Origin: Acidocella aminolytica 101 = DSM 11237
GTDB lineage: Bacteria; Pseudomonadota; Alphaproteobacteria; Acetobacterales; Acetobacteraceae
DNA: 57,701 nt
Direction of reading: 5' to 3'
Assembly: GCF_900129125.1 (NCBI RefSeq)
Contig: NZ_FQVJ01000025.1
Span: forward strand, 1 to 57,701
In this document: piece by piece, positions 1-57,701 of the stretch
Layout of the letters: the number at the start of each line of letters is the position of its first letter
How positions within the stretch are numbered: the stretch's first letter is position 1
Translations under genes and position numbers: made by a program
Notes under the pieces: generated by a model
Told to the model about the DNA's origin: nothing
Databases searched by the model: none
The model's input: only the letters and a program-made list of their open reading frames with translations

Positions 1-1288
1 CACTTCGCTGAAAAACTCCTATCCTCTGGGATTATGATGTGATTCAGTTGCTCTGGGCATATTGTGGGTTTTGTGATGCGGGGTTCTTTTCGCGACCAGG
101 GCGGGATGTTTTCGTATGTTTCTCCTGAGAGCCGGGTTCCTGCACAGCATCCGTTGCGCGCGATCCGTGCCTTGGTGCGGGATGTGCTGCATGAGATGAG
201 CCGCAGCTTTGCCTGGCTGTATTCCAAGGAGGGCCGTCCCTCGGTACCGCCTGAACAATTGCTGAGCGCGTTGCTAATCCAGGTTCTGTACGGGATTCGC
301 TCGGAACGGCAGTTGATGGAGCAACTGAATTACAACCTGCTTTACCGGTGGTTTGTGGGGTTGTCGCCGGATGATCCGGTGTGGAATCCGACGACGTTTA
401 CAAAAAACCGCGAGCGCCTGCAGAATGGTGATGTGTTCCACAAATTTATGAACCGGCTTCTGCACCACCCCCAGGTCATGCCGTTGTTGTCGGATGAGCA
501 TTTTTCGGTGGACGGCACATTGATTGAAGCCTGGGCTTCGCAGAAGAGTTTTCGGCCCAAGGACGGCAGCGATGATGACGGCTCGGATTTTCATGGCCAG
601 AAGCGCAAGAATGACACCCATTCAAGCACCACTGACCCTGAAAGCCGGCTGTACCGCAAGGCCGCCGGGCGTGAGGCGAAGCTTTCATACATGGGGCACG
701 CGCTGATGGAGAACCGGCACGGCCTGGCCGTGGCGGGCCGCGTGACCCAGGCTACCGGCACGGCGGAGCGTGAAGCCTCGGAAGCGATGTTGAAAGCCAG
801 GGCCAAGTCAGCCGGCGGGCGCATCACCGTGGGCGAGGACAAGGCTTACGATACCGCCGATCATGTTGCCAATCTGCGCGACGCCGGTGTGACACCACAT
901 GTTACGCAAAACAACGGTGAGACCAAAACCGGCAGGCGCCGCCGCAGCGCCATCGACGGACGCACCACGCGCCACCCCGGTTATGCGATGTCGCAGACCC
1001 GCCGGGCGATGATCGAGTGCATATTCGGCTGGGGCAAGCAACATGGCACGATGCGCAAGACCAAGTTACGCGGAATTGCCCGCGTGACCGGTACGTTCAT
1101 GCTCAACCTGATCGCTTATAATCTGGTGCGCATTCCAAAACTGGCCGGAGCATGAGGGACGAGTCTGTCCCGTACATGAAAAAAGACCGTAAAATTCACT
1201 CCTGTTTCAAAAAATTCGCCAGAAAGTCAAACCATCAAGCCATGCCAGACAACGTGATGATCAAATGTTCAGGTTTTTCAGCGAAGTG
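1..1288 (+). mobile_element. IS5-family insertion sequence, right end inside csoR
   Basis: A transposase gene is bounded by a perfect 16-bp terminal inverted repeat: CACTTCGCTGAAAAAC at 1-16 and its exact reverse complement at 1273-1288. About 1.29 kb with one long gene fits the IS5 family. The left repeat starts at the first base of the window, so the window edge may be an assembly break at a repeated IS, and no target duplication can be checked. The right end is fused in frame to the CsoR gene. The repeat match is seen directly; the family comes from the transposase. Confidence 0.85.
76..1155 (+). CDS. IS5-family transposase
   Basis: DDE transposase for the surrounding insertion sequence. 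From the ATG at 76 the protein has 359 residues and begins MRGSFRDQGG; a GTG at 64 would add four residues. The N-terminal part (SYVSPESRVPAQHPLRAIRA) is the typical start of IS5-group enzymes. The likely catalytic acids are in HFSVDGTLIEAW, VGEDKAYDT and the late ECIFGWGKQHG motif. The middle holds the hydrophilic stretch usual between the first and second Asp. The frame is uninterrupted, so the element could be active. The stop is followed by GGGAC/GTCCC symmetry at 1154-1170. Confidence 0.9.
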   Translation: MRGSFRDQGGMFSYVSPESRVPAQHPLRAIRALVRDVLHEMSRSFAWLYSKEGRPSVPPEQLLSALLIQVLYGIRSERQLMEQLNYNLLYRWFVGLSPDDPVWNPTTFTKNRERLQNGDVFHKFMNRLLHHPQVMPLLSDEHFSVDGTLIEAWASQKSFRPKDGSDDDGSDFHGQKRKNDTHSSTTDPESRLYRKAAGREAKLSYMGHALMENRHGLAVAGRVTQATGTAEREASEAMLKARAKSAGGRITVGEDKAYDTADHVANLRDAGVTPHVTQNNGETKTGRRRRSAIDGRTTRHPGYAMSQTRRAMIECIFGWGKQHGTMRKTKLRGIARVTGTFMLNLIAYNLVRIPKLAGA

Positions 1289-1528
1289 CTAAAGCGGATT
1301 GAAGGCCAAGTTGGCGGCTTACTGCGCATGGTTGATGATAATCGCTATTGCATCGACATGCTGACGCAGATCAGTGCCGTACGCGCCGCTTTGCACAAGG
1401 TCGAGGAGGAGATCTTGCGCGACCATTTGAGCCATTGCGTTGCGGATGCGTTCACGTCAGGCAATGTCTCCGATCAGCGCCATAAGGTTGAGGAATTGGT
1501 GGAAACCTTGGGCCGGATGACACGGTAA
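1265..1528 (+). CDS. csoR: CsoR-type copper-sensing repressor, N-terminus supplied by the IS
   Basis: Small all-helical DUF156/CsoR-family repressor of 87 residues. Cu(I) ligands of the C-H-C type are at Cys29 (YCID), His54 and Cys58 (DHLSHC), with the same 25- and 4-residue steps as M. tuberculosis CsoR, so copper is the likely effector rather than formaldehyde or nickel. The core begins at LKRIEGQVGGL. The preceding residues MFRFFSEV are encoded by the right inverted repeat of the IS, so the native first ten or so residues and the native promoter/operator are lost. No good Shine-Dalgarno precedes the ATG; expression would depend on IS sequences. The stop overlaps the next gene (TAATG). With the multicopper oxidase downstream this forms a copper-response block. 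Confidence 0.85.
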   Translation: MFRFFSEVLKRIEGQVGGLLRMVDDNRYCIDMLTQISAVRAALHKVEEEILRDHLSHCVADAFTSGNVSDQRHKVEELVETLGRMTR

Positions 1529-1896
1529 TGCGTAACGCCGCAGCCAGGCGTGGGTATAAGGGGCCGGTGGCGGGTTTAGTCCGCCTCGCCGTGGCTCTGT
1601 TGTTTATGCTGATCTCTTCGCCAGGATGGGCGGCGGCACCTTATTATGCCAATGGCGGGTCTGCCGCGATGACAATGCCCATGCCGGATATAATGCCGGC
1701 GCCGTCCAAGCCCTGCTGCCCCAAAGCGGCCCCGGCCTGTTCTTGCGGGACCAACGCATTTAGGGCCTTACCACTCTCGGCAGCCGCGCCGCTTGTCATT
1801 TCACTGACGGTTCTTCGTTACGCGGTACAAATTCAGGTGCCTTTGCCCGGCCAGATCATCCGACCCATCTCGCCGCCGCCTCGCAAACTGGTATAA
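1528..1896 (+). CDS. Small exported Cys/Met-rich protein in copper cluster
   Basis: A 122-residue protein starting on the last base of the csoR stop codon (TAATG), hence probably translationally coupled. Residues about 15-37 form a hydrophobic signal-like segment ending WAAAP. The mature part is short and rich in Met, Pro and Cys (MTMPMPDIMPAPSKPCC, ACSCG), followed by a second hydrophobic segment (about 83-95) and a basic Pro-rich tail. Met and Cys clusters suggest binding of copper in the periplasm or membrane, and proteins of this size beside csoR or copper oxidases are common, but I recognise no family with certainty. Function is inferred from composition and neighbours. Confidence 0.65.
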   Translation: MRNAAARRGYKGPVAGLVRLAVALLFMLISSPGWAAAPYYANGGSAAMTMPMPDIMPAPSKPCCPKAAPACSCGTNAFRALPLSAAAPLVISLTVLRYAVQIQVPLPGQIIRPISPPPRKLV

Positions 1897-1973
1897 TCTC
1901 TGGCGGTGCAAACCGTCAGACCGTTAAACGACTACTCCTGTCCCATTTAGTCAGTTTGCAAGGTTACAACGAA

Positions 1974-3410
1974 ATGCACACTAATTTATCACGCCGCCAT
2001 GTTCTCATGGCAGGCGCCACCACGACCGCGCTCTCAGCCCTTCCAAGCGCTGCAGCGTTCGCCGCTTCCACACGACGCCTGACGGCTGCGACACGAACTA
2101 TTGAAGTCAATGGCAAGGCGGCAACGATGTTTGCTATAATGGGCTCTGACGGTCAGCATGGAGCCGTACTGGCCCCTGGCGAGCGCTTCGCAGTGAATCT
2201 CAATAATAGCTGCGGCGAGCCAACAATCATCCATTGGCATGGGCAGACGCCACCCGTCGCGCAGGATGGTGTTGCTCTCACCGGGTTTGAAAAACTTATC
2301 GCTAATGGCGCTGAGCAGGGCTATGATTTCACGCCACGCCCCGGTACCCACTGGATGCACTCACATCACGGCCTGCAAGAACAGCGGTTAATGGCCGCTC
2401 CCTTAGTTGTGCGCACCGTCGCTGACGCGAAACTCGACGCGCAGGACGTTACGGTGATGCTGCACGATTTCACTTTCCGCGATCCCAATGAGATTCTCTC
2501 TGGGCTTAGAGGTAAAATTGGCGGCAACATGTCAGGCACGGGAACATCATCCGGTTCCACGACAAGCGGAAGCATGTCCGGTATGGCGATGTCCAGCGGC
2601 GGTCCCGACCTCAACGACGTCGATTTCGACGCCTACCTGGCTAATGACCGCACGCTCGGCGATCCTGAAATAGTAAGAACAGAAGCGAACGGGCGGGTAC
2701 GGCTTCGCCTCATCAACGGAGCGACGTCGACCGCATTCTGGATCGATCTTGGTGAGCTGCAGGGTCAGGTCATTGCCGTTGACGGGGATCCGGTTCATCC
2801 TGTCGCCGTACGCCGCTTCCCTATGGCGGAAGCGCAGCGGGTGGATGTCCTGTTACGCTTACCAACTGCTGGTGGGGCATTTCCCATCCTCGCGCAACGC
2901 GAAGGCGACCGGCAACTGACGGGGATCATTCTAGCTTCGCCAAAAGCAGCCGTGAGGAAAATCTCCGATCTAACCATGATAAATGCCAAGCCAGTAGACC
3001 TGTCGCTTGAAGCGCGCCTATCAGCTCTTTTTCCGTTGGCACCGCGCCAACCCGACCGGGTTCATCGGGTGCGTTTAACGGGAAACATGGCCTCCTATGT
3101 TTGGGGCATTGACGAGCATGAGTGGCCAAATTATCGCCCGCTTTCAGCGGTAACGGATGAGCGCGTCGCCTTCGATATCGTGAACGAAACCGCCATGGCG
3201 CATCCAATGCACCTACATGGCCACCACTTCCAGGTGGTTGCTCTCAACGGTATTTCAGTTGCCGGCGCGATACGAGACACCGTGCTGGTACCAGCTAGAG
3301 GATCAGTGCGGATCGTATTCGATGCCAGCAACCCAGGTCGATGGCTGTTTCACTGTCACAATCTTTACCATATGGCAGCAGGCATGATGACCGAATTGCG
3401 CTACATTTAA
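1974..3410 (+). CDS. Tat-exported multicopper oxidase (CueO/CopA-like)
   Basis: Periplasmic laccase-type oxidase, probably oxidising Cu(I) for copper tolerance. The ATG at 1974 gives 478 residues and puts the twin-arginine motif SRRHVLMAG near the start; a TTG at 1956 is less likely. Copper ligands are visible in the four classical motifs: HWHG near residue 87, HSHHG near 130, HPMHLHGHH near 406 and HCHNLYHMAAGM near 456, so type 1, 2 and 3 sites are complete. A Met/Gly/Ser-rich insert (about 185-215) resembles the Met-rich copper loop of CueO. Length fits three cupredoxin domains. It lies downstream of csoR and the Cys/Met-rich protein on the same strand, so co-regulation by CsoR is likely, although the upstream IS may have altered it. 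Confidence 0.93.
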   Translation: MHTNLSRRHVLMAGATTTALSALPSAAAFAASTRRLTAATRTIEVNGKAATMFAIMGSDGQHGAVLAPGERFAVNLNNSCGEPTIIHWHGQTPPVAQDGVALTGFEKLIANGAEQGYDFTPRPGTHWMHSHHGLQEQRLMAAPLVVRTVADAKLDAQDVTVMLHDFTFRDPNEILSGLRGKIGGNMSGTGTSSGSTTSGSMSGMAMSSGGPDLNDVDFDAYLANDRTLGDPEIVRTEANGRVRLRLINGATSTAFWIDLGELQGQVIAVDGDPVHPVAVRRFPMAEAQRVDVLLRLPTAGGAFPILAQREGDRQLTGIILASPKAAVRKISDLTMINAKPVDLSLEARLSALFPLAPRQPDRVHRVRLTGNMASYVWGIDEHEWPNYRPLSAVTDERVAFDIVNETAMAHPMHLHGHHFQVVALNGISVAGAIRDTVLVPARGSVRIVFDASNPGRWLFHCHNLYHMAAGMMTELRYI

Positions 3411-3430
3411 AAACGGAGATCGGCAGCGGC

Positions 3431-3444
3431 TTGAGCGACATCAA
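3431..3444. promoter_or_regulatory. Weak FNR-like site TTGAGCGACATCAA
   Basis: TTGA-N6-TCAA between the multicopper oxidase stop and the SHOCT gene. The inner fifth base of the left half is G rather than T. Its centre is about 80 bp before the SHOCT start; GATACG at 3465-3470 is a poor -10 candidate. It is weaker than the six other sites in the window. Confidence 0.35.
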
Positions 3445-3516
3445 GGCGCTGCCTTCATTGGGGCGATACGACAACCATTAGGATGATCCGAATCCTTCAG
3501 AAAAGGGGGGCGAAAC

Positions 3517-3963
3517 ATGTCTAGTTTTTTTCGTAAAGCTAGCGCCACAGCCTTGGCGTTCGCTATCACCGCGCCAATCGCATGGGCTGACTCTCCCATC
3601 GTTAATACAGCAACAGGAGCAAATACTTCCTTCCAAAGGCCGGGCTGGAACGGCTATGGGCCAGGACCCGGGCCTTGGATGATGGGAGGATGGGGCGGCG
3701 GCATGCCGATGATCGGATATGATGGTTGGGGCGGTTACGGTGGAGGGGGATGGCTTATGATGATCTTTGGTGCTGTTATTGTCGCGGCACTTCTGGTGTT
3801 CATCTTCCGCGCACTCTCCTGGACGACGCACGCACCGCATTGGCAAATGCCTCATTCCGGCACCGGGTCCGCCGGCTTGCATGTGCTCGATGAGCGTTAC
3901 GCGCGCGGTGAACTCAATCGCGAGGAATATTTGCAGAAGAAACGAGATATTCTGGGCGGGTGA
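3517..3963 (+). CDS. SHOCT-domain membrane-anchored protein
   Basis: A 148-residue protein with a cleavable-looking signal (residues 1-25, ending PIAWADS), then a Gly/Trp/Met-rich stretch (about 42-75), one transmembrane helix (about 77-98, WLMMIFGAVIVAALLVF) and a C-terminal SHOCT motif (about 118-146, LDERYARGELNREEYLQKK). SHOCT segments usually end bacterial membrane proteins and probably mediate oligomerisation. Gly/Met-rich SHOCT proteins are often found beside copper-resistance genes, as here. A strong purine-rich ribosome site (AAAAGGGGGGCG) precedes the ATG. The molecular role is unknown; a copper-envelope role is inferred from context. Confidence 0.8.
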   Translation: MSSFFRKASATALAFAITAPIAWADSPIVNTATGANTSFQRPGWNGYGPGPGPWMMGGWGGGMPMIGYDGWGGYGGGGWLMMIFGAVIVAALLVFIFRALSWTTHAPHWQMPHSGTGSAGLHVLDERYARGELNREEYLQKKRDILGG

Positions 3964-4119
3964 TCCCTACTATGCATAGGACCCATGAGTATCGCGCCTA
4001 ACTTTATTCTGAGAGTGTCGAAATAGAGGGCCGAGAAATTATTCGAGAGGGAATGATGAAAGCCTCCCAGGTGTCGGACTGATGAAGAACGCAACTGCGC
4101 ATCCGAGTTCTACTTGAAG

Positions 4120-4230
4120 TCAGCTTGGCCCCAGTGCCTCAATGATCCGGCAGTTCCCAATGGTGCCGCCTTGGCATGCGTCGATCATCGCAGCGAGCTC
4201 TTTCTGCAGGGCGACTAGGTCGGGGATTCA
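4120..4230 (-). pseudogene. 3' remnant of a CueR/HmrR-like MerR regulator
   Basis: On the minus strand a 36-codon open stretch ending at a TGA (4122-4120) reads as the C-terminal end of a copper-type MerR regulator: LVALQKELAAMIDACQGG, then TIGNCRIIEALGPS. The Cys-x7-Cys loop is the metal-binding signature of CueR. No DNA-binding domain is present; upstream, the sequence switches abruptly to the CrtI-like pseudogene, so a deletion joined two unrelated genes near 4230. It fits the copper cluster to its left. Confidence 0.6.
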
Positions 4231-5425
4231 CCGCATCTTTAATCCTGGACTTCTCCGCCTCATAGCGTGACGGGTCATGCTGGTACAGCCCGGTCCAGAA
4301 TTCGAAATTGCGTGTTGGAAGGAAGCAGGTGATGGCAATCTTACCGGCGGGCGCGAAACTGGGATCGAAATGAAAGAAGCGGAACGAAACCTCCGAGAGC
4401 TGGGTTTCCGCGTCAACCGCGAGCGGCGTCTCGAGAACGCGCGTCACGTAGGATGGCTATTCCGACAACGGTGCGGCCACGCCGAGCGACACTTGCAGGT
4501 AGGATGGAAATGTCTTGAGGTTTCTGAACATGTTTTCGATGGTTCGATCGATGTATTTGCCGTCCAGAAGCTGATAGATCGTGGCATGAACATCGCTGGC
4601 GGAGATCACCCAATCGGCTGCGATGATTTCGCCGCCGACAACCTGCACGCCAGCTGTCAGATCCTGTTTCACCAGAATTTTTTCAACTTTTGCACCGAGG
4701 CGCAGTTGGCCGCCGAGCTGCTCGAATCTTTGGCGGATTGCCCGAATGATGGCTTGCCCGCCGCCAACCACGTAGGCGGCGTCGCAATCATTCATCCAGC
4801 TGAGGCTGAAGAGCAGGGCGATCATGGAAAGTTGCGTAATGTCATCGCCGCCGAAGAAACACCGCAGCAGTGGGTTTGAGAATCCTTTGCCATAATCCTG
4901 GATGCTCACCCGCGACCATTGCCGCAGCATTGGCAGGTAGGGCAGCAGGCGAAGCAGCGCCAACCCCCTGCGTGGCCATTTCTCACTCGGATCTGGCATG
5001 GGAAAGCCGGCGAGCCGGCGGATGGCGGAGGTCAGGTGGCGGATTTCAGAGGCATCTTCCGGCGCCTTGGTCAGAAGCTCAGCTTCCAGCCTGTCCACAT
5101 TCGCGTAAATGCGCAAACATTCGCCTTGCTCCGTTTCCACTCGGGCAAATTCCTCAGGAAAGACAAGATGTAACCCATCAATGTCGAGCACCTCCCGCCA
5201 TCGTGAATTCAGCCGCCCTTTCGGATCGACGCCGGTCAGCCAATGCAAGCATGTCTCGAAGGTGTAATCACCTCTCTGCCAGCTCGTCGCCAGGCCACCA
5301 GGGCTGTCGTGCTGTTCAAGAAGCACAACCTGATAACCGCATTTTCACGCATAGACAGCGGTACAGAGCCCTGCGATTCCCGCGCCGATGATGACGGCCT
5401 TGGGGGCAACTTTGGGTATCGGCAT
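4231..5425 (-). pseudogene. Broken CrtI-like FAD oxidoreductase
   Basis: The minus strand carries a phytoene-desaturase/carotene-isomerase-like NAD(P)/FAD oxidoreductase from the ATG at 5425. The N-terminal nucleotide-binding fold is plain (AVIIGAGIAGLCTAVYA), but codon 27 is TGA, after which the same frame continues with KCGYQVVLLEQHDSPGGLA. A second in-frame stop, TAG at 4459-4457, interrupts ...APLSE/PSYVTRV..., and the same frame runs on to about 4230 (FRFFHFDPSFAPAGK), where it is lost at the junction with the MerR remnant. Two nonsense codons and a missing C-terminus mean it is not functional. The original substrate cannot be said. Confidence 0.8.
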
Positions 5426-5613
5426 GGCGCAATGTCCTTGGACCGTATCTCGAACCTCATTGGAACAGAGATGAGCCCAGCGCGTCTTTGACGAGCGTCA
5501 TCTGCTTCGTGATAATTCGATTATTTATCTTTGCGGTTCGCCGCGCTTTGAACGCCCCCATTCGGGCCGCCCGATCACCTGGCCGGATCGTCCATATTGA
5601 CAATAAAATATCG

Positions 5614-5627
5614 TGCCCTGCCGGGCA
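5614..5627 (-). terminator. Possible weak terminator after PPDK-like gene
   Basis: Small hairpin TGCCC-TGCC-GGGCA about 20 bp past the PPDK-like stop, followed on the minus strand by ATATTTTATTG. The stem is only 5 bp, so this is tentative. Confidence 0.3.
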
Positions 5628-5644
5628 TCTCCGTTTGTGGGTGA

Positions 5645-7252
5645 TCACGCATCCATCTCCCCGCCAAACAAACCGGCATCCGTTTTGGCGCGCCACGAGG
5701 CCAGCGCCGCCATTTCAGCCTCTGGTAGTTCGGAGACAATCTCCCGCCGGCCGCGCGAAATCTCACCGGCCTCGCCATCGAGGCAGAGCCAGTCGCCTTC
5801 GGCCAATTTCTGCCCCGCCAGCTCCACGCCTTGCGGCGTAAAATGCAAAGCGGCGCAGCCGACCAGACAGACACGGCCCATCTGCCGCGCCACCACGGCG
5901 GCGTGGGCGGTGCGGCCGCCCGTGGCGGTGAGAATGCCGGAAGCCACGGCGAACCCTGCCACGTCCTCGGTCGCGGTGTCGTGGCGCACCAAGATCGCTG
6001 GATCCCCCTTTTCCACCAGAGCCTTGGCAGTCTCGGAACTGAACGCCGCGCGCCCGCACGCCACCCCGGGCGCAGCGGCGACAGCAGACGCCACCGCCTC
6101 AGCTGGTTGGGTAAAGCGCGTCTCGCGGACCAGCTCGAGGTCGATCTTTTCGGCGCGCTTCAGCGCTTCTGCGGGTGACAGTACGCCCTCAGCGACAAAA
6201 TCCACCAGGACGCGTAATGCGGCACGGGGGGGGCACTTGGCGGCACGTGTCTGCAGGAAGAATAATTTGCCACGTTCAATGGTGAATTCGATGTCCTGAA
6301 CGTCGCGAAATTCCGCTTCCAGCCGCCGCGCCCCTGCTTCCAATCTCTGCGCCGCTTCCGGCAACGCTGCTGCCAGTGCGCCCGCCCCGCCCGTTGCGCG
6401 GCGGCCGGCCACCACATCTTCCCCCTGCGCATTGGCAAGATAATCGGCGTAGAATTCCGCTGCCCCGGTGGCCGGGTTGCGGGAGAAGGCCACGCCCGCG
6501 CCGGAATCGCGTCCGGCATTGCCGAACACCATGACCTGCACCGTCACCGCTGTGCCGGTCAGATGTTCGAGCTTATTGAGGCGGCGGTATTCCCGCGCTC
6601 GGGGGCTTTCCCAGGAGCGGTAGACGGCTTTGGCCGCCGCCAGGAGCTGGGCCGCCGGATCGTCCGGCATATCCGTCGCCATGGCAAAAAAACGGCGTGC
6701 CAGATGTTCCAGCGCCTCGGAATCCAGTTCCGCCTCGCTGGCGGCACCCTCCTCATGGAACAGCGCAGCAAGCGCTGCCTCGAATCCGGTTCGCGGCGCC
6801 TGTAGGACCACCTCGGCGTACATTTGCAGGAGGCGGCGGTAGCAATCCCAGGCCAGACGTGGATTGCCAGTCTGGAAAATGAGGCCGTGTAGAGTCGTCG
6901 CGTTCATGCCGACATCAAGAATCGTGTCGAGCATCCCCGGCATTGATTGTGCAGCGCCGGAGCGCACCGAGACCAGCAGGGGGGCGCGAGCATCGCCAAA
7001 ATTCCTGCCGGTAACATCCTCAAGCGCCGCAATGCCCTGGCGCAGGCCGTGCTCAAGCGCGCGCAGAGCGACCGGCTCGCCTTGATTGACTGCGGTGCAG
7101 AGCGTGGCGGGTAGCACGAAGGCCGGCGGCACGGCGAGGCCGAGCCGGCTCATGTGCCAGAGCTGAGCGGCCTTGTTGCCGGCAATCTCCGGGCTCAGCG
7201 GCTTGGCATGTCCGGGAATGCCGATGAATAGCGGCGTGAAAGGGGCGCTCAT
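5645..7252 (-). CDS. PPDK-like protein lacking the PEP-binding barrel
   Basis: 535 residues. The N-terminal two-thirds match the ATP-grasp nucleotide-binding part of pyruvate, phosphate dikinase: SVRSGAAQSMPGMLDT (about 96-111), VMVFGNAGRDSGAGVAF, NAQGEDVVAG, VQDIEFTIERGKLFFLQTR. Next comes the swivelling phospho-histidine domain with TATGGRTAHAAVVARQMG, the likely phosphorylated His near residue 449. Normal PPDK has about 880 residues; here the protein stops just after the His domain and no PEP/pyruvate barrel follows. It can in principle move phosphate from ATP to a His, but the final acceptor is unknown; rifampin phosphotransferase is a precedent for an ATP-grasp/His-domain enzyme with another substrate. 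The start overlaps the upstream stop (ATGA), so it is coupled to the PhoU/DUF47-like gene. Confidence 0.85.
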   Translation of the reverse strand: MSAPFTPLFIGIPGHAKPLSPEIAGNKAAQLWHMSRLGLAVPPAFVLPATLCTAVNQGEPVALRALEHGLRQGIAALEDVTGRNFGDARAPLLVSVRSGAAQSMPGMLDTILDVGMNATTLHGLIFQTGNPRLAWDCYRRLLQMYAEVVLQAPRTGFEAALAALFHEEGAASEAELDSEALEHLARRFFAMATDMPDDPAAQLLAAAKAVYRSWESPRAREYRRLNKLEHLTGTAVTVQVMVFGNAGRDSGAGVAFSRNPATGAAEFYADYLANAQGEDVVAGRRATGGAGALAAALPEAAQRLEAGARRLEAEFRDVQDIEFTIERGKLFFLQTRAAKCPPRAALRVLVDFVAEGVLSPAEALKRAEKIDLELVRETRFTQPAEAVASAVAAAPGVACGRAAFSSETAKALVEKGDPAILVRHDTATEDVAGFAVASGILTATGGRTAHAAVVARQMGRVCLVGCAALHFTPQGVELAGQKLAEGDWLCLDGEAGEISRGRREIVSELPEAEMAALASWRAKTDAGLFGGEMDA

Positions 7253-9141
7253 GCTGACAGTTCCTCCCGCACGCGGTCGCGCAGCGCAAAGGCGGCGTGA
7301 GATAATTGGTCAGTGGCGCTTTCCAGCGCTTTGGCCATTTCCAGATCCAGCACCAGGGTTCGGGCATCGGCGCAGGGCGCACCCAGCAATGTTGCAAGCG
7401 CCCCGCGCTGTGCCAGATCCGCGGCGCGCTCGGCATTAACCGCCTCGTCGATGGCTTGGAGCGCCGCCGCCGCATCGGCACGCTGACCCTCGGGAAGGCG
7501 CGAAGCCGCCTCCACCGCCCGCACCATGGCTGAAACCGCGTTGGTGACGATACCCGCCAGCTTCGCCAGCAGCGTCATGCATGTTGTCCCAGGCACCAGG
7601 CTGAGCAAATGCGCGCAATCTTCGAGCGTATCCGTGGTGTTTTCCACCGTGTCGATGACCAGACGCAGCATCGCCGACCCCTGCATGCGCCGCGCGACCT
7701 GCTCGCGGGCACTGGCCGTCAGCCGGTCGGCCTTGGCCTCCATGCTCTTGGCGCGGTGGGCGAAGGCGGTATCGGGGGCAGTGAGCGCGGTTTCTATGCC
7801 CTCGGCGAGGCACCTTGTGAGGCCGAGATGCCGCACCAGCAGCGTGAACACCGCGCTCTCGGCGGTCTCGAAGCGCCGCGCCAGCTCGGCCTGTACCTCG
7901 TCACGGATCAGCCGCGCGCTCCGCCCTGCCATGAGACCGAGTGCGGTCTCGCGCAGCACCCGGCGCAGGAATTCCTCGCATTCCGCAGTGCCAAGCGCGG
8001 CGTCGAGTCGCTCACCATAGCGGATGCGCCCAGCTGCCGCGCGGTGCACAGCCTCGTAGACCAGCTCTGCACCGCCCAGTTCCACGAAAGCGCGGTGGCC
8101 GTAATCCTGCACCGCGGCCCAGGTAAGCAGAGCGATGGCGGCGCTCTTACCGACGAAAATCTGCAGCGCCTTTCGGGCCTTGTTCCAGTCTATGAGGAAC
8201 ACGATGCGCGAGGCCAGGAAGTCCAGAAATTTGTCCCGCACCACGATATCCGTGAAGGCGAATCGGCCCGTGACGAGGTAGAAGGAATCCTCTTCAAGAC
8301 CACTGGCCTGGCGCTGGGCGAGCGGACTCCATTGCAATTCCTGCCTGGCGAACATCTCCATGAAGAATTTGGCGCGCGGGCGATGGATATCCGTATAGGT
8401 GACGCTCACCTCCCGCGCCGTAACATGCACGATCAGTACATGCGCATCAGTGGTGCCGATATCATTCTGGATGGTGAGGTATTCCGTGCCGCGCACCGCA
8501 TTGGTGCCGAGGCCGGGATGGCCAAAGAGGAGCTTTTCCGTGCGGTGCAGCCCGCGCATGAAGGCGCGCAGCGCTTGGCGGTCCTCATCATTGAGACCAT
8601 GCGCCTTGGCGCCATCGAGCGTTTCGGCGGCGGTGGCGGCGGCGAGCTGGTTGAGGACCTTGTGCAGCTCCATCACCAGCGGGTGGAACTTCTCCTCTCC
8701 CCGGCGGGACGTACCAGTCAGCGCCGCGATCCGGGACAGGGCGATCTCATCGGTGCCTTCGGCCGCCAGGGCGGAGTCAAGCGCTGCTAGCCGCGCTGGG
8801 AAGTCGCCCGCCTGGCCGGCGGTGATGAGCGGCGCCAGCATGACGGACATATCTGTCTTAAGCGCGGCGAGAAGCGTAGCCACGCCGGGCAAAAACAGCG
8901 CCTCCTGCCCAAGGAGACGTGCCTCGTCCAGCGCGCCGGCGGAAATCTCCACATCCAGCCCGCTGGCGTGTTGCCGCGCCGTACCGTTCCGCAATGGCTC
9001 GCGCGCCCGGGCAACGGCCTCCTGCAATAGCGACAAACGCTGCTTGATCCGGTCATTGGCCGTCAGTGCATCGCTGATCAGCCCCGGCAGCAGCACCTCG
9101 CGCCCGCCTAACATGTCAATGATGGCGCTTTTTGCCGTCAC
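7249..9141 (-). CDS. Large protein with PhoU/DUF47-like C-terminal part
   Basis: A 630-residue, largely helical protein of unknown function. A GTG at 9141 with GGAGG six bases upstream is preferred; an ATG at 9180 would add 13 basic residues but lacks a good ribosome site. Roughly residues 440-560 (HRAKSMEAKADRLTASA, then VIDTVENTTDTLEDCAHLL) show the repeated acidic/helical pattern of DUF47/PhoU phosphate-transport regulators. The first 400 residues match nothing I can name; they contain a conserved-looking segment LLFGHPGLGTNAV followed by LTIQNDIGTTDAHVL. No membrane segment or signal peptide. It lies 106 bp after mgtA and overlaps the PPDK-like gene by 4 nt. Partnership with the PPDK-like protein in phosphate transfer is inference. 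Confidence 0.7.
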   Translation of the reverse strand: MTAKSAIIDMLGGREVLLPGLISDALTANDRIKQRLSLLQEAVARAREPLRNGTARQHASGLDVEISAGALDEARLLGQEALFLPGVATLLAALKTDMSVMLAPLITAGQAGDFPARLAALDSALAAEGTDEIALSRIAALTGTSRRGEEKFHPLVMELHKVLNQLAAATAAETLDGAKAHGLNDEDRQALRAFMRGLHRTEKLLFGHPGLGTNAVRGTEYLTIQNDIGTTDAHVLIVHVTAREVSVTYTDIHRPRAKFFMEMFARQELQWSPLAQRQASGLEEDSFYLVTGRFAFTDIVVRDKFLDFLASRIVFLIDWNKARKALQIFVGKSAAIALLTWAAVQDYGHRAFVELGGAELVYEAVHRAAAGRIRYGERLDAALGTAECEEFLRRVLRETALGLMAGRSARLIRDEVQAELARRFETAESAVFTLLVRHLGLTRCLAEGIETALTAPDTAFAHRAKSMEAKADRLTASAREQVARRMQGSAMLRLVIDTVENTTDTLEDCAHLLSLVPGTTCMTLLAKLAGIVTNAVSAMVRAVEAASRLPEGQRADAAAALQAIDEAVNAERAADLAQRGALATLLGAPCADARTLVLDLEMAKALESATDQLSHAAFALRDRVREELSA

Positions 9142-9247
9142 AATCCGCCTCCGCCTGGCTCCCCATAGGGGAAGCGCCATCCCGCCGCTTTGCGCTGGGT
9201 CATGGCTGGCATGAGATTTTTATGGCGGCCGCGCATTCCGGCATTGT

Positions 9248-11890
9248 TCAATAGCCCCAGCGGCGGATGAACCAGACCTTCACGGCAGTGGTCAGCGCCG
9301 CGTAACCCAACAGGAATGCCGCGACAAAGGGCCAGTACAGAGGCGGCAGCGCCACGAAGCCCAGCGCGGCGCCGGGCGCCGTGAACGGCAGCACGGCGCC
9401 GAAGGCGGCAACGATGAGCGACGCCGCGAGCAGCTGGGGACTGGCCCGGCTTTCCACGAATGGTACATGGGCGGTGCGGATGATGTGGACAATGAGCGTC
9501 TGCGTCGCCAGGGATTCCACGAACCAGCCGGTCTGGAACAAGGCCGGGTGCGTCCAGCTGCCGAACACATAGAGCATCACACCAAAGGTCGCATAATCAA
9601 AAATCGAGCTGATCGGGCCGACGAAGATCATGAAGCGGCTGATATTGCCGAGATCCCAATTGCGTGGCCTGGCCAGATAGTCGGCATCCACATTGTCCGT
9701 GGGAATGGCGGTCTGCGAAAAATCGTAAAGCAGGTTGTTGGTGAGCACCTGGATGGGCAGCATCGGCAAAAAGGGTAGAAAGATGCTGGCACCCAGCATG
9801 CTGAACATGTTGCCGAAATTCGAACTCGCGCCCATGCGAATGTACTTTATGATGTTGGCAAACACGCTGCGTCCCGCCATGACGCCTTCGTGCAGCACGG
9901 CAAGATTCTTATCCAACAGGATGATGTCAGCACTCTCCTTGGCGATGTCGACCGCCGTATCGACCGACACGCCGACATCAGCTTCCTTCAGAGCCGGTCC
10001 GTCATTGATGCCGTCGCCGAGGAAGCCAACGACATGATTGCCGGCCCGCAGCGCCGTGATGATCCGGGCCTTCTGCGTTGGCGAGGTTTTAGCAAACACA
10101 TTGGCTCGCTCCGCGGCAAGGGCAAGATCGGCATCGGGCATCGTCTCCAGGTCACGGCCCAGAAGTAAGCCGGTAATTTCCAGCCCGACGTCGTGGCAAA
10201 TTTTTCGCGTGACCAGTTCATTGTCGCCGGTGATGATTTTCACCGCGACACCTGCGTCGCGCAGGCTGGCGATGGCACCCGACGCCGTCTCCTTGGGCGG
10301 GTCGAGAAAGGCGATGAAGCCGCGCAAGGTCAACCCCGTCTCATCGGCGGCTGAATAGGCCGTCTGCACCGCCGGAAATTCGCGCGTCGCCACCGCCACG
10401 ACACGGAATCCGTCTGCGTTCAGACCTTCCGCCACGGCGCTGATGTCCGGCAGGCTTGCGGCGTCAAGCGCGGCGGCTTTACCGCCAAGTGTGTATCGGG
10501 AACAGACGGTGAGGACCTCCTCCACCGCGCCCTTGCAGATGAGCAGCGGTGCCTCCTCTTGCCTGCGGACCACGACGGAAAGCCGCCGCCTAGAAAAATC
10601 GAACGGAATTTCGTCGATTTTCAGAAATCCGGTCAGCGGATGCAGATGCACATCGCACTCGGCATGTTGCAGCACTGCCTGGTCGAGAACATTTTTAAGG
10701 CCGCTCTCAAAATGGCTGTTGAGATAGGCGAGCATCAATGTCTCGTCATCGTCATTGCCATGCACATCAAGATGTTTCTTGAGGATGATCCTGTCCTGAG
10801 TCAGCGTGCCCGTCTTGTCGGTGCATAAAACATCCATGGCCCCGATATTCTGGATGGCGTTCAGCCGCTTCACGATCACGCGCCGGCGCGCCATCAGCAT
10901 CGCGCCGCGGCCCAGATTCACGGTGACGATCATGGGAAGCATTTCTGGCGTCAGACCCACCGCGACCGCGACCGCGAACAGGGCGGCCTGCAGCCAATCA
11001 TGCTTGGTGAGCCCGTTGATGATGAACACCGCGGGGGCCATCACCAGAATGAAACGGATCATCAACCCGGCAAAGCCCGCGATACCGGCATCGAAACTTG
11101 TCAGGCCGCGTGCCTGGACGATCTTGCCGGCAAGCTGGCCGAAACACGTGGCTGCGCCGGTGTGGACCACCACGCCCGTGGCAAAGCCGCTCACCACACT
11201 GGCACCCATGAAGCAAAGATTGGGGGTGGCGAACGGGTCGTCAGCGCCGCCATGCGCGGGCGCGCCACTCTTTTCCTGGGGTAGAGATTCTCCGGTAAGT
11301 GCCGACTGGTTGGTATAAAAATCCCTGGCGGAAAGCAGCCGCAGATCGGCCGGGATCATGTCGCCGGCCGAGAGGCGGACAATATCGCCCGGCACCAGCA
11401 TCTCCAGCGGGATCTCCGCAAAGTCTTCCGTGTTCGCCTCAGGCATGCCTGGACGGCGCACCGTGGCGCGCACCTGCACCATGCGGGCCAGCTGGGCGGC
11501 AGCTTTGCTCGAGCGGTGTTCCTGAATGAAGCCCAGACCGACGCTGAGCATGACCATGATGGCGATGACGATCGCTGAACGTGCATCCCGCGTCAGAAAC
11601 CAGGAGGTGATGGCCAGGATGAGCAGCAGGAGATTCAGAGGTGTTCTGGCGTTGCGCCACAATTCTTCGAGAGTAGTCAGGCGCCGTTCGTGGACAACCC
11701 GGTTGGGGCCAAACTGCTTCAGGCGTACGGCCGCGCTCGCGGCGCTTAATCCATCGCTCTGCGTGCCGAGGCGCGTGTAGATGGCGGCCGCGTCCAATGA
11801 AGCAATCTCGCAAAGATCATGAGACGGCAGCGTTGCAAAACGGCGCCGCGTTTTGGTACGTACAGCTTTCGCGGCGAGATCGTCCGGCAA
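9248..11890 (-). CDS. mgtA: Mg2+-importing P-type ATPase
   Basis: P3B-type magnesium ATPase of 880 residues, full length for MgtA. Seen in order: a cytoplasmic N-terminus, first membrane pair (about 85-120), actuator motif TGES near residue 200, phosphorylation motif DKTGTLT near 358, hinge motif GDGINDGPALKEADVGVS near 625, and C-terminal helices with the MgtA-typical SSNFGNMFSMLGASIFLPF and NNLLYDFSQ segments. The start is a TTG with a strong GGGAGG six bases upstream; no ATG with comparable support is nearby. It follows the nitroreductase by 92 bp on the same strand. No Mg2+ riboswitch leader was recognised, and its place in the operon suggests control by the FNR-like site at 14602 rather than by magnesium. 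Confidence 0.93.
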   Translation of the reverse strand: MPDDLAAKAVRTKTRRRFATLPSHDLCEIASLDAAAIYTRLGTQSDGLSAASAAVRLKQFGPNRVVHERRLTTLEELWRNARTPLNLLLLILAITSWFLTRDARSAIVIAIMVMLSVGLGFIQEHRSSKAAAQLARMVQVRATVRRPGMPEANTEDFAEIPLEMLVPGDIVRLSAGDMIPADLRLLSARDFYTNQSALTGESLPQEKSGAPAHGGADDPFATPNLCFMGASVVSGFATGVVVHTGAATCFGQLAGKIVQARGLTSFDAGIAGFAGLMIRFILVMAPAVFIINGLTKHDWLQAALFAVAVAVGLTPEMLPMIVTVNLGRGAMLMARRRVIVKRLNAIQNIGAMDVLCTDKTGTLTQDRIILKKHLDVHGNDDDETLMLAYLNSHFESGLKNVLDQAVLQHAECDVHLHPLTGFLKIDEIPFDFSRRRLSVVVRRQEEAPLLICKGAVEEVLTVCSRYTLGGKAAALDAASLPDISAVAEGLNADGFRVVAVATREFPAVQTAYSAADETGLTLRGFIAFLDPPKETASGAIASLRDAGVAVKIITGDNELVTRKICHDVGLEITGLLLGRDLETMPDADLALAAERANVFAKTSPTQKARIITALRAGNHVVGFLGDGINDGPALKEADVGVSVDTAVDIAKESADIILLDKNLAVLHEGVMAGRSVFANIIKYIRMGASSNFGNMFSMLGASIFLPFLPMLPIQVLTNNLLYDFSQTAIPTDNVDADYLARPRNWDLGNISRFMIFVGPISSIFDYATFGVMLYVFGSWTHPALFQTGWFVESLATQTLIVHIIRTAHVPFVESRASPQLLAASLIVAAFGAVLPFTAPGAALGFVALPPLYWPFVAAFLLGYAALTTAVKVWFIRRWGY

Positions 11891-11982
11891 TGGTTTCCTC
11901 CCGGAGCGTCATTTGAACAAAGCGTTGGCGAAACCGCTTTAGGCTTGCCTTTTGTGGCGCCACATCCCAGGGGGGGCAGAGA

Positions 11983-12543
11983 TCAGCCAAGCCAGTCTAT
12001 GCGGGCCGGGCGCCGCGGAACGGCCGGCACCGGCTCTGCCGGATGGCCAAGAATGATTGGCGCCACCGGCGTAAACTCCTGGCTGAGCCGGATCGCCGCC
12101 CGCCCGGCCGGCGTGCCAAGCCAGTGCTGCGCGAAACCGATCCAGCATGTGCCCAATCCCGCCGCATGCGCCGCCAGCATGAAATTTTCCGCCGCCAGGC
12201 TGGCATTCTCCACCGCCCAGTCATCTGCCAGCACGGAAATGACCACAAGTGCTGGCGCATGGTAGAAAATCTGAAAATCAGGCGTCTCCAGATGCTGCCG
12301 CAGGCGTGGCTCCACATCGCTCCGCTTGCTCAGCAGTTCCGCCATGTGGCTCTTTGCCGCTGCCGCGATTTGGGCAAGCAAGGCGCCGTCCGTGATGACG
12401 GTGAAATGCCAGGGCTGGGTATCGACGGCGCTGGGCGCCTGAATTGCGGCGCCGATCAACTGCTCTATCGCACCCTTGAGCACGGGAGCAGAGGTGTAGG
12501 TGCGCACAGCGCGGCGTCCGTAAATGGCTTGCTCAAGATCCAT
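11983..12543 (-). CDS. Nitroreductase-family flavoprotein
   Basis: A 186-residue FMN-dependent nitroreductase-fold protein. N-terminal IYGRRAVRTYTSAPV and AAIQAPSAVDTQPWHFTVI are the usual flavin-contacting segments; ENFMLAAHAAGLGTCWIGF is the conserved central helix. Such enzymes use NAD(P)H to reduce nitro compounds, quinones or flavins; the physiological substrate is not readable. The ATG at 12543 has GGAGCG upstream and begins 14 bp after groEL, so it is in the same operon. Single-domain nitroreductases commonly occur in hypoxia-induced gene sets, matching the FNR-like site in front of this operon. Confidence 0.88.
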   Translation of the reverse strand: MDLEQAIYGRRAVRTYTSAPVLKGAIEQLIGAAIQAPSAVDTQPWHFTVITDGALLAQIAAAAKSHMAELLSKRSDVEPRLRQHLETPDFQIFYHAPALVVISVLADDWAVENASLAAENFMLAAHAAGLGTCWIGFAQHWLGTPAGRAAIRLSQEFTPVAPIILGHPAEPVPAVPRRPARIDWLG

Positions 12544-12557
12544 GAAACGCTCCGGGG

Positions 12558-14177
12558 CTAGAATTCCGGCGCCGGCGCGGCCGGTTCCGGCTTGGGTTCG
12601 GGAATCTCCGTCATGGTCGCCTCGGTCAACAGCAATGTACTGGCCACAGACACGGCATTCTCCAGGGCCACGCGCACCACCTTGGTCGGGTCTATGATCC
12701 CCGCCTCAATCAAATCGACATAGATTTTGCGCGCCGCGTCGAAGCCGGTGTTGCCGGATCCCTCCAGCATGCGCGCCACAACGACACCGCCATCGGCGGC
12801 GGAATTTTCGGCGATCTGCCGCGTCGGCAATTCCAGGGCGCGTTTCAGGATTTGCATACCGGTCCGCTCATCGCCCGGCAATTCTTGCTCCTGGGCTTCC
12901 ACCGCGGCCACGCAACGCAGCAAAGCGAGCCCGCCGCCAGGTACAATTCCTTCCGCCACGGCCGCCTTCGTGGCGCTGATCGCATCATCCAAGGCGTCTT
13001 TCTTGGCTTTCATCTCGGCCTCGCTGGCCGCACCCGCCCGGATAACGGCAACGCCGCCTTGCAATTTTGCCAGCCTTTCCTGCAGCTTTTCTTTGTCATA
13101 GTCGCCTGTCGTCTTCTCGATCTCGTGCCGGATCTGCGTGATCCGGCCGTCGATCTCCGCGCGGCCACCCTTCCCTTCGATCAAGGTCGTGTCATCCTTG
13201 GCGCAGACCACGCGGCCCGCGCGGCCGAGACTGCTCAGGGTCAGGTTTTCAAGCTTCAGTCCCAGCTCCGTGGAAATCACGGAGCCCGCGGTCAGAACCG
13301 CCATATCCTGCAGCATGGCCTTCCGGCGATCACCGAACCCAGGCGCTTTCACGGCACAGGCGCGCAAGGTGCCGCGTATCTGGTTGACGATCAACGTGGC
13401 GAGCGCCTCGCCCTCAACATCTTCCGCCACGACCAGCAGCGGGCGTCCTGATTTGGCGACTTGATCCAGGACGGGTAGAAACTCCTGCAAGCCGCTGATT
13501 TTGTGGTCGCACAGGAGGATATAGGCATCTTCCAGCACGGCCTCCATCGACTCCGGATTGGTGATGAAATAGGGCGATATATAGCCGCGGTCGAATTGCA
13601 TGCCTTCGACGACGTCCAGTACGGTTTCGGTCGATTTCGATTCCTCGACGGTGATGACCCCGTCATTCCCGACCTTTTCCATGGCGTCGGCGACCATCTC
13701 GCCGATCCCAGCATCGTTATGCGCGGAAATCGCGGCGATTTGCGCCTTTTCCTTGCGGCTCTCGACGGGCCGGGAAATCTCCTTGAGCCGGGTGGCGGCA
13801 ATCGTGAGAGCACGGTCCAGCCCGCGCTTGAGGTCCACCGCACTGGCGCCAGCGGCAACATTGCGCAGCCCCTCAGCGAAAATCGCGTGCGCCAAAATAG
13901 TCGCTGTGCTTGTGCCGTCCCCTACGAGATTGCCTGTGCGTTCAGCCGCTTGCCGCAGCATCTGCACTCCGAGATTTTCCTCCCGGTCGCGCAACTCGAA
14001 TTCCTTGGCGATCGTCACGCCGTCGTTGCAGACGATGGGCGCCCCCCATTTCTTTTCGATGAGGACTGACTTGGACCGCGGCCCCAGGGTGATCCGCACG
14101 GCGTCGGCCAGTTGCGATGCACCGGAGAGAACCTTCTCCCGGGCGGCGGCATGGAACAGGACTTTCTTGGCTGCCAT
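12558..14177 (-). CDS. groEL: GroEL chaperonin paralogue without GGM tail
   Basis: Hsp60 subunit, 539 residues, near normal length (about 545). The ATP site is visible as [10 protein letters not shown] and [12 protein letters not shown], and the equatorial domain closes with [12 protein letters not shown]. Unlike housekeeping GroEL, whose C-terminus is a Gly-Gly-Met repeat, this one ends in a Pro/Glu/Ala tail ([16 protein letters not shown]). No groES is adjacent. It is therefore probably a secondary, conditionally expressed chaperonin using GroES encoded elsewhere. It follows the small upstream gene by 19 bp and precedes the nitroreductase by 14 bp. Alphaproteobacteria often have several groEL copies, some under oxygen or symbiosis control. 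Confidence 0.93.
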
Positions 14178-14196
14178 AGTCTTTATTCTCCAGCGC

Positions 14197-14544
14197 CTAC
14201 CGAGCTTGAGTCGCCGCCGGCTCCGCTGAGGATAAAAAATTTACAAAATGACTCGACAGATGAGCGTCAGGAACGGTCATGATGTCGCCAATCAGCAGGC
14301 CAATCAATTTTTCCTCTGCGGCGGTGCCCAGCCGGTCATCAAGATAAGCGAGGTGCTTCATTGGTCCGGCAATAATGAGTTTTCCGTCGGATATGGCGGC
14401 CTCAAGATCGGCCCACACCCCGTGTCCATCCGGCGGTACCCCGGCGTGGAACCATGTGGTGAGCGCGCCGCTCTCATCTGGCCTGACGAGGCGCAATTGC
14501 TCATCATTGGCAATGGCAATAATAGACTTATCCAGCCCTGGCAC
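14197..14544 (-). CDS. Small protein of unknown function leading the groEL operon
   Basis: 115 residues from a GTG at 14544 that has a perfect AGGAGG six bases upstream; longer readings upstream lack support. The sequence ([48 protein letters not shown] at the end) looks like a soluble alpha/beta protein. I do not recognise a family. It resembles in style the short stress proteins that accompany hypoxia-induced chaperonin/MgtA/nitroreductase clusters. It is the first gene after the FNR-like box at 14602-14615 and ends 19 bp before groEL. Confidence 0.6.
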
Positions 14545-14573
14545 ACCACGCCTCCTGTGGTTACATGCCCATA

Positions 14574-14615
14574 ACCCTATGTGCGACGGTCCAAACGCGC
14601 CTTGATCGAGGTCAA
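14574..14615 (-). promoter_or_regulatory. FNR/FixK-type promoter of the groEL-mgtA-PPDK operon
   Basis: TTGATCGAGGTCAA at 14602-14615 matches the FNR/FixK consensus (TTGAT-N4-ATCAA) at 9 of 10 fixed positions. On the minus strand TAGGGT (14579-14574) is centred 32 bp from the box centre, the spacing of a class II FNR promoter with the box near -41.5. The same TAGGGT hexamer at the same spacing recurs before phaC. The box centre is 64 bp before the GTG at 14544. Confidence 0.7.
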
Positions 14616-14721
14616 TGTCGCACGATGAATACTCTTGACAAGGCAACCGACTGATATTGGACTCGCCTGTATTCAGAAATGCAGAATGGGGCAAACAGCA
14701 TTATCTGGCGGGCTGAGGATC

Positions 14722-15087
14722 ATGAACGAGGTTGGTAATCCGCAGAATGCGGAAATTCCGATAAGGGGAAGTTTCCATTTCGCTGCCATCGCGGAATCGA
14801 CGGACGATGCCATCGTCGGCAAGGATTTGAGCGGCAATGTTACAGCCTGGAACCGCGGCGCTCAGTTGATGTTCGGGTACAGTGCCGAAGAGATGATGGG
14901 GCAGTCCGTCACCCGCCTCATTCCGAAGCAGCGCCTCGGAGAAGAGGCGGAAATCTTAGAAAGAATACGAAGCGGTGAGACAATATCTCATTTTCTCACC
15001 GAGCGCCGCCGCAAGGACGGCACTATAATTGAGGTGATGCTGATCATTTCCCCCCGATCCGCGACGACCGGGGCAATTCACCACTGA
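14722..15087 (+). pseudogene. PAS-domain sensor fragment truncated by Tn3 remnant
   Basis: From the ATG at 14722 (GAGG upstream) a PAS domain of the sensor-kinase type reads IAESTDDAIVGKDLSGNVTA, WNRGAQLMFGY, then GQSVTRLIP and RRRKDGTIIEVMLIISP. At the run of six C near 15050-15055 the frame shifts: the expected PAS continuation IRDDRGN is in another frame. About 10 codons later the sequence becomes Tn3 transposase. Any kinase or GGDEF output domain is lost. The truncation is seen directly; the type of output domain is unknown. Confidence 0.7.
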
Positions 15088-15703
15088 GAAGCCGGGCACA
15101 TGGCCGCTGTTGGCGCCACTGATCGGCGACACCGTCGAAATCGCCGCAGTCCTAAACCAATGGTCGGAGTTGATGCGGTTGAAAGCTCCCATCAACGCCG
15201 GTACCGTCCTGCCCTCTGTCATCTTGCGGAAGCAGGCGGCCGCCGGTGTCGGAAACGCTCTGTCCCGGGCGCTACGAGCCTTGGGACGCATCGAGCGGAC
15301 CCTGTTCACCTTGCAATGGTTGTCCGACCCCGCTCTGCGTCAGCGCAGCCATGCCGGGCTCAACAAAGGCGAGGCCAGCAATGCCCTGCGTCGCGCCGTG
15401 TTCTTCCATCGCCAGGGAGAAATCCGCGACCGCACCTTCGAAAACCAGAGCTTCCGCGCCTCCGGGCTCAGCCTCATCACCGCCGCCATCGTCCACTGGA
15501 ACACAGTCTATCTCAACCAGGCCGTCCAGCACCTGCGTGCCCAAGGCACGGCCGTTCCCGATGATCTCCTGGCGCACGTCGCACCGCTCGGATGGGAACA
15601 CATCGCCCTGACTGGGGATTATGTCTGGAATCCCGCCAACCCCAATACCAGCTTCAGGCCGCTACGAGATGTTCGTGCTTCGTTCATACCCCGCGTCGCT
15701 TAG
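15072..15703 (+). pseudogene. Tn3-family transposase C-terminal remnant
   Basis: About 210 codons of the DDE domain end of a Tn3-family TnpA. It begins around TTEKPGTWPLLAPLIGD and includes the hallmark GRIERTLFTLQWLSDP, HAGLNKGEASNALRRAVFF, FENQSFRASGLSL and PLGWEHIALTGDYVW segments, ending at the natural stop. A whole Tn3 TnpA has about 1000 residues, so roughly four-fifths is missing. No resolvase gene or intact 38-bp end was found. It abuts the PAS fragment on the left and marks the left border of the arginine island. Confidence 0.85.
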
Positions 15704-16486
15704 CGGGCAATTTTTAACAGATCGTGCGGTGACCCCCTTATGTCCCCTCCGCCTGCACTCCAGCTAATCAACCATCGGTAAATTAAAATCTGCCCGTCCT
15801 GAGCAGTTATACCCCTGCCCTTCCTCCTCACCATCTCCATGATGGCGATGTCGGGCCGAACGACGCCCTATTCTCGACAAAACTATCGGCGGTTGCCAAG
15901 CCGCGATCAGTGAATCACTATGCTGGAAATTCAGCCAACCAGAAAATCATTCACCATTTGTATCCCGCTTTACAAAAAGCGGGCTATCGCCGTTTTGCGT
16001 CGCCCACTCCTCATTGCTTGGCCCCGCCCCTCCAGTTCCCAGCAACAGACCAACTGCTGTTCGTTGGACGAGCTTTGGTGTCTGGCCAGCCGACCACGAG
16101 CGAATGGCAAACATGTACGGCGGCTGTTGAAAACACACTACTTGTAATTCGACCGACAAAGAAATCAAGGTTACATGTAACCATGAGTTCATTGAACACT
16201 TTACGCACTACTCACCGGGAACTTCCAAGCTATTGTATTTCATGAAAAGTGGGCGCGGAACCAGGCTAGGCAATCTAACGCCTTTGCGGTACTCGCTTAC
16301 CATTTTAATAGCCGACGCGGAAGCGGATCTCCCGCAAGGTGTTTGAACAGACCAAGGGAACGTGCAGCGTGTTTCACGCCCGCCGACGGGCGTGAAACAG
16401 CACGTCGATTATTTGTCCATACTAGCGAGCTAACAGCCAGCTAGCAAACGAACCTCCGAGATACATCTGTCGTAGTGCTTCGATCG
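15704..16486. other. Gene-free stretch with one long hairpin
   Basis: 783 bp between the Tn3 remnant and the end of adiA. Short open frames here have no recognisable protein character, ribosome site or family. The only clear structure is the hairpin at 16361-16404. It is probably degraded transposon or flanking DNA. Confidence 0.5.
16361..16404. repeat. Long perfect hairpin downstream of adiA
   Basis: GTTTCACGCCCG (16371-16382), loop CCGA, then its exact complement at 16387-16398, with an outer CGTGC/GCACG pair (16361-16365 and 16400-16404). It lies about 85 bp past the adiA stop. Neither strand has a T-run after the stem, so a classical intrinsic terminator is unlikely; mRNA 3'-end stabilisation or a recombination site are alternatives. 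Confidence 0.6.
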
Positions 16487-18784
16487 CTATGGCGCAAGAA
16501 ACCTCATCGCGCGATACTCACCATCAAGAACCTCGATACCGTGTATATCATGCTCAAACGAAGGAAATTGCTGGTCGAACGCCTGCAGGGCTCCAAGATA
16601 GCGTAGTACCGGACTGTCTAATGCCCCCAGAGCCTCACCGGGCATCACCAACGGAATTCCCGGAGGATACGGAACAATAGCTGTAGCAGCAATACTGCTA
16701 GCCAGACCGCCGAGCCCGGTTGCGTCCCCCTCCTGGCGAATTAGTTGGTCATATGCCGTTGCTGGCGTAAGTATTGAGCGCGGTTCAACGTCATAGGCTA
16801 ATTGCAGCAATTCAGGAATTCGCCCATCGCGCATCGCGGTGAACATTTCCTCCCCGAGGTCCCGAAGCCCAACGGCTCCGTAACGCCCAGGGTGACTTTG
16901 CACCAACGCCGGCATAACCCGCGTAAGTGGGGCATTTGCGTCGTAATCACGCTTGAATTCTAGCAAAGCGTTGACCAGAGACCCCCACTTCCCTTTGGTC
17001 ACACCAATGGAAAACAGAAACAGGATCGAGAAGTTCGCAGTCTTTTCCGCTACAATGCCATGTTCAGCAAGATAAGCTGTCAGCAGTGAAGCTGGAATGC
17101 CATGTTTGCTAAGGCCCCCGGACAGGTCCATACCCGGTGTCGTCACTGTCACTTTGATTGGATCCAACATGCAATAGTCACGCTCGAGGTTCGGGAAACC
17201 GTGCCATTCAGCGCCGGGCTCAAGCATCCAGCAAGACTGCACCTGCGCCAGCATGTCAGGCGGAGCGTCGGCAAAAGCTAGTTCGGTGGAATCATCACGA
17301 ACACGGTCCGGTTGCCAGACACCGAAGAACCACGTGCCACGATCCATGAATTCGTTCGTCAGTCGGGCCATTGTCTGGCGGAATGAGATCGCTTCTGCAA
17401 TCGCTTCTCCAGTTAGCAACCTACCTCCCACGCCCTCCATCATCGCAGCGCTAACGTCGTTAGAAGCGATGATAGCGTATTGCGGCGAGGTTGAGGCATG
17501 CATCATGAAGGCTTCATTGAATCGACTATGCTCCACCGGCGCCCCTCCTTCACGTAGATGTATCATTGACGCCTGTGATAACGCGGCGAGCAGCTTATGC
17601 GTGGATTGGGTTGCAAATATTGTTGGACCATCACGTCGCGCTTGCGCCGGATCCCCCCGCATTGCAAAGCGGTCTTTGTAAATCGGGTTAAAGCGAGCGT
17701 AACCAAACCACGCTTCATCGAATAGAATGCGATCAACCGATGGGGCAAGAAGTTCTTCGACCCGCGGGGCGTTGTAACACAGCCCGTCATAGGTTGAATT
17801 TGTTATAATCGCGAGGGCTGGCTTTTCTTCTACTTTTGCTGCAAGAGGTGTGTCAGCTATACGATTCCTGATGCATTCAGCCGTCAATGATGACGGCGGG
17901 ATTGGTCCGATCAGACCAAGATGGTTACGATGCGGCATAAGATAAACAGGCACCGCTCCTGTGAGACTCAAGCCATGCTCAACTGATTTATGGCAGTTGC
18001 GATCGGCCAGAGCAATCTGCCCACGAGCGATACTGGCCATCATCACGACGCGGTTGGATGTCGAGGTGCCGTTGGTCACGTAATATGAGCGGTCAGCGCC
18101 GAATACCCGGGCGGCATAACGCTCTCCTTCTCCAATCGGTCCACTGTGGTCTAGCAGAGACCCCAACTCTCCTACCGAGATCGAAAGATCCGAACGGAAT
18201 AATGCCTCCCCAAAATAGTCATGAAAAACACGACCTGCTGGAGAGCGCAGAAACGCGGTTCCCCCCGTATGCCCAGGTGTATGCCAGGAATATTCGGCCT
18301 CTTTGGCAAAATTCATCAAGGCTCGAAACATTGGCGGCAACATCTGCGTCCGATACCTACGGATCGCAGCTACGATACGCTCACTAATAAACTCCATCGT
18401 GTCTTCCAGGAGCCAGATGAATTCATCCGCCTCGCTCATGACTTCCATAGGAATACGTGTTGCATCGCTACGCTCAGCCAGCAGAAAAACCGGTACATTC
18501 TCGTTGTGGGCCCGTAGGCTCCGCAGCAAGTCCATCGCATGGCGGTGCGCGGGATCTTCCTGCAGATCCCAGTCTAGAATCATCGCCTGAAGATGAGGAT
18601 TGGCGCCAATCACGGCCAGCGCGTCTTCGGCGGAGTTGGACAATATTGTTCCAACGCCATGATGCCGCAAATCCTCCACCAGTCTGCGTGAGGCACGGCC
18701 TATGGCATTAGCCTCGGCGAGCTTATCATTTACCACCAGTACGGACATGTCCGTAAACTGCGTCTCGATTTCCTGTTCTGTCAT
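16487..18784 (-). CDS. adiA: Acid-inducible-type arginine decarboxylase
   Basis: Large fold-type I PLP decarboxylase, 765 residues from the ATG at 18784 (GGAGGA six bases upstream). It has the N-terminal receiver-like wing domain (about 1-130), the PLP domain with STHKLLAALSQASMIH (Schiff-base Lys) and the C-terminal domain. Within the Orn/Lys/Arg family it follows E. coli AdiA rather than LdcI: RFNEAFMMHASTSPQYAI, FADAPPDMLAQVQSCW and FSIGVTKGKWGSLVNALLEF are AdiA-type segments. Reaction: arginine to agmatine plus CO2, consuming one proton. No AdiC-type arginine/agmatine antiporter is adjacent; the APC transporter at 24.6-26.1 kb may serve. Transcribed divergently from the ornithine decarboxylase across a shared 126-bp region with an FNR-like box. 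Confidence 0.9.
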   Translation of the reverse strand: MTEQEIETQFTDMSVLVVNDKLAEANAIGRASRRLVEDLRHHGVGTILSNSAEDALAVIGANPHLQAMILDWDLQEDPAHRHAMDLLRSLRAHNENVPVFLLAERSDATRIPMEVMSEADEFIWLLEDTMEFISERIVAAIRRYRTQMLPPMFRALMNFAKEAEYSWHTPGHTGGTAFLRSPAGRVFHDYFGEALFRSDLSISVGELGSLLDHSGPIGEGERYAARVFGADRSYYVTNGTSTSNRVVMMASIARGQIALADRNCHKSVEHGLSLTGAVPVYLMPHRNHLGLIGPIPPSSLTAECIRNRIADTPLAAKVEEKPALAIITNSTYDGLCYNAPRVEELLAPSVDRILFDEAWFGYARFNPIYKDRFAMRGDPAQARRDGPTIFATQSTHKLLAALSQASMIHLREGGAPVEHSRFNEAFMMHASTSPQYAIIASNDVSAAMMEGVGGRLLTGEAIAEAISFRQTMARLTNEFMDRGTWFFGVWQPDRVRDDSTELAFADAPPDMLAQVQSCWMLEPGAEWHGFPNLERDYCMLDPIKVTVTTPGMDLSGGLSKHGIPASLLTAYLAEHGIVAEKTANFSILFLFSIGVTKGKWGSLVNALLEFKRDYDANAPLTRVMPALVQSHPGRYGAVGLRDLGEEMFTAMRDGRIPELLQLAYDVEPRSILTPATAYDQLIRQEGDATGLGGLASSIAATAIVPYPPGIPLVMPGEALGALDSPVLRYLGALQAFDQQFPSFEHDIHGIEVLDGEYRAMRFLAP

Positions 18785-18810
18785 GGTTTGTCCTCCGGAA
18801 GTGGCGTCGC

Positions 18811-18879
18811 AAGATAAATGCTGTATTTGCTGTCGCCATTGACATTGCTCAATGTAGCCAAAAAACGGCCAGCTATAGT
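18811..18879. promoter_or_regulatory. Shared FNR-type divergent promoter of adiA and odc
   Basis: TTGACATTGCTCAA at 18839-18852 sits inside an 18-bp symmetric site, CATTGACATTGCTCAATG (18837-18854). On the plus strand TATAGT (18874-18879) is centred 31 bp from the box centre; on the minus strand TATCTT (18816-18811) is centred 32 bp away. Both start codons are 61-66 bp from the centre. One regulator dimer could thus act as a class II activator in both directions. Confidence 0.7.
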
Positions 18880-18910
18880 CCCAGCATTTCCATGAGGGGA
18901 GACATCCGCC

Positions 18911-21232
18911 ATGCGCTTCGAGGCCATGTTCCACTTTCTATTTGCGATCGACACCGACGCTATGGGGGATATCGAGCAGCAATATCTTGCAGGCATTAGA
19001 GCAGGCATCGCCGTACGAGATGTGCGTGTCAGTAACGCGAAGAACCTTGCAGATGCTCTGCTGGCTGTGACAGCCGACGCCTCGATTGGCGGCATCCTAG
19101 TGGAATGGGGAGGTGATAAGAAGTTTGGGGACGTTTCCGCATTTATCAAAGCGGTACGCCATCGCGGACTAGAAATGCCGATGTTTCTCCTAGCTCGTCG
19201 ACATAAGCTACAGGATATCGATGCTGATACGCTGCGTATTATTTCCGGTTATGTTTTTACTGCTGAAGACACCCCCGATTTTATCGCCAAAAATCTTGTC
19301 GATCATTTGGCGCGGTATGCAGAAAGTCTAAAAACGCCGTTTTTTGGAGCAATGGTCGACTACGCGGAGCAAGGTAACCAACTTTGGACGTGCCCAGGCC
19401 ATAATGGCGGGGTCTTCTATCGAAAGAGCCCTATCGGAAATATCTTTGTTCAACACATGGGTGAAGCGGTGTTCCGCAACGACCTCGACAATTCCGTGGT
19501 AGAGCTGGGTGATCTGTTGACACACGAAGGTCCTGCGCGACGAGCGGAGGCGGAATCGGCCGAAATTTTTGGTGCCGAGAGAACTTATTTTGTGCTCAAC
19601 GGAACGTCTACATCTAATAAGGTAGCCCTCTCAGCGATCATCGCCCCTGACGACCTAGTACTTTTCGACCGCAATAATCATAAGGCAGCTGTACATGGTG
19701 CATTGCTTTTCGGCGGGGGTATCCCAACCTACCTGGAAACAACGCGCAATGCCCATGGGTTGATTGGGCCTATTGCTCCATCAGCACTAGTCGAGCGCAA
19801 TATCAGGGATTCTATTCGTGCCAATCCGCTTGTAGTGGATAAGGCAAGAGCTGACCAGGCGCGACCGTTCCGAGCGTTAGTCTTAGAACAATGCACATAC
19901 GATGGAACTATCTATAATGTGGAGGTACTAATCAAGGCAATTGGACGTCTCTGCGAATATATCTTGTTCGACGAAGCCTGGGCCGGCTTCATGAAATTCC
20001 ATCCACTTTTTTCGCAGCATTTTGCTATGGGCCTTACTCTAGGACCGGACGATCCAGGCATCATTGCTACTCAATCAACGCACAAACAGCTTGCAGGATT
20101 CTCACAGGCTTCGCAGATTCATGTGAAAGATTCGCATGTGCAGGGGAATCGGCGCGTCGAGCCACGTCGTTTCAATGAATTATTCATGCTACACGCTTCG
20201 ACCTCTCCATTTTATCCGCTGTTCGCTTCACTCGACGTTGGCGCACAAATGATGAAAGGCCGTGCTGGTGAAGTGTTGTGGGATGACACAATCCGTATGG
20301 GTATCGAACTTCGAAAAAAGCTACGGCATTTAAAAAAGGACTTGGCTTCAGCCGCGCACGCGCCAGAAGAGGCTTGGTTCTTCGACCCTTTCGTTCCGCA
20401 CGATGTTGGTGGTATGGCATGGGAGGACCTCCCGACTGACGAGCTTGCTCAAAATCGCGATGCTTGGACACTCGGGGTGAACGGAAGTTGGCATGGCTTC
20501 CCAGGTCTCTCGGAAAATTATGCAATGACCGACCCAAATAAGCTCACGCTCTTGACCCCAGGCTTCAATCGAGAAACCGGCAATTATGCGCCACATGGCG
20601 TGCCGGCCCCTATTCTCGCCGAATTCCTGAGGGAGCGGCGTATTGTTCCCGAGAAGAACGACTTCAACTCAATTCTGTTCCTCCTCACGCCTGGGCTTGA
20701 GGCAAGCAAGGCCGGTACACTGCTTGCCGCATTGGTAGCCTTCAAGGAGCTGCATGACGCCAATGCAAAGCTGGACAATGTAATGCCGGATTTCACTAGG
20801 CGCTTTGATAAGCGTTATGCGGGGACTGGCCTTCGTGACCTCTGCGCCGAACTACACGCCTTCTACCGCACCCATCAGGCAAGCCGACTACAACGCGAAA
20901 TGTTCAAAGCAGAGTATCTGCCCGAGCCAGTTCTACCGCCACGTACAGCCTGGGAGAAGCTGCTACGCAATGAGGTGGACTATATTCCCATCTCCGAGAT
21001 AGAGGGACGAGTAGCAGCGACGCTCGCTCTGGTCTATCCACCGGGGATCGGCTTGATACTACCTGGTGAACGATATGGCAGCCAAACTAGCCCTTTACTA
21101 AATTATCTCCGTCTAGTGGAAGAGGCGAGCAACCGCTTTCCAGGCTTCGAGAATGAGATCCAGGGGATATATCGGGAGACGGATACAGGAGGTCGCATCG
21201 TTCTGCACACCTATGTGGTGAGGGATAGTTGA
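18911..21232 (+). CDS. Ornithine decarboxylase (SpeC/SpeF type)
   Basis: Second large PLP decarboxylase, 773 residues from the ATG at 18911, with wing domain (about 1-130), PLP domain and C-terminal domain. The Lys motif is STHKQLAGFSQASQIH, and the segments VLFDRNNHKAAVHGALL, LHASTSPFYPLFASLDV and VPEKNDFNSILFLLTPG follow E. coli SpeC/SpeF rather than AdiA. Probable reaction: ornithine to putrescine plus CO2. It stands immediately before arcABC, whose product ornithine it could decarboxylate, making a second proton-consuming step. Lysine decarboxylase is the main alternative. Downstream, the arcA promoter box overlaps its stop codon. Confidence 0.85.
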   Translation: MRFEAMFHFLFAIDTDAMGDIEQQYLAGIRAGIAVRDVRVSNAKNLADALLAVTADASIGGILVEWGGDKKFGDVSAFIKAVRHRGLEMPMFLLARRHKLQDIDADTLRIISGYVFTAEDTPDFIAKNLVDHLARYAESLKTPFFGAMVDYAEQGNQLWTCPGHNGGVFYRKSPIGNIFVQHMGEAVFRNDLDNSVVELGDLLTHEGPARRAEAESAEIFGAERTYFVLNGTSTSNKVALSAIIAPDDLVLFDRNNHKAAVHGALLFGGGIPTYLETTRNAHGLIGPIAPSALVERNIRDSIRANPLVVDKARADQARPFRALVLEQCTYDGTIYNVEVLIKAIGRLCEYILFDEAWAGFMKFHPLFSQHFAMGLTLGPDDPGIIATQSTHKQLAGFSQASQIHVKDSHVQGNRRVEPRRFNELFMLHASTSPFYPLFASLDVGAQMMKGRAGEVLWDDTIRMGIELRKKLRHLKKDLASAAHAPEEAWFFDPFVPHDVGGMAWEDLPTDELAQNRDAWTLGVNGSWHGFPGLSENYAMTDPNKLTLLTPGFNRETGNYAPHGVPAPILAEFLRERRIVPEKNDFNSILFLLTPGLEASKAGTLLAALVAFKELHDANAKLDNVMPDFTRRFDKRYAGTGLRDLCAELHAFYRTHQASRLQREMFKAEYLPEPVLPPRTAWEKLLRNEVDYIPISEIEGRVAATLALVYPPGIGLILPGERYGSQTSPLLNYLRLVEEASNRFPGFENEIQGIYRETDTGGRIVLHTYVVRDS

Positions 21233-21270
21233 TCCTGCTCAATGCAGAGCCGAAAATCTCCGCCTAGCAT
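21229..21270 (+). promoter_or_regulatory. FNR-type promoter of arcABC
   Basis: TTGATCCTGCTCAA (21229-21242) overlaps the odc stop. TAGCAT (21265-21270) is centred 32 bp downstream of the box centre and the arcA ATG is 65 bp from it, the same geometry as the adiA/odc and groEL boxes. FNR/ANR control of arc operons is established in Pseudomonas. Confidence 0.7.
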
Positions 21271-21300
21271 GCGCACCAAACAACCAACGGAGCGCCATTC

Positions 21301-22533
21301 ATGACTTCCCCCTTTCCTGATCCTGGTGTCTATTCGGAAATTGGCAAACTGCGAGAGGTTCTTGTTCATCGACCCGAGCTCAGTCTGAGCCGCCTGACCC
21401 CGGGAAACTGCCATGAACTGCTCTTTGACGATGTAATCTGGGTGAAGAAGGCACGCCAAGAACATGACGCCTTCCTTGATGCAATGCGCGAACGCGGCAT
21501 CGTTATCATCGAGTTTGGCGAGGCACTAGCGGAAACCTTAGCTGATCCAGCGGCCAGGAGATGGCTGCTGGACAAGCGCCTTGGAACGGCAGAAAGCGCT
21601 ACGGGCGTCGATGTCGAACTGCGCGCCTGGCTTGAGGAAATGCCTCCCATCGAGCTTGCTAAATATATGATCGGGGGTATCGCGCGGGCGGAACTGCCCT
21701 TTACACCACACGGACTCTTCTCATTGACCCGTGCCCAGCACGAGTTCATATTGCCTCCCCTCCCCAACCAGCTTTTCACCCGTGATACCTCTTGCTGGGT
21801 AGGTAACGGTGTTTTCATTAACCCCATGCACTGGCCCGCGCGGCAGCTGGAAGCGGCGAATGCGGCAGCAATCTACACATTCCACCCGCGGTTCAAAGCA
21901 GCGAAATTTCACAAATACTTTAATGCCGCCGAAGAACACGCAGGATCCCTCAGCCTTGAGGGCGGGGACGTGATGCCGCTCGGGAATGGGACCGTGCTCA
22001 TCGGTATGGGAGAACGCTCAACGCCTCAGGCCGTTTCACAATACGCGCGCCGTCTCTTTGCAAAGGGCGAAGCAACACGCGTGATTGCGGGCTTGATGCC
22101 AAGTGACCGGTCTTACATGCATCTTGACACAGTGTTTTCCTTCTGTGACCGCGATTTGGTAACAGTCTATCCAGATATAGTGCACCGGCTGCGTGCCTTC
22201 TCGCTTTATCCCGATACAGGAAAACGACACTTAAGGATCGTCGAGGAGTCAAAAAGCTTCCTGGATACCGTCGCCGAAGCTGTTGGGGGTCACTTACGGA
22301 TCATAGAAACCGGGGGAGACACGTATGAAGCCGAGCGTGAGCAATGGGACGACGGCAACAATGTCTTCGCGCTAGAACCGGGCGTTGTCATTGCCTATGA
22401 CCGGAATGTTTATACAAACACCCTGCTGCGAAAGGCAGGCATCGAAGTTATCACAATCGAGGGCGCTGAGCTCGGTCGTGGGCGCGGCGGTGCGCATTGC
22501 ATGACCTGCCCCATTCGCCGTGACCCGATTTAA
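21301..22533 (+). CDS. arcA: Arginine deiminase
   Basis: 410 residues, normal ADI length. Hydrolyses arginine to citrulline and NH3, the first step of the arginine deiminase pathway. Guanidino-modifying fold motifs visible: [33 protein letters not shown] (catalytic His/Asp) and near the C-terminus [16 protein letters not shown] with the nucleophilic Cys. GGAG lies upstream of the ATG at 21301. It starts 68 bp after odc and ends 13 bp before arcB. The released ammonia neutralises acid. Confidence 0.95.
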
Positions 22534-22546
22534 AGGAGAATTAGCC

Positions 22547-23542
22547 ATGTCACATCTTCGCGGCCGCAGCGTTTTGTCGCTTGAAAATTTCTCGCAGAGT
22601 GAAATCCTCGATCTTCTAAAACTTGGGGCCGAACTGAAAGCAGCCAAGCGTGGAGGTTTCGAAGTGGCACGCCTTACTGGCAAAACCATAGCCCTTATTT
22701 TCGAAAAAGATTCCACCCGTACACGCAGCGGCTTTGAAGTGGCTGCCTACGACCAAGGGGCGCATGTAACTTATATGGGTCCCAGCGGCAGCCATATTGG
22801 CCATAAAGAAAGCGTAAAAGATACCGCCCGCGTGCTTGGCCGTATGTTTGACGCAATTGAGTTTCGGGGCTTCGCGCAGGAGGATGCAGAAACCTTAGCG
22901 CAATATTCAGGCGTGCCGGTTTATAATGGTCTCACGGATGACGCTCACCCCACGCAGGTTCTGGCTGATTTCATGACAATGCCGGAATTTTGCAACAAAC
23001 CCCTACCTGACATCAGCTTCGCATTTATGGGCGATGGCGGCAACAACATGGCGTTATCTCTTGCTATGGGGGCGGCCAAGCTTGGAATGAAGATGTGCGT
23101 GGGCGCGCCGGAAGTGCTCTGGCCAGCACAGGAGGTCATCAACCGCATCAAAACTGTCGCAGCAGAAAGCGGGGGGCAAATAAGTTTTGAGAGTGATCCT
23201 CAAAGGGCCGTTAAGGGTGCGGACTTCCTTTATACTGATGTCTGGCTTTCGATGGGTGAGGACGAACAGCTGTGGGGTGAAAGAATCAAGCAACTTATGC
23301 CTTATCAGATCAATACGGCTCTCATGGCGGCAACGGGTAATCCTGCCGCGAAGTTTATGCACTGTCTGCCCGCATTTCATAACACGGAAACGAGTGTAGG
23401 CCGCGACATCGAAAAGCGCTTTGGTATCTCCGCAATGGAGGTCAGTGAGGAAGTGTTTGAATCCGAGCGGTCTATCGTGTTTGATCAGGCTGAAAATCGA
23501 ATGCATTCGATAAAGGCGATCTTGGTCGCGACCCTCGGCTGA
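22547..23542 (+). CDS. arcB: Catabolic ornithine carbamoyltransferase
   Basis: 331 residues from the ATG at 22547, which has AAAGGAGAA just upstream. The carbamoyl-phosphate motif STRTRSGFE is near residue 57, [18 protein letters not shown] follows, and the C-terminal [16 protein letters not shown] holds the ornithine-binding Cys. In this context it runs phosphorolysis of citrulline to ornithine and carbamoyl phosphate. The length and the neighbours arcA and arcC argue for the catabolic ArcB rather than the anabolic ArgF. The stop overlaps the arcC start (TGATG). Confidence 0.94.
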
Positions 23543-24474
23543 TGCATATTGTCGCGGCCCTTGGGGGCAATGCGCTGTTGCGTCGGGGCGAAGCGCCGAC
23601 GCCCGACGCACAAGAGGCGAATATCAAGCAAGCTGCTGCCGCGCTGGCACAGCTGATTACTGCTGGTCATCGTCTCACGCTCACGCACGGCAACGGCCCA
23701 CAGGTGGGGTTGCTGGCATTGCAGGCAGAAGCTGGACCGAAAGGCGCGGCCCAGCCCCTAGACAGCCTGGATGCCGAAAGCGAAGGCTGGATTGGCTATC
23801 TGCTGGAGCAAGAGTTGGCGAATGCCTTACCGCCCGATACCGCAATCGCCACGCTACTCACGCGCATTGAGGTTGATGCGAATGATCCAGCCTTTACGTC
23901 ACCGAGTAAGCCAATTGGCCCAATTTACGACGAAGCAACGGCACAGGAGCTAGCGGCAACACGCGGTTGGAGCATCGCGCAAGATGGTAAAGCTTGGCGC
24001 CGCGTTGTTCCCTCTCCTGCTCCCGTTTCAATACTCAACGCGGCCAGCATCGAACGGCTTACGCAAGCGGGTACGTTAGTGATTTGTGCCGGTGGCGGCG
24101 GTATTCCCGTTGTTCGGGACAAGGCAGGCAAGTGGCACGGCAAGGAAGCAGTAATCGACAAAGACGCAGCGAGTGCGCTTCTCGCCGAACAGATCGGCGC
24201 GGACTTCTTTCTCATGCTGACGGATGTAGATGCGATCTATCTGGATTATGGTTCTAGCCAGCAAAGGGCATTGAGCAAGGCAACACCGAAAATGTTGCTA
24301 AGCTATGACTTCGCTACAGGCAGCATGGGGCCAAAAGTAGAAGCGGCATGCCGGTTTGTGCAGCACACCAATTGCTCGGCGGCGATCGGGCGGATGGAGG
24401 ATGCCAGGGCGATCATTGACAGAAAGGCCGGAACGCGCATCCAGATGGAACTGTTAGCCAACAAGCCGAGCTGA
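23542..24474 (+). CDS. arcC: Carbamate kinase
   Basis: 310 residues, usual size. Converts carbamoyl phosphate and ADP to ATP, CO2 and NH3, the energy-yielding step. Amino-acid-kinase fold signatures: IVAALGGNALLRRGE at the N-terminus, LTHGNGPQVGLLALQAE, CAGGGGIPVV and a C-terminal GSMGPKVEAACRFV. It begins in the arcB stop (TGATG), so translation is coupled, and ends before a strong bidirectional terminator. Confidence 0.95.
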   Translation: MHIVAALGGNALLRRGEAPTPDAQEANIKQAAAALAQLITAGHRLTLTHGNGPQVGLLALQAEAGPKGAAQPLDSLDAESEGWIGYLLEQELANALPPDTAIATLLTRIEVDANDPAFTSPSKPIGPIYDEATAQELAATRGWSIAQDGKAWRRVVPSPAPVSILNAASIERLTQAGTLVICAGGGGIPVVRDKAGKWHGKEAVIDKDAASALLAEQIGADFFLMLTDVDAIYLDYGSSQQRALSKATPKMLLSYDFATGSMGPKVEAACRFVQHTNCSAAIGRMEDARAIIDRKAGTRIQMELLANKPS

Positions 24475-24506
24475 TCGACCCATCTACAATTCCAAAATAA
24501 ACAAAG

Positions 24507-24546
24507 GCCCGGCCGGATATTACTCCGGCCGGGCAATTATTTTTTA
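24507..24546. terminator. Bidirectional terminator between arcC and arcD
   Basis: Perfect 11-bp stem GCCCGGCCGGA / TCCGGCCGGGC (24507-24517 and 24524-24534) with a 6-base loop. AATTATTTTTT follows on the plus strand and CTTTGTTTATTTT on the minus strand, so it can serve both convergent genes. Confidence 0.9.
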
Positions 24547-24558
24547 TGTTGCGTGATG

Positions 24559-26055
24559 TTAACCGATGCTTACCGTGCCATTTCCGATGAGGATAGCCGA
24601 AATCACGGCTGCAGCCACCAAAATAAACGCCGCAACAGCCTCTCTGCTATTGAAGGCGGCCGCAGCGCGCCCTTGCTCCTTTTGGGCATACCAATAAAAC
24701 GGAATGCCGATCGCATAAACAATTGTCGACAAAAGAACAAATTGAAGCCCCGCGGCATAAAGCAGCCACACCGCGTACACAGAACCAAGCATCCCGCTTA
24801 AAAGTGCGGCAGTCTTACTCTCAGTGCCATGTGCCGTAACGAAGGTCGGATTTCCCGCATAGCGAAACAGAAACGCCGTGCTTGCGAAATAGGCCGGAAG
24901 AATCATCACCCCCGTGATCGCAACCATCCAGAGCCAAGCATTATTGGCAAAGACAACCACGAACATGGATACCTGCATAACGATCGTAGAGAGAAGCAGG
25001 GATGGAGCCGGCGAATGACTGCTGTTTTCACGCGCCAGAAATTTGGGAAATACGCCGTCCTTTGCGCCCTCAAAAGGAAGCTCAGCTACAAGAATAGTCC
25101 AGGCCAGCCAGCAGCTCAGAAGTGAGACGAGCACGGAGAGGATCATGAAAATGGCGCCCCAGTGCCCAACGATATGCTGTAACACGTAAGCGGCAGATGG
25201 ACCATTCAGTGCCGCAAGTTCTTTCTGAGACATAACCCCAAACGGCAGAACCGATACCAGAACATAAAGCAGCAGACAGATAAGCAACCCAAGAAATGTC
25301 GCGCGCCCAACATCCTCGGTCTTGCGTGCGCGCCCAGAGACAACCACAGCGCCTTCTATCCCGATGAAAACCCAGAGTGTGACCATCATCGTGCTTTTCA
25401 CTTGGGTTAGAATATTGCCTAAATGACCCACCCTGCCCCAGATATCTGTCGTGAAGCTGGCGCTGTTCAGAAAAACCGCGAGAATAACAATCAAGGCGAT
25501 AATGGGTACAATCTTAGTGGCGGTCGCCACGGCATTTAAGAATGCCGCCTGCTTCACGCCAGCGAGCACGACAAAATACATTCCCCAAATTAAAATAGAA
25601 CCTCCAAGGATGGCTTCCCAGGATTTACCACTGATCAGGCTGGGGAAGAAAAATCCTAGCGTCTGCATCACCAATACAGCGAAGCCGACATTACCGAACG
25701 CAGAACTAAGCCAATAGCCCCAGGCCGAGTTAAAGCCAGCGTAACGGCCAAACCCTTCGCGCGCATAAGTGTAGATACCGGCGGTTAAGTCCGGCCGCTT
25801 GTCGGCCAGAGTCCGGAATGTGTTGGCCAGGAAGTACATGCCAACACCTGTAATGATCCAGGCGATGACAATTGCACCCAGCCCAGCGCCTGCGGCCATA
25901 TTCTGCGGCAGGTTGAACACACCACCGCCGATCATTGACCCCACAACCATTCCGAGGAGGCTGAAAAGACCTACGGCGCGCGTACCTGGCTGAGCCGTCT
26001 CCGTTCTGGCAGGTGGTGGCCCCGATCGGCCACCCGGCTGGACTACGTCGTTCAT
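24559..26055 (-). CDS. arcD: APC-family arginine/ornithine antiporter
   Basis: 498 residues from the ATG at 26055, preceded by a near-perfect AAGGAGGG. Twelve or so hydrophobic segments; the first carries the APC signature GMVVGSMIGGGVFNLPQNM and the sequence resembles the basic amino acid/polyamine antiporter group (ArcD of APC type, YdgI-like). Likely role: arginine in, ornithine (or agmatine/putrescine) out, feeding the convergent arcABC genes and both decarboxylases. It has its own promoter with a consensus FNR box and a palindrome over the -10. Exact counter-substrate cannot be read. Confidence 0.85.
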   Translation of the reverse strand: MNDVVQPGGRSGPPPARTETAQPGTRAVGLFSLLGMVVGSMIGGGVFNLPQNMAAGAGLGAIVIAWIITGVGMYFLANTFRTLADKRPDLTAGIYTYAREGFGRYAGFNSAWGYWLSSAFGNVGFAVLVMQTLGFFFPSLISGKSWEAILGGSILIWGMYFVVLAGVKQAAFLNAVATATKIVPIIALIVILAVFLNSASFTTDIWGRVGHLGNILTQVKSTMMVTLWVFIGIEGAVVVSGRARKTEDVGRATFLGLLICLLLYVLVSVLPFGVMSQKELAALNGPSAAYVLQHIVGHWGAIFMILSVLVSLLSCWLAWTILVAELPFEGAKDGVFPKFLARENSSHSPAPSLLLSTIVMQVSMFVVVFANNAWLWMVAITGVMILPAYFASTAFLFRYAGNPTFVTAHGTESKTAALLSGMLGSVYAVWLLYAAGLQFVLLSTIVYAIGIPFYWYAQKEQGRAAAAFNSREAVAAFILVAAAVISAILIGNGTVSIG

Positions 26056-26153
26056 TGATTCCCTCCTTGATGTGGCTCGACGAGTCACACGGGTGGCATT
26101 TTATCCGCCAAAGAGGAACTCAAGGCCGTCACGCGCCGCTCGTCTAGTTGACA

Positions 26154-26196
26154 AACGTTATAACGTTCCCGTGAACTTCACCTTGATCCGCATCAA
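26154..26196 (-). promoter_or_regulatory. Consensus FNR box and -10 palindrome before arcD
   Basis: TTGATCCGCATCAA (26183-26196) matches TTGAT-N4-ATCAA at every fixed position. On the minus strand TATAAC (26163-26158) is a good -10, centred 29 bp from the box centre. It lies inside a perfect 14-bp palindrome, AACGTTATAACGTT (26154-26167), which could be a repressor operator. The leader to the ATG would be about 95 nt. Confidence 0.75.
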
Positions 26197-26223
26197 AAAC
26201 AGGCCCCAAGAAAAAGGTCCTCC

Positions 26224-28584
26224 TCAGGGCAACGCATAGGCACGGATATAGTCCCCGAGCTTGGTTCCGAAAGAGCCATGACCGCCATCTGCCGTGACAA
26301 TATACTGCTTGCCGTTTACCAAGTACGTCATGGGCGTGGACTGCCCCCCTGCAGGAAGGCGATCCTGCCAAAGCAACTTGCCGGTCTTCAGATCAAAGGC
26401 ACGGATATAATAATCCATCGTTGAAGTCAGGAAAACGACGCCACCAGCGGTCGCGAGAGGTCCGCCGAGCATGGGCGTACCGAGGTCGAGAGGGAGCGGC
26501 AACATTGTCTCGTCCCGTGTAGTGCCAACGCGATGCTCCCAGACGATCTTATTGGTTCGAAGGTTAATGGCAGCGATATTGCCCCAGGGAGGCGCGAGAC
26601 AAGGAATGCCTATGGGCGATATGAATGGATTCAACTTCACGCCAAAGGGCGTGCCAAACATGGGCTGTACCCCCATCTCGGTGCCCGCAGGTAAGTTATT
26701 CGCGGGTTCAGCGGGGTTCTTAGGGCCACGAGGGATAAGGCGGGAAACAAAGGGAACGCTCATGGGATTAGCAATGGCGATCTGATTTTTCTGGTCAATG
26801 GCGAGGCCGCCCCATTCAAACATGCCAAGATTGCCAGGAAAAACAAGCGTTCCTTTAAGAGAAGGTGGCGTAAAGGGTCCCTGATAGTTTAAGGAATGAA
26901 ATTTGATCCGGCAGACAAGCTGGTCGAAAGTTGTGGCTCCCCACATATCGGCGCCAGTCAGCTTCTGGCGCGGTCGAAAGGAGAGTTGAGAAAAAGGCTG
27001 TGTTGGCGCGACATGGTCGCCCGGAGCTGCAGATTGCGGCACGGGCATTTCAGGTGCGGGAACGATGAGATGGCCATTGCGCCGGTCGAGCACAAAGATA
27101 TCGCCCGTCTTCGCGGGAACATAGATCGCCGGGACCATCCCATTTGCCGTTTGAACATTGGCAAGGCTTGGCTGAGCTGGCATGTCCATGTCCCAAAGGT
27201 CATGATGCACGTTCTGGAAAGACCAGATGAGTTTTCCGGTTTTGATATTCAGAGCGACCAGAGCGGAATCATAACGCTCCTCATCGGCGCTACGGTTGCC
27301 ACCCCAAATGTCATTGGCGCCTTCACCCAGCGGCACATAGACCATCCCAAGCTTTTCATCGATGGCTGAAGGTGCCCATGAATTAGGAGACCCGGCGGTC
27401 AACTGATGCGTGGCTGAGGGCATCTCATTTGGATCATGATTCCCCGCATCAAAGACCCATAATAATTTGCCGGAATAAACGTCATAGCCGCGAATAGCGC
27501 CAGATGGCACCTTGTTCGACCAGTTGTCGATCACGGATCCGCCGACAACGATTACTTGAGATCCGACCGCTGGTGGAGACGTGACTTCATAGAAACCGGC
27601 CACCTGATAGGGGCTGCCATATTTGAGATCGATATGACCATGGTCGCCAAAACTCTCGCAAAGCAACCCATTATCGGCGTTAATCGCATAAAGTAGCCCC
27701 GTATTGGTGGGTAAGAAGATACGGCGGGGGCAGTTTGTCGGCGCCGGTTGACCCTCAACCGTTGTCGCACCCGCTTCTGTCTCATGGTACGAAACGCCTC
27801 GGCACGTCAGATGCTGAAAGGTTGGGTTTGCCTTGATATGCGGATTAAACTTCCATTTGAGTTTCCCAGTCGCGGCATTGAGCGCAAATAAAATCTGATG
27901 TGGCGAACATGCATAAAGCGTATCACCAATCTTGATTGGCGTATCCTCGTCCGTTGTTTCGATAGGATCGTTCGGCCCCCTCATGTCGCCGGTGCGGAAT
28001 TGCCAGACAAGTTTAAGTTTGCTGACATTGGCGGGGGTAATCTGTTTCAGGCTGGAGAAGCGATCGCCCCAATTCGTACCACCATAAGCTGTCCAATCCG
28101 CTGCGGCCACGTTGCCTGTTGGCTGGCTTGTATCCGAGGCAACACCAACAATGGCATGAGGATCTCGCGCGAGTGAAATAACCAAGGTCAAACAGGCAAG
28201 AAAAACCCCAGCACCCAGCGCCATCTTGCCACCACGAACAGGGGGAATAAACCGGTTGGCGACGAAGGGCAGCAAGAGCCAGACGCCAAGAGGCGCAATA
28301 ACATCGCCGCGTGGCGCAAGCGCCCAGAAATCAAAACCAGCTTCCCAAATAGCCCAGATGAGAGTGCCAAGCAAAACAAAGGCATAAAGCCAGAACGCCG
28401 CGGCATGCCGCCGCCAGACAAGCCAAGCCAGAACCAGAAAAGCAGCGCCAGTTATAACGTAATAGATCGACCCGCCAATCACTGCGAGCCATAAGCCACC
28501 CAGCCCCAGATAAAGGCCGACGACGCCAAACACCAGACTGGTAAGACCCAATATTACTGGCGGCCGTGACGCTGCTAAGACCAT
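26224..28584 (-). CDS. gcd: Membrane-bound PQQ glucose dehydrogenase
   Basis: 786 residues from the ATG at 28584 (GGGAGAA upstream); E. coli Gcd has 796. Five hydrophobic segments occupy about residues 1-130 (GGLWLAVIGGSIYYVI, WEAGFDFWALAPRGDVI), giving the ubiquinone-linked membrane anchor. The rest is the periplasmic beta-propeller: DWTAYGGTNWGDRFSSL, VHHDLWDMDMPAQP, DMWGATTFDQLVCRIKFHSL, LVFPGNLGMFEWGG. It oxidises aldoses such as glucose to the lactone and passes electrons to ubiquinone, acidifying the periplasm. No PQQ synthesis genes are in the window. Confidence 0.95.
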   Translation of the reverse strand: MVLAASRPPVILGLTSLVFGVVGLYLGLGGLWLAVIGGSIYYVITGAAFLVLAWLVWRRHAAAFWLYAFVLLGTLIWAIWEAGFDFWALAPRGDVIAPLGVWLLLPFVANRFIPPVRGGKMALGAGVFLACLTLVISLARDPHAIVGVASDTSQPTGNVAAADWTAYGGTNWGDRFSSLKQITPANVSKLKLVWQFRTGDMRGPNDPIETTDEDTPIKIGDTLYACSPHQILFALNAATGKLKWKFNPHIKANPTFQHLTCRGVSYHETEAGATTVEGQPAPTNCPRRIFLPTNTGLLYAINADNGLLCESFGDHGHIDLKYGSPYQVAGFYEVTSPPAVGSQVIVVGGSVIDNWSNKVPSGAIRGYDVYSGKLLWVFDAGNHDPNEMPSATHQLTAGSPNSWAPSAIDEKLGMVYVPLGEGANDIWGGNRSADEERYDSALVALNIKTGKLIWSFQNVHHDLWDMDMPAQPSLANVQTANGMVPAIYVPAKTGDIFVLDRRNGHLIVPAPEMPVPQSAAPGDHVAPTQPFSQLSFRPRQKLTGADMWGATTFDQLVCRIKFHSLNYQGPFTPPSLKGTLVFPGNLGMFEWGGLAIDQKNQIAIANPMSVPFVSRLIPRGPKNPAEPANNLPAGTEMGVQPMFGTPFGVKLNPFISPIGIPCLAPPWGNIAAINLRTNKIVWEHRVGTTRDETMLPLPLDLGTPMLGGPLATAGGVVFLTSTMDYYIRAFDLKTGKLLWQDRLPAGGQSTPMTYLVNGKQYIVTADGGHGSFGTKLGDYIRAYALP

Positions 28585-28791
28585 TTTTGTTGTTCTCCCA
28601 GTTTTTTTACCGGCGTTTCGCAGAAAAGCTTCCCTCTTCGAAGAAAATTTAAGCGTCAACCCCATAATGAATCAAGGACTTTGTTAAAAAACCGGTATTT
28701 ATACTTTGTCCACCCCTTGCATCTTCAATGACTTTAGGAACTAAATGATTGTTGTAATCTAATTCCATATGCCCCGATGTAAGGTTGAAAA

Positions 28792-28829
28792 TACTGTAGA
28801 GGCTCCGTATTAACTGGCGCTTCTACAGT
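28792..28829. repeat. Inverted repeat between gcd and ADH fragment
   Basis: ACTGTAGA and TCTACAGT arms separated by about 22 bp. It could be a terminator stem for the ADH remnant, which ends nearby, but there is no T-run. Confidence 0.35.
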
Positions 28830-28839
28830 TGTTACGAAA

Positions 28840-29037
28840 TCAGTCCGCGATGCGTAAAACTGGTTCCAAAACGCTTCCCTTTTCTGAGGCTTCAACTGCC
28901 TCATTGATCTCACTCAGCTTATAGAATTTTGCAAACTTATCGAACGAGAAACGGCCCCGCGTCCACAAGTCAATAAGCTGCGGGATGAAAATGTCAGGTA
29001 AGCCGCCCCGGGACGCTCCGAAAGACGGTGAGGAGGG
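28840..29037 (-). pseudogene. C-terminal fragment of a zinc alcohol dehydrogenase
   Basis: The minus strand reads GLPDIFIPQLIDLWTRGRF, then FDKFAKFYKLSEINEAVEAS and EPVLRIAD before the stop, the last 60 or so residues of an aryl/benzyl-alcohol-type Zn-dependent alcohol dehydrogenase. The other roughly 300 residues are absent; upstream sequence runs directly into the ribosome site of the AraC pseudogene. A deletion removed the gene's 5' part. Confidence 0.75.
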
Positions 29038-29040
29038 GAA

Positions 29041-29976
29041 ATGAACCAAGACGCGGCGGAACGGAGCGCGAATGGCGCCGATCTATTGGCAACGATGCTG
29101 CTGTTTGAATTATGGCGTGAGGCGTTAGACCGGAATTATGCAGTTCGGCTACGAACCTACGCGAGGCGCTGAATTCGTCTCGGCGGTCAGCATGAGCCAG
29201 GTCGGCGGGCTGAAGGTCACAAATGTTTCAATGAGCCCGCAAACGCTGCGCACACAAGGGCGGCTACGCGCTGAAGAAGACGTACTGATGGTCAAGATGA
29301 ACGATGAGGGGCGGCAGAATTCGAGCGCGACGGCGAGCAGTGCAGCTTGGGTGCAGGCGGCTTGATTGTTGTTGACCCGGCACGGCCGTTTCAGGAGCAC
29401 GCACCCGTCCATGCATGGCTACTGGTGGTTAACGCCCCTAAATCGGCGCTGCGCCAAAGTGGCTATAAATATCAGCTCACACGCTGGGTGGCGCCTGATG
29501 CCAGTTCACCGGACATAAGATTGGTAACAGATATGATCCGCCTTATCGCGTCCCATAGCCCGGAATTGAACCTGGAGATGCGGCCCCGTCTAGGCTGCCA
29601 ACTACTAGATTTAATGGATGTGGTTCTGCGCGAGGATGCTGAGCCACAGGCCGAAACGGTCCGCCTGCGTGTAAAGCACTATATTATGCAAAATTTGCCC
29701 GACACCACGCTCGATGCCGCCGGAATTGCCTCGGCGGTGAATCTGTCAATGGCCCATTTGCACCGACTTTTCGCCGACGAGGATATGTCTGTGATACGCT
29801 TTGTCTGGAACCGGCAGTTGGATACGGCGCGTGAAATGCTTACCGCCCCGCGCTACCGAAATTTACGGATTGAGGCCATAGCTTGGCGCTGCGGCTTCAT
29901 AAGCCCATTTCATTTCAGCCGCATGTTCAAAAGGCGCTTTGATCTCACGCCGCGCCAGATACGCGCAACTGATTAA
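29041..29976 (+). pseudogene. AraC-family regulator with two frameshifts
   Basis: Starts at the ATG at 29041 after GAGGAGGGG. The first frame (LLFELWREALDRNYAVRL) breaks near 29150; it continues in another frame as YEPTRGAEFVSAVSMSQVGG, breaks again near 29320 (RQ / FERDGEQCSLGAGG) and finishes in a third frame through residues typical of the AraC-binding-like domain (VVDPARPFQEH) and a complete AraC HTH (LHRLFADEDMSVIRFVWNRQ, IAWRCGFISPFHFSRMFKRR). The C-terminal 209 codons are intact, but no whole protein can be made without two frame changes. Sequencing error is the alternative; the neighbouring gene fragment makes decay more likely. Confidence 0.75.
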
Positions 29977-29982
29977 CCGCCC

Positions 29983-31326
29983 CTACTCCTCAAAGCTTGA
30001 TCTGTTGATGTCGTAGCGCTGCAGCTTGTCGTAAAATGTCTTCCGTGGAATCCCAAGCTCCGCCAGGGTCGAACGGACATCCCCCTTATGCGCCGCCAGC
30101 GTTTCACGGATCAGGCGCTCCTCATAAGCATCAACGCGCTTGGGGAGGGATTCGGCTGCTGTCGAGGTCATACCACCCGCAGTAATCTCCTGCGCCAAGC
30201 CTAACACGAAGCGCTCTGCAAAATGCCCTAGTTCACGAACATTGCCTGGCCAGTCATGACGTTCCAGATACCCGCGGACTGAATCCAACATCTCTGGCGC
30301 CGGACGCTGGAAGCGCTTTACCGCGCGTTCGAGCATATGTGCGAAGAGCAGTGGAATGTCCTCGCGCCTCTCCCGAAGAGGAGGTATCCTGACCGTTACT
30401 ACATTGAGGCGATGATAAAGGTCCTCGCGAAACTCGGCACGGCGTTCCGGCGCTCCGAGATCGCCTTTGGCGGCCGCGACAACGCGTAAATCCACCGCCC
30501 GCGTCGTATTCGTACCAACCGGCATCACCTCTCGCCCCTCCAGAACGCGCAGAAGCCTCACCTGCGTGTTAAGCGGCATGCTCTCAACTTCATCGAGGAA
30601 CAAAATCCCTCCGCTTGAATGTTCGATCAACCCGACACGCTTCTTCTGCGCGCCTGTAAAGGCACCCGCCTCATGGCCGAATAATTCACTATCGATGACG
30701 CTTTCCGGTAGAGCGCCACAATTCAACGCAACAAACGCGCCTTTGCGCCGCTGGCTTAGCCTGTGCAGTTCACGGGCAACGACTTCCTTGCCTGTTCCGG
30801 TTTCACCAATGAGCAGAATATCAACTTCCGCATCCGCAACCGCCCGCAAAGTATCACGCAAACGGCGCATGATCGGTGTATTGCCAATGATAGGAGAATG
30901 TTCCGCGGCCAGCTGCGCCTCTGCGAACAGGGCTCGGTTCTCCATTACCAACGAGCGTTTTTCAACCGCCCGCTTTACGCTGCGAATCAACTGCTCAGCA
31001 GCAAAGGGCTTTGACAAGAAATCATAGACCCCTTCCCTCATCGCCTCAACGGCAGTTTCAATATCGCCATGTCCGGTAACAAGAATTACCGGCAAATCGG
31101 CGTCTAGTGCCTTCAAGCGGCGAAAGAGCTGCATACCATCCATACGTGGCATACGCAGATCCGTTACCACAATGCCCGCAAAGTTGGCATCTAACCTCTC
31201 CAGCGCCTCAGTTGCCGAGGCGAAGGGCAAAGGCTTGAAACCAGCTAGTTGCAATGTCTGTGCGTTAGCTGATCTGACTTGCGCGTCGTCATCTACAAAA
31301 GCGACGCAAGGCAAAAAATCTGTCAT
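29983..31326 (-). CDS. dctD: C4-dicarboxylate response regulator, sigma-54 activator
   Basis: 447 residues. Receiver domain (about 5-120) with VDDD, phosphorylatable Asp in [11 protein letters not shown] and the KPF Lys; AAA+ domain with Walker A GETGTGKE, the sigma-54 contact loop GAFTGA, Walker [11 protein letters not shown]-terminal Fis-type HTH ([19 protein letters not shown]). Partner of DctB, whose stop overlaps its start (ATGA). It should bind upstream of the sigma-54 promoter before dctP, where two matching dyads are seen. It converges on the AraC pseudogene with 6 bp between. Confidence 0.93.
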
Positions 31327-33140
31327 GATGATGCTCTCCGCAGAGACAACGTGAAACGGGTACCTTCAGACGGTGAGCTCGTTACATCGAGCCGCCCTCC
31401 AAACTCATCAACAATATTTTTAGAAATGACCAAGCCAAGCCCAACGCCCCGTGGCTTGGTGGTCACAAAGGGCGTAAACAATGCGGCCATCACCTCAGAC
31501 GAAATACCTGGACCGTTATCAGTAACGGTGACCTGGACCTCTTCTGTCTGAGGCAAAATGCCTATATGCAGCATCGGACGCGGACGACCTTCTGTCGCTT
31601 CCAGTGCGTTCTGTAACAGATTAACGAGCACCTGAGAGAGCCTGACGCGGTTGGCGATGACGTAAAGTTCGGCGTCAGCTTCGTCGGCTCTTAAATCCAC
31701 CGCTTGCTGTCTTGCTCTAATGCCAACGACGAGCAGCGCGCTGTCGATAGCATCCTGTACGCGTGTCGGACCGATCGCCCCCGTTGCTTTGCGTGAAAAC
31801 TCGCGCAACTGCCCGGTGATCGAGCCGATCATCTCGGTCAATTTGGCGATCATCACAAGATTAGCCTGCGCTGCCCCGGTATCCTCCCTGCTGAGAAACA
31901 CCATGGCATTATCCGTATAAGTTCGAATCGCGGCAACCGGTTGATTAACCTCGTGGGCCAAACCGGCAGTCACCTGCCCCAACATGGCCAGCCGATTAAC
32001 CTGTGTTAGTTCGTCGCGCGCTGTCTGCAAATCCAATTCGATTTTTTGCCGTTCCTCGATTTCCGCCACGAGACGAGTATTGCTCAGCTGTAGGTCCTCT
32101 GTGCGAAGCGCCACTCGCCGTTCCAGTTCAACGCGTGCTGCAGCCTCCTCCTGCACGCGGCGTTTGGATCTCCATCTCCAGTACAGCATGATCGCCAAGA
32201 GCAGCAGAATGGGTGCGACGATCCCTAACCCCGTCAGCTGACTTGTATAAGCTCCCGCAGCCAATACGGCCTGCGCCGGCAACAGCACATGCAACTGCCA
32301 CGGAGTAGATCCGACCGCCTGCTGACTGGTCAAATAGAGCGCGCGGCCATACTTGACAAAATCCCCGCCGAGCGCGGTTGCCGCCGGACGAAATGGCAGC
32401 ATCGTCAGGGCTGCATCACCAAACTGCTCGCTCGCGCGAATCGCGGCGATCTGCCGTGACGGTAGAGGCGACTGGGTCAGAAACCGCCAAGCAGGCTCAG
32501 AGCTTAACAAAACGATGCCGCGCGGATCGGTGACATACACATCAGCCCCGGATTGGCGCCAGACCCGCTCCACCTCCTTGAACTCAACCTTCACGACGAT
32601 TACGCCCAATAGCACACCATGATCTTCTATCCGGCGCGAGATATATAAGCCAGACTGCAGGCTTACATTGCCTAGCGCGAAGTACTCGGCTCCGCCATTT
32701 TTTACAGCCATTTCGAAATAGGGACGAAACGCATAATTATTACCGACAAAGCTGGTCGGGCTTTGCCAGTTGCTAGAGGCGATCGCTGTGGCGTTGCGGT
32801 TGAGTAAATAAATGACATCAGATCCTGTGCCGCCTTTCAGGATCGCTAGCTTGTGGTTCATCGCAGCGATACTGGGAGCGTCAGGGTGGCGAAGAGTTGC
32901 GAGAATATCCGGGTCCTGTGCCAGAATGAAAGGAAGCGATCTCTGCTTGCCAAGCTCACTGCGCAACACCGCCACATCGAGAGCTGCATTGCTGTTGGCC
33001 TGGATACGTAGCGCGGACGCTGCTTCCTGCCGCCCCCAACTCCCACCGAACCAAAGCACGAGAATGACCGCGACTGCGGCCAAAACGCCACCACACACCC
33101 ATTCAAAGCGCGCGCTTAATGGCGTTTTTTGATCAAACAC
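31323..33140 (-). CDS. dctB: C4-dicarboxylate sensor histidine kinase
   Basis: 605 residues. N-terminal membrane helix (about 15-33), a periplasmic dCache-like sensor region (about 40-290, [16 protein letters not shown] and [16 protein letters not shown] being typical DctB), a second membrane helix (about 300-320, [18 protein letters not shown]), a coiled coil, then HisKA with the phosphorylated His in [16 protein letters not shown] and HATPase motifs [15 protein letters not shown] and GVGLGLVIS. Senses dicarboxylates and phosphorylates DctD. Divergent from dctP across 475 bp. Confidence 0.93.
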
Positions 33141-33166
33141 AGCCGTTCCTCCTCGGTAAAATTAGA

Positions 33167-33210
33167 GCGAAAATCCGCACAGCGTCAAATCTGTAAAGGC
33201 GGAAATTCGC
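33167..33210. promoter_or_regulatory. Two dyads, candidate DctD binding sites
   Basis: GCGAAAATCCGC (33167-33178) and GCGGAAATTCGC (33199-33210) are GCG-N6-CGC dyads on the same face of the helix, 32 bp apart; together they also form a larger inverted repeat (GAGCGAA/TTCGCTC flanks). They lie 76-120 bp upstream of the -24 element, the usual place for DctD enhancer sites, which come in tandem. Confidence 0.6.
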
Positions 33211-33285
33211 TCAGGAAGTACATTCCCGCACGATTTTCTACTAATAATTTTAACAATTACAGACAGTTGTGATGCGCGTCAGTTC

Positions 33286-33301
33286 TGGCACGCATGTTGC
33301 T
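33286..33301 (+). promoter_or_regulatory. Sigma-54 promoter of dctPQM
   Basis: TGGCAC-gcatg-TTGCT matches the -24/-12 consensus (TGGCAC-N5-TTGCW) exactly. It faces dctP 315 bp downstream, leaving a long leader. Confidence 0.85.
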
Positions 33302-33615
33302 TGAATTCCTTCGTCGCTGCAAACGCAACCAAGACGAAACAAGGTCGGGAATGTTCAGCCATTTCTGATCAACACAGGAGGACGAGACCATTACATACCT
33401 TTGGACGGCCACCAATGCTGCATTCGCAAGTAAATCGGAGAAGTCCATAACGGCTTCACGCAGCCTTTCTGTTCAGTAGGCATCGCGAATCAGCTGCCCG
33501 TCCAAATCAAATCGTCCTGCAACACAAAACCATATACCGCGGACAGGGAAAATCATCTCTGCCGTAAACGGCAGCCATCAGAATTCTATTAAGAGAGAAG
33601 AGGAAACAACATCGA
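33302..33615 (+). other. Long dctP leader with an orphan ribosome site
   Basis: About 300 nt lie between the sigma-54 promoter and dctP. AGGAGG at 33376-33381 is followed eight bases on by ATT and 29 open codons to a TAG (33390-33479), a possible leader peptide with a rare start. A CTGCCG-TAAA-CGGCAG hairpin is at 33559-33574, shortly before the dctP ribosome site. No gene of usual size is present. Confidence 0.35.
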
Positions 33616-34629
33616 ATGACGACCATCACACGCAAGAACTTTCTTCTTACCGGCGTTGCCACGCTTGGTACTGCCGTACTCGCCCGCCCGGCACTCGCCA
33701 GCGGCCGTTATGTGATTCGCTTCGGCATTGACCTCGCGAGTAATCACCCTTCCACGGTCCATGCCCGCGCGGCTGCAGCTGAGATCAAAGCAGCGACCGA
33801 CGGCAAGGTTATCGTTAAAGTGTTCCCAAATAGCGAGTTGGGCGACGATACCCATATGCTCTCCGAAGTACGCACCGGCGCCATGCAAATGATGGCGATC
33901 GGTGACAATATTCTGAGTACGCTAGTACCATCGGTTGCCATCGACAATCTCGGCTTTGCCTTCAAGGACAGCCAAGCCGCCTGGACCGCGCTAGATGGAA
34001 AAGTCGGCAATCTCGTGCGCACTGATATTGAAGCCGTTGGCCTGCACCCAATGTCGCGCATCTGGGATGAGGGATTTCGTCAAATGACCTCGAAAAGCAA
34101 GCGCATCAACAGCCCCGCTGATCTAGCTGGGTTCAAAATTCGCGTCCCGCCCAGCCCAATTTCTCTGTCTTTGTTTAAGCATCTTGGCGCGGCGCCAACA
34201 GTGATCAATCTGGCCGAGCTTTACACCTCCCTTCAGACCGGCGTGGTTGATGGCCAGGAAAACCCCCTTTCCCTTATCCAGACGCAGAAATTCTACGAAG
34301 TTCAAAAATATTGCGCGTTGACCAACCATATGTGGGTTGGTTACTGGCCGATCGTCAATGGCGATTTTTGGAAACGTATGCCTGCCAATTACCAGAAAAT
34401 CGTCAGCAATGCCTTTGATAAACAGGCGCTACTCCAGCGCAGCGCCAATCTGGCCCAGAACAATTCTCTGCAGACCAAGCTCACCAACGAAGGAATGGTT
34501 TTCAACGCACCCGACTTGAAGCTATTCCGCGACAAGCTGGTGGCTTCGGGCTTCTATTCTGAATGGAAGGCCAAGTTTAGCCCAACGCTTTGGAATGCGC
34601 TTGAATCTTATGTTGGCACATTGGCGTAA
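33616..34629 (+). CDS. dctP: TRAP transporter substrate-binding protein
   Basis: 337 residues with a signal sequence (1-28, ending ALASGRY). DctP-family periplasmic receptor: FGIDLASNHPSTVHARAAA, FPNSELGDDTHMLSEVRTGA, and the conserved carboxylate-binding Arg in FKIRVPPSP, then LYTSLQTGVVDGQENP. Delivers C4-dicarboxylates or similar acids to the membrane subunits encoded 4 bp downstream. Expression is expected from the sigma-54 promoter under DctB/DctD. Confidence 0.93.
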   Translation: MTTITRKNFLLTGVATLGTAVLARPALASGRYVIRFGIDLASNHPSTVHARAAAAEIKAATDGKVIVKVFPNSELGDDTHMLSEVRTGAMQMMAIGDNILSTLVPSVAIDNLGFAFKDSQAAWTALDGKVGNLVRTDIEAVGLHPMSRIWDEGFRQMTSKSKRINSPADLAGFKIRVPPSPISLSLFKHLGAAPTVINLAELYTSLQTGVVDGQENPLSLIQTQKFYEVQKYCALTNHMWVGYWPIVNGDFWKRMPANYQKIVSNAFDKQALLQRSANLAQNNSLQTKLTNEGMVFNAPDLKLFRDKLVASGFYSEWKAKFSPTLWNALESYVGTLA

Positions 34630-34633
34630 GACT

Positions 34634-36529
34634 ATGGTGGTCACGAATTCGACGGCTAATCGGCAGGCTCTTGGAGCCTGCTTACCCCGCTTGCGTGATG
34701 GCGCCATGGCGGCGTTACGGATACTTGACCAAGCGACCGGCTTAATTGCCGAGCTGTTCGCCGCCGCGCTGGTTGTCATCGAAGTCGTTATCCTGCTCAC
34801 CGGTGTGATATACCGCTACGTCTTGGACAGCCCACTTGTCTGGACCGACGAACTCGCGGAAATGCTGTTCCTTTGGCTTATCAGCCTGGGGGCCGTAATC
34901 GCGCTGCGCCGCTCAGAGCATATGGCGATGAATTTTCTTACGGAGCGACTTAGGCCACGCTTTCGTAACATCCTAGAACGCTTCGCGGCACTTTGTGCAC
35001 TGATATTCATTGGCATCATCCTTGTGCCCGGTATCACTTATATGCAGCAACAACAGGCCATTACCACGCCTGCCATGCATATTCCAGGTTCCTGGCAGAT
35101 TGCAGGGGAGCTCCTTGCCTTCGCCTTGATGCTCGTTAGTGCCATACACAAATTCTTCTCGGACGCAGAGCCTCTCGATCTAATCATCGTGTTTATTGCA
35201 GCCGGGTTACTCTGCTGCGGCTTCTGGCAACTCGAGCCATGGTTCCAGAACATCGATAATGGCAGTCTCGTGGTATTCTTCGTTGGCATGGTTTCGGTTT
35301 GCATCTTCTGCGGCGTGCCAATCGTCTTTTCATTCGGCCTCGCCACGGCCGCATATATTTTCTATACGTCCAGCATTCCACTCAATGTTATCATCAGTCA
35401 GATGAACCAAGGCATGTCGGCGATCGAGCTTTTAGCCGTACCGATGTTTGTCGTGCTCGGCCTCCTGCTGGAAATGACTGGCCTTGCTCGGGCGCTAATT
35501 AATCTGCTGAATGCGCTCGTCGGCCATCGCCGTGGCGGATTGTCCTATTCGCTGATTGGAGCGATGTACCTCATCGCTGGCATATCCGGCTCCAAGGCCG
35601 CAGATCAAGCCGCCATCGCTCCCGTGCTAGTGCCTGAGATGAAGCGCCGGGGCGCCCATCCTGGCGATCTTGTTGCCCTGCTCGCTGCCTCAGCAGCCAT
35701 GTCAGAAACCATTCCGCCCAGCTTAGTATTGATCATTGTCGGCGCGGTTACAGGTGTGTCAACCGCTGCTTTGTTCTCGGGCGGTTTACTCCCCGCCAGC
35801 GTCGCTGCAGTGTGTCTTATCCTGCTAGTGGCTTTCAAAACCCGCAAGGATGTCCGTAGCGGCGATAAAGTGGGATGGCGCAAAACCGGCCGCCTCTTCG
35901 TCGTGGCGCTGCCAGCACTCATACTTCCTGTCATTATACGCTATGCGGTGTTGGAAGGTATTACCACCGCCACTGAGGTTGCCACAGTCGGTGTCGGCTA
36001 TACGGTGTTCGTCGGACTTTTTATTTATCGGCAGTTCAACTGGCGGCAACTTTATCCCATTCTCACGGAAACCGCCGCCCTATCAGGCTCTATCCTGATG
36101 ATCATCGGCACCGCTTCCACAATGGCCTGGGCCCTTACCCAGGCGGGTTTCGCGGATACTCTCACCAACTTCATGACTAGCCTGCCTGGCGGTAAATTCA
36201 GCTTCCTCGCGATCTCCATTCTGCTGTTCCTGGTTTTGGGATCAGTGTTGGAAGGCTTGCCCGCAATGGTTCTGTTTGGCCCACTGCTCTTTCCCATTGC
36301 GCAGCAGCTAGATATCAATGTCGTGCAATATGCCATTGTTGCCATCCTGGCGATGGGCATCGGGCTGTTCTCGCCGCCTTTTGGTGTCGGCTTCTACCAG
36401 AGCTGCCTCATCACCCGCGCCCGTTCCGACGAGGCGCTGTTGAAAATCTGGCCTTATATGGGGGTTCTCGTCATCGCCCTGATTCTCGTTGCGATGATAC
36501 CCTGGCTTTCAACCGGGCTGCTGGGCTAA
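34634..36529 (+). CDS. Fused TRAP membrane subunit DctQ-DctM
   Basis: 631 residues from the ATG at 34634. Residues about 1-185 form the small DctQ subunit (four helices; YRYVLDSPLVWTDELAEMLF is the DctQ signature) and the rest the large DctM subunit (FGLATAAYIF, GISGSKAADQAAIAPVLVPE, ETIPPSLVLIIVGAVTG, GIGLFSPPFGVGFYQSC). Na+/H+-driven uptake of the DctP ligand. Q-M fusions are known in the TRAP family. It starts 4 bp after dctP and is followed by a hairpin. Confidence 0.92.
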   Translation: MVVTNSTANRQALGACLPRLRDGAMAALRILDQATGLIAELFAAALVVIEVVILLTGVIYRYVLDSPLVWTDELAEMLFLWLISLGAVIALRRSEHMAMNFLTERLRPRFRNILERFAALCALIFIGIILVPGITYMQQQQAITTPAMHIPGSWQIAGELLAFALMLVSAIHKFFSDAEPLDLIIVFIAAGLLCCGFWQLEPWFQNIDNGSLVVFFVGMVSVCIFCGVPIVFSFGLATAAYIFYTSSIPLNVIISQMNQGMSAIELLAVPMFVVLGLLLEMTGLARALINLLNALVGHRRGGLSYSLIGAMYLIAGISGSKAADQAAIAPVLVPEMKRRGAHPGDLVALLAASAAMSETIPPSLVLIIVGAVTGVSTAALFSGGLLPASVAAVCLILLVAFKTRKDVRSGDKVGWRKTGRLFVVALPALILPVIIRYAVLEGITTATEVATVGVGYTVFVGLFIYRQFNWRQLYPILTETAALSGSILMIIGTASTMAWALTQAGFADTLTNFMTSLPGGKFSFLAISILLFLVLGSVLEGLPAMVLFGPLLFPIAQQLDINVVQYAIVAILAMGIGLFSPPFGVGFYQSCLITRARSDEALLKIWPYMGVLVIALILVAMIPWLSTGLLG

Positions 36530-36543
36530 TCCGACCCGGCAAT

Positions 36544-36606
36544 AAGCAAGAGCTTTTTAAAAGCGCCAAGAGTTCCAAGCCGCAAAGCTCTTGCTTTCAT
36601 TATATT
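36544..36606 (+). terminator. Probable terminator after dctQM
   Basis: Perfect 13-bp arms AAGCAAGAGCTTT (36544-36556) and AAAGCTCTTGCTT (36584-36596), with a 27-base loop, then TCATTATATTTT. The loop is longer than usual, so efficiency is uncertain. Confidence 0.6.
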
Positions 36607-36685
36607 TTCAGCCCGCAAGGTGGTGCAAATGAACGCGGAAACTATAAAGTTTATGTAGATGATAAATAGAAGTAGTTAGAGATGT

Positions 36686-37651
36686 ATGGGCCGTTCAGCA
36701 ATGACTCCTCGTGCGTTCAATGAGATGTTTCCAGACGAAGACGCTGCACGTGCTTGGTTTGAGAAGTCGCGCTGGCCGCATGGACCGGAATGCCCGAAGT
36801 GCGGCGCGGTCGATCATTCGTCTTGGTTGAAAACGCCACGTCGCTGGAATTGCATCGCCTGTCATCATCAGTTTTCGGTGACGGCGGGAACGCCGATGCA
36901 TCGGACGCATTTGCCGCTGCTCACATGGGCGCATGCCATCTACCTAATCGTATCATCGTCGAAGGGCATTTCCGCAGTGAAGTTGTGCGAAATGCTTGGC
37001 ATTTCGTATCCGTCGGCATGGCATCTCGAGCATCGCGTGCGAGCCATGATGGCGGAGGCAAACCCGATCCTGTCCGGCGCGGTTGAAATCGACGAGATGT
37101 ATGCCAGTGCGCCTCCCCGCAAGCGGGTGAAATCATCGCGGGATCAGGATGATGACGATGCGCGTCCTGCAAATCGCAAGGGACGCGGCACACTGCGACC
37201 ACTTGTTCTGGTGGCTGCGAAGCGCAGTGGCGACGTGGTTGCGAAGGTGATCCCCACGCACGGCAAAGGGGCCGTCGCTACGGCTTTGGTTGGTGCCATT
37301 GATGATACCGCCACGGTGATGACGGATGCCGTTCTGGCCTAAAAAGATATCGGCAAGACGCAGTCGCATCTGGCCGTAAACCATTCGGCACGCGAATACG
37401 CTCGCACCGACCAGGCAACAGGCCATCGTGTCCACGTCAACCGGGTTGAGTCATTCAATGGGTTCATACGTCGAGCGGTGACTGGTGTGTTTCACTTGAT
37501 TTCAGTGAACCATCTCGGGCGCTATACCGGAGAGGCGACATTCCGCTGGAACCGGAAGGCCGGTTCCTGTCTCGACCTGATGGCTCGGATGATCCGCAAC
37601 GGCAAAGGCAGGCTGCTCCCATATTCATTCCTGACCGGGAAAGCGGCTTGA
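36686..37651 (+). pseudogene. IS1595-family (ISXO2-like) transposase with in-frame stop
   Basis: N-terminal zinc ribbon CPKCGAVDHS...CIACHHQFSVTAGTPMHRT, then an HTH-like region and the ISXO2-type DDE-like core (EIDEMYASAP, VMTDAVLA). A TAA at 37340-37342 interrupts the frame; it resumes at once with KDIGKTQSHLAVNHSAREY, VESFNGFIRRA and RYTGEATFRWNRKAG to the real stop at 37649-37651. One nonsense change (probably Tyr to stop) therefore inactivated an otherwise complete transposase. No clear terminal repeats were found around it. Confidence 0.85.
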
Positions 37652-37770
37652 TGGGGCGGATGCAGCACGAAACATCGGGCAACGCCGTGCGCTGTCTATC
37701 GGTTCCGTGTTCCAATCGAAGGCGTCAATCCTCGCCGAGTTGGTGCGCCAATTCCGCAAGCGAAGGGTGC

Positions 37771-37897
37771 GTAGCACCCGATTTGGTGGGGAGGGTTCCA
37801 CCGCCGATCCGAGATCGACTAACCCCTACTTCAGTGAGACAAATCCGATCACGGCCCGGATGTCAGGTCAGACAATAGCACCAAATCTGGTGCCTAC
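37771..37897. repeat. MITE-like unit with imperfect inverted ends
   Basis: GTAGCACCCGATTTGGTG at 37771-37788 and, inverted, GTAGGCACCAGATTTGGTG from 37897 to 37879 agree at about 17 positions with one gap. The 127-bp unit has no gene and lies just after an IS1595-type transposase, so it could be a non-autonomous derivative. No target duplication was visible. Confidence 0.45.
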
Positions 37898-37997
37898 TAC
37901 GTTAACCTAATAGTTCCCAATGACCGGCATACCTTGCTAAGTGGCCTACTTCTCTCCGGCGCGTATTTATCCGCGGCTTCCCTAAGGCGGATGAATG

Positions 37998-38142
37998 TTA
38001 TCCACAGAGCTCTGCATAACCTTGTGGACAAGTGTGTGGATTGCTTCACAAGATCAGGGACAATAAAGTTAAGACCGGATGCCGTCCTATTAACCGGCTC
38101 ACCCGAAAGACTTTAAAATATATATATTTTTCAATTAATTAC
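37998..38142. other. DnaA-box cluster with AT-rich tract
   Basis: A perfect DnaA box TTATCCACA at 37998-38006; TGTGGACAA (38023-38031, one mismatch on the other strand); TGTGGATTG (38035-38043, two mismatches); and a further GTGGACAA at 38213-38220. An AT-only tract of about 30 bp runs from 38111 (TTTAAAATATATATATTTTT and on). The combination resembles a replication origin or a DnaA-binding locus, but the usual alphaproteobacterial oriC neighbours such as hemE are not seen. Confidence 0.45.
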
Positions 38143-38340
38143 AGTCAGAACTGCCGAGTTTTACGCGCCACCAGCCCAGTAAAACGCCTTGATTCCCAAG
38201 CTGTTTGAACGCGTGGACAACTTTTCCTACTGGATTTTGGTGCGATGCCGCATAAAAGCCCTGTACCACTCGGGTCAAATCCAGCCCCTTCCCCGGGCTT
38301 AACCCATGACGCAGCCGCGCTTCCCTGCTATGGGCCGTTC

Positions 38341-39336
38341 ATGCCCGAGTTAAAGACAACCGCGTTAGAGACCTCTGAAGGCGGCGGCCTGCCAATCTGC
38401 GTCGCAGCGCTTTATAAGTTCACGCCCTTTGATGATTGCGTGAGCATAAGGGAACCGCTGGTAAAATTATGTTGCGAGCTGGGCGTAAAAGGCACACTGC
38501 TTCTGGCCCGTGAAGGCATTAACGGCACAATCGCCGGGTCAGAGGAGGCAATCGAGCGCGTCCTGGCTCATATCCGGCAATTGCCTGGTTGTGCAGAACT
38601 TGAGGTCAAGTTCTCGCGTGCGGCATCGCTGCCCTTTCACCGCATGAAGGTGCGGCTTAAGCGGGAGATTGTCACCATGGGCGAGCCGGATATCAACCCG
38701 CTCGCAAGTGTCGGCCAATATGTGTCGCCTGAGGAGTGGAATGCGCTCATTTCCGAACCGGGGACGATCCTGATTGATACGCGTAACGACTACGAAGTCG
38801 CTGCGGGTAGTTTCTCCGGTGCGATCGACCCGCATATCCGTAAATTCCGTGACTTTCCGGCATGGTTTCGAGCGCAGCGTGCCCGATTATTGGGCAATGG
38901 CACGCCGCCAAAGGTAGCCATGTTCTGCACCGGCGGCATACGTTGCGAGAAATCCACCGCATTCCTGAAAGAAGAAGGGCTTGAAGAGGTTTACCACCTG
39001 CAAGGTGGCATTCTGAAATATCTGGAGACCATCCCACCCGATCAAAGCCTTTGGAAAGGTGAGTGTTTTGTTTTTGATCAACGCGTCACCGTTGGCCACG
39101 GGCTGGCCATCGGGACACATGGACTGTGCTATGCCTGCCGCCGCCCGGTAAATAACGCTGACCGTGAATCCCCACTATACGAAGAAGGCGTCAGTTGCCC
39201 CGCCTGCCACGGAGAACGCACGGACGAACAACGCGCCCGCTATAGTGAACGCCACCGCCAGCAAAACCTCGCCGCTCTGCGGGAGGACGAGCATATAGGC
39301 GCTGTGCAAGTTCCTCATCACGCTCAAGAGGGGTAG
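38341..39336 (+). CDS. trhO: tRNA uridine-5-hydroxylase TrhO, rhodanese family
   Basis: 331 residues from the ATG at 38341; an ATG at 38245 would give 363 but adds an atypical Pro-rich leader. N-terminal acylphosphatase-like domain (YKFTPFDDCVSIREPL, LAREGINGTIAGSEEA), central rhodanese domain with the catalytic Cys in AMFCTGGIRCEKSTAF, and a C-terminal Cys-rich segment (CYACRRPV, CPACHGERT). TrhO/YceA proteins introduce ho5U34 in tRNA with oxygen. It ends 4 bp from the convergent MEKHLA gene. Confidence 0.9.
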   Translation: MPELKTTALETSEGGGLPICVAALYKFTPFDDCVSIREPLVKLCCELGVKGTLLLAREGINGTIAGSEEAIERVLAHIRQLPGCAELEVKFSRAASLPFHRMKVRLKREIVTMGEPDINPLASVGQYVSPEEWNALISEPGTILIDTRNDYEVAAGSFSGAIDPHIRKFRDFPAWFRAQRARLLGNGTPPKVAMFCTGGIRCEKSTAFLKEEGLEEVYHLQGGILKYLETIPPDQSLWKGECFVFDQRVTVGHGLAIGTHGLCYACRRPVNNADRESPLYEEGVSCPACHGERTDEQRARYSERHRQQNLAALREDEHIGAVQVPHHAQEG

Positions 39337-39340
39337 CCAG

Positions 39341-39820
39341 CTACGCTTGGGCGACCTCATCCTGCCATTGATGAAACAGCGCGGCTTGACCGTGAATCGC
39401 GCCCATCTCGTCGATCAGTTGCCAGACGACCGCTTTTTCGATCCAAAAGCGCCGGCCAGATTTTGCAATGCGTAACCCCCGATAATTGTCGATAAAGCCG
39501 GTGCACGTAACGGCATCAAGCAAACGCTGCCGCTCTGAACGCTCCGGCGCCTGCGCAGACAGGCGGGATGGCAGGAGAGTGATCTCATCCCAATCATATT
39601 CAAAACAGCGCTGGGCAGACCGGTTGGCGTAGATAAAAACCGGATCGGCGGCTGTATTATGGGCTAGTACGCAAAAAGGAGCGTCCTGATACAGCCATTG
39701 CGCCTGAGGTACGGCATCATCATGGTTTTGCGTTGCGTCAGCAATGAGCGGCGCGCCAACCAGACGAGCGTAGCTGGAGGCTAGAAGGAGGTAAAATTCA
39801 GGATCAAGGGCGAGGTCCAT
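39341..39820 (-). CDS. MEKHLA-domain (PAS-like) protein
   Basis: 159 residues from the ATG at 39820, which fits the size of stand-alone MEKHLA proteins. The ribosome site is weak and a TTG at 39850 is possible. Recognisable segments: QWLYQDAPFCVLAHNTAADP, YANRSAQRCFEYDWDEIT and a C-terminal GQAALFHQW. MEKHLA is a PAS-related ligand-binding fold; isolated bacterial members have no known catalytic role. It lies just downstream of phaC on the same strand and probably shares its transcript. Confidence 0.8.
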   Translation of the reverse strand: MDLALDPEFYLLLASSYARLVGAPLIADATQNHDDAVPQAQWLYQDAPFCVLAHNTAADPVFIYANRSAQRCFEYDWDEITLLPSRLSAQAPERSERQRLLDAVTCTGFIDNYRGLRIAKSGRRFWIEKAVVWQLIDEMGAIHGQAALFHQWQDEVAQA

Positions 39821-39863
39821 GCCACATTCTGGCAGGTTGGTGTCCGACAATCCACCCGCGCCA

Positions 39864-41606
39864 TCATGACGTGAGTACATAAGTACCCGGGGCGTCAGCC
39901 AGCGGCACGAGCCCTTTGCCAACCGCTCCCATCGAAGGCGGCGGTACCCGCGCGGGCTTGCTGTGTGAGGCCAACCATCTTTGCCAGGCGTGCCACCACG
40001 ACCCGTCGCGCGGCATTGCGGCGGCGGCCCAGCTTTCGGGGTCTGTATAACGCTGCCCGGGCTGGCGTGTTTCGATCTGATATGAGCCAATCCCAGCATC
40101 AGGCGGGTTGATAATTCCGACATTGTGCCCGCCTGACGTCAACACAAAGGTCAGCTCCGTGTCGGTGAATAAAGACAGTTTATAAACCGATCGCCACGGG
40201 GCGATATGGTCGCGGGCCGTAGCCAGAAGAAAAATCGGCACGCGGATATCATGCAACGCAATTACCCGTCCCTCGACCGCGAAACGCCCCGCGGAGAGGC
40301 GGTTTTCAAGGAACAGCCCTCGCAGGTATTCGCTATGCATACGCGCGGGCATACGCGTTTGGTCAGAATTCCACGCACCGAGAGCGGTCATGGGCTCACG
40401 CTCGCCCAGAATGTAGGTCTTCAGCATCTTTGACCAAATCAGCTCATTCGACCGTAACGCGTTAAAGGCCGCTGACATTTGCTGTGTGTCGAGATAGCCT
40501 TGGTCCCACATCAAGTCTTCAAGCAGTGCTACCTGCCGTTCATCCAGAAACAACAGCAAATCCCCAGCGTCGGCAAAGTCAGTCTGGGCGGCGAGCAACG
40601 TAACACTTGCCAGACGCTCATCATGCTCTCGTGCCATTGTCGCCGCTGCAATCGCTAGGATTGTACCGCCAAGGCAATAGCCACATGCATGGATTTTCCG
40701 CTCTGGCAGAATGAGCTCAACAGCATCCAGTGCCGCCATCACACCGCCGAGGCGGTAATCATCCAGGCTCACGTCACGGTCTCTATGGCTGGGGTTTTTC
40801 CAGGAGATGATAAAAACCGTATGGCCGCGCGCGACGAGCCAGCGTACCAGGGAAGCTTCGGGCGAGAGATCAAATATATAATATTTCATGATCCACGCGG
40901 GAACAATCAAAACCGGCTCGGCAAAGACCGTCTCCGTATCCGGCGCGTATTGGATCAACTCCATCAGATCGTTTCGCATCACGACCTTGCCCGGTGCGGT
41001 GACGATATTTTCACCAATGACGAAGGCTTCCGCCCCCGCCGGTGGTTCACCGGACAATTCCCGGCCCAAATCCTCCCACCAGTTCTGCATACCCCGCAGC
41101 AGTGAAACGCCGCCTGATTGCGCGGTTTTGCTCAGGATGGTCGGGTTTAGCCAGGGAATATTAGCGGGCGACCACATATCCGCCGCTTGGCGCATCAAGA
41201 ACTCCATCTCCCCTTGCGTCCTCTGCGCCACGCCCGGGACATGCCGCGTGGCCTCCAACCACCAATCCTCAGACATCATGTGCAGCTTGGCAAAGGTATT
41301 AAACGGCCACTTCGTCCATTCGGGAGAGCTAAAGCGGCGGTCCTCAGTTGGTTTCACGGCCCGTTTGTCGGCTTCATTCGCCATGGCGCGTGGCAAATCC
41401 AGGGCAAAGCGTCCGGATTCAATCCAGGCTCGCATCACGAGTTCGGCCTGCTTACCCGGCGAGATGGCAAGCTGCTCGGCCCATTCCGCCCAGGCTTCCA
41501 GCATGACCCGGTAAGAGACACCCCGCGTAATGCGTGCCCCCGCCGCCCGTAAGGCACGGTCATAGGTCTTAAATTGCGGGAATATCGCATCGCTTTGCGG
41601 ACACAT
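39864..41606 (-). CDS. phaC: Class I poly(3-hydroxyalkanoate) synthase
   Basis: 580 residues, normal for class I. N-terminal PhaC_N domain (WWLEATRHVPG, WSPANIPWLNP), alpha/beta-hydrolase core with the lipase-like box GYCLGGT (nucleophilic Cys near 310), Asp in ATARDHIAPW and His in SGGHNVGIINPP; VPAWIMKYYIFDLSP and VFIISWKNP are diagnostic. Polymerises hydroxyacyl-CoA into storage granules. phaA/phaB are not nearby. A strong FNR-like promoter precedes it, consistent with storage of reducing power when oxygen is short. Confidence 0.93.
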   Translation of the reverse strand: MCPQSDAIFPQFKTYDRALRAAGARITRGVSYRVMLEAWAEWAEQLAISPGKQAELVMRAWIESGRFALDLPRAMANEADKRAVKPTEDRRFSSPEWTKWPFNTFAKLHMMSEDWWLEATRHVPGVAQRTQGEMEFLMRQAADMWSPANIPWLNPTILSKTAQSGGVSLLRGMQNWWEDLGRELSGEPPAGAEAFVIGENIVTAPGKVVMRNDLMELIQYAPDTETVFAEPVLIVPAWIMKYYIFDLSPEASLVRWLVARGHTVFIISWKNPSHRDRDVSLDDYRLGGVMAALDAVELILPERKIHACGYCLGGTILAIAAATMAREHDERLASVTLLAAQTDFADAGDLLLFLDERQVALLEDLMWDQGYLDTQQMSAAFNALRSNELIWSKMLKTYILGEREPMTALGAWNSDQTRMPARMHSEYLRGLFLENRLSAGRFAVEGRVIALHDIRVPIFLLATARDHIAPWRSVYKLSLFTDTELTFVLTSGGHNVGIINPPDAGIGSYQIETRQPGQRYTDPESWAAAAMPRDGSWWHAWQRWLASHSKPARVPPPSMGAVGKGLVPLADAPGTYVLTS

Positions 41607-41633
41607 GTCTGAAACTCCGGGCAGCTGGAGGGA

Positions 41634-41675
41634 ACCCTACCGACCCTTTCGGGCGCAGGCATTGATTCCGGTCAA
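41634..41675 (-). promoter_or_regulatory. FNR/FixK-type promoter of phaC
   Basis: TTGATTCCGGTCAA (41662-41675) with TAGGGT (41639-41634) centred 32 bp away; box centre to ATG is 63 bp. The hexamer and all spacings equal those of the groEL operon promoter. Confidence 0.7.
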
Positions 41676-41685
41676 GCAGAGCACC

Positions 41686-43776
41686 TCATTCATAACGAAG
41701 GGCTTCTATGGGGTTCAGCCGAGCCGCCTTGCGCGCCGGATACAAGCCAAAAAACACCCCCACCGCGACGGAAAACAGAAAACCGCCGAAAATCGCCAAA
41801 AACGAAACCGGTGCTGGCCATCCCGCAACAAGGGTGATGGTGGCGGAAACCGCAATGCCCAGCAAAATCCCGGCCAGACCACCCGTAACGCTGAGAAACA
41901 CTGCCTCGGCGAGGAATTGCAGGAGCACATGCAGCCGTCGCGCGCCAATAGCCATGCGCAGGCCAATCTCCCGCGTACGCTCAGTTACCGAGACCAGAAG
42001 GATATTCATGATACCAATGCCGCCAACCAACAGGGCAATGGACGCAACTGCGGCCAGCAGCAGCGCCATGACGCGGCCAACGCTTTGCGCAGCCTCCGCG
42101 ATCTGACTGAGATTATGAACTGAAAAATCCTGTATAGCCCCGGGCTTGATCTGATGCCTGGCCATCAACGTCTGCGTTACCTCCCGCATAGCCACGCCAA
42201 CATTCAGCGGTGAGTTGGCCTGGATATAAAGTTGGTTAACATAACCGGTGAGCCGTGGCTGAAGGTCATAAGGGTTTGGCCATGGCGGGTAAGGCCAGTT
42301 GAGTTGCGTCTGTTGCTGCGTCGGCGCCGCCGCACCAAGCACGCGCTGCTCGGCAGTGGTAAAAGGGATCATCACGACGTCATCCTGGTCCTGACCAAAG
42401 GCAGTCTGACCTTTGCTGCTTAGCAGCCCGATCACCCGGAGCGGCGTGCTTCTCACCAATATCGTCGCGCCAATGGGGCTTTCGCCCGCCGGAAAAAGCT
42501 CCCGGTAAACCGTTCTGCCGATCAGCGCGACGAGAGCGCCGTGTTCCTCATCCGCTGGCGTGAACAAATGCCCGGAAGTGACGGACCAGTTGGTCATGGT
42601 CGTGTAGTGCAGGCTTACGCCCATGACGCTTGTGGCCCAGTTACGGTTTCCATAGCGGATTTGCGCGAGCGAGCGGATAACGTAGCTGACGCTGCCAACA
42701 GCCGGATTCTGGCGTTTAATCGCCTCCGCATCCGCCACGGTAAGAGTAGACGCGCTGCCAAAGCCACCATGCGCGCCGCTGCTGGTGGCGGCACCAGGCA
42801 AAACCACAAGCAAATTCGTCCCTAAACTTTCAATTTGCTTACGCACCGCTCGGTTCGCCCCCTGCCCCACCGCAACCATGGCAACCAGCGCGGCCACACC
42901 AATGAACACTCCAAGAATGGTCAAGGCCGACCGCATCCGGTTGCGCGCCAAAGCCTGGATCGCGGCACCTGAGATCATCCGCCCAAAAGCCAAAATTGAA
43001 GTTGCGGGAAAGCGCCGTGCTGGTTCATGTGCCGGCCGCTTCGGCAGGACACGTGATTGTGGCAGCGGGCCCTTGCACTTGTCAGAAACAATCTCGCCAT
43101 CCCGCATGGTCAGCACCCGGTCGGCATAGTCTGCAATGTCCGCCTCATGGGTGATTACCAGAATGGTCACGCCCTGTTTCCGGTTTAGGGCCATAAGCGT
43201 ATCCATGATCTCATGGGAAGTACGGGTATCGAGATTGCCGGTGGGTTCGTCCGCTAACAACAGGTCGGGCGCGTTGATCAAGGCGCGCGCAATGGCCACC
43301 CGCTGCTGCTGCCCGCCGGAGAGCTGCCCAGGTGTATTATTTTCACGCCCCGTCAGCCCGAGATTAGCCAATGCCTCGAGGGCACGTTGGCGCCGGGCCG
43401 GGCCACTCACCGGTCCTTCTGAGGTGTAATAGAGCGGCAAAGCCACATTCTCAGCTGCACTGGTGCGCGCCAGGAGGTTAAAGCTCTGAAACACAAAGCC
43501 CAACCGCTGGCTGCGGATGCTGGCAAGTGCCGGTTCCGGCAATACCGCCACATCAACGCCCTCAAACCAATATTGACCACTGCTTGGCTGGTCGAGGCAC
43601 CCGAGAATAGCCATCAGAGTGGATTTCCCGGAACCTGACGCGCCCATAATGGCCACGAACTCACCTTTTTCAATGGTCAGACTGACGCGGCTAAGCGCCT
43701 GAACCTCCACATCTCCGGTATGGTAGATCCGGGATATATCCTGCAGCCTGAGCAGAGGTTCACTGGCCCGGGTCAA
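41686..43776 (-). CDS. macB: MacB-type ABC transporter (ATPase-permease fusion)
   Basis: 696 residues. ATPase domain about 1-225: Walker A MGASGSGKSTL, signature LSGGQQQRVAIARAL, Walker B LLLADEPTGNLD. Then four membrane helices and the large periplasmic domain of the MacB/FtsX type (first helix about 290-310, last three about 570-680, MNILLVSVTERTREIGLRMA between). The start is a TTG overlapping the macA stop (TTGA) with AAAGGAGC upstream. With MacA and an outer-membrane channel elsewhere it would export macrolides, peptides or other molecules; the substrate is not readable. Confidence 0.92.
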   Translation of the reverse strand: MTRASEPLLRLQDISRIYHTGDVEVQALSRVSLTIEKGEFVAIMGASGSGKSTLMAILGCLDQPSSGQYWFEGVDVAVLPEPALASIRSQRLGFVFQSFNLLARTSAAENVALPLYYTSEGPVSGPARRQRALEALANLGLTGRENNTPGQLSGGQQQRVAIARALINAPDLLLADEPTGNLDTRTSHEIMDTLMALNRKQGVTILVITHEADIADYADRVLTMRDGEIVSDKCKGPLPQSRVLPKRPAHEPARRFPATSILAFGRMISGAAIQALARNRMRSALTILGVFIGVAALVAMVAVGQGANRAVRKQIESLGTNLLVVLPGAATSSGAHGGFGSASTLTVADAEAIKRQNPAVGSVSYVIRSLAQIRYGNRNWATSVMGVSLHYTTMTNWSVTSGHLFTPADEEHGALVALIGRTVYRELFPAGESPIGATILVRSTPLRVIGLLSSKGQTAFGQDQDDVVMIPFTTAEQRVLGAAAPTQQQTQLNWPYPPWPNPYDLQPRLTGYVNQLYIQANSPLNVGVAMREVTQTLMARHQIKPGAIQDFSVHNLSQIAEAAQSVGRVMALLLAAVASIALLVGGIGIMNILLVSVTERTREIGLRMAIGARRLHVLLQFLAEAVFLSVTGGLAGILLGIAVSATITLVAGWPAPVSFLAIFGGFLFSVAVGVFFGLYPARKAARLNPIEALRYE

Positions 43777-44906
43777 GGCTGAATAGCTCCTTTCTGGTCG
43801 CCGATAATAACCTCATCACCTGGTTTCACGGCGCCACTGAGAATTTCGGTATACACATCGTCATCAAGCCCGGTTGTCACCGGCTCCGGCTCCGGCTTGC
43901 CCGCGCGCAGCACCCAAAGCCGCGCTCCTGAACGACCGGGGGCTCCAGTCGGCGCGTATTGTAGAGCTTGGTCTGGAACACGGATCACATCCTGCCGTTC
44001 GGAAGTGATAATCTGCACGGACGCTGTCATGCCTGGCTTCAGGGCCAGATCCTGATTGTCCACATCGACTATAACATCATAGGTAACAACATTCTGAACC
44101 GTTTGCGGTGACTGGCGCACTTGCGCAACGACGCCATGAAACACACGCTCGGGAAAAGCCAGCACAGTGAAACTCACCCTCTGCCCGTCTCTAATAGCAC
44201 CTATATCCCCTTCCGCGACATTGGTATCCACCTGCATTTTGGTGAGGTCAGTAGCGATCAGAAACAAGGTCGGCGTCTGAAATGAGGATGCAACCGTCTG
44301 TCCCACAGTGACATTGCGCGACACCACAACACCATTCACAGGCGAGACGATGTTTGTATAATCGAGATCCACCTGCGCGGCGGCAAGTGCAGCTTGATCG
44401 GCCTGAATTTGCGCTTTATCGAGCAGAACCTGAGCCTTATCCACCTCAAATGCCGCCTGCGCGGCGTCCGCCGCCTCCGCTGAGATTGAGGATTGCTTCA
44501 GCAGCATCTGATCACGTTGATTTGTGATCGCTGAATAGCGAAGTTTGGCCTCATCTTTGGCAAGACTGGCATGGTCCACAGCCAGCTTCGCTGTATCCTG
44601 ATCAACAATAGCCTGATAAGCGCGAGGATCGATTTTGGCGCAAATCTGCCCCACCTTCACAACGGTATTATAGTCGCAATAAAGCGCTTGAATAATGCCA
44701 GACACAGCCGCGCCAACGATAATCGTGAGTTTGGGGTTCACCGTACCGGTGGCCGTGACCGTACGGGTGACAGCGCCGCGTGAAACTGTTTCCGTTTGAT
44801 AGCGCAGGCCGGGTTGCCGATTGGCATGCCACCAGAGCATCGCACCAAAAGCAATTAGCAATAAGGCTGTCATGCCTGAATAGCGCCACAGCTTCTTGCC
44901 CTGCAT
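43773..44906 (-). CDS. macA: MacA-type periplasmic adaptor (HlyD family)
   Basis: 377 residues; one membrane anchor (about 11-28, MTALLLIAFGAMLWW), lipoyl half-motifs VTATGTVNPKLTIIVGAAVSG and DYTNIVSPVNGVVVSRNVTVG flanking a helical hairpin (about 95-180), beta-barrel and membrane-proximal domains following. Connects MacB to an outer-membrane factor. No TolC-like gene is in the window. Divergent from marC across 179 bp with an FNR-like box. Confidence 0.9.
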   Translation of the reverse strand: MQGKKLWRYSGMTALLLIAFGAMLWWHANRQPGLRYQTETVSRGAVTRTVTATGTVNPKLTIIVGAAVSGIIQALYCDYNTVVKVGQICAKIDPRAYQAIVDQDTAKLAVDHASLAKDEAKLRYSAITNQRDQMLLKQSSISAEAADAAQAAFEVDKAQVLLDKAQIQADQAALAAAQVDLDYTNIVSPVNGVVVSRNVTVGQTVASSFQTPTLFLIATDLTKMQVDTNVAEGDIGAIRDGQRVSFTVLAFPERVFHGVVAQVRQSPQTVQNVVTYDVIVDVDNQDLALKPGMTASVQIITSERQDVIRVPDQALQYAPTGAPGRSGARLWVLRAGKPEPEPVTTGLDDDVYTEILSGAVKPGDEVIIGDQKGAIQP

Positions 44907-44986
44907 TTAACCGCTCATCCGTTCATGCCTTCTCCACCCAAAGAGAGATCAGAACAAACGTCTAACATGCCCATCGGGCTCTGCTG

Positions 44987-45027
44987 TTGACGCAGGTCAA
45001 TCAACGGGGTGAAGCTTGTTTTGCAAT
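44987..45027. promoter_or_regulatory. FNR-type site between macA and marC
   Basis: TTGACGCAGGTCAA (44987-45000), a perfect TTGAC-N4-GTCAA dyad. On the plus strand TGCAAT (45022-45027) is centred 31 bp downstream, pointing to marC; the minus-strand candidate TAGACG is poorer. Confidence 0.6.
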
Positions 45028-45085
45028 CACTTAGCGATCAAAACCATTCTTTTTATTAAAACCCTGACTTTTTGGAGACTGGGCC

Positions 45086-45730
45086 GTGGACATAGCATTT
45101 GCTGCCAAATTTCTGGGCGCGTTGTTCGCCATCATGAATCCCTTTATCAACTTGCCCTTCTTTCTTGCCATGACAAGCGGCCGTACAGTGGCGGACCAAC
45201 GCCATTTGGCGCTGCAGATCGCGACTTACACGGCGGTGATGTGCACAGTCATTTCTCTAGCGGGCAGCCTGATTCTCAGCTTTTTCGGGATCTCGGTGAA
45301 TGCTTTTCGGGTCGCTGGCGGGCTTGTTCTACTGCTGATCGCTCTTTCAATGCTGAATGGTCACCCGATCACCTCACACGAACGCGGAGACCACGAAAAA
45401 AGCGATGATTCCGGCCAGAGCGCAGAGGATGACAGCATTGCCTTCTATCCGATGACCTTCCCCCTCATCGTTGGCCCCGGCACAATCGCGACGCTAATTA
45501 TCTATATATCTCAGGCCAACAGCGCCGCGACCTATACCGCCTTTGGGGTGGTGGTTGCGGCACTGATCATCACTCTTCTGGTGGTGTTCTATTTTGCTGC
45601 GTCCATTGGCAAGCTGCTCTCCGCGCGGATGCGTGTCATCATTACACGCCTGATGGGAATGATCCTCGCAGCGATCGCCGTTGGCATGGTTGTTGATGGC
45701 CTTAAAGTCCTGCTCCCGGGCCTAGCCTGA
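45086..45730 (+). CDS. MarC-family membrane protein
   Basis: 214 residues, six hydrophobic segments, starting at a GTG with GGAG upstream. MarC/UPF0056 signatures: LGALFAIMNPFINLPFFLAMT near the start and YPMTFPLIVGPGTIATLI in the middle, separated by an acidic loop (SHERGDHEKSDDSGQSAEDD). Members are inner-membrane proteins of unknown transport activity. First gene of a plus-strand group with the lipocalin and a membrane protein. Confidence 0.88.
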   Translation: MDIAFAAKFLGALFAIMNPFINLPFFLAMTSGRTVADQRHLALQIATYTAVMCTVISLAGSLILSFFGISVNAFRVAGGLVLLLIALSMLNGHPITSHERGDHEKSDDSGQSAEDDSIAFYPMTFPLIVGPGTIATLIIYISQANSAATYTAFGVVVAALIITLLVVFYFAASIGKLLSARMRVIITRLMGMILAAIAVGMVVDGLKVLLPGLA

Positions 45731-45814
45731 TTATTCCTCCTTAGCCAGGGCAAGCCACCAATGATCTACTCTTCACATCCTAACGTATTACAAAGCTGGG
45801 AAAGAGGAAAAATC

Positions 45815-46363
45815 ATGCGCACTTGGCTTTGCTGGATTATATTACTGCCACTCATGGGCTGCGCCGCAGAGCAACCCACAATTTCAGCTCCGCCCCCCGT
45901 GAAAAGTGTCGATATGTCGCGGCTCTACACGGGAACGTGGTACGAGGTCGGCCGCGCCCCGATGAATTTAACAAATGGCTGCGTGGCTGGCACAACCGCA
46001 TATTTCGCCAACAAAAAGGGGCAGTTGATGGAGCGTGATGCCTGCCGGAAAAACACGCCCGAGGGTAAGGAAAAAGCTTATCAAGGAACAGTCGCAATAC
46101 TAAATCCCGGCGAAAACAATAAGATTTTGGTGCGTTACAAGGTTTGGCATTTTTTCACGGTTCCCTACACCTATTGGGTACTGGATCACGGGCAAAATTA
46201 TAATTGGTTCATCGTCGCCAATCCGCAGATGACGCTCGTTTCTATGCTCACCCGCGAGCCAAATCCGCCTCAAGCCACGATAAATATGCTCACGTCCCGC
46301 GCTCGGGCTCTCGGTTATCACGGACCGCTCGAATATCCCGCCCGTTTCCCGCCCAAGAAATGA
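45815..46363 (+). CDS. Lipocalin lipoprotein (Blc-like)
   Basis: 182 residues from the ATG at 45815 (GAGGAAA upstream). A lipoprotein signal ends in LLPLMGC, so the Cys is probably acylated. The lipocalin entry motif is LYTGTWYEVGRAPM and the barrel continues with IVANPQMTLVSMLTREP, a typical Blc segment. Bacterial lipocalins bind lipids at the outer membrane during envelope stress. It lies 84 bp after marC. Confidence 0.88.
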   Translation: MRTWLCWIILLPLMGCAAEQPTISAPPPVKSVDMSRLYTGTWYEVGRAPMNLTNGCVAGTTAYFANKKGQLMERDACRKNTPEGKEKAYQGTVAILNPGENNKILVRYKVWHFFTVPYTYWVLDHGQNYNWFIVANPQMTLVSMLTREPNPPQATINMLTSRARALGYHGPLEYPARFPPKK

Positions 46364-46373
46364 GCGAAGGAGA

Positions 46374-46916
46374 ATGCAGATTATGCGCTGGATCACCGCT
46401 TATATCGCGCATCCTGACCCCTTAACCGCGAAGTCTAGCCTGATCGCATTCGTCATCGCCAGTAACGGCCCATTCTATCCGCTCTATATCTATCTACTGA
46501 TCGGCTGGGCTGCATGGCCAACAGGGTTGACCATGCTGGCAAGCCCACTCTTTATGTTGCTGCCTGCGTTGTCGCGGCGCAACAGCCTAGCTGGACGAGT
46601 AGCTTTGCCACTTGTGGGAACCGTAAATACGATCTGGTGCACCAAGCTGCTGGGCATAGCTTCTGGCGTTGAGCTATTTCTGCTTCCCTGCATTAGCCTC
46701 GCGGCACTTTCTTTCACTGTTAATGAAAGACGTATCGCATGGGCTGTTCTGGCACTGCCCTTTGCGTTCTATCTATGGCAGAATCATGGCGGTGGAATAG
46801 GCGGCCCCTTGCTTTCATTCACTAATGCACAAAATGCAGCGATACGTTCGCTTAATATTGCTAGCGTCGGGACTTTAACCGCCTTTCTGGGATTGGTGTA
46901 CGCCAAGCACAGCTAA
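46374..46916 (+). CDS. Integral membrane protein of unknown function
   Basis: 180 residues, with about five hydrophobic helices (SSLIAFVIASNGPFYPLYIY, GLTMLASPLFMLLPALS, LLGIASGVELFLLPCISLAAL, RRIAWAVLALPFAFYLW and a last one at the C-terminus). GAAGGAG lies immediately before; an internal ATG at 46383 has better spacing. The start HPDPLTAKSSLIAF recalls the membrane sensor part of some adenylate cyclases, but no catalytic domain follows. It follows the lipocalin by 10 bp, so probably cotranscribed. No function assigned. Confidence 0.7.
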   Translation: MQIMRWITAYIAHPDPLTAKSSLIAFVIASNGPFYPLYIYLLIGWAAWPTGLTMLASPLFMLLPALSRRNSLAGRVALPLVGTVNTIWCTKLLGIASGVELFLLPCISLAALSFTVNERRIAWAVLALPFAFYLWQNHGGGIGGPLLSFTNAQNAAIRSLNIASVGTLTAFLGLVYAKHS

Positions 46917-47053
46917 TAATACCTCTTCCAAAATTACCATTTAGAGTTGATCTGCTCCAACCGGTGGGCAAACAAAAGCGCGATATGTCTTACTAAGAGG
47001 TAACGGTTTAATATCTGAATTTAACTATTCCCGTTCGCTTGGTCACCGTAATC

Positions 47054-47069
47054 TAATGCACGTGCATTA
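47054..47069. promoter_or_regulatory. 16-bp perfect palindrome before the GH5-Hint gene
   Basis: TAATGCACGTGCATTA is fully self-complementary and ends 4 bp before the GGGAGAA ribosome site of the next gene. It may be a repressor operator or an mRNA hairpin limiting translation. Confidence 0.6.
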
Positions 47070-47087
47070 AACGGGAGAACCTGGACC

Positions 47088-49187
47088 TTGTCTCTAACCA
47101 TCGATGTTGTAGGAGGAACGCTTAACAGCCATCCGGAGACGACTACGCCGGGCAGCTTTTCTATTGGCTTAAATGTCAGCGGCATGGAGTATGGCGGTGC
47201 CGGCGCGGTCGCTAACTATAATTATGTTGTCCCCACGCTGAATGAACTCCAATATTATCACGCGCAGGGGCAGGACCTTATACGTCTTCCAATTTCTTGG
47301 ACAACCCTGCAACCCAGTCTGAACGGCCCTTTGGATTCCACATATCTCTCAAACATTGAAAATGTACTAAGTAACGCCGCCTCGCTCGGCATGAAGGTAA
47401 TCGTGGATATACATGATTACGGCGCCTATAACGGCAACGACATCGGAACGTCCGCAGTTACCGACGCAGATTTTGCCAATTTATGGAAACAGCTATCAAC
47501 GGCATTGGCTGGCAAGCCGGGGCTTGGTGGCTATGACTTAATGAATGAACCCAATAACATGCCAAGTGCAACGGCTTGGACTGACGCCGCGCAAGCCGCA
47601 ATAACAGCGATCCGAACCGTTGATATGTCAACGCCAATTTACGTTGAAGGTAATCATTGGGCAAATTCTTATGACTGGAGTACGGTCAATCCGGGCTTTA
47701 CAACGCTGAACGATCCCGCGAACAATCTAATTTTTGAAGCGCATGTCTATCTGGATAGTAATGACAGCGGTACGAATTACGATTGGTCGCAACAAGCAAG
47801 CCTTGGCGTCACGACAGATACCGGCGTGCAACGCTTGCAAGACTTTGTGACGTGGTTACAGACCAATCACCTGAAAGGCATGGTCGGAGAAGTCGGTGTC
47901 GGCAACGATAATTCTGACTGGCTGACTGCCCTGGACAATACGTTAAACTATGCGCAAGCCAACAACTTGGCAACGACTTATTGGGCCGCCGGAGCTTGGT
48001 GGGGCAACTACCCTATGTCCGTGGAACCTCAAAATGGGGTTAATGCGCCTCAAATGGCTGTCCTTGACAAATATAGCGGCAATTACCCGACCGTTTCCGT
48101 TGCGACTGTTACCGGTCAGGCAACAGCCGGATCGACTATTTATCTGAGTGAAAACGACGTACTCTTAACAACGACAACAGCAAACTCCACCGGCGGCTGG
48201 TCTTATACTCTAACAGGTTTGAGCAATGGCATTCATATCATCGTCGCAGGCAATACACCTCCTGGCGTTGACGGTACAATCAGCGCTACGGTGTTCAACC
48301 TTGAATCAGGCCAAAACACGGGCAATCCCATTTGCTATACGCCCGGCACCCGCATACTTACACCAACCGGCGAAAAGTCCGTGGAGGATTTGCGGTCCGG
48401 TGACATAGTAGTCAGTCGCCTGAAAGGTTTTCAGCCGATCAAATGGATTGGCCGCCAGAGTTATGATCCAAGCTTCCTTTCGCAAGACAAACTGCCCGTT
48501 CAAATTGCCGCGGGTACCTTTGGGCCGAACATGCCAACCGAGGCGTTAAGCGTCTCCCCAGGTCACTCCATTCTACTTGGGGAAAAACTGATCCTAGCCA
48601 AGAACCTCATCAATGGAGTAAATGTTATTCAGCCTGAGGCAACAAAAACTATAGAATATTATGCTCTTGAACTAGATGAACATGATTGTGTCTGCGCCAA
48701 CGGTATTTGGGCTGAAAGTTTCGCAGACGGACCTGGATTGCGCAACCAATTTCATAATCGCGCTACGTTTCTTGACCGCTTCCCTGATTATATAGAGCCA
48801 GATGCAGTTAAGCTTTGTGCTATTCGTCCTGAATCTGGCGTGGAATTAGAAGAAGCAATTCTGCCCATTATAGCTCACCTTAATATTACACCCGGCCCTC
48901 TTTGGGGTTATGTAGAACAAATCGGGCCTGAAGAGATTATAGGCTGGGCCTGGGATGCAGGAAACCCGGATGTGCCCGTACTCATGGAAATCTGGGCAGA
49001 CGATGAAAAACTAGGCAACGCACTTGCATGCCACCACCGGGTTGATCTCACGCAAGCTGGATTAGGGCGCGGACACTGTATGTTCTCTTTCATCCGGCCC
49101 ACTTCACCAATCGGTATCATATCAGTTCGCCGTGCATCAGACGGAACAATCCTTCCGCGCCATGAAGCATGTCAGGCAGCCGCTTAG
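47088..49187 (+). CDS. GH5 endoglucanase fused to a Hint_2 domain
   Basis: 699 residues from a TTG with GGGAGAA upstream. Residues about 20-330 are a GH5 glycosidase: IRLPISWTTLQP, VIVDIHDYGAYN, the acid/base Glu in DLMNEPNNM and the nucleophile Glu in GMVGEVGVG. An Ig-like module follows (about 335-405, TVTGQATAGSTIYLSEND). A Hint_2 domain begins at Cys416 (CYTPGTRILTPTGEKSVEDL) and runs to about 555 (SVSPGHSILLGE, YYALELDEHDCVCANG, AESF). The C-terminal 130 residues contain an IIGWAWDAGNPDVPVLMEIW segment of a beta-rich type seen in alphaproteobacterial surface proteins. No classical signal peptide is seen, so export by a type I or other route, and Hint self-cleavage, are inferred possibilities. 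Confidence 0.85.
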   Translation: MSLTIDVVGGTLNSHPETTTPGSFSIGLNVSGMEYGGAGAVANYNYVVPTLNELQYYHAQGQDLIRLPISWTTLQPSLNGPLDSTYLSNIENVLSNAASLGMKVIVDIHDYGAYNGNDIGTSAVTDADFANLWKQLSTALAGKPGLGGYDLMNEPNNMPSATAWTDAAQAAITAIRTVDMSTPIYVEGNHWANSYDWSTVNPGFTTLNDPANNLIFEAHVYLDSNDSGTNYDWSQQASLGVTTDTGVQRLQDFVTWLQTNHLKGMVGEVGVGNDNSDWLTALDNTLNYAQANNLATTYWAAGAWWGNYPMSVEPQNGVNAPQMAVLDKYSGNYPTVSVATVTGQATAGSTIYLSENDVLLTTTTANSTGGWSYTLTGLSNGIHIIVAGNTPPGVDGTISATVFNLESGQNTGNPICYTPGTRILTPTGEKSVEDLRSGDIVVSRLKGFQPIKWIGRQSYDPSFLSQDKLPVQIAAGTFGPNMPTEALSVSPGHSILLGEKLILAKNLINGVNVIQPEATKTIEYYALELDEHDCVCANGIWAESFADGPGLRNQFHNRATFLDRFPDYIEPDAVKLCAIRPESGVELEEAILPIIAHLNITPGPLWGYVEQIGPEEIIGWAWDAGNPDVPVLMEIWADDEKLGNALACHHRVDLTQAGLGRGHCMFSFIRPTSPIGIISVRRASDGTILPRHEACQAAA

Positions 49188-49220
49188 TCATTTAACAAAG
49201 CCGCTCTAGTTTCGCTTAAG

Positions 49221-50441
49221 TTAGGCAGACGTTTCTTGCACTAGGGCGGCACGCCTCAACGTTGCACTGATTAATCCTAAAACTAATGCCATAACCGACA
49301 GTCCAAACCCAATCCAAAACAACACATTATAACTAAAGAGCGCCACCAATGCCCCCCCTGCAATGCCCCCAAGCACATTATCAAGGCTCATAAGCGCATT
49401 TGCCACGCCGAGTGCGTCTCCTTCTTTTTCAGAACTAACCGCGTCAACAACACCATCATTCATACCAACAGCCACAAACGCATAGGCACAACTCATGACT
49501 ACAAATCCAGCAGCGCCTAATGCCCCGTTGCTCTGAACCACAGCACCATACATCAGCACAAAGGATACAGCGCTGACCAATGCACCAAGCGTCACTGAAA
49601 CAACTGATGAAATACGTCTCGCTATCCAACCAGCCATTAAAAATAGCGGGACACTAAGAGCCGTGCTTCCTGAATATATCAAAGAAGATGGTGCTTCACC
49701 AAAGCCGAATGCATGGCGCATCAATAATGGATAGAGTGCGAAGATTGGCGCCCAAGCCAGGATTAGCAACGTCCAGCGGGTTAGAATCATCGCCAGATAG
49801 GCAGACCGCAATGTGAGAAATGCCTGAAAACGAATTTGGCGTAGATGATGACCATGTAGCACACCGGGCAACAAAGACTGTGATTGGTGTAAGCGCCAGT
49901 GACGATGCGTAAAGTTCAACTTTTCTTGCTGGATCAGCCCGCGGGCCATCCAAGCCGCTGAAACCAAACCAACCAACAAAAACGGTATACCGAGTGCTGG
50001 GCCAGTATAAAGCGAGGTAGCAAGTAACCCAATAACCTGCCCGACAACCATCATGCTCTGCATATCGGCGATATAAGAATCCCACTTTTCACGCGGGAAA
50101 ATTCTCGTGACCTGCACCGTAGCTAGCGCGAACGCTCCTGCTGAAAACAGGCCAAAAGCAAAGGCAGTCAAGGGCAGAAAGTCATTCCCTAGAAAGGAGA
50201 GCACAATCCAGCCTCCCCCGGCTAATAGCGTACTCAGAAAAATGAGGCCCGCTACCGGCTGCTTGCGTGACAAATGACCCCAGACAGGGGCACCAATAGC
50301 AACGCCCAAATTAAGCATTGCGAATACCAGCCCCGCACGGTTGGTTGAGCCAGCCAATAGCGGCAGCGCCATACCTGCCACTCCCCATACAACGCCATAC
50401 ACCATTGTGAAGGGCAAAGCATGGACCAAAAACTTCAGCAT
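49221..50441 (-). CDS. MFS transporter
   Basis: 406 residues from the ATG at 50441 (GGAGAG seven bases upstream); a longer reading to 50498 is unsupported. Twelve hydrophobic segments in two halves with a basic His-rich central loop (QEKLNFTHRHWRLHQSQ). The first-half loop APVWGHLSRKQPVAGLIF is the MFS A-motif equivalent. It resembles drug/sugar efflux permeases but gives no substrate. Convergent with the GH5-Hint gene. Confidence 0.85.
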   Translation of the reverse strand: MLKFLVHALPFTMVYGVVWGVAGMALPLLAGSTNRAGLVFAMLNLGVAIGAPVWGHLSRKQPVAGLIFLSTLLAGGGWIVLSFLGNDFLPLTAFAFGLFSAGAFALATVQVTRIFPREKWDSYIADMQSMMVVGQVIGLLATSLYTGPALGIPFLLVGLVSAAWMARGLIQQEKLNFTHRHWRLHQSQSLLPGVLHGHHLRQIRFQAFLTLRSAYLAMILTRWTLLILAWAPIFALYPLLMRHAFGFGEAPSSLIYSGSTALSVPLFLMAGWIARRISSVVSVTLGALVSAVSFVLMYGAVVQSNGALGAAGFVVMSCAYAFVAVGMNDGVVDAVSSEKEGDALGVANALMSLDNVLGGIAGGALVALFSYNVLFWIGFGLSVMALVLGLISATLRRAALVQETSA

Positions 50442-50571
50442 GTCTGGCTCTCCTTCTGCTTTTGCATTTTCATGCAACGCTTTTTGGGCAGAGGCCAAAT
50501 CACACAGTAAACATACACTTCATTAAGATGCAGAAAACCTAGGAAACACTGGCCTCACAAATTCAAAATCT

Positions 50572-50617
50572 TGCAAGAAGAAAAGGAAACGCAAGACCAG
50601 CAGCTTTGCGTTTCCTT
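50572..50617 (-). terminator. Intrinsic terminator of the liv operon
   Basis: Perfect 12-bp stem AAGGAAACGCAA / TTGCGTTTCCTT (50583-50594 and 50606-50617), followed on the minus strand by TTTTCTTCTT. It lies 12 bp after the livF stop. Confidence 0.9.
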
Positions 50618-50628
50618 AAATACACTCC

Positions 50629-51330
50629 CTATAGACCGAAATACGCTTCACGCACCACATCGCTAGATTCCAGCTCAGCACGCGTACCCGAGTGCTTTAC
50701 CTGTCCGCCCTCCAGCAAATAGCCACGGTCTGCCAGCGAGAGGAAAGCAATATTCTGCTCGGCAATCAGCAGCGTCATGCCACCGGTAATAGCGTATTTA
50801 AGCACATCCACCACCTGTTTGACAAAAACCGGTGCTAAACCAGATGAAGGCTCGTCCATTAACAGCAGCTTCGGTTCAGAAACAAGAACCTTGGCAATAC
50901 CCAGCATCTTCCGTTGCCCGCCTGAAAGGCTGGCAGCTTGCTCGCGCCTCTTATTAGCTAAGGCTGGAAACAATTCATAAAGCCGTGTGCTGCGCCTCCG
51001 CACTTCAGCACCAGAAAGAAAGTAGCCTCCTAAACGAATATTTTCTTCAATCGTCAGTCCAGGAAAAACACCCAGCTCCGACATATACGCAATGCCCCGG
51101 CGAATACGCTGGTCCGGCGGCAAATTATGGATGGGCTCACCCTCAAACAAAATCGATCCACCCGTGCAAGGCAGCAGACCGATAATTGTACGCAACAGCG
51201 TGGTTTTGCCGGCGCTATTTGCACCAAGCAAAATTACAGTTTCAGATTCATTCACTGTGAGGTCAATGCCCCAAAGAATCTGCATCGGGCCGTAGCCGGA
51301 CTCAACATCCTTAAGTATGAGACGACTCAT
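50629..51330 (-). CDS. livF: Branched-chain amino acid ABC transporter ATPase LivF
   Basis: 233 residues from the ATG at 51330. Walker A GANSAGKTTL, LivF-type SELGVFPGLTIEENI, signature SLSGGQRKMLGIAKVL, Walker B LLLMDEPSSGLAP. The second of two ATPases of an HAAT importer, last gene of the operon, 4 bp after livG. A terminator follows. Confidence 0.93.
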   Translation of the reverse strand: MSRLILKDVESGYGPMQILWGIDLTVNESETVILLGANSAGKTTLLRTIIGLLPCTGGSILFEGEPIHNLPPDQRIRRGIAYMSELGVFPGLTIEENIRLGGYFLSGAEVRRRSTRLYELFPALANKRREQAASLSGGQRKMLGIAKVLVSEPKLLLMDEPSSGLAPVFVKQVVDVLKYAITGGMTLLIAEQNIAFLSLADRGYLLEGGQVKHSGTRAELESSDVVREAYFGL

Positions 51331-51334
51331 AATT

Positions 51335-52042
51335 TCATCCTCCGATGAACGCCGCGACCACCTCTGGGTCCTGCGAAGCCTCTTTAAGAGGGCCTTCAAA
51401 CAGTAGCCGCCCGGCACCAAGCACGATCACGCGGTTGGTAATTCTGTTGAGGAAGTCGAGCAGATGTTCGACGACGATAAGCGCAATGCCTCGCGCAGCT
51501 AACGAGGTCAACAGGGATGCAATCCCTCCCAACTCCGCGGGATTCAACCCCGCACCAATCTCATCAACCAGAAGAATGCGTGGGTTGGTCGCAAGCGCAC
51601 GCCCAAGATCAAGCATCTTTTGCTGATTCACGGTCAGCGAACCGGCTTGTATATCAGCCTGGGACGTTAGCCCGACTTGCTCGAGAATGCCGTCGATCTC
51701 AACCTCACCCCGATTCGCAAAGGTTGCTGCAACTTCAACGTTTTCCCGAACACTCATCTCGCGGAAACATTTAGGAACTTGAAAGCTGCGATTAATACCA
51801 CGATGAGCGATGCGAAAAGACGGTAAACGCTGGATCTCATGTCCCTCGAAAATTACACGCCCAACATCGGCCTGATGAACGCCTGAAATCACGTTAATCG
51901 TCGTGGTTTTGCCGGAGCCATTTGGCCCAACAAGCCCAACGATCTCCCCACCATGAACCGAGAAACTCAACTGGTCGAGCACCGTAAGCCCGCCGAAGCG
52001 CTTGCCGACATTTTCCAAACGGAGCAAAGGTTCAGAGGACAT
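51335..52042 (-). CDS. livG: Branched-chain amino acid ABC transporter ATPase LivG
   Basis: 235 residues. Walker A GPNGSGKTT, LivG-type GINRSFQVPKCFREMSVREN, the signature-like SLTVNQQKMLDLGRAL (the family's usual LSGGQ is degenerate here) and Walker B ILLVDEIGAGLNP. Overlaps livM by 11 bp. The VNQQK variant is a known LivG-type deviation, not evidence of loss. Confidence 0.92.
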   Translation of the reverse strand: MSSEPLLRLENVGKRFGGLTVLDQLSFSVHGGEIVGLVGPNGSGKTTTINVISGVHQADVGRVIFEGHEIQRLPSFRIAHRGINRSFQVPKCFREMSVRENVEVAATFANRGEVEIDGILEQVGLTSQADIQAGSLTVNQQKMLDLGRALATNPRILLVDEIGAGLNPAELGGIASLLTSLAARGIALIVVEHLLDFLNRITNRVIVLGAGRLLFEGPLKEASQDPEVVAAFIGG

Positions 52043-52960
52043 TGATGCGCCTCCGGGTTAATAAGGACATGAGTCCATTGGGTAAAAACAATACCAGCCC
52101 GACAATGAGCGCCCCATAGATTAACTCGAAATATTGCGGCGCGGACACGCCAATTCCATCATAGAGCATGTAAAGCACAGCCGCCCCGAGCAGAGGCCCA
52201 ATCACCGTTCCAACGCCGCCGAACAGCGCAAAGACAATGGCAAAAACCGAGATCTGCAAGGTAAACACTGCACTCGGATAGAATACCGAAAGATCCCAGG
52301 CGTAAGTTCCGCCGATCATCCCTGCCATAGCAGCCGAAACAAGCCAGACAATTAAGCGCTCACGCACTACATTCACGCCTGCGAAAGCGGCACTCACAGG
52401 ATCCTGGTTCATCGCTTTCAGCCCCAGGCCAAAGCGCGACAAACGGAAATAAGCAGCCAGCGCTGTGACAACCAGAAGCAATGCCAACATCGTCAGGTAG
52501 CTTGCATGTGGAGCGTAAACCTGTTCAATCTTTATACCGTATGGGCCACCTGTAATGGATTTCAGATCCTCATTCGCGACGATGAAATAGATAATCTGTG
52601 AGGCTGCCAGGTTGGCGATCGAGAAATAGGCCCCCGAAAGACGCAGTAGCGGGCCAAGAATAAGGGCAATAAGAGCCGCCGCTAAACCGCCACCCAATAC
52701 ACAAACCAGAATAGGCAAGCCTGTGAAGGTCACCAGCAACGAGGTTGCATAAGCCCCAGTGCCGAAAAACCCAACATAACCAAATGGCAAATAGCCGGTG
52801 AATCCATAAAGAAGATTCAGTCCCTGAGCGAGGCCCATGAACGTCATCATCGTGAGCAACACCGAATGGTTGGTATAAAATTCCGGTGCCATCAAAAACA
52901 CAAAGGCCAGCACCGCCAGGACAATAGCCGGCCCCCGCAAAGAGGGTATCGACTTACGCA
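52032..52960 (-). CDS. livM: Branched-chain amino acid ABC permease LivM
   Basis: 309 residues from the ATG at 52960, overlapping the livH stop by 7 bp. About eight to ten hydrophobic segments; LNLLYGFTGYLPFGYVGFFG, GIKIEQVYAPHAS and FALFGGVGTVIGPLLGAAVL are typical LivM segments. Inner-membrane subunit pairing with LivH. Confidence 0.92.
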
Positions 52961-53835
52961 TTGCGCACCGCCTTTCCAAGCAGGCCAGAAGGACGGACAA
53001 GCACAATCAAAACCAGCAACACATAAGGAACAAGATTCGACCAGGATGGGTAGAAGGTTTGCATCAACATGGTTCCAACACCAAAGACCAGGCCGCCAAC
53101 AACCGTCCCCAACGGATTACCGAGCGAGCCAATGATAATAATGGCAAATGACGTGGTGGTCAGGTCGCTACCGTCAGACGGAGAAATTGATCCCACCAGA
53201 TAAGGCACGAATACTCCGGCAATGCCTGCCAAGGACAAACCGATAATAAAGGCAATTGCTGAAACACGGTTGACATTGATTCCCGTTGCCAGCGCTTCCT
53301 CACGATTGGCGATAATCGCGCGTGTCGCATAGCCCAGGCGTGTGCGCGAAAAATAAAGCCACAGCCCGCCGATGCATAAGAGGCTCACCGCAACGGCCAC
53401 CCACCAGCTATCGGGAAATTGTTGCCCCAGCACGCCAAAATTCCCACTGCCAAGCGCCTCTCCGGGAAGCGAGCGCTCGTCTACACCAAACAACAAGGTC
53501 ATCACCGCTTCAATCATCTGGGCAACGCCAAAAAACAGAATGAAGGAAAGCATTTCCGGGTCCCGGCTGCGTTGCAGGCGTGGCACTACGCCGTAATAGA
53601 GCGGATAGCCAATGGCGATTCCTCCCAAAACGGCAAGCGGAACACCAAAGATCGGGTTCAGGCCGAGACTGCTCGTAACCAGATAGGCCCCAAAGCCACC
53701 CAGCATAACAAACTGCCCGTGCGCGAGGTTGATAATCCGCATAACGCCAAAGATCAGGTTCAGCCCAATTGCGACGAGGCTAAAGAAGATCCCGTAGAGA
53801 ATGCCACCAATTATGGCATATTCAAGAAGTGCCAC
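52954..53835 (-). CDS. livH: Branched-chain amino acid ABC permease LivH
   Basis: 293 residues, about eight hydrophobic segments. GLNLIFGVMRIINLAHGQFVM is the LivH signature; IIIGSLGNPLGTVVGGLVFG is near the C-terminus. It follows the binding-protein gene by 92 bp. Confidence 0.92.
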   Translation of the reverse strand: MALLEYAIIGGILYGIFFSLVAIGLNLIFGVMRIINLAHGQFVMLGGFGAYLVTSSLGLNPIFGVPLAVLGGIAIGYPLYYGVVPRLQRSRDPEMLSFILFFGVAQMIEAVMTLLFGVDERSLPGEALGSGNFGVLGQQFPDSWWVAVAVSLLCIGGLWLYFSRTRLGYATRAIIANREEALATGINVNRVSAIAFIIGLSLAGIAGVFVPYLVGSISPSDGSDLTTTSFAIIIIGSLGNPLGTVVGGLVFGVGTMLMQTFYPSWSNLVPYVLLVLIVLVRPSGLLGKAVRNA

Positions 53836-53927
53836 CGGCCTGCTCTTTCATCCAATATCGTCAGAACCAAAAAAGCTGGCGGAACCCCCGACCAACACGC
53901 AGGGGTTTGCCAACTCAGGAGACCCGA

Positions 53928-55175
53928 TTATTGCTTCGGCGCAGGATAAACCGGCTTACCGGTTGCTTTGTCCTCAGGATAAACAACAACAATCTTGTTT
54001 GTATCACCAGAAGGAATCAACTGCGCGACAGAGAACAGCTCGCCAAGTTGCGCGCCGTTTTCATTGATCTTGAATTCGCCTTCAAGTGTCTTGGTCTTGC
54101 CAGACATATCCATCAGCGCCTGATGGAAGGAAAGTTGGGTAAATTGCGGCGCTTGGCCGAGCATGTCCTGCATAATGAGGCCGGTATTAAAGCCTGCCAC
54201 ATTCAAAAAGTTAGGTGCTTCGTTCTTGGCCGCCGTATAATCCTTCACGAACGTCGCGGTATCCGGACCATATGTGGTATCTGTCGTCGCCACCAATGGC
54301 GGGGTGGGATAGGTGTAGGTATAGGCCATCGCCTTGGCACCCACAGTCTTTTCCATCATCTTCATCAGCTGGCCGGGGAAGATGGTGAACGTCATGTTGA
54401 AATGCAGGCCACTGCTAGAAAGCGTGCGCAGAAACGCAATGTCATTCGGCGGATAGCCGAATTCGATCAGCGCCTCCGGGCGGCGCGCAGCAATAGTGTG
54501 CAACAGCACATTATAGTTGGTCTCACCAGTCGGCACTCCATGATAGTAAACCGGAGTTACACCGCCCTTAACCAGCGTCTCTTTCAGCGTTTCAGCCTGA
54601 GAGGCGTCAAAATCGTTGGAGTCATAAATCACGGCCACGCGTTTGATATGCTGATCCAGCAGGAAATGCGCTAGCGGCAACGGCCAAACCGTGGATGAGG
54701 GAATGCTCACATCGGCGAGATAATTGGTTTTCTGCGTAAAGAAGTTCGCCCCCGACCCCGTCGGATCGATAAGCAGCATCTTATGCTCCGCGGCCAACGG
54801 AACCGCCACGGAGGTCAGAACAGAGCCAAAGTCAGCTACCAGCAGGTCCACATGGTCTTGTGTGATAAGCTGGTTGTAAAGTGTCGTCGCCGTAGAGGTG
54901 GAGCTTTGATCGTCGTAAGCGACAATCTTCACGGGAATTTTTTTGTTAAATGCTTTGACAAAAACGCCGCCATCAGCATTCACTTCCTTGGCCCAATATT
55001 CAAGCCCCTCATACTGGCCTTTGGAGGCAATAGCAAAATTACCCGTGGAAGCATAGAGTGTACCAATTTTGATAACCGACGGCGCTGTTGCGGTATCCGC
55101 CATTGCGGCACCTGGCAACACCAGCCCAGCGGTCATTACACTTGCAAGCCACGCCTTTTTGAGAGCCTTAATCAT
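53928..55175 (-). CDS. HAAT-family periplasmic binding protein (LivK-like)
   Basis: 415 residues from the ATG at 55175 with GAGGATG upstream. Signal sequence 1-26 (ending GAAMADT). Type I periplasmic fold: IKIGTLYASTGNFAIASKGQ, VAYDDQSSTSTATTLYNQLI, RVAVIYDSNDFDASQAE. First gene of the liv-type operon. The ligand may be a branched-chain amino acid, an amide or another small acid; the pocket cannot be read. TTGATAAAC lies 56 bp upstream (55231). Confidence 0.9.
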   Translation of the reverse strand: MIKALKKAWLASVMTAGLVLPGAAMADTATAPSVIKIGTLYASTGNFAIASKGQYEGLEYWAKEVNADGGVFVKAFNKKIPVKIVAYDDQSSTSTATTLYNQLITQDHVDLLVADFGSVLTSVAVPLAAEHKMLLIDPTGSGANFFTQKTNYLADVSIPSSTVWPLPLAHFLLDQHIKRVAVIYDSNDFDASQAETLKETLVKGGVTPVYYHGVPTGETNYNVLLHTIAARRPEALIEFGYPPNDIAFLRTLSSSGLHFNMTFTIFPGQLMKMMEKTVGAKAMAYTYTYPTPPLVATTDTTYGPDTATFVKDYTAAKNEAPNFLNVAGFNTGLIMQDMLGQAPQFTQLSFHQALMDMSGKTKTLEGEFKINENGAQLGELFSVAQLIPSGDTNKIVVVYPEDKATGKPVYPAPKQ

Positions 55176-55444
55176 ACAGAGCATCCTCCACTTTTCTTTA
55201 AGAATTCGGCCAAAAAAAACCAGCAACCATTTGATAAACAAAATTTAATTGAACAATAGCGTATTTCATCTTCCAAGCAAAGCTTTCTTCTCCCCCTTGT
55301 AAGAAAACTTGACCAGCTTGTTCCGCCACCTTCTAAGGAAAGGCAGACCAAATTGGTCTGACCAAACACCTAAAAAGCCACAAGCTCTTCCATGTCAGTT
55401 ATCTATCTTAGAGTCCTCTTCAACGCCTCGAGCAGGGCACGCAT

Positions 55445-55705
55445 TTATATGAATAAGCCCCCGATTGTGGTGAGTACCTTATGGATGTCGATGCGGTCGG
55501 CGTCGCGCAACCGCCGCCAGCAGGTAATGCCGGAGACGCCCCCTCTCAAGCGGCAGCATCTCCCACGGAAGGTCTGACCGCAGCACAAACAAGATGTTCG
55601 TCAGCGCTGCCCGTGATGACACTCGAAGAGTTGCCGCCCCTGGGCTTCAAAGGCTCAGGCGGCAACAACGATTCAACAATCAGCCACGGTGCGTCAAGGG
55701 AGTAA
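55445..55705 (-). pseudogene. IS5-family transposase N-terminal remnant
   Basis: On the minus strand YSLDAPWLIVESLLPPEPLK and PRGGN, then in a shifted frame ALTNILFVLRSDLPWEMLPL, then in a third frame VSGITCWRRLRDADRID. These are the consecutive N-terminal blocks of an IS1031/ISL2-type IS5-family transposase. Two frameshifts and no catalytic core, so a dead relic. It differs from the element at the left edge. Confidence 0.75.
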
Positions 55706-56247
55706 AGGTAAGGCCACCTTCCCCATGAATCACCCTATCCGAGCCGGACAAGAGGTTTTGAAAGGGACGCCTACGTGATGAGATTTTCCGAAGAGCCAGC
55801 CGGTTCACCATTCGTAGACACTTATCTCTGAACTTCATCAGCCCGCTTACGAGAGGCGGGTGTCGTAATCAAACAAGTTCTCCACTTTTTCACAAGCAAG
55901 TCCACTGCCTAGAGCTATTGAAAGGACATTGCACCTCAATCCGACTTTTGGATGACCGTATAATCAAGAATGGTTCCTGATTCTTCGAACTGCGCCATCC
56001 GACACCACACGGTAACTCGGAAACGCCCCACCTCTGCTGCAGAGCTCCACAATGCTGTAGCACCCGTTACGACGCAACAGACTTGTGGGCTTGTTGTCTA
56101 TTCCATCCACTCTTTATCATTTTGATAAATTAACTCCGCCGAATTGATAAATTAATTATAAAAATATGCCAATTCTCATTGTTCACTTCGCCGTGCTGAG
56201 CTGTCTATCCTAAGGCAACGGGATGGAAAGCCCGATACGGGAAGCGG
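55706..56247. other. Gene-free stretch before arginase with operator-like repeats
   Basis: No coding potential was recognised. A CCCGC/GCGGG small hairpin lies near 55840. The last 140 bp are AT-rich and hold the repeats described at 56113-56155. Confidence 0.5.
56113..56155. promoter_or_regulatory. Repeated TTGATAAATTAA sites before arginase
   Basis: TTGATAAATTAA occurs at 56122-56133 and again at 56144-56155, exactly 22 bp (two helical turns) apart. The first copy also forms TTTATCA-TTT-TGATAAA with upstream bases (56113-56129). They are likely sites for an arginine- or Lrp/AsnC-type regulator of the arginase operon; the regulator is not in the window. Confidence 0.55.
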
Positions 56248-57177
56248 ATGATTCCAAAACATTGCAAATTGATCGGCGCGCCGATCCAAGACGGTGCCAA
56301 AAGGCTAGGTTGTGAGATGGGCCCGAGTGCGCTGCGCACGGCGGGACTGGCAACGGCGATTGCCCGGCTGGGCCACCGCGTGACGGACCTTGGTACGCTG
56401 CCCAAACCCGCCCCCATTGCGGCGGCCTTCCCCAACCATGCCTTGAAGAACCTGCCTGATGTCGCCGCCTGGGTGCAACTGCTAACGCATGTGGCGTATG
56501 AGGAAAGCGCGGATGCCATGCCCATTTTCATGGGTGGAGACCACAGCCTTTCAGCGGGGACGGTCAGCGGCCTGGCACGGCGCGCGCAACAAGCGGGCCG
56601 GCCTTTTTATGTTTTATGGCTGGACGCGCATACGGATTTTCATAGCCTGCACTCCACCGTCAGCGGCAATATTCATGGCACGCCAGTGGCCTATTTCACC
56701 GGGCAGGCGGGGTTTGAGGGGGCGTTTGCGCCGCCGCCGGTGCTGGTGGACCCCAGCAATGTCGTCATGCTGGGCATACGCAGCGTGGATGACGCCGAGC
56801 GCGAGAAACTGCCCGCCAGCGGGATCACTGTATTCGACATGCGCGCCATTGATGAATTCGGCATCGCTTTGCCGTTGCAGCGGTTTCTGGACCGCGTGCA
56901 GGCGGACCATGGGCTGCTGCATGTCAGTTTCGATGTAGATTTTCTCGACCCCGCCATCGCGCCCGCTGTGGGCACAACCGTACCTGGCGGGGTGAATTTC
57001 CGCGAGGCGCATCTGGTGATGGAAATGCTGCATGACAGCGCACTGGTGTCGAGCCTCGATATTGTGGAACTGAACCCGTTTCTCGACGAACGCGGCCGTA
57101 CCGCGACATTGCTGGTCGATCTCGTGGCAAGCCTGTTGGGGCGCCGCGTGCTGGACCGCCCAACCTGGAGCTTCTGA
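56248..57177 (+). CDS. rocF: Arginase
   Basis: 309 residues, usual length. Ureohydrolase Mn2+ motifs are complete: FMGGDHSLSAGT, WLDAHTDFHSL and HVSFDVDFLDPAIAPAVG; the last block VELNPFLDERGRTATL is typical of true arginases rather than agmatinases. Converts arginine to ornithine and urea. The stop overlaps the ornithine cyclodeaminase start (TGATG). This is a second arginine route, separate from the arc genes 30 kb away. Confidence 0.94.
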   Translation: MIPKHCKLIGAPIQDGAKRLGCEMGPSALRTAGLATAIARLGHRVTDLGTLPKPAPIAAAFPNHALKNLPDVAAWVQLLTHVAYEESADAMPIFMGGDHSLSAGTVSGLARRAQQAGRPFYVLWLDAHTDFHSLHSTVSGNIHGTPVAYFTGQAGFEGAFAPPPVLVDPSNVVMLGIRSVDDAEREKLPASGITVFDMRAIDEFGIALPLQRFLDRVQADHGLLHVSFDVDFLDPAIAPAVGTTVPGGVNFREAHLVMEMLHDSALVSSLDIVELNPFLDERGRTATLLVDLVASLLGRRVLDRPTWSF

Positions 57178-57701
57178 TGTCTCAACCCGCCAATCTGAAT
57201 GTCGTGCCGTTTGTCAGCGTCGATCATATGATGAAGCTAATTCTACAAATCGGCATTGAAACCTGCCTGACCGAACTAGCCGCTTATGTGGAGGAGGATT
57301 TCCGCCGCTGGGAAAGCTTCGATAAAACCGCGCGGGTGGCAGCGCATTCGGTGGATGGCGTGATCGAGCTGATGCCTGCCAGCGACAATGTACTCTACGC
57401 CTTCAAATATGTGAACGGCCACCCCAAGAACACGCGCAGTGGGAGGCAGACCGTGACCGCATTTGGACTGCTCGCGGATGTGGCCACGGGCTATCCGATT
57501 TTGCTGTCTGAAATGACACTGCTGACGGCACTGCGCACCGCCGCCACCTCCGCCGTGGCGGCGAAACATCTGGCACCGAAAAACGCACACGCCATGGCGC
57601 TGATCGGCAATGGGGCGCAGTCTGAATTTCAGGCCATGGCGTTCAAGGCTATGCTGGGTATTGATACGCTGCGGCTATATGATATCGACCCCGCCGCGAC
57701 C
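57177..57701 (+). CDS. Ornithine cyclodeaminase (partial, runs off window)
   Basis: 175 codons from the ATG at 57177 to the window end; the family has about 330-360 residues, so roughly half is visible. Seen: ELMPASDNVLYAFKYVNGHP, the conserved GLLADVATGYPILLSEMTLLTALRT-type segment and the start of the Rossmann fold, ALIGNGAQSEFQAMAF. It converts ornithine to proline and NH3 with bound NAD+. Coupled to rocF by a 1-base overlap, giving arginine to proline in two steps. Confidence 0.92.
   Translation, partial: MSQPANLNVVPFVSVDHMMKLILQIGIETCLTELAAYVEEDFRRWESFDKTARVAAHSVDGVIELMPASDNVLYAFKYVNGHPKNTRSGRQTVTAFGLLADVATGYPILLSEMTLLTALRTAATSAVAAKHLAPKNAHAMALIGNGAQSEFQAMAFKAMLGIDTLRLYDIDPAAT

Follow-up and report, generated by a model that had tools for sequence, protein, structure and literature searches.

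The window, meaning here the whole stretch of 57,701 nucleotides that was analysed, from a probable alphaproteobacterium, holds arcA, arcB and arcC together with an arginine/ornithine antiporter gene and is an arginine deiminase pathway locus. The gene for arginine deiminase, arcA (21301..22533, + strand), is followed by arcB for ornithine carbamoyltransferase (22547..23542, +) and by a gene of the amino acid kinase family (23542..24474, +), which is assigned to carbamate kinase (arcC) by its context. The product of arcD (24559..26055, −), a basic amino acid/polyamine antiporter, scores above the cut-off of the antiporter model TIGR00905 and below that of the narrower TIGR03810. Two divergent genes for Orn/Lys/Arg decarboxylases adjoin this cluster. 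The leftward one (16487..18784, −) is nearest to the arginine decarboxylase model (950 bits against a cut-off of 1167), and the rightward one (18911..21232, +) is nearest to the ornithine decarboxylase model (754 bits against 794). FNR-type boxes are found in front of these genes. One of them, TTGACATTGCTCAA (18839..18852), is common to the two decarboxylase genes, while TTGATCCTGCTCAA (21229..21242) precedes arcABC and TTGATCCGCATCAA (26183..26196) precedes arcD. The start of arcD is most likely the ATG at 26055, 134.5 bp from the centre of its box, in place of the position 25950 proposed by the gene caller.

Three further boxes stand at other types of genes. The box TTGATCGAGGTCAA (14602..14615) stands before a leftward predicted operon, whose lead gene (14197..14544, −; GTG start) encodes a 115-aa protein with no match in Pfam, scanned with the longer frame, or in NCBIfam. 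It is followed by a second cpn60/GroEL gene (12558..14177, −), 56% identical to the other copy of the genome (contig C91), and by genes for a nitroreductase-family protein (11983..12543, −) and a P-type cation ATPase (9248..11890, −). The next gene encodes a 643-aa protein (7249..9180, −) of a family that is PhoU-like at its C-terminus according to a profile and to relatives; the window protein by itself has no Pfam match. The last gene encodes the N-terminal and phosphohistidine part of PPDK (5645..7252, −; positions 16–523 of 865 in TIGR01828). The box TTGATTCCGGTCAA (41662..41675) precedes the PHA synthase gene phaC (39864..41606, −). The box TTGACGCAGGTCAA (44987..45000) lies between the gene for a macA-like membrane fusion protein (43773..44906, −), which is followed by a macB-like ABC transporter gene (41686..43776, −), and the gene for a marC-family membrane protein (45086..45730, +).

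The seven coordinates that a first-pass annotation had given for TTGA-N6-TCAA in the window, including the weaker TTGAGCGACATCAA (3431..3444), are all correct. That annotation described the main boxes as six strong, intergenic sites. Four of the six carry the full consensus TTGAY-N4-RTCAA; at 18839 and 21229 only one side shows the Y/R flank, and equal strength of all six was therefore rejected. Intergenic placement holds except at 21229, where the box overlaps the preceding decarboxylase gene by its last four bases and so takes in its stop codon. The 3431 box has no −10 element at the usual offset and its nearest called start is 319.5 bp away; it was rejected as a promoter and is probably a chance site.

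The spacing of the promoter elements is constant at most of the main boxes. At five of the six, a TANNNT hexamer is found at a distance of precisely 29.5 bp from the centre of the box: TAGGGT at 14574..14579 (−) for the chaperonin operon, TATCTT at 18811..18816 (−) for the leftward decarboxylase, TAGCAT at 21265..21270 (+) for arcA, TAACGT at 26155..26160 (−) for arcD and TAGGGT at 41634..41639 (−) for phaC. The TAGGGT hexamer noted earlier as shared by two promoters thus stands at one and the same distance in both. A −10-like hexamer had been reported at every main box, and the exception is 44987, where a clean −10 is missing and a weak TAGACG (44959..44964, −) occupies the usual offset on the macA side. 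For the rightward decarboxylase, TATAGT (18874..18879, +) is closer to the box by one base. A distance of 29.5 bp from box centre to −10 corresponds to the class II FNR spacing and would put the box at about −41.5. The claim that start codons lie about 61–66 bp away in four of the six cases is borne out by box-centre distances to the called starts of 64.5 bp (14602), 61.5 and 65.5 bp (the two sides of 18839), 65.5 bp (21229) and 62.5 bp (41662).

The same geometry recurs across the genome. Of 39 oriented promoters, 10 have TANNNT at +29.5, whereas the other offsets average 0.43 each; none of 72 orientations of genic sites and none of 41 orientations without a downstream start has the hexamer there. 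Start codons 58–70 bp from the box centre were counted in 12 of 43 cases, where 1.7 were expected (P 8e-8). In relatives the exact −10 is not conserved, as TANNNT at +29.5 occurs in only 2/17 oriented promoters and 0/19 named arc loci. A 14-bp palindrome at the arcD −10 had no exact match among 333 fetched loci.

The number of boxes in the window is also unusual. Seven were observed, and 100 shuffles gave a mean of 1.05 (sd 1.09, maximum 4). Of the 84 genomic sites, 1.22 would be expected to fall in the window, which holds 7 (Poisson P 2.8e-4; with correction by a factor of 69, about 0.02), and the earlier observation of FNR-type boxes here is confirmed as real. In the 3,964,820 bp of the genome the 84 sites amount to roughly one every 47 kb; the reversed pattern occurs 16 times. 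Taken undivided, they are not clearly more intergenic than the control (48/84), because the reversed pattern is itself intergenic in 7 of 16 cases. Among the 31 sites that match the fuller consensus TTGAY-N4-RTCAA, 27 are intergenic, in fetched sequence of which about 19.5% is non-coding; hence, for these sites, the equal density inside genes named beforehand as a reason to abandon the regulon was not found. Sites without either Y/R flank resemble chance (6/21 intergenic), and the two of the 16 reversed sites that fit the reversed full consensus, judged by eye, are both genic. Boxes also lead narG, cydA and hemN elsewhere in the genome. The centre of the hemN box and the called start are only 25.5 bp apart, so this promoter misfits class II activation unless the start is miscalled. 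Outside the window, 43 box-adjacent genes were considered, 34 of them scanned against Pfam; genes were called with a simple codon-usage caller made for this analysis and not with a standard annotation. With 84 genomic sites and classical low-oxygen genes among those elsewhere, a regulon restricted to the window was rejected; the suggestion that six promoters form one regulon is supported as to the regulon, which extends genome-wide beyond these six.

Further support comes from related species, in which the arc and decarboxylase clusters are rearranged. In nine relatives, a set that excludes G020 and G039 (partial arcA matches of 31–42%), an exact box stands before the lead gene in eight and a box with one mismatch in the ninth. 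Gene order around arc varies between species, and in several of the arrangements the arc genes and those for the decarboxylases are still grouped and accompanied by a box. In G013 and G015, two genomes in which an FnrL-like gene adjoins arcA, no exact box was found at the decarboxylase genes. Among the best 80 of 590 named arc loci, 34 of them alphaproteobacterial as assigned from record titles, an exact box was found at 20 against 0 for the control, and a box with at most one mismatch at 44 against 5, with lead-gene starts being approximate. The persistence of the FNR-type box at the arginine deiminase/decarboxylase cluster despite gene rearrangement is good evidence for joint use of these two acid- and energy-saving routes in response to one signal.

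The other targets are less widely shared. Genus-wide counts were limited to 400 bp from the matched start. They therefore miss boxes before the first gene of an operon, and they are rough, with loci cut at contig ends mis-anchored; by this measure a box lies directly upstream of 1/27 phaC, 0/29 groEL and 0/29 marC homologues. As an FNR target, phaC is favoured by its box and −10 in the window and by the PhaC-like matches of the genome, of which three in five (C38, C68 and C28) follow a box either immediately or as part of an apparent operon; the count in the genus speaks against it. The window chaperonin has nothing above 57% identity in 30 relatives, and hence no close genus counterpart as a conserved target. 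For the PhoU-like/PPDK pair, no exact box was found in the fetched stretches at eight loci of other families, which represent eight of the ten other matching genomes. The 44987 box had been assigned to marC or macA. As no −10 was found on the marC side and the genus homologues (30–37% identity) lack the box, marC was rejected as its main target, and the box more likely serves macAB.

A fitting regulator is encoded on contig C42. This FnrL-like protein contains the CX2CX7C motif CEDCGARHLGLC, a further cysteine downstream that aligns with the final one of FNR, and an ETVSR helix. It scores 161 bits against the FnrL model NF045989, below the curated equivalog cut-off of 300. Its residues predict an iron–sulfur cluster, and it probably works like FnrL though it falls outside the equivalog. 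Its own gene has a one-mismatch box at 34.5 bp. Of 31 genomes of the genus, this one among them, 24 have homologues with at least 55% identity (at three of the 24 loci no frame was found for reading the cysteines), and within the same 400 bp an exact box precedes 15/24 of these genes, against 0/24 for the reversed pattern. In total, the genome encodes four CRP/FNR-type regulators with an ExxSR or ExxTR recognition helix, a count that leaves out L005 (above the HTH cut-off and reading as GntR-type) and L006–L012 (below it). Beside the FnrL-like protein, they comprise two FixK-like proteins that lack the cysteine motif (C26 and C91) and an FtrB-like one beside narG (C8). FixO (PF02433) was not found in the genome, hence there is no sign of a cbb3 oxidase, and cydA is boxed. 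The cbb3 oxidase is the usual target of FixK.

Together, these features suggest, with a probability of roughly 0.8, that the six boxes are sites for a dimeric FNR-family activator, likeliest the FnrL-like protein of this genome, acting in the class II manner on a genome-wide regulon. When oxygen drops, a [4Fe-4S] cluster on the FnrL-like cysteines would permit dimerization. The dimer would bind TTGAY-N4-RTCAA and, with the −10 at 29.5 bp, recruit RNA polymerase as class II FNR does. Activation of arcABC and arcD would allow the arginine deiminase route to yield ATP and ammonia without oxygen, and a single box could drive two pyridoxal decarboxylases in both directions to consume protons, one of which may also clear the ornithine released by the arginine route. 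phaC would provide a sink for electrons and carbon. The chaperonin, nitroreductase, cation ATPase, PhoU-like protein and PPDK fragment would form an accessory operon, and macAB is probably a target too. The window may thus represent the amino-acid part of the regulon. The low-oxygen reading proposed at the outset gains support from the fitting regulator, the classical low-oxygen genes and the conservation in relatives; the regulon appears to be real, partly lineage-specific and of a well-known kind.

The word "oxygen" is taken from the regulator, because the genome encodes other CRP/FNR-type proteins that could recognize this box as well. It is rather unlikely that the boxes are real and read mainly by one of these (FixK-like, C26 or C91, or FtrB-like, C8), in which case the signal might be nitric oxide, input from a two-component system or some cue other than directly sensed oxygen. 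All four proteins have a suitable helix, two score best against FixK, though below its cut-off, and D. shibae has promoters that are common to FnrL and three Dnr proteins (PMC5398030). These points are opposed by the box before most FnrL-like genes of the genus, by the adjacency of such genes to arcA in G013 and G015 and by the missing FixO. Chance AT-rich palindromes in intergenic DNA are a highly improbable source. The intergenic share of the reversed control, the flankless sites and the 3431 box have a chance-like appearance; the constant −10 and start distances and the conservation in relatives contradict this origin, which was rejected for the six main boxes taken together, and a single box such as 44987 could be a chance site.

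We tentatively propose, with more doubt than confidence, that in this genus an FnrL-type sensor joined arginine fermentation, two decarboxylases under one two-way box, PHA synthesis and a species-specific chaperonin/PhoU-like/PPDK operon into one survival programme for oxygen limitation, without a cbb3 oxidase and with the box tracking the lead gene. Several independent responses (acid, arginine and storage) might instead use a common sensor site with little functional unity. The phaC box and a close relative of the chaperonin operon are not general in the genus and gene order around arc differs among species, as such independence would allow; nevertheless, the arc and decarboxylase genes remain together with the box in several arrangements, and we regard the independent responses as unlikely. 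The survival programme, if true, would be a lineage-specific combination that is not described as a unit in the portions of the related literature covered. Taken as a whole, the boxes offer a testable candidate for a genome-wide low-oxygen regulon in the lineage, which extends the known biology of Anr, FnrL and FixK without changing it.

Related systems share parts of this arrangement. The lxa locus of Burkholderia cenocepacia resembles it by gene type only: a heat shock protein, a BON protein, a flavin/nitro-reductase and an acetoacetyl-CoA reductase are among the proteins described from its region, and it also encodes six universal stress proteins (PMC6127331). No universal stress protein was seen among 40 window frames scanned. 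In B. cenocepacia, low-oxygen-responsive genes include arginine/ornithine decarboxylases and cytochrome bd, as here, whereas arginine fermentation genes were reported as not found in strain H111 (PMC3759415). D. shibae, of the Rhodobacterales, likewise has one Fe-S FnrL, paralogues without such cysteines and TTGAT-N4-ATCAA sites; its target set differs, and the term "arginine deiminase" is absent from the main text of that article (PMC5398030). On pSymA of S. meliloti, three regions with jointly changing transcripts are linked to an Fnr/FixK-like motif, and one of them, 37 kb long, carries the arc operon together with a putative Fnr/Crp gene. The motif is densest in a 120-kb region and not in the one with arc, and the transcript changes were those of PHB-cycle mutants limited for nitrogen, an oxygen effect not being shown there (PMC5596199). 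Arc genes accompany a FixK-like motif in both cases, and the present genome is without FixO. Another likeness is to the Anr regulon of Pseudomonas, in which an FNR-type box precedes arcD in 20/28 species and hemN in all those analysed, with a groEL box in P. extremaustralis (PMC6588701); here arcD, arcA, hemN and the chaperonin operon are boxed as well. Compared with Anr as described there, arcD and arcABC form separate boxed units in the present genome, joined by two decarboxylases and phaC.

The seven TTGA-N6-TCAA boxes listed for the window in the first-pass annotation (3431, 14602, 18839, 21229, 26183, 41662 and 44987) were all recovered at those positions, compared with a mean of 1.05 and a maximum of 4 sites in 100 shuffles. 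The genome of 3.96 Mb (109 contigs, the window being C38) contains 84 such boxes and 16 sites of the reversed pattern, i.e., the same motif read backwards as a control. A uniform density would predict 1.22 sites in the window (P = 2.8e-4; 0.02 after ×69 correction). The DNA surrounding all 84 boxes and 16 control sites was taken, and genes were called with a simple codon-usage caller (80.5% coding across 502,193 bp, the window counted in). Equal site density inside genes genome-wide had been proposed as the outcome that would speak against a regulon. By this calling, 27 of the 31 sites with the full consensus TTGAY-N4-RTCAA were intergenic, and the share fell to 15/32 for boxes with the Y/R flank on one side and to 6/21 for those with it on neither. 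Since 7/16 reversed-pattern sites were intergenic, AT-rich palindromes seem to favour intergenic DNA somewhat, and the undivided set (48/84) is therefore not decisive. The decisive part of the test is the graded response to the flanks together with the full-consensus class, to which 14602, 26183, 41662 and 44987 belong; 18839, 21229 and 3431 have one good side only.

Promoter geometry was examined for the 43 starts that lie 20–320 bp away from an intergenic box bearing the Y/R flank on one side or both. The start codon was 58–70 bp from the box centre in 12 of them, where 1.7 were expected (P = 8e-8). Of 39 oriented promoters, 10 had a TANNNT hexamer starting exactly 29.5 bp from the box centre (mean 0.43 at other offsets); none of the 72 orientations of genic sites and none of the 41 orientations without a downstream start had it there. 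A −10 element is expected at this offset in class II promoters, whose box is centred at −41.5. A −10-like hexamer had been claimed for each of the six main boxes; five of them (14602, 18839 leftward, 21229, 26183 and 41662) have it at the exact offset, whereas 44987 has TAGACG only, on its macA side. The rightward promoter at 18839 carries TATAGT one base closer to the box. The strict hexamer was found at this offset in 2/17 oriented promoters of relatives and 0/19 named arc loci, so the exact −10 belongs to this genome and not to the family. A perfect 14-bp palindrome, AACGTTATAACGTT (26154–26167), overlaps the arcD −10 and is possibly a site for a second regulator; no exact copy occurred in 333 fetched loci.

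The 21229 box serves arcABC, the 26183 box serves arcD (start read at ATG 26055) and the 41662 box serves phaC. Two decarboxylase genes flank the 18839 box; the nearest models of their products are arginine and ornithine decarboxylase, with both scores below cut-off. For 44987, the choice left between marC and macA now falls probably on macAB, given TAGACG on that side and the absence of a box upstream of all 29 marC homologues in the genus; the other negative set, groEL, likewise gave 0/29. Further along, a single 699-aa protein (47088–49187, +) combines a glycoside hydrolase family 5 domain with a Hint_2 domain. Leftward of the 14602 box runs a row of genes that opens with one for a 115-aa protein; it continues with a second chaperonin (56% identity to the copy on contig C91), a nitroreductase, a P-type ATPase, a PhoU-like protein and a PPDK part. 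The PhoU-like protein (643 aa, 7249–9180, −) is without its own Pfam match; its family is C-terminally PhoU-like by profile match, with DUF47 in 7/9 members. The PPDK part that follows (5645–7252, −) stops before the C-terminal third. A homologous pair was adjacent in all 8 loci inspected, which suggests a functional unit; these loci come from six other families and represent 8 of the 10 other genomes that gave a match. On the other side of the box, a PAS-domain fragment and the C-terminal part of a Tn3-family transposase (14722–15703, +) are probably mobile-element remains.

The arc box is conserved among relatives. Nine of the genus have a clear arcA, and in eight an exact box precedes the lead gene of the arc/decarboxylase cluster, with varying gene order: before arcD in G012, G014 and G009, before arcA in G003, G013 and G015, and, in G018 and in G006 (there split across two contigs), in the shared decarboxylase/arcD region. 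The ninth, G017, has a box with one mismatch. The divergent-decarboxylase box recurs in G003 and in a named MAG locus (L013); in G013 and G015 the decarboxylase genes lack an exact box. Among phaC homologues, 1/27 is preceded by a box, namely the 71% homologue in G003. Within the best 80 of 590 arc loci from named genomes, 20 have an exact box no more than 350 bp from the lead gene (reversed control 0), comprising 13/34 loci alphaproteobacterial by record title and 7/46 others; with up to one mismatch, the numbers are 44 and 5. The best arcA relatives in this named set belong to a Rhodospirillales MAG (68%), to Devosia psychrophila (66%) and to a Hyphomicrobiales MAG; this, and FnrL being the top-scoring model for the main FNR protein, makes the genome very probably alphaproteobacterial.

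Five genome loci exceeded the HTH_Crp_2 cut-off, and four were read as CRP/FNR-type proteins. On contig C42, the protein has CEDCGARHLGLC and an ETVSR recognition helix, and a cysteine further on lines up with the last one of FNR; among NCBIfam models it scores best against FnrL (161 bits, below the 300-bit cut-off). The remaining ones are two FixK-like proteins and one FtrB-like protein, all below model cut-offs. Homologues of the C42 protein (at least 55% identity) occur in 24/31 genus genomes, its own counted. CX2CX7C was read in 21 of these loci, and the script found no frame in the other three. An exact box lies upstream in 15/24 (reversed pattern 0/24), centred 34–50 bp from the matched start in ten and 102–328 bp in five. 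The own C42 gene has TTGATATGGATCAG, one mismatch from the box, at 34.5 bp. In two relatives, the FnrL-like gene (G013:C26:88282-89007; G015:C51:43378-44103) directly adjoins arcA with the box between. Because boxes precede its gene in relatives and stand between it and arcA, the box can be tied to the FnrL-like protein. The best reading is that this protein would bind the boxes and activate the window promoters at low oxygen, with the binding and activation, the grouping of genes into operons and the oxygen signal all inferred.

The window system belongs to an already known FNR-type kind, as several papers illustrate. In Pseudomonas, Anr boxes stand in front of arcD and hemN, and groEL has one as well (PMC6588701). 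On S. meliloti pSymA, a FixK-like motif is linked to three regions, and the arc operon lies inside one of them; the motif is densest in another of the three (PMC5596199). In B. cenocepacia, micro-oxia raises arginine/ornithine decarboxylases (PMC3759415), and D. shibae has FnrL together with Dnr paralogues (PMC5398030, which also describes an Fnr site lying 41.5 bp ahead of a transcription start). arcABC is described as essential for symbiosis in PMC7268258; the accessible part of PMC8510549 does not address how arc genes are regulated in this group.

Outside the window, 34 of 43 box-adjacent genes were scanned. Box-led genes include those for the respiratory nitrate reductase alpha subunit (C8:9300), cytochrome bd subunit I (C53:77916), cytochrome b561 (C47:173566), a CBS-BON protein adjoining the FnrL-like gene (C42:84802) and HemN (C107:63454), where only 25.5 bp separate the box centre from the called start. 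FixO was looked for in the genome and not found. Some box-led genes do not fit, namely those for a catechol dioxygenase, a flavin reductase and a porin. A third phaC (C28) apparently shares an operon with a small box-led gene, which it follows. Also box-led, with several boxes, is a group comprising a second phaC and the genes for a phosphoribosyltransferase, a phaB-like reductase and a CBS protein (C68:99232-103278). At this locus (C68:99232-103735), six TTGA-N6-TCAA sites, five of them intergenic, fall within 4.5 kb and surround these genes and one for a host-attachment-family protein.
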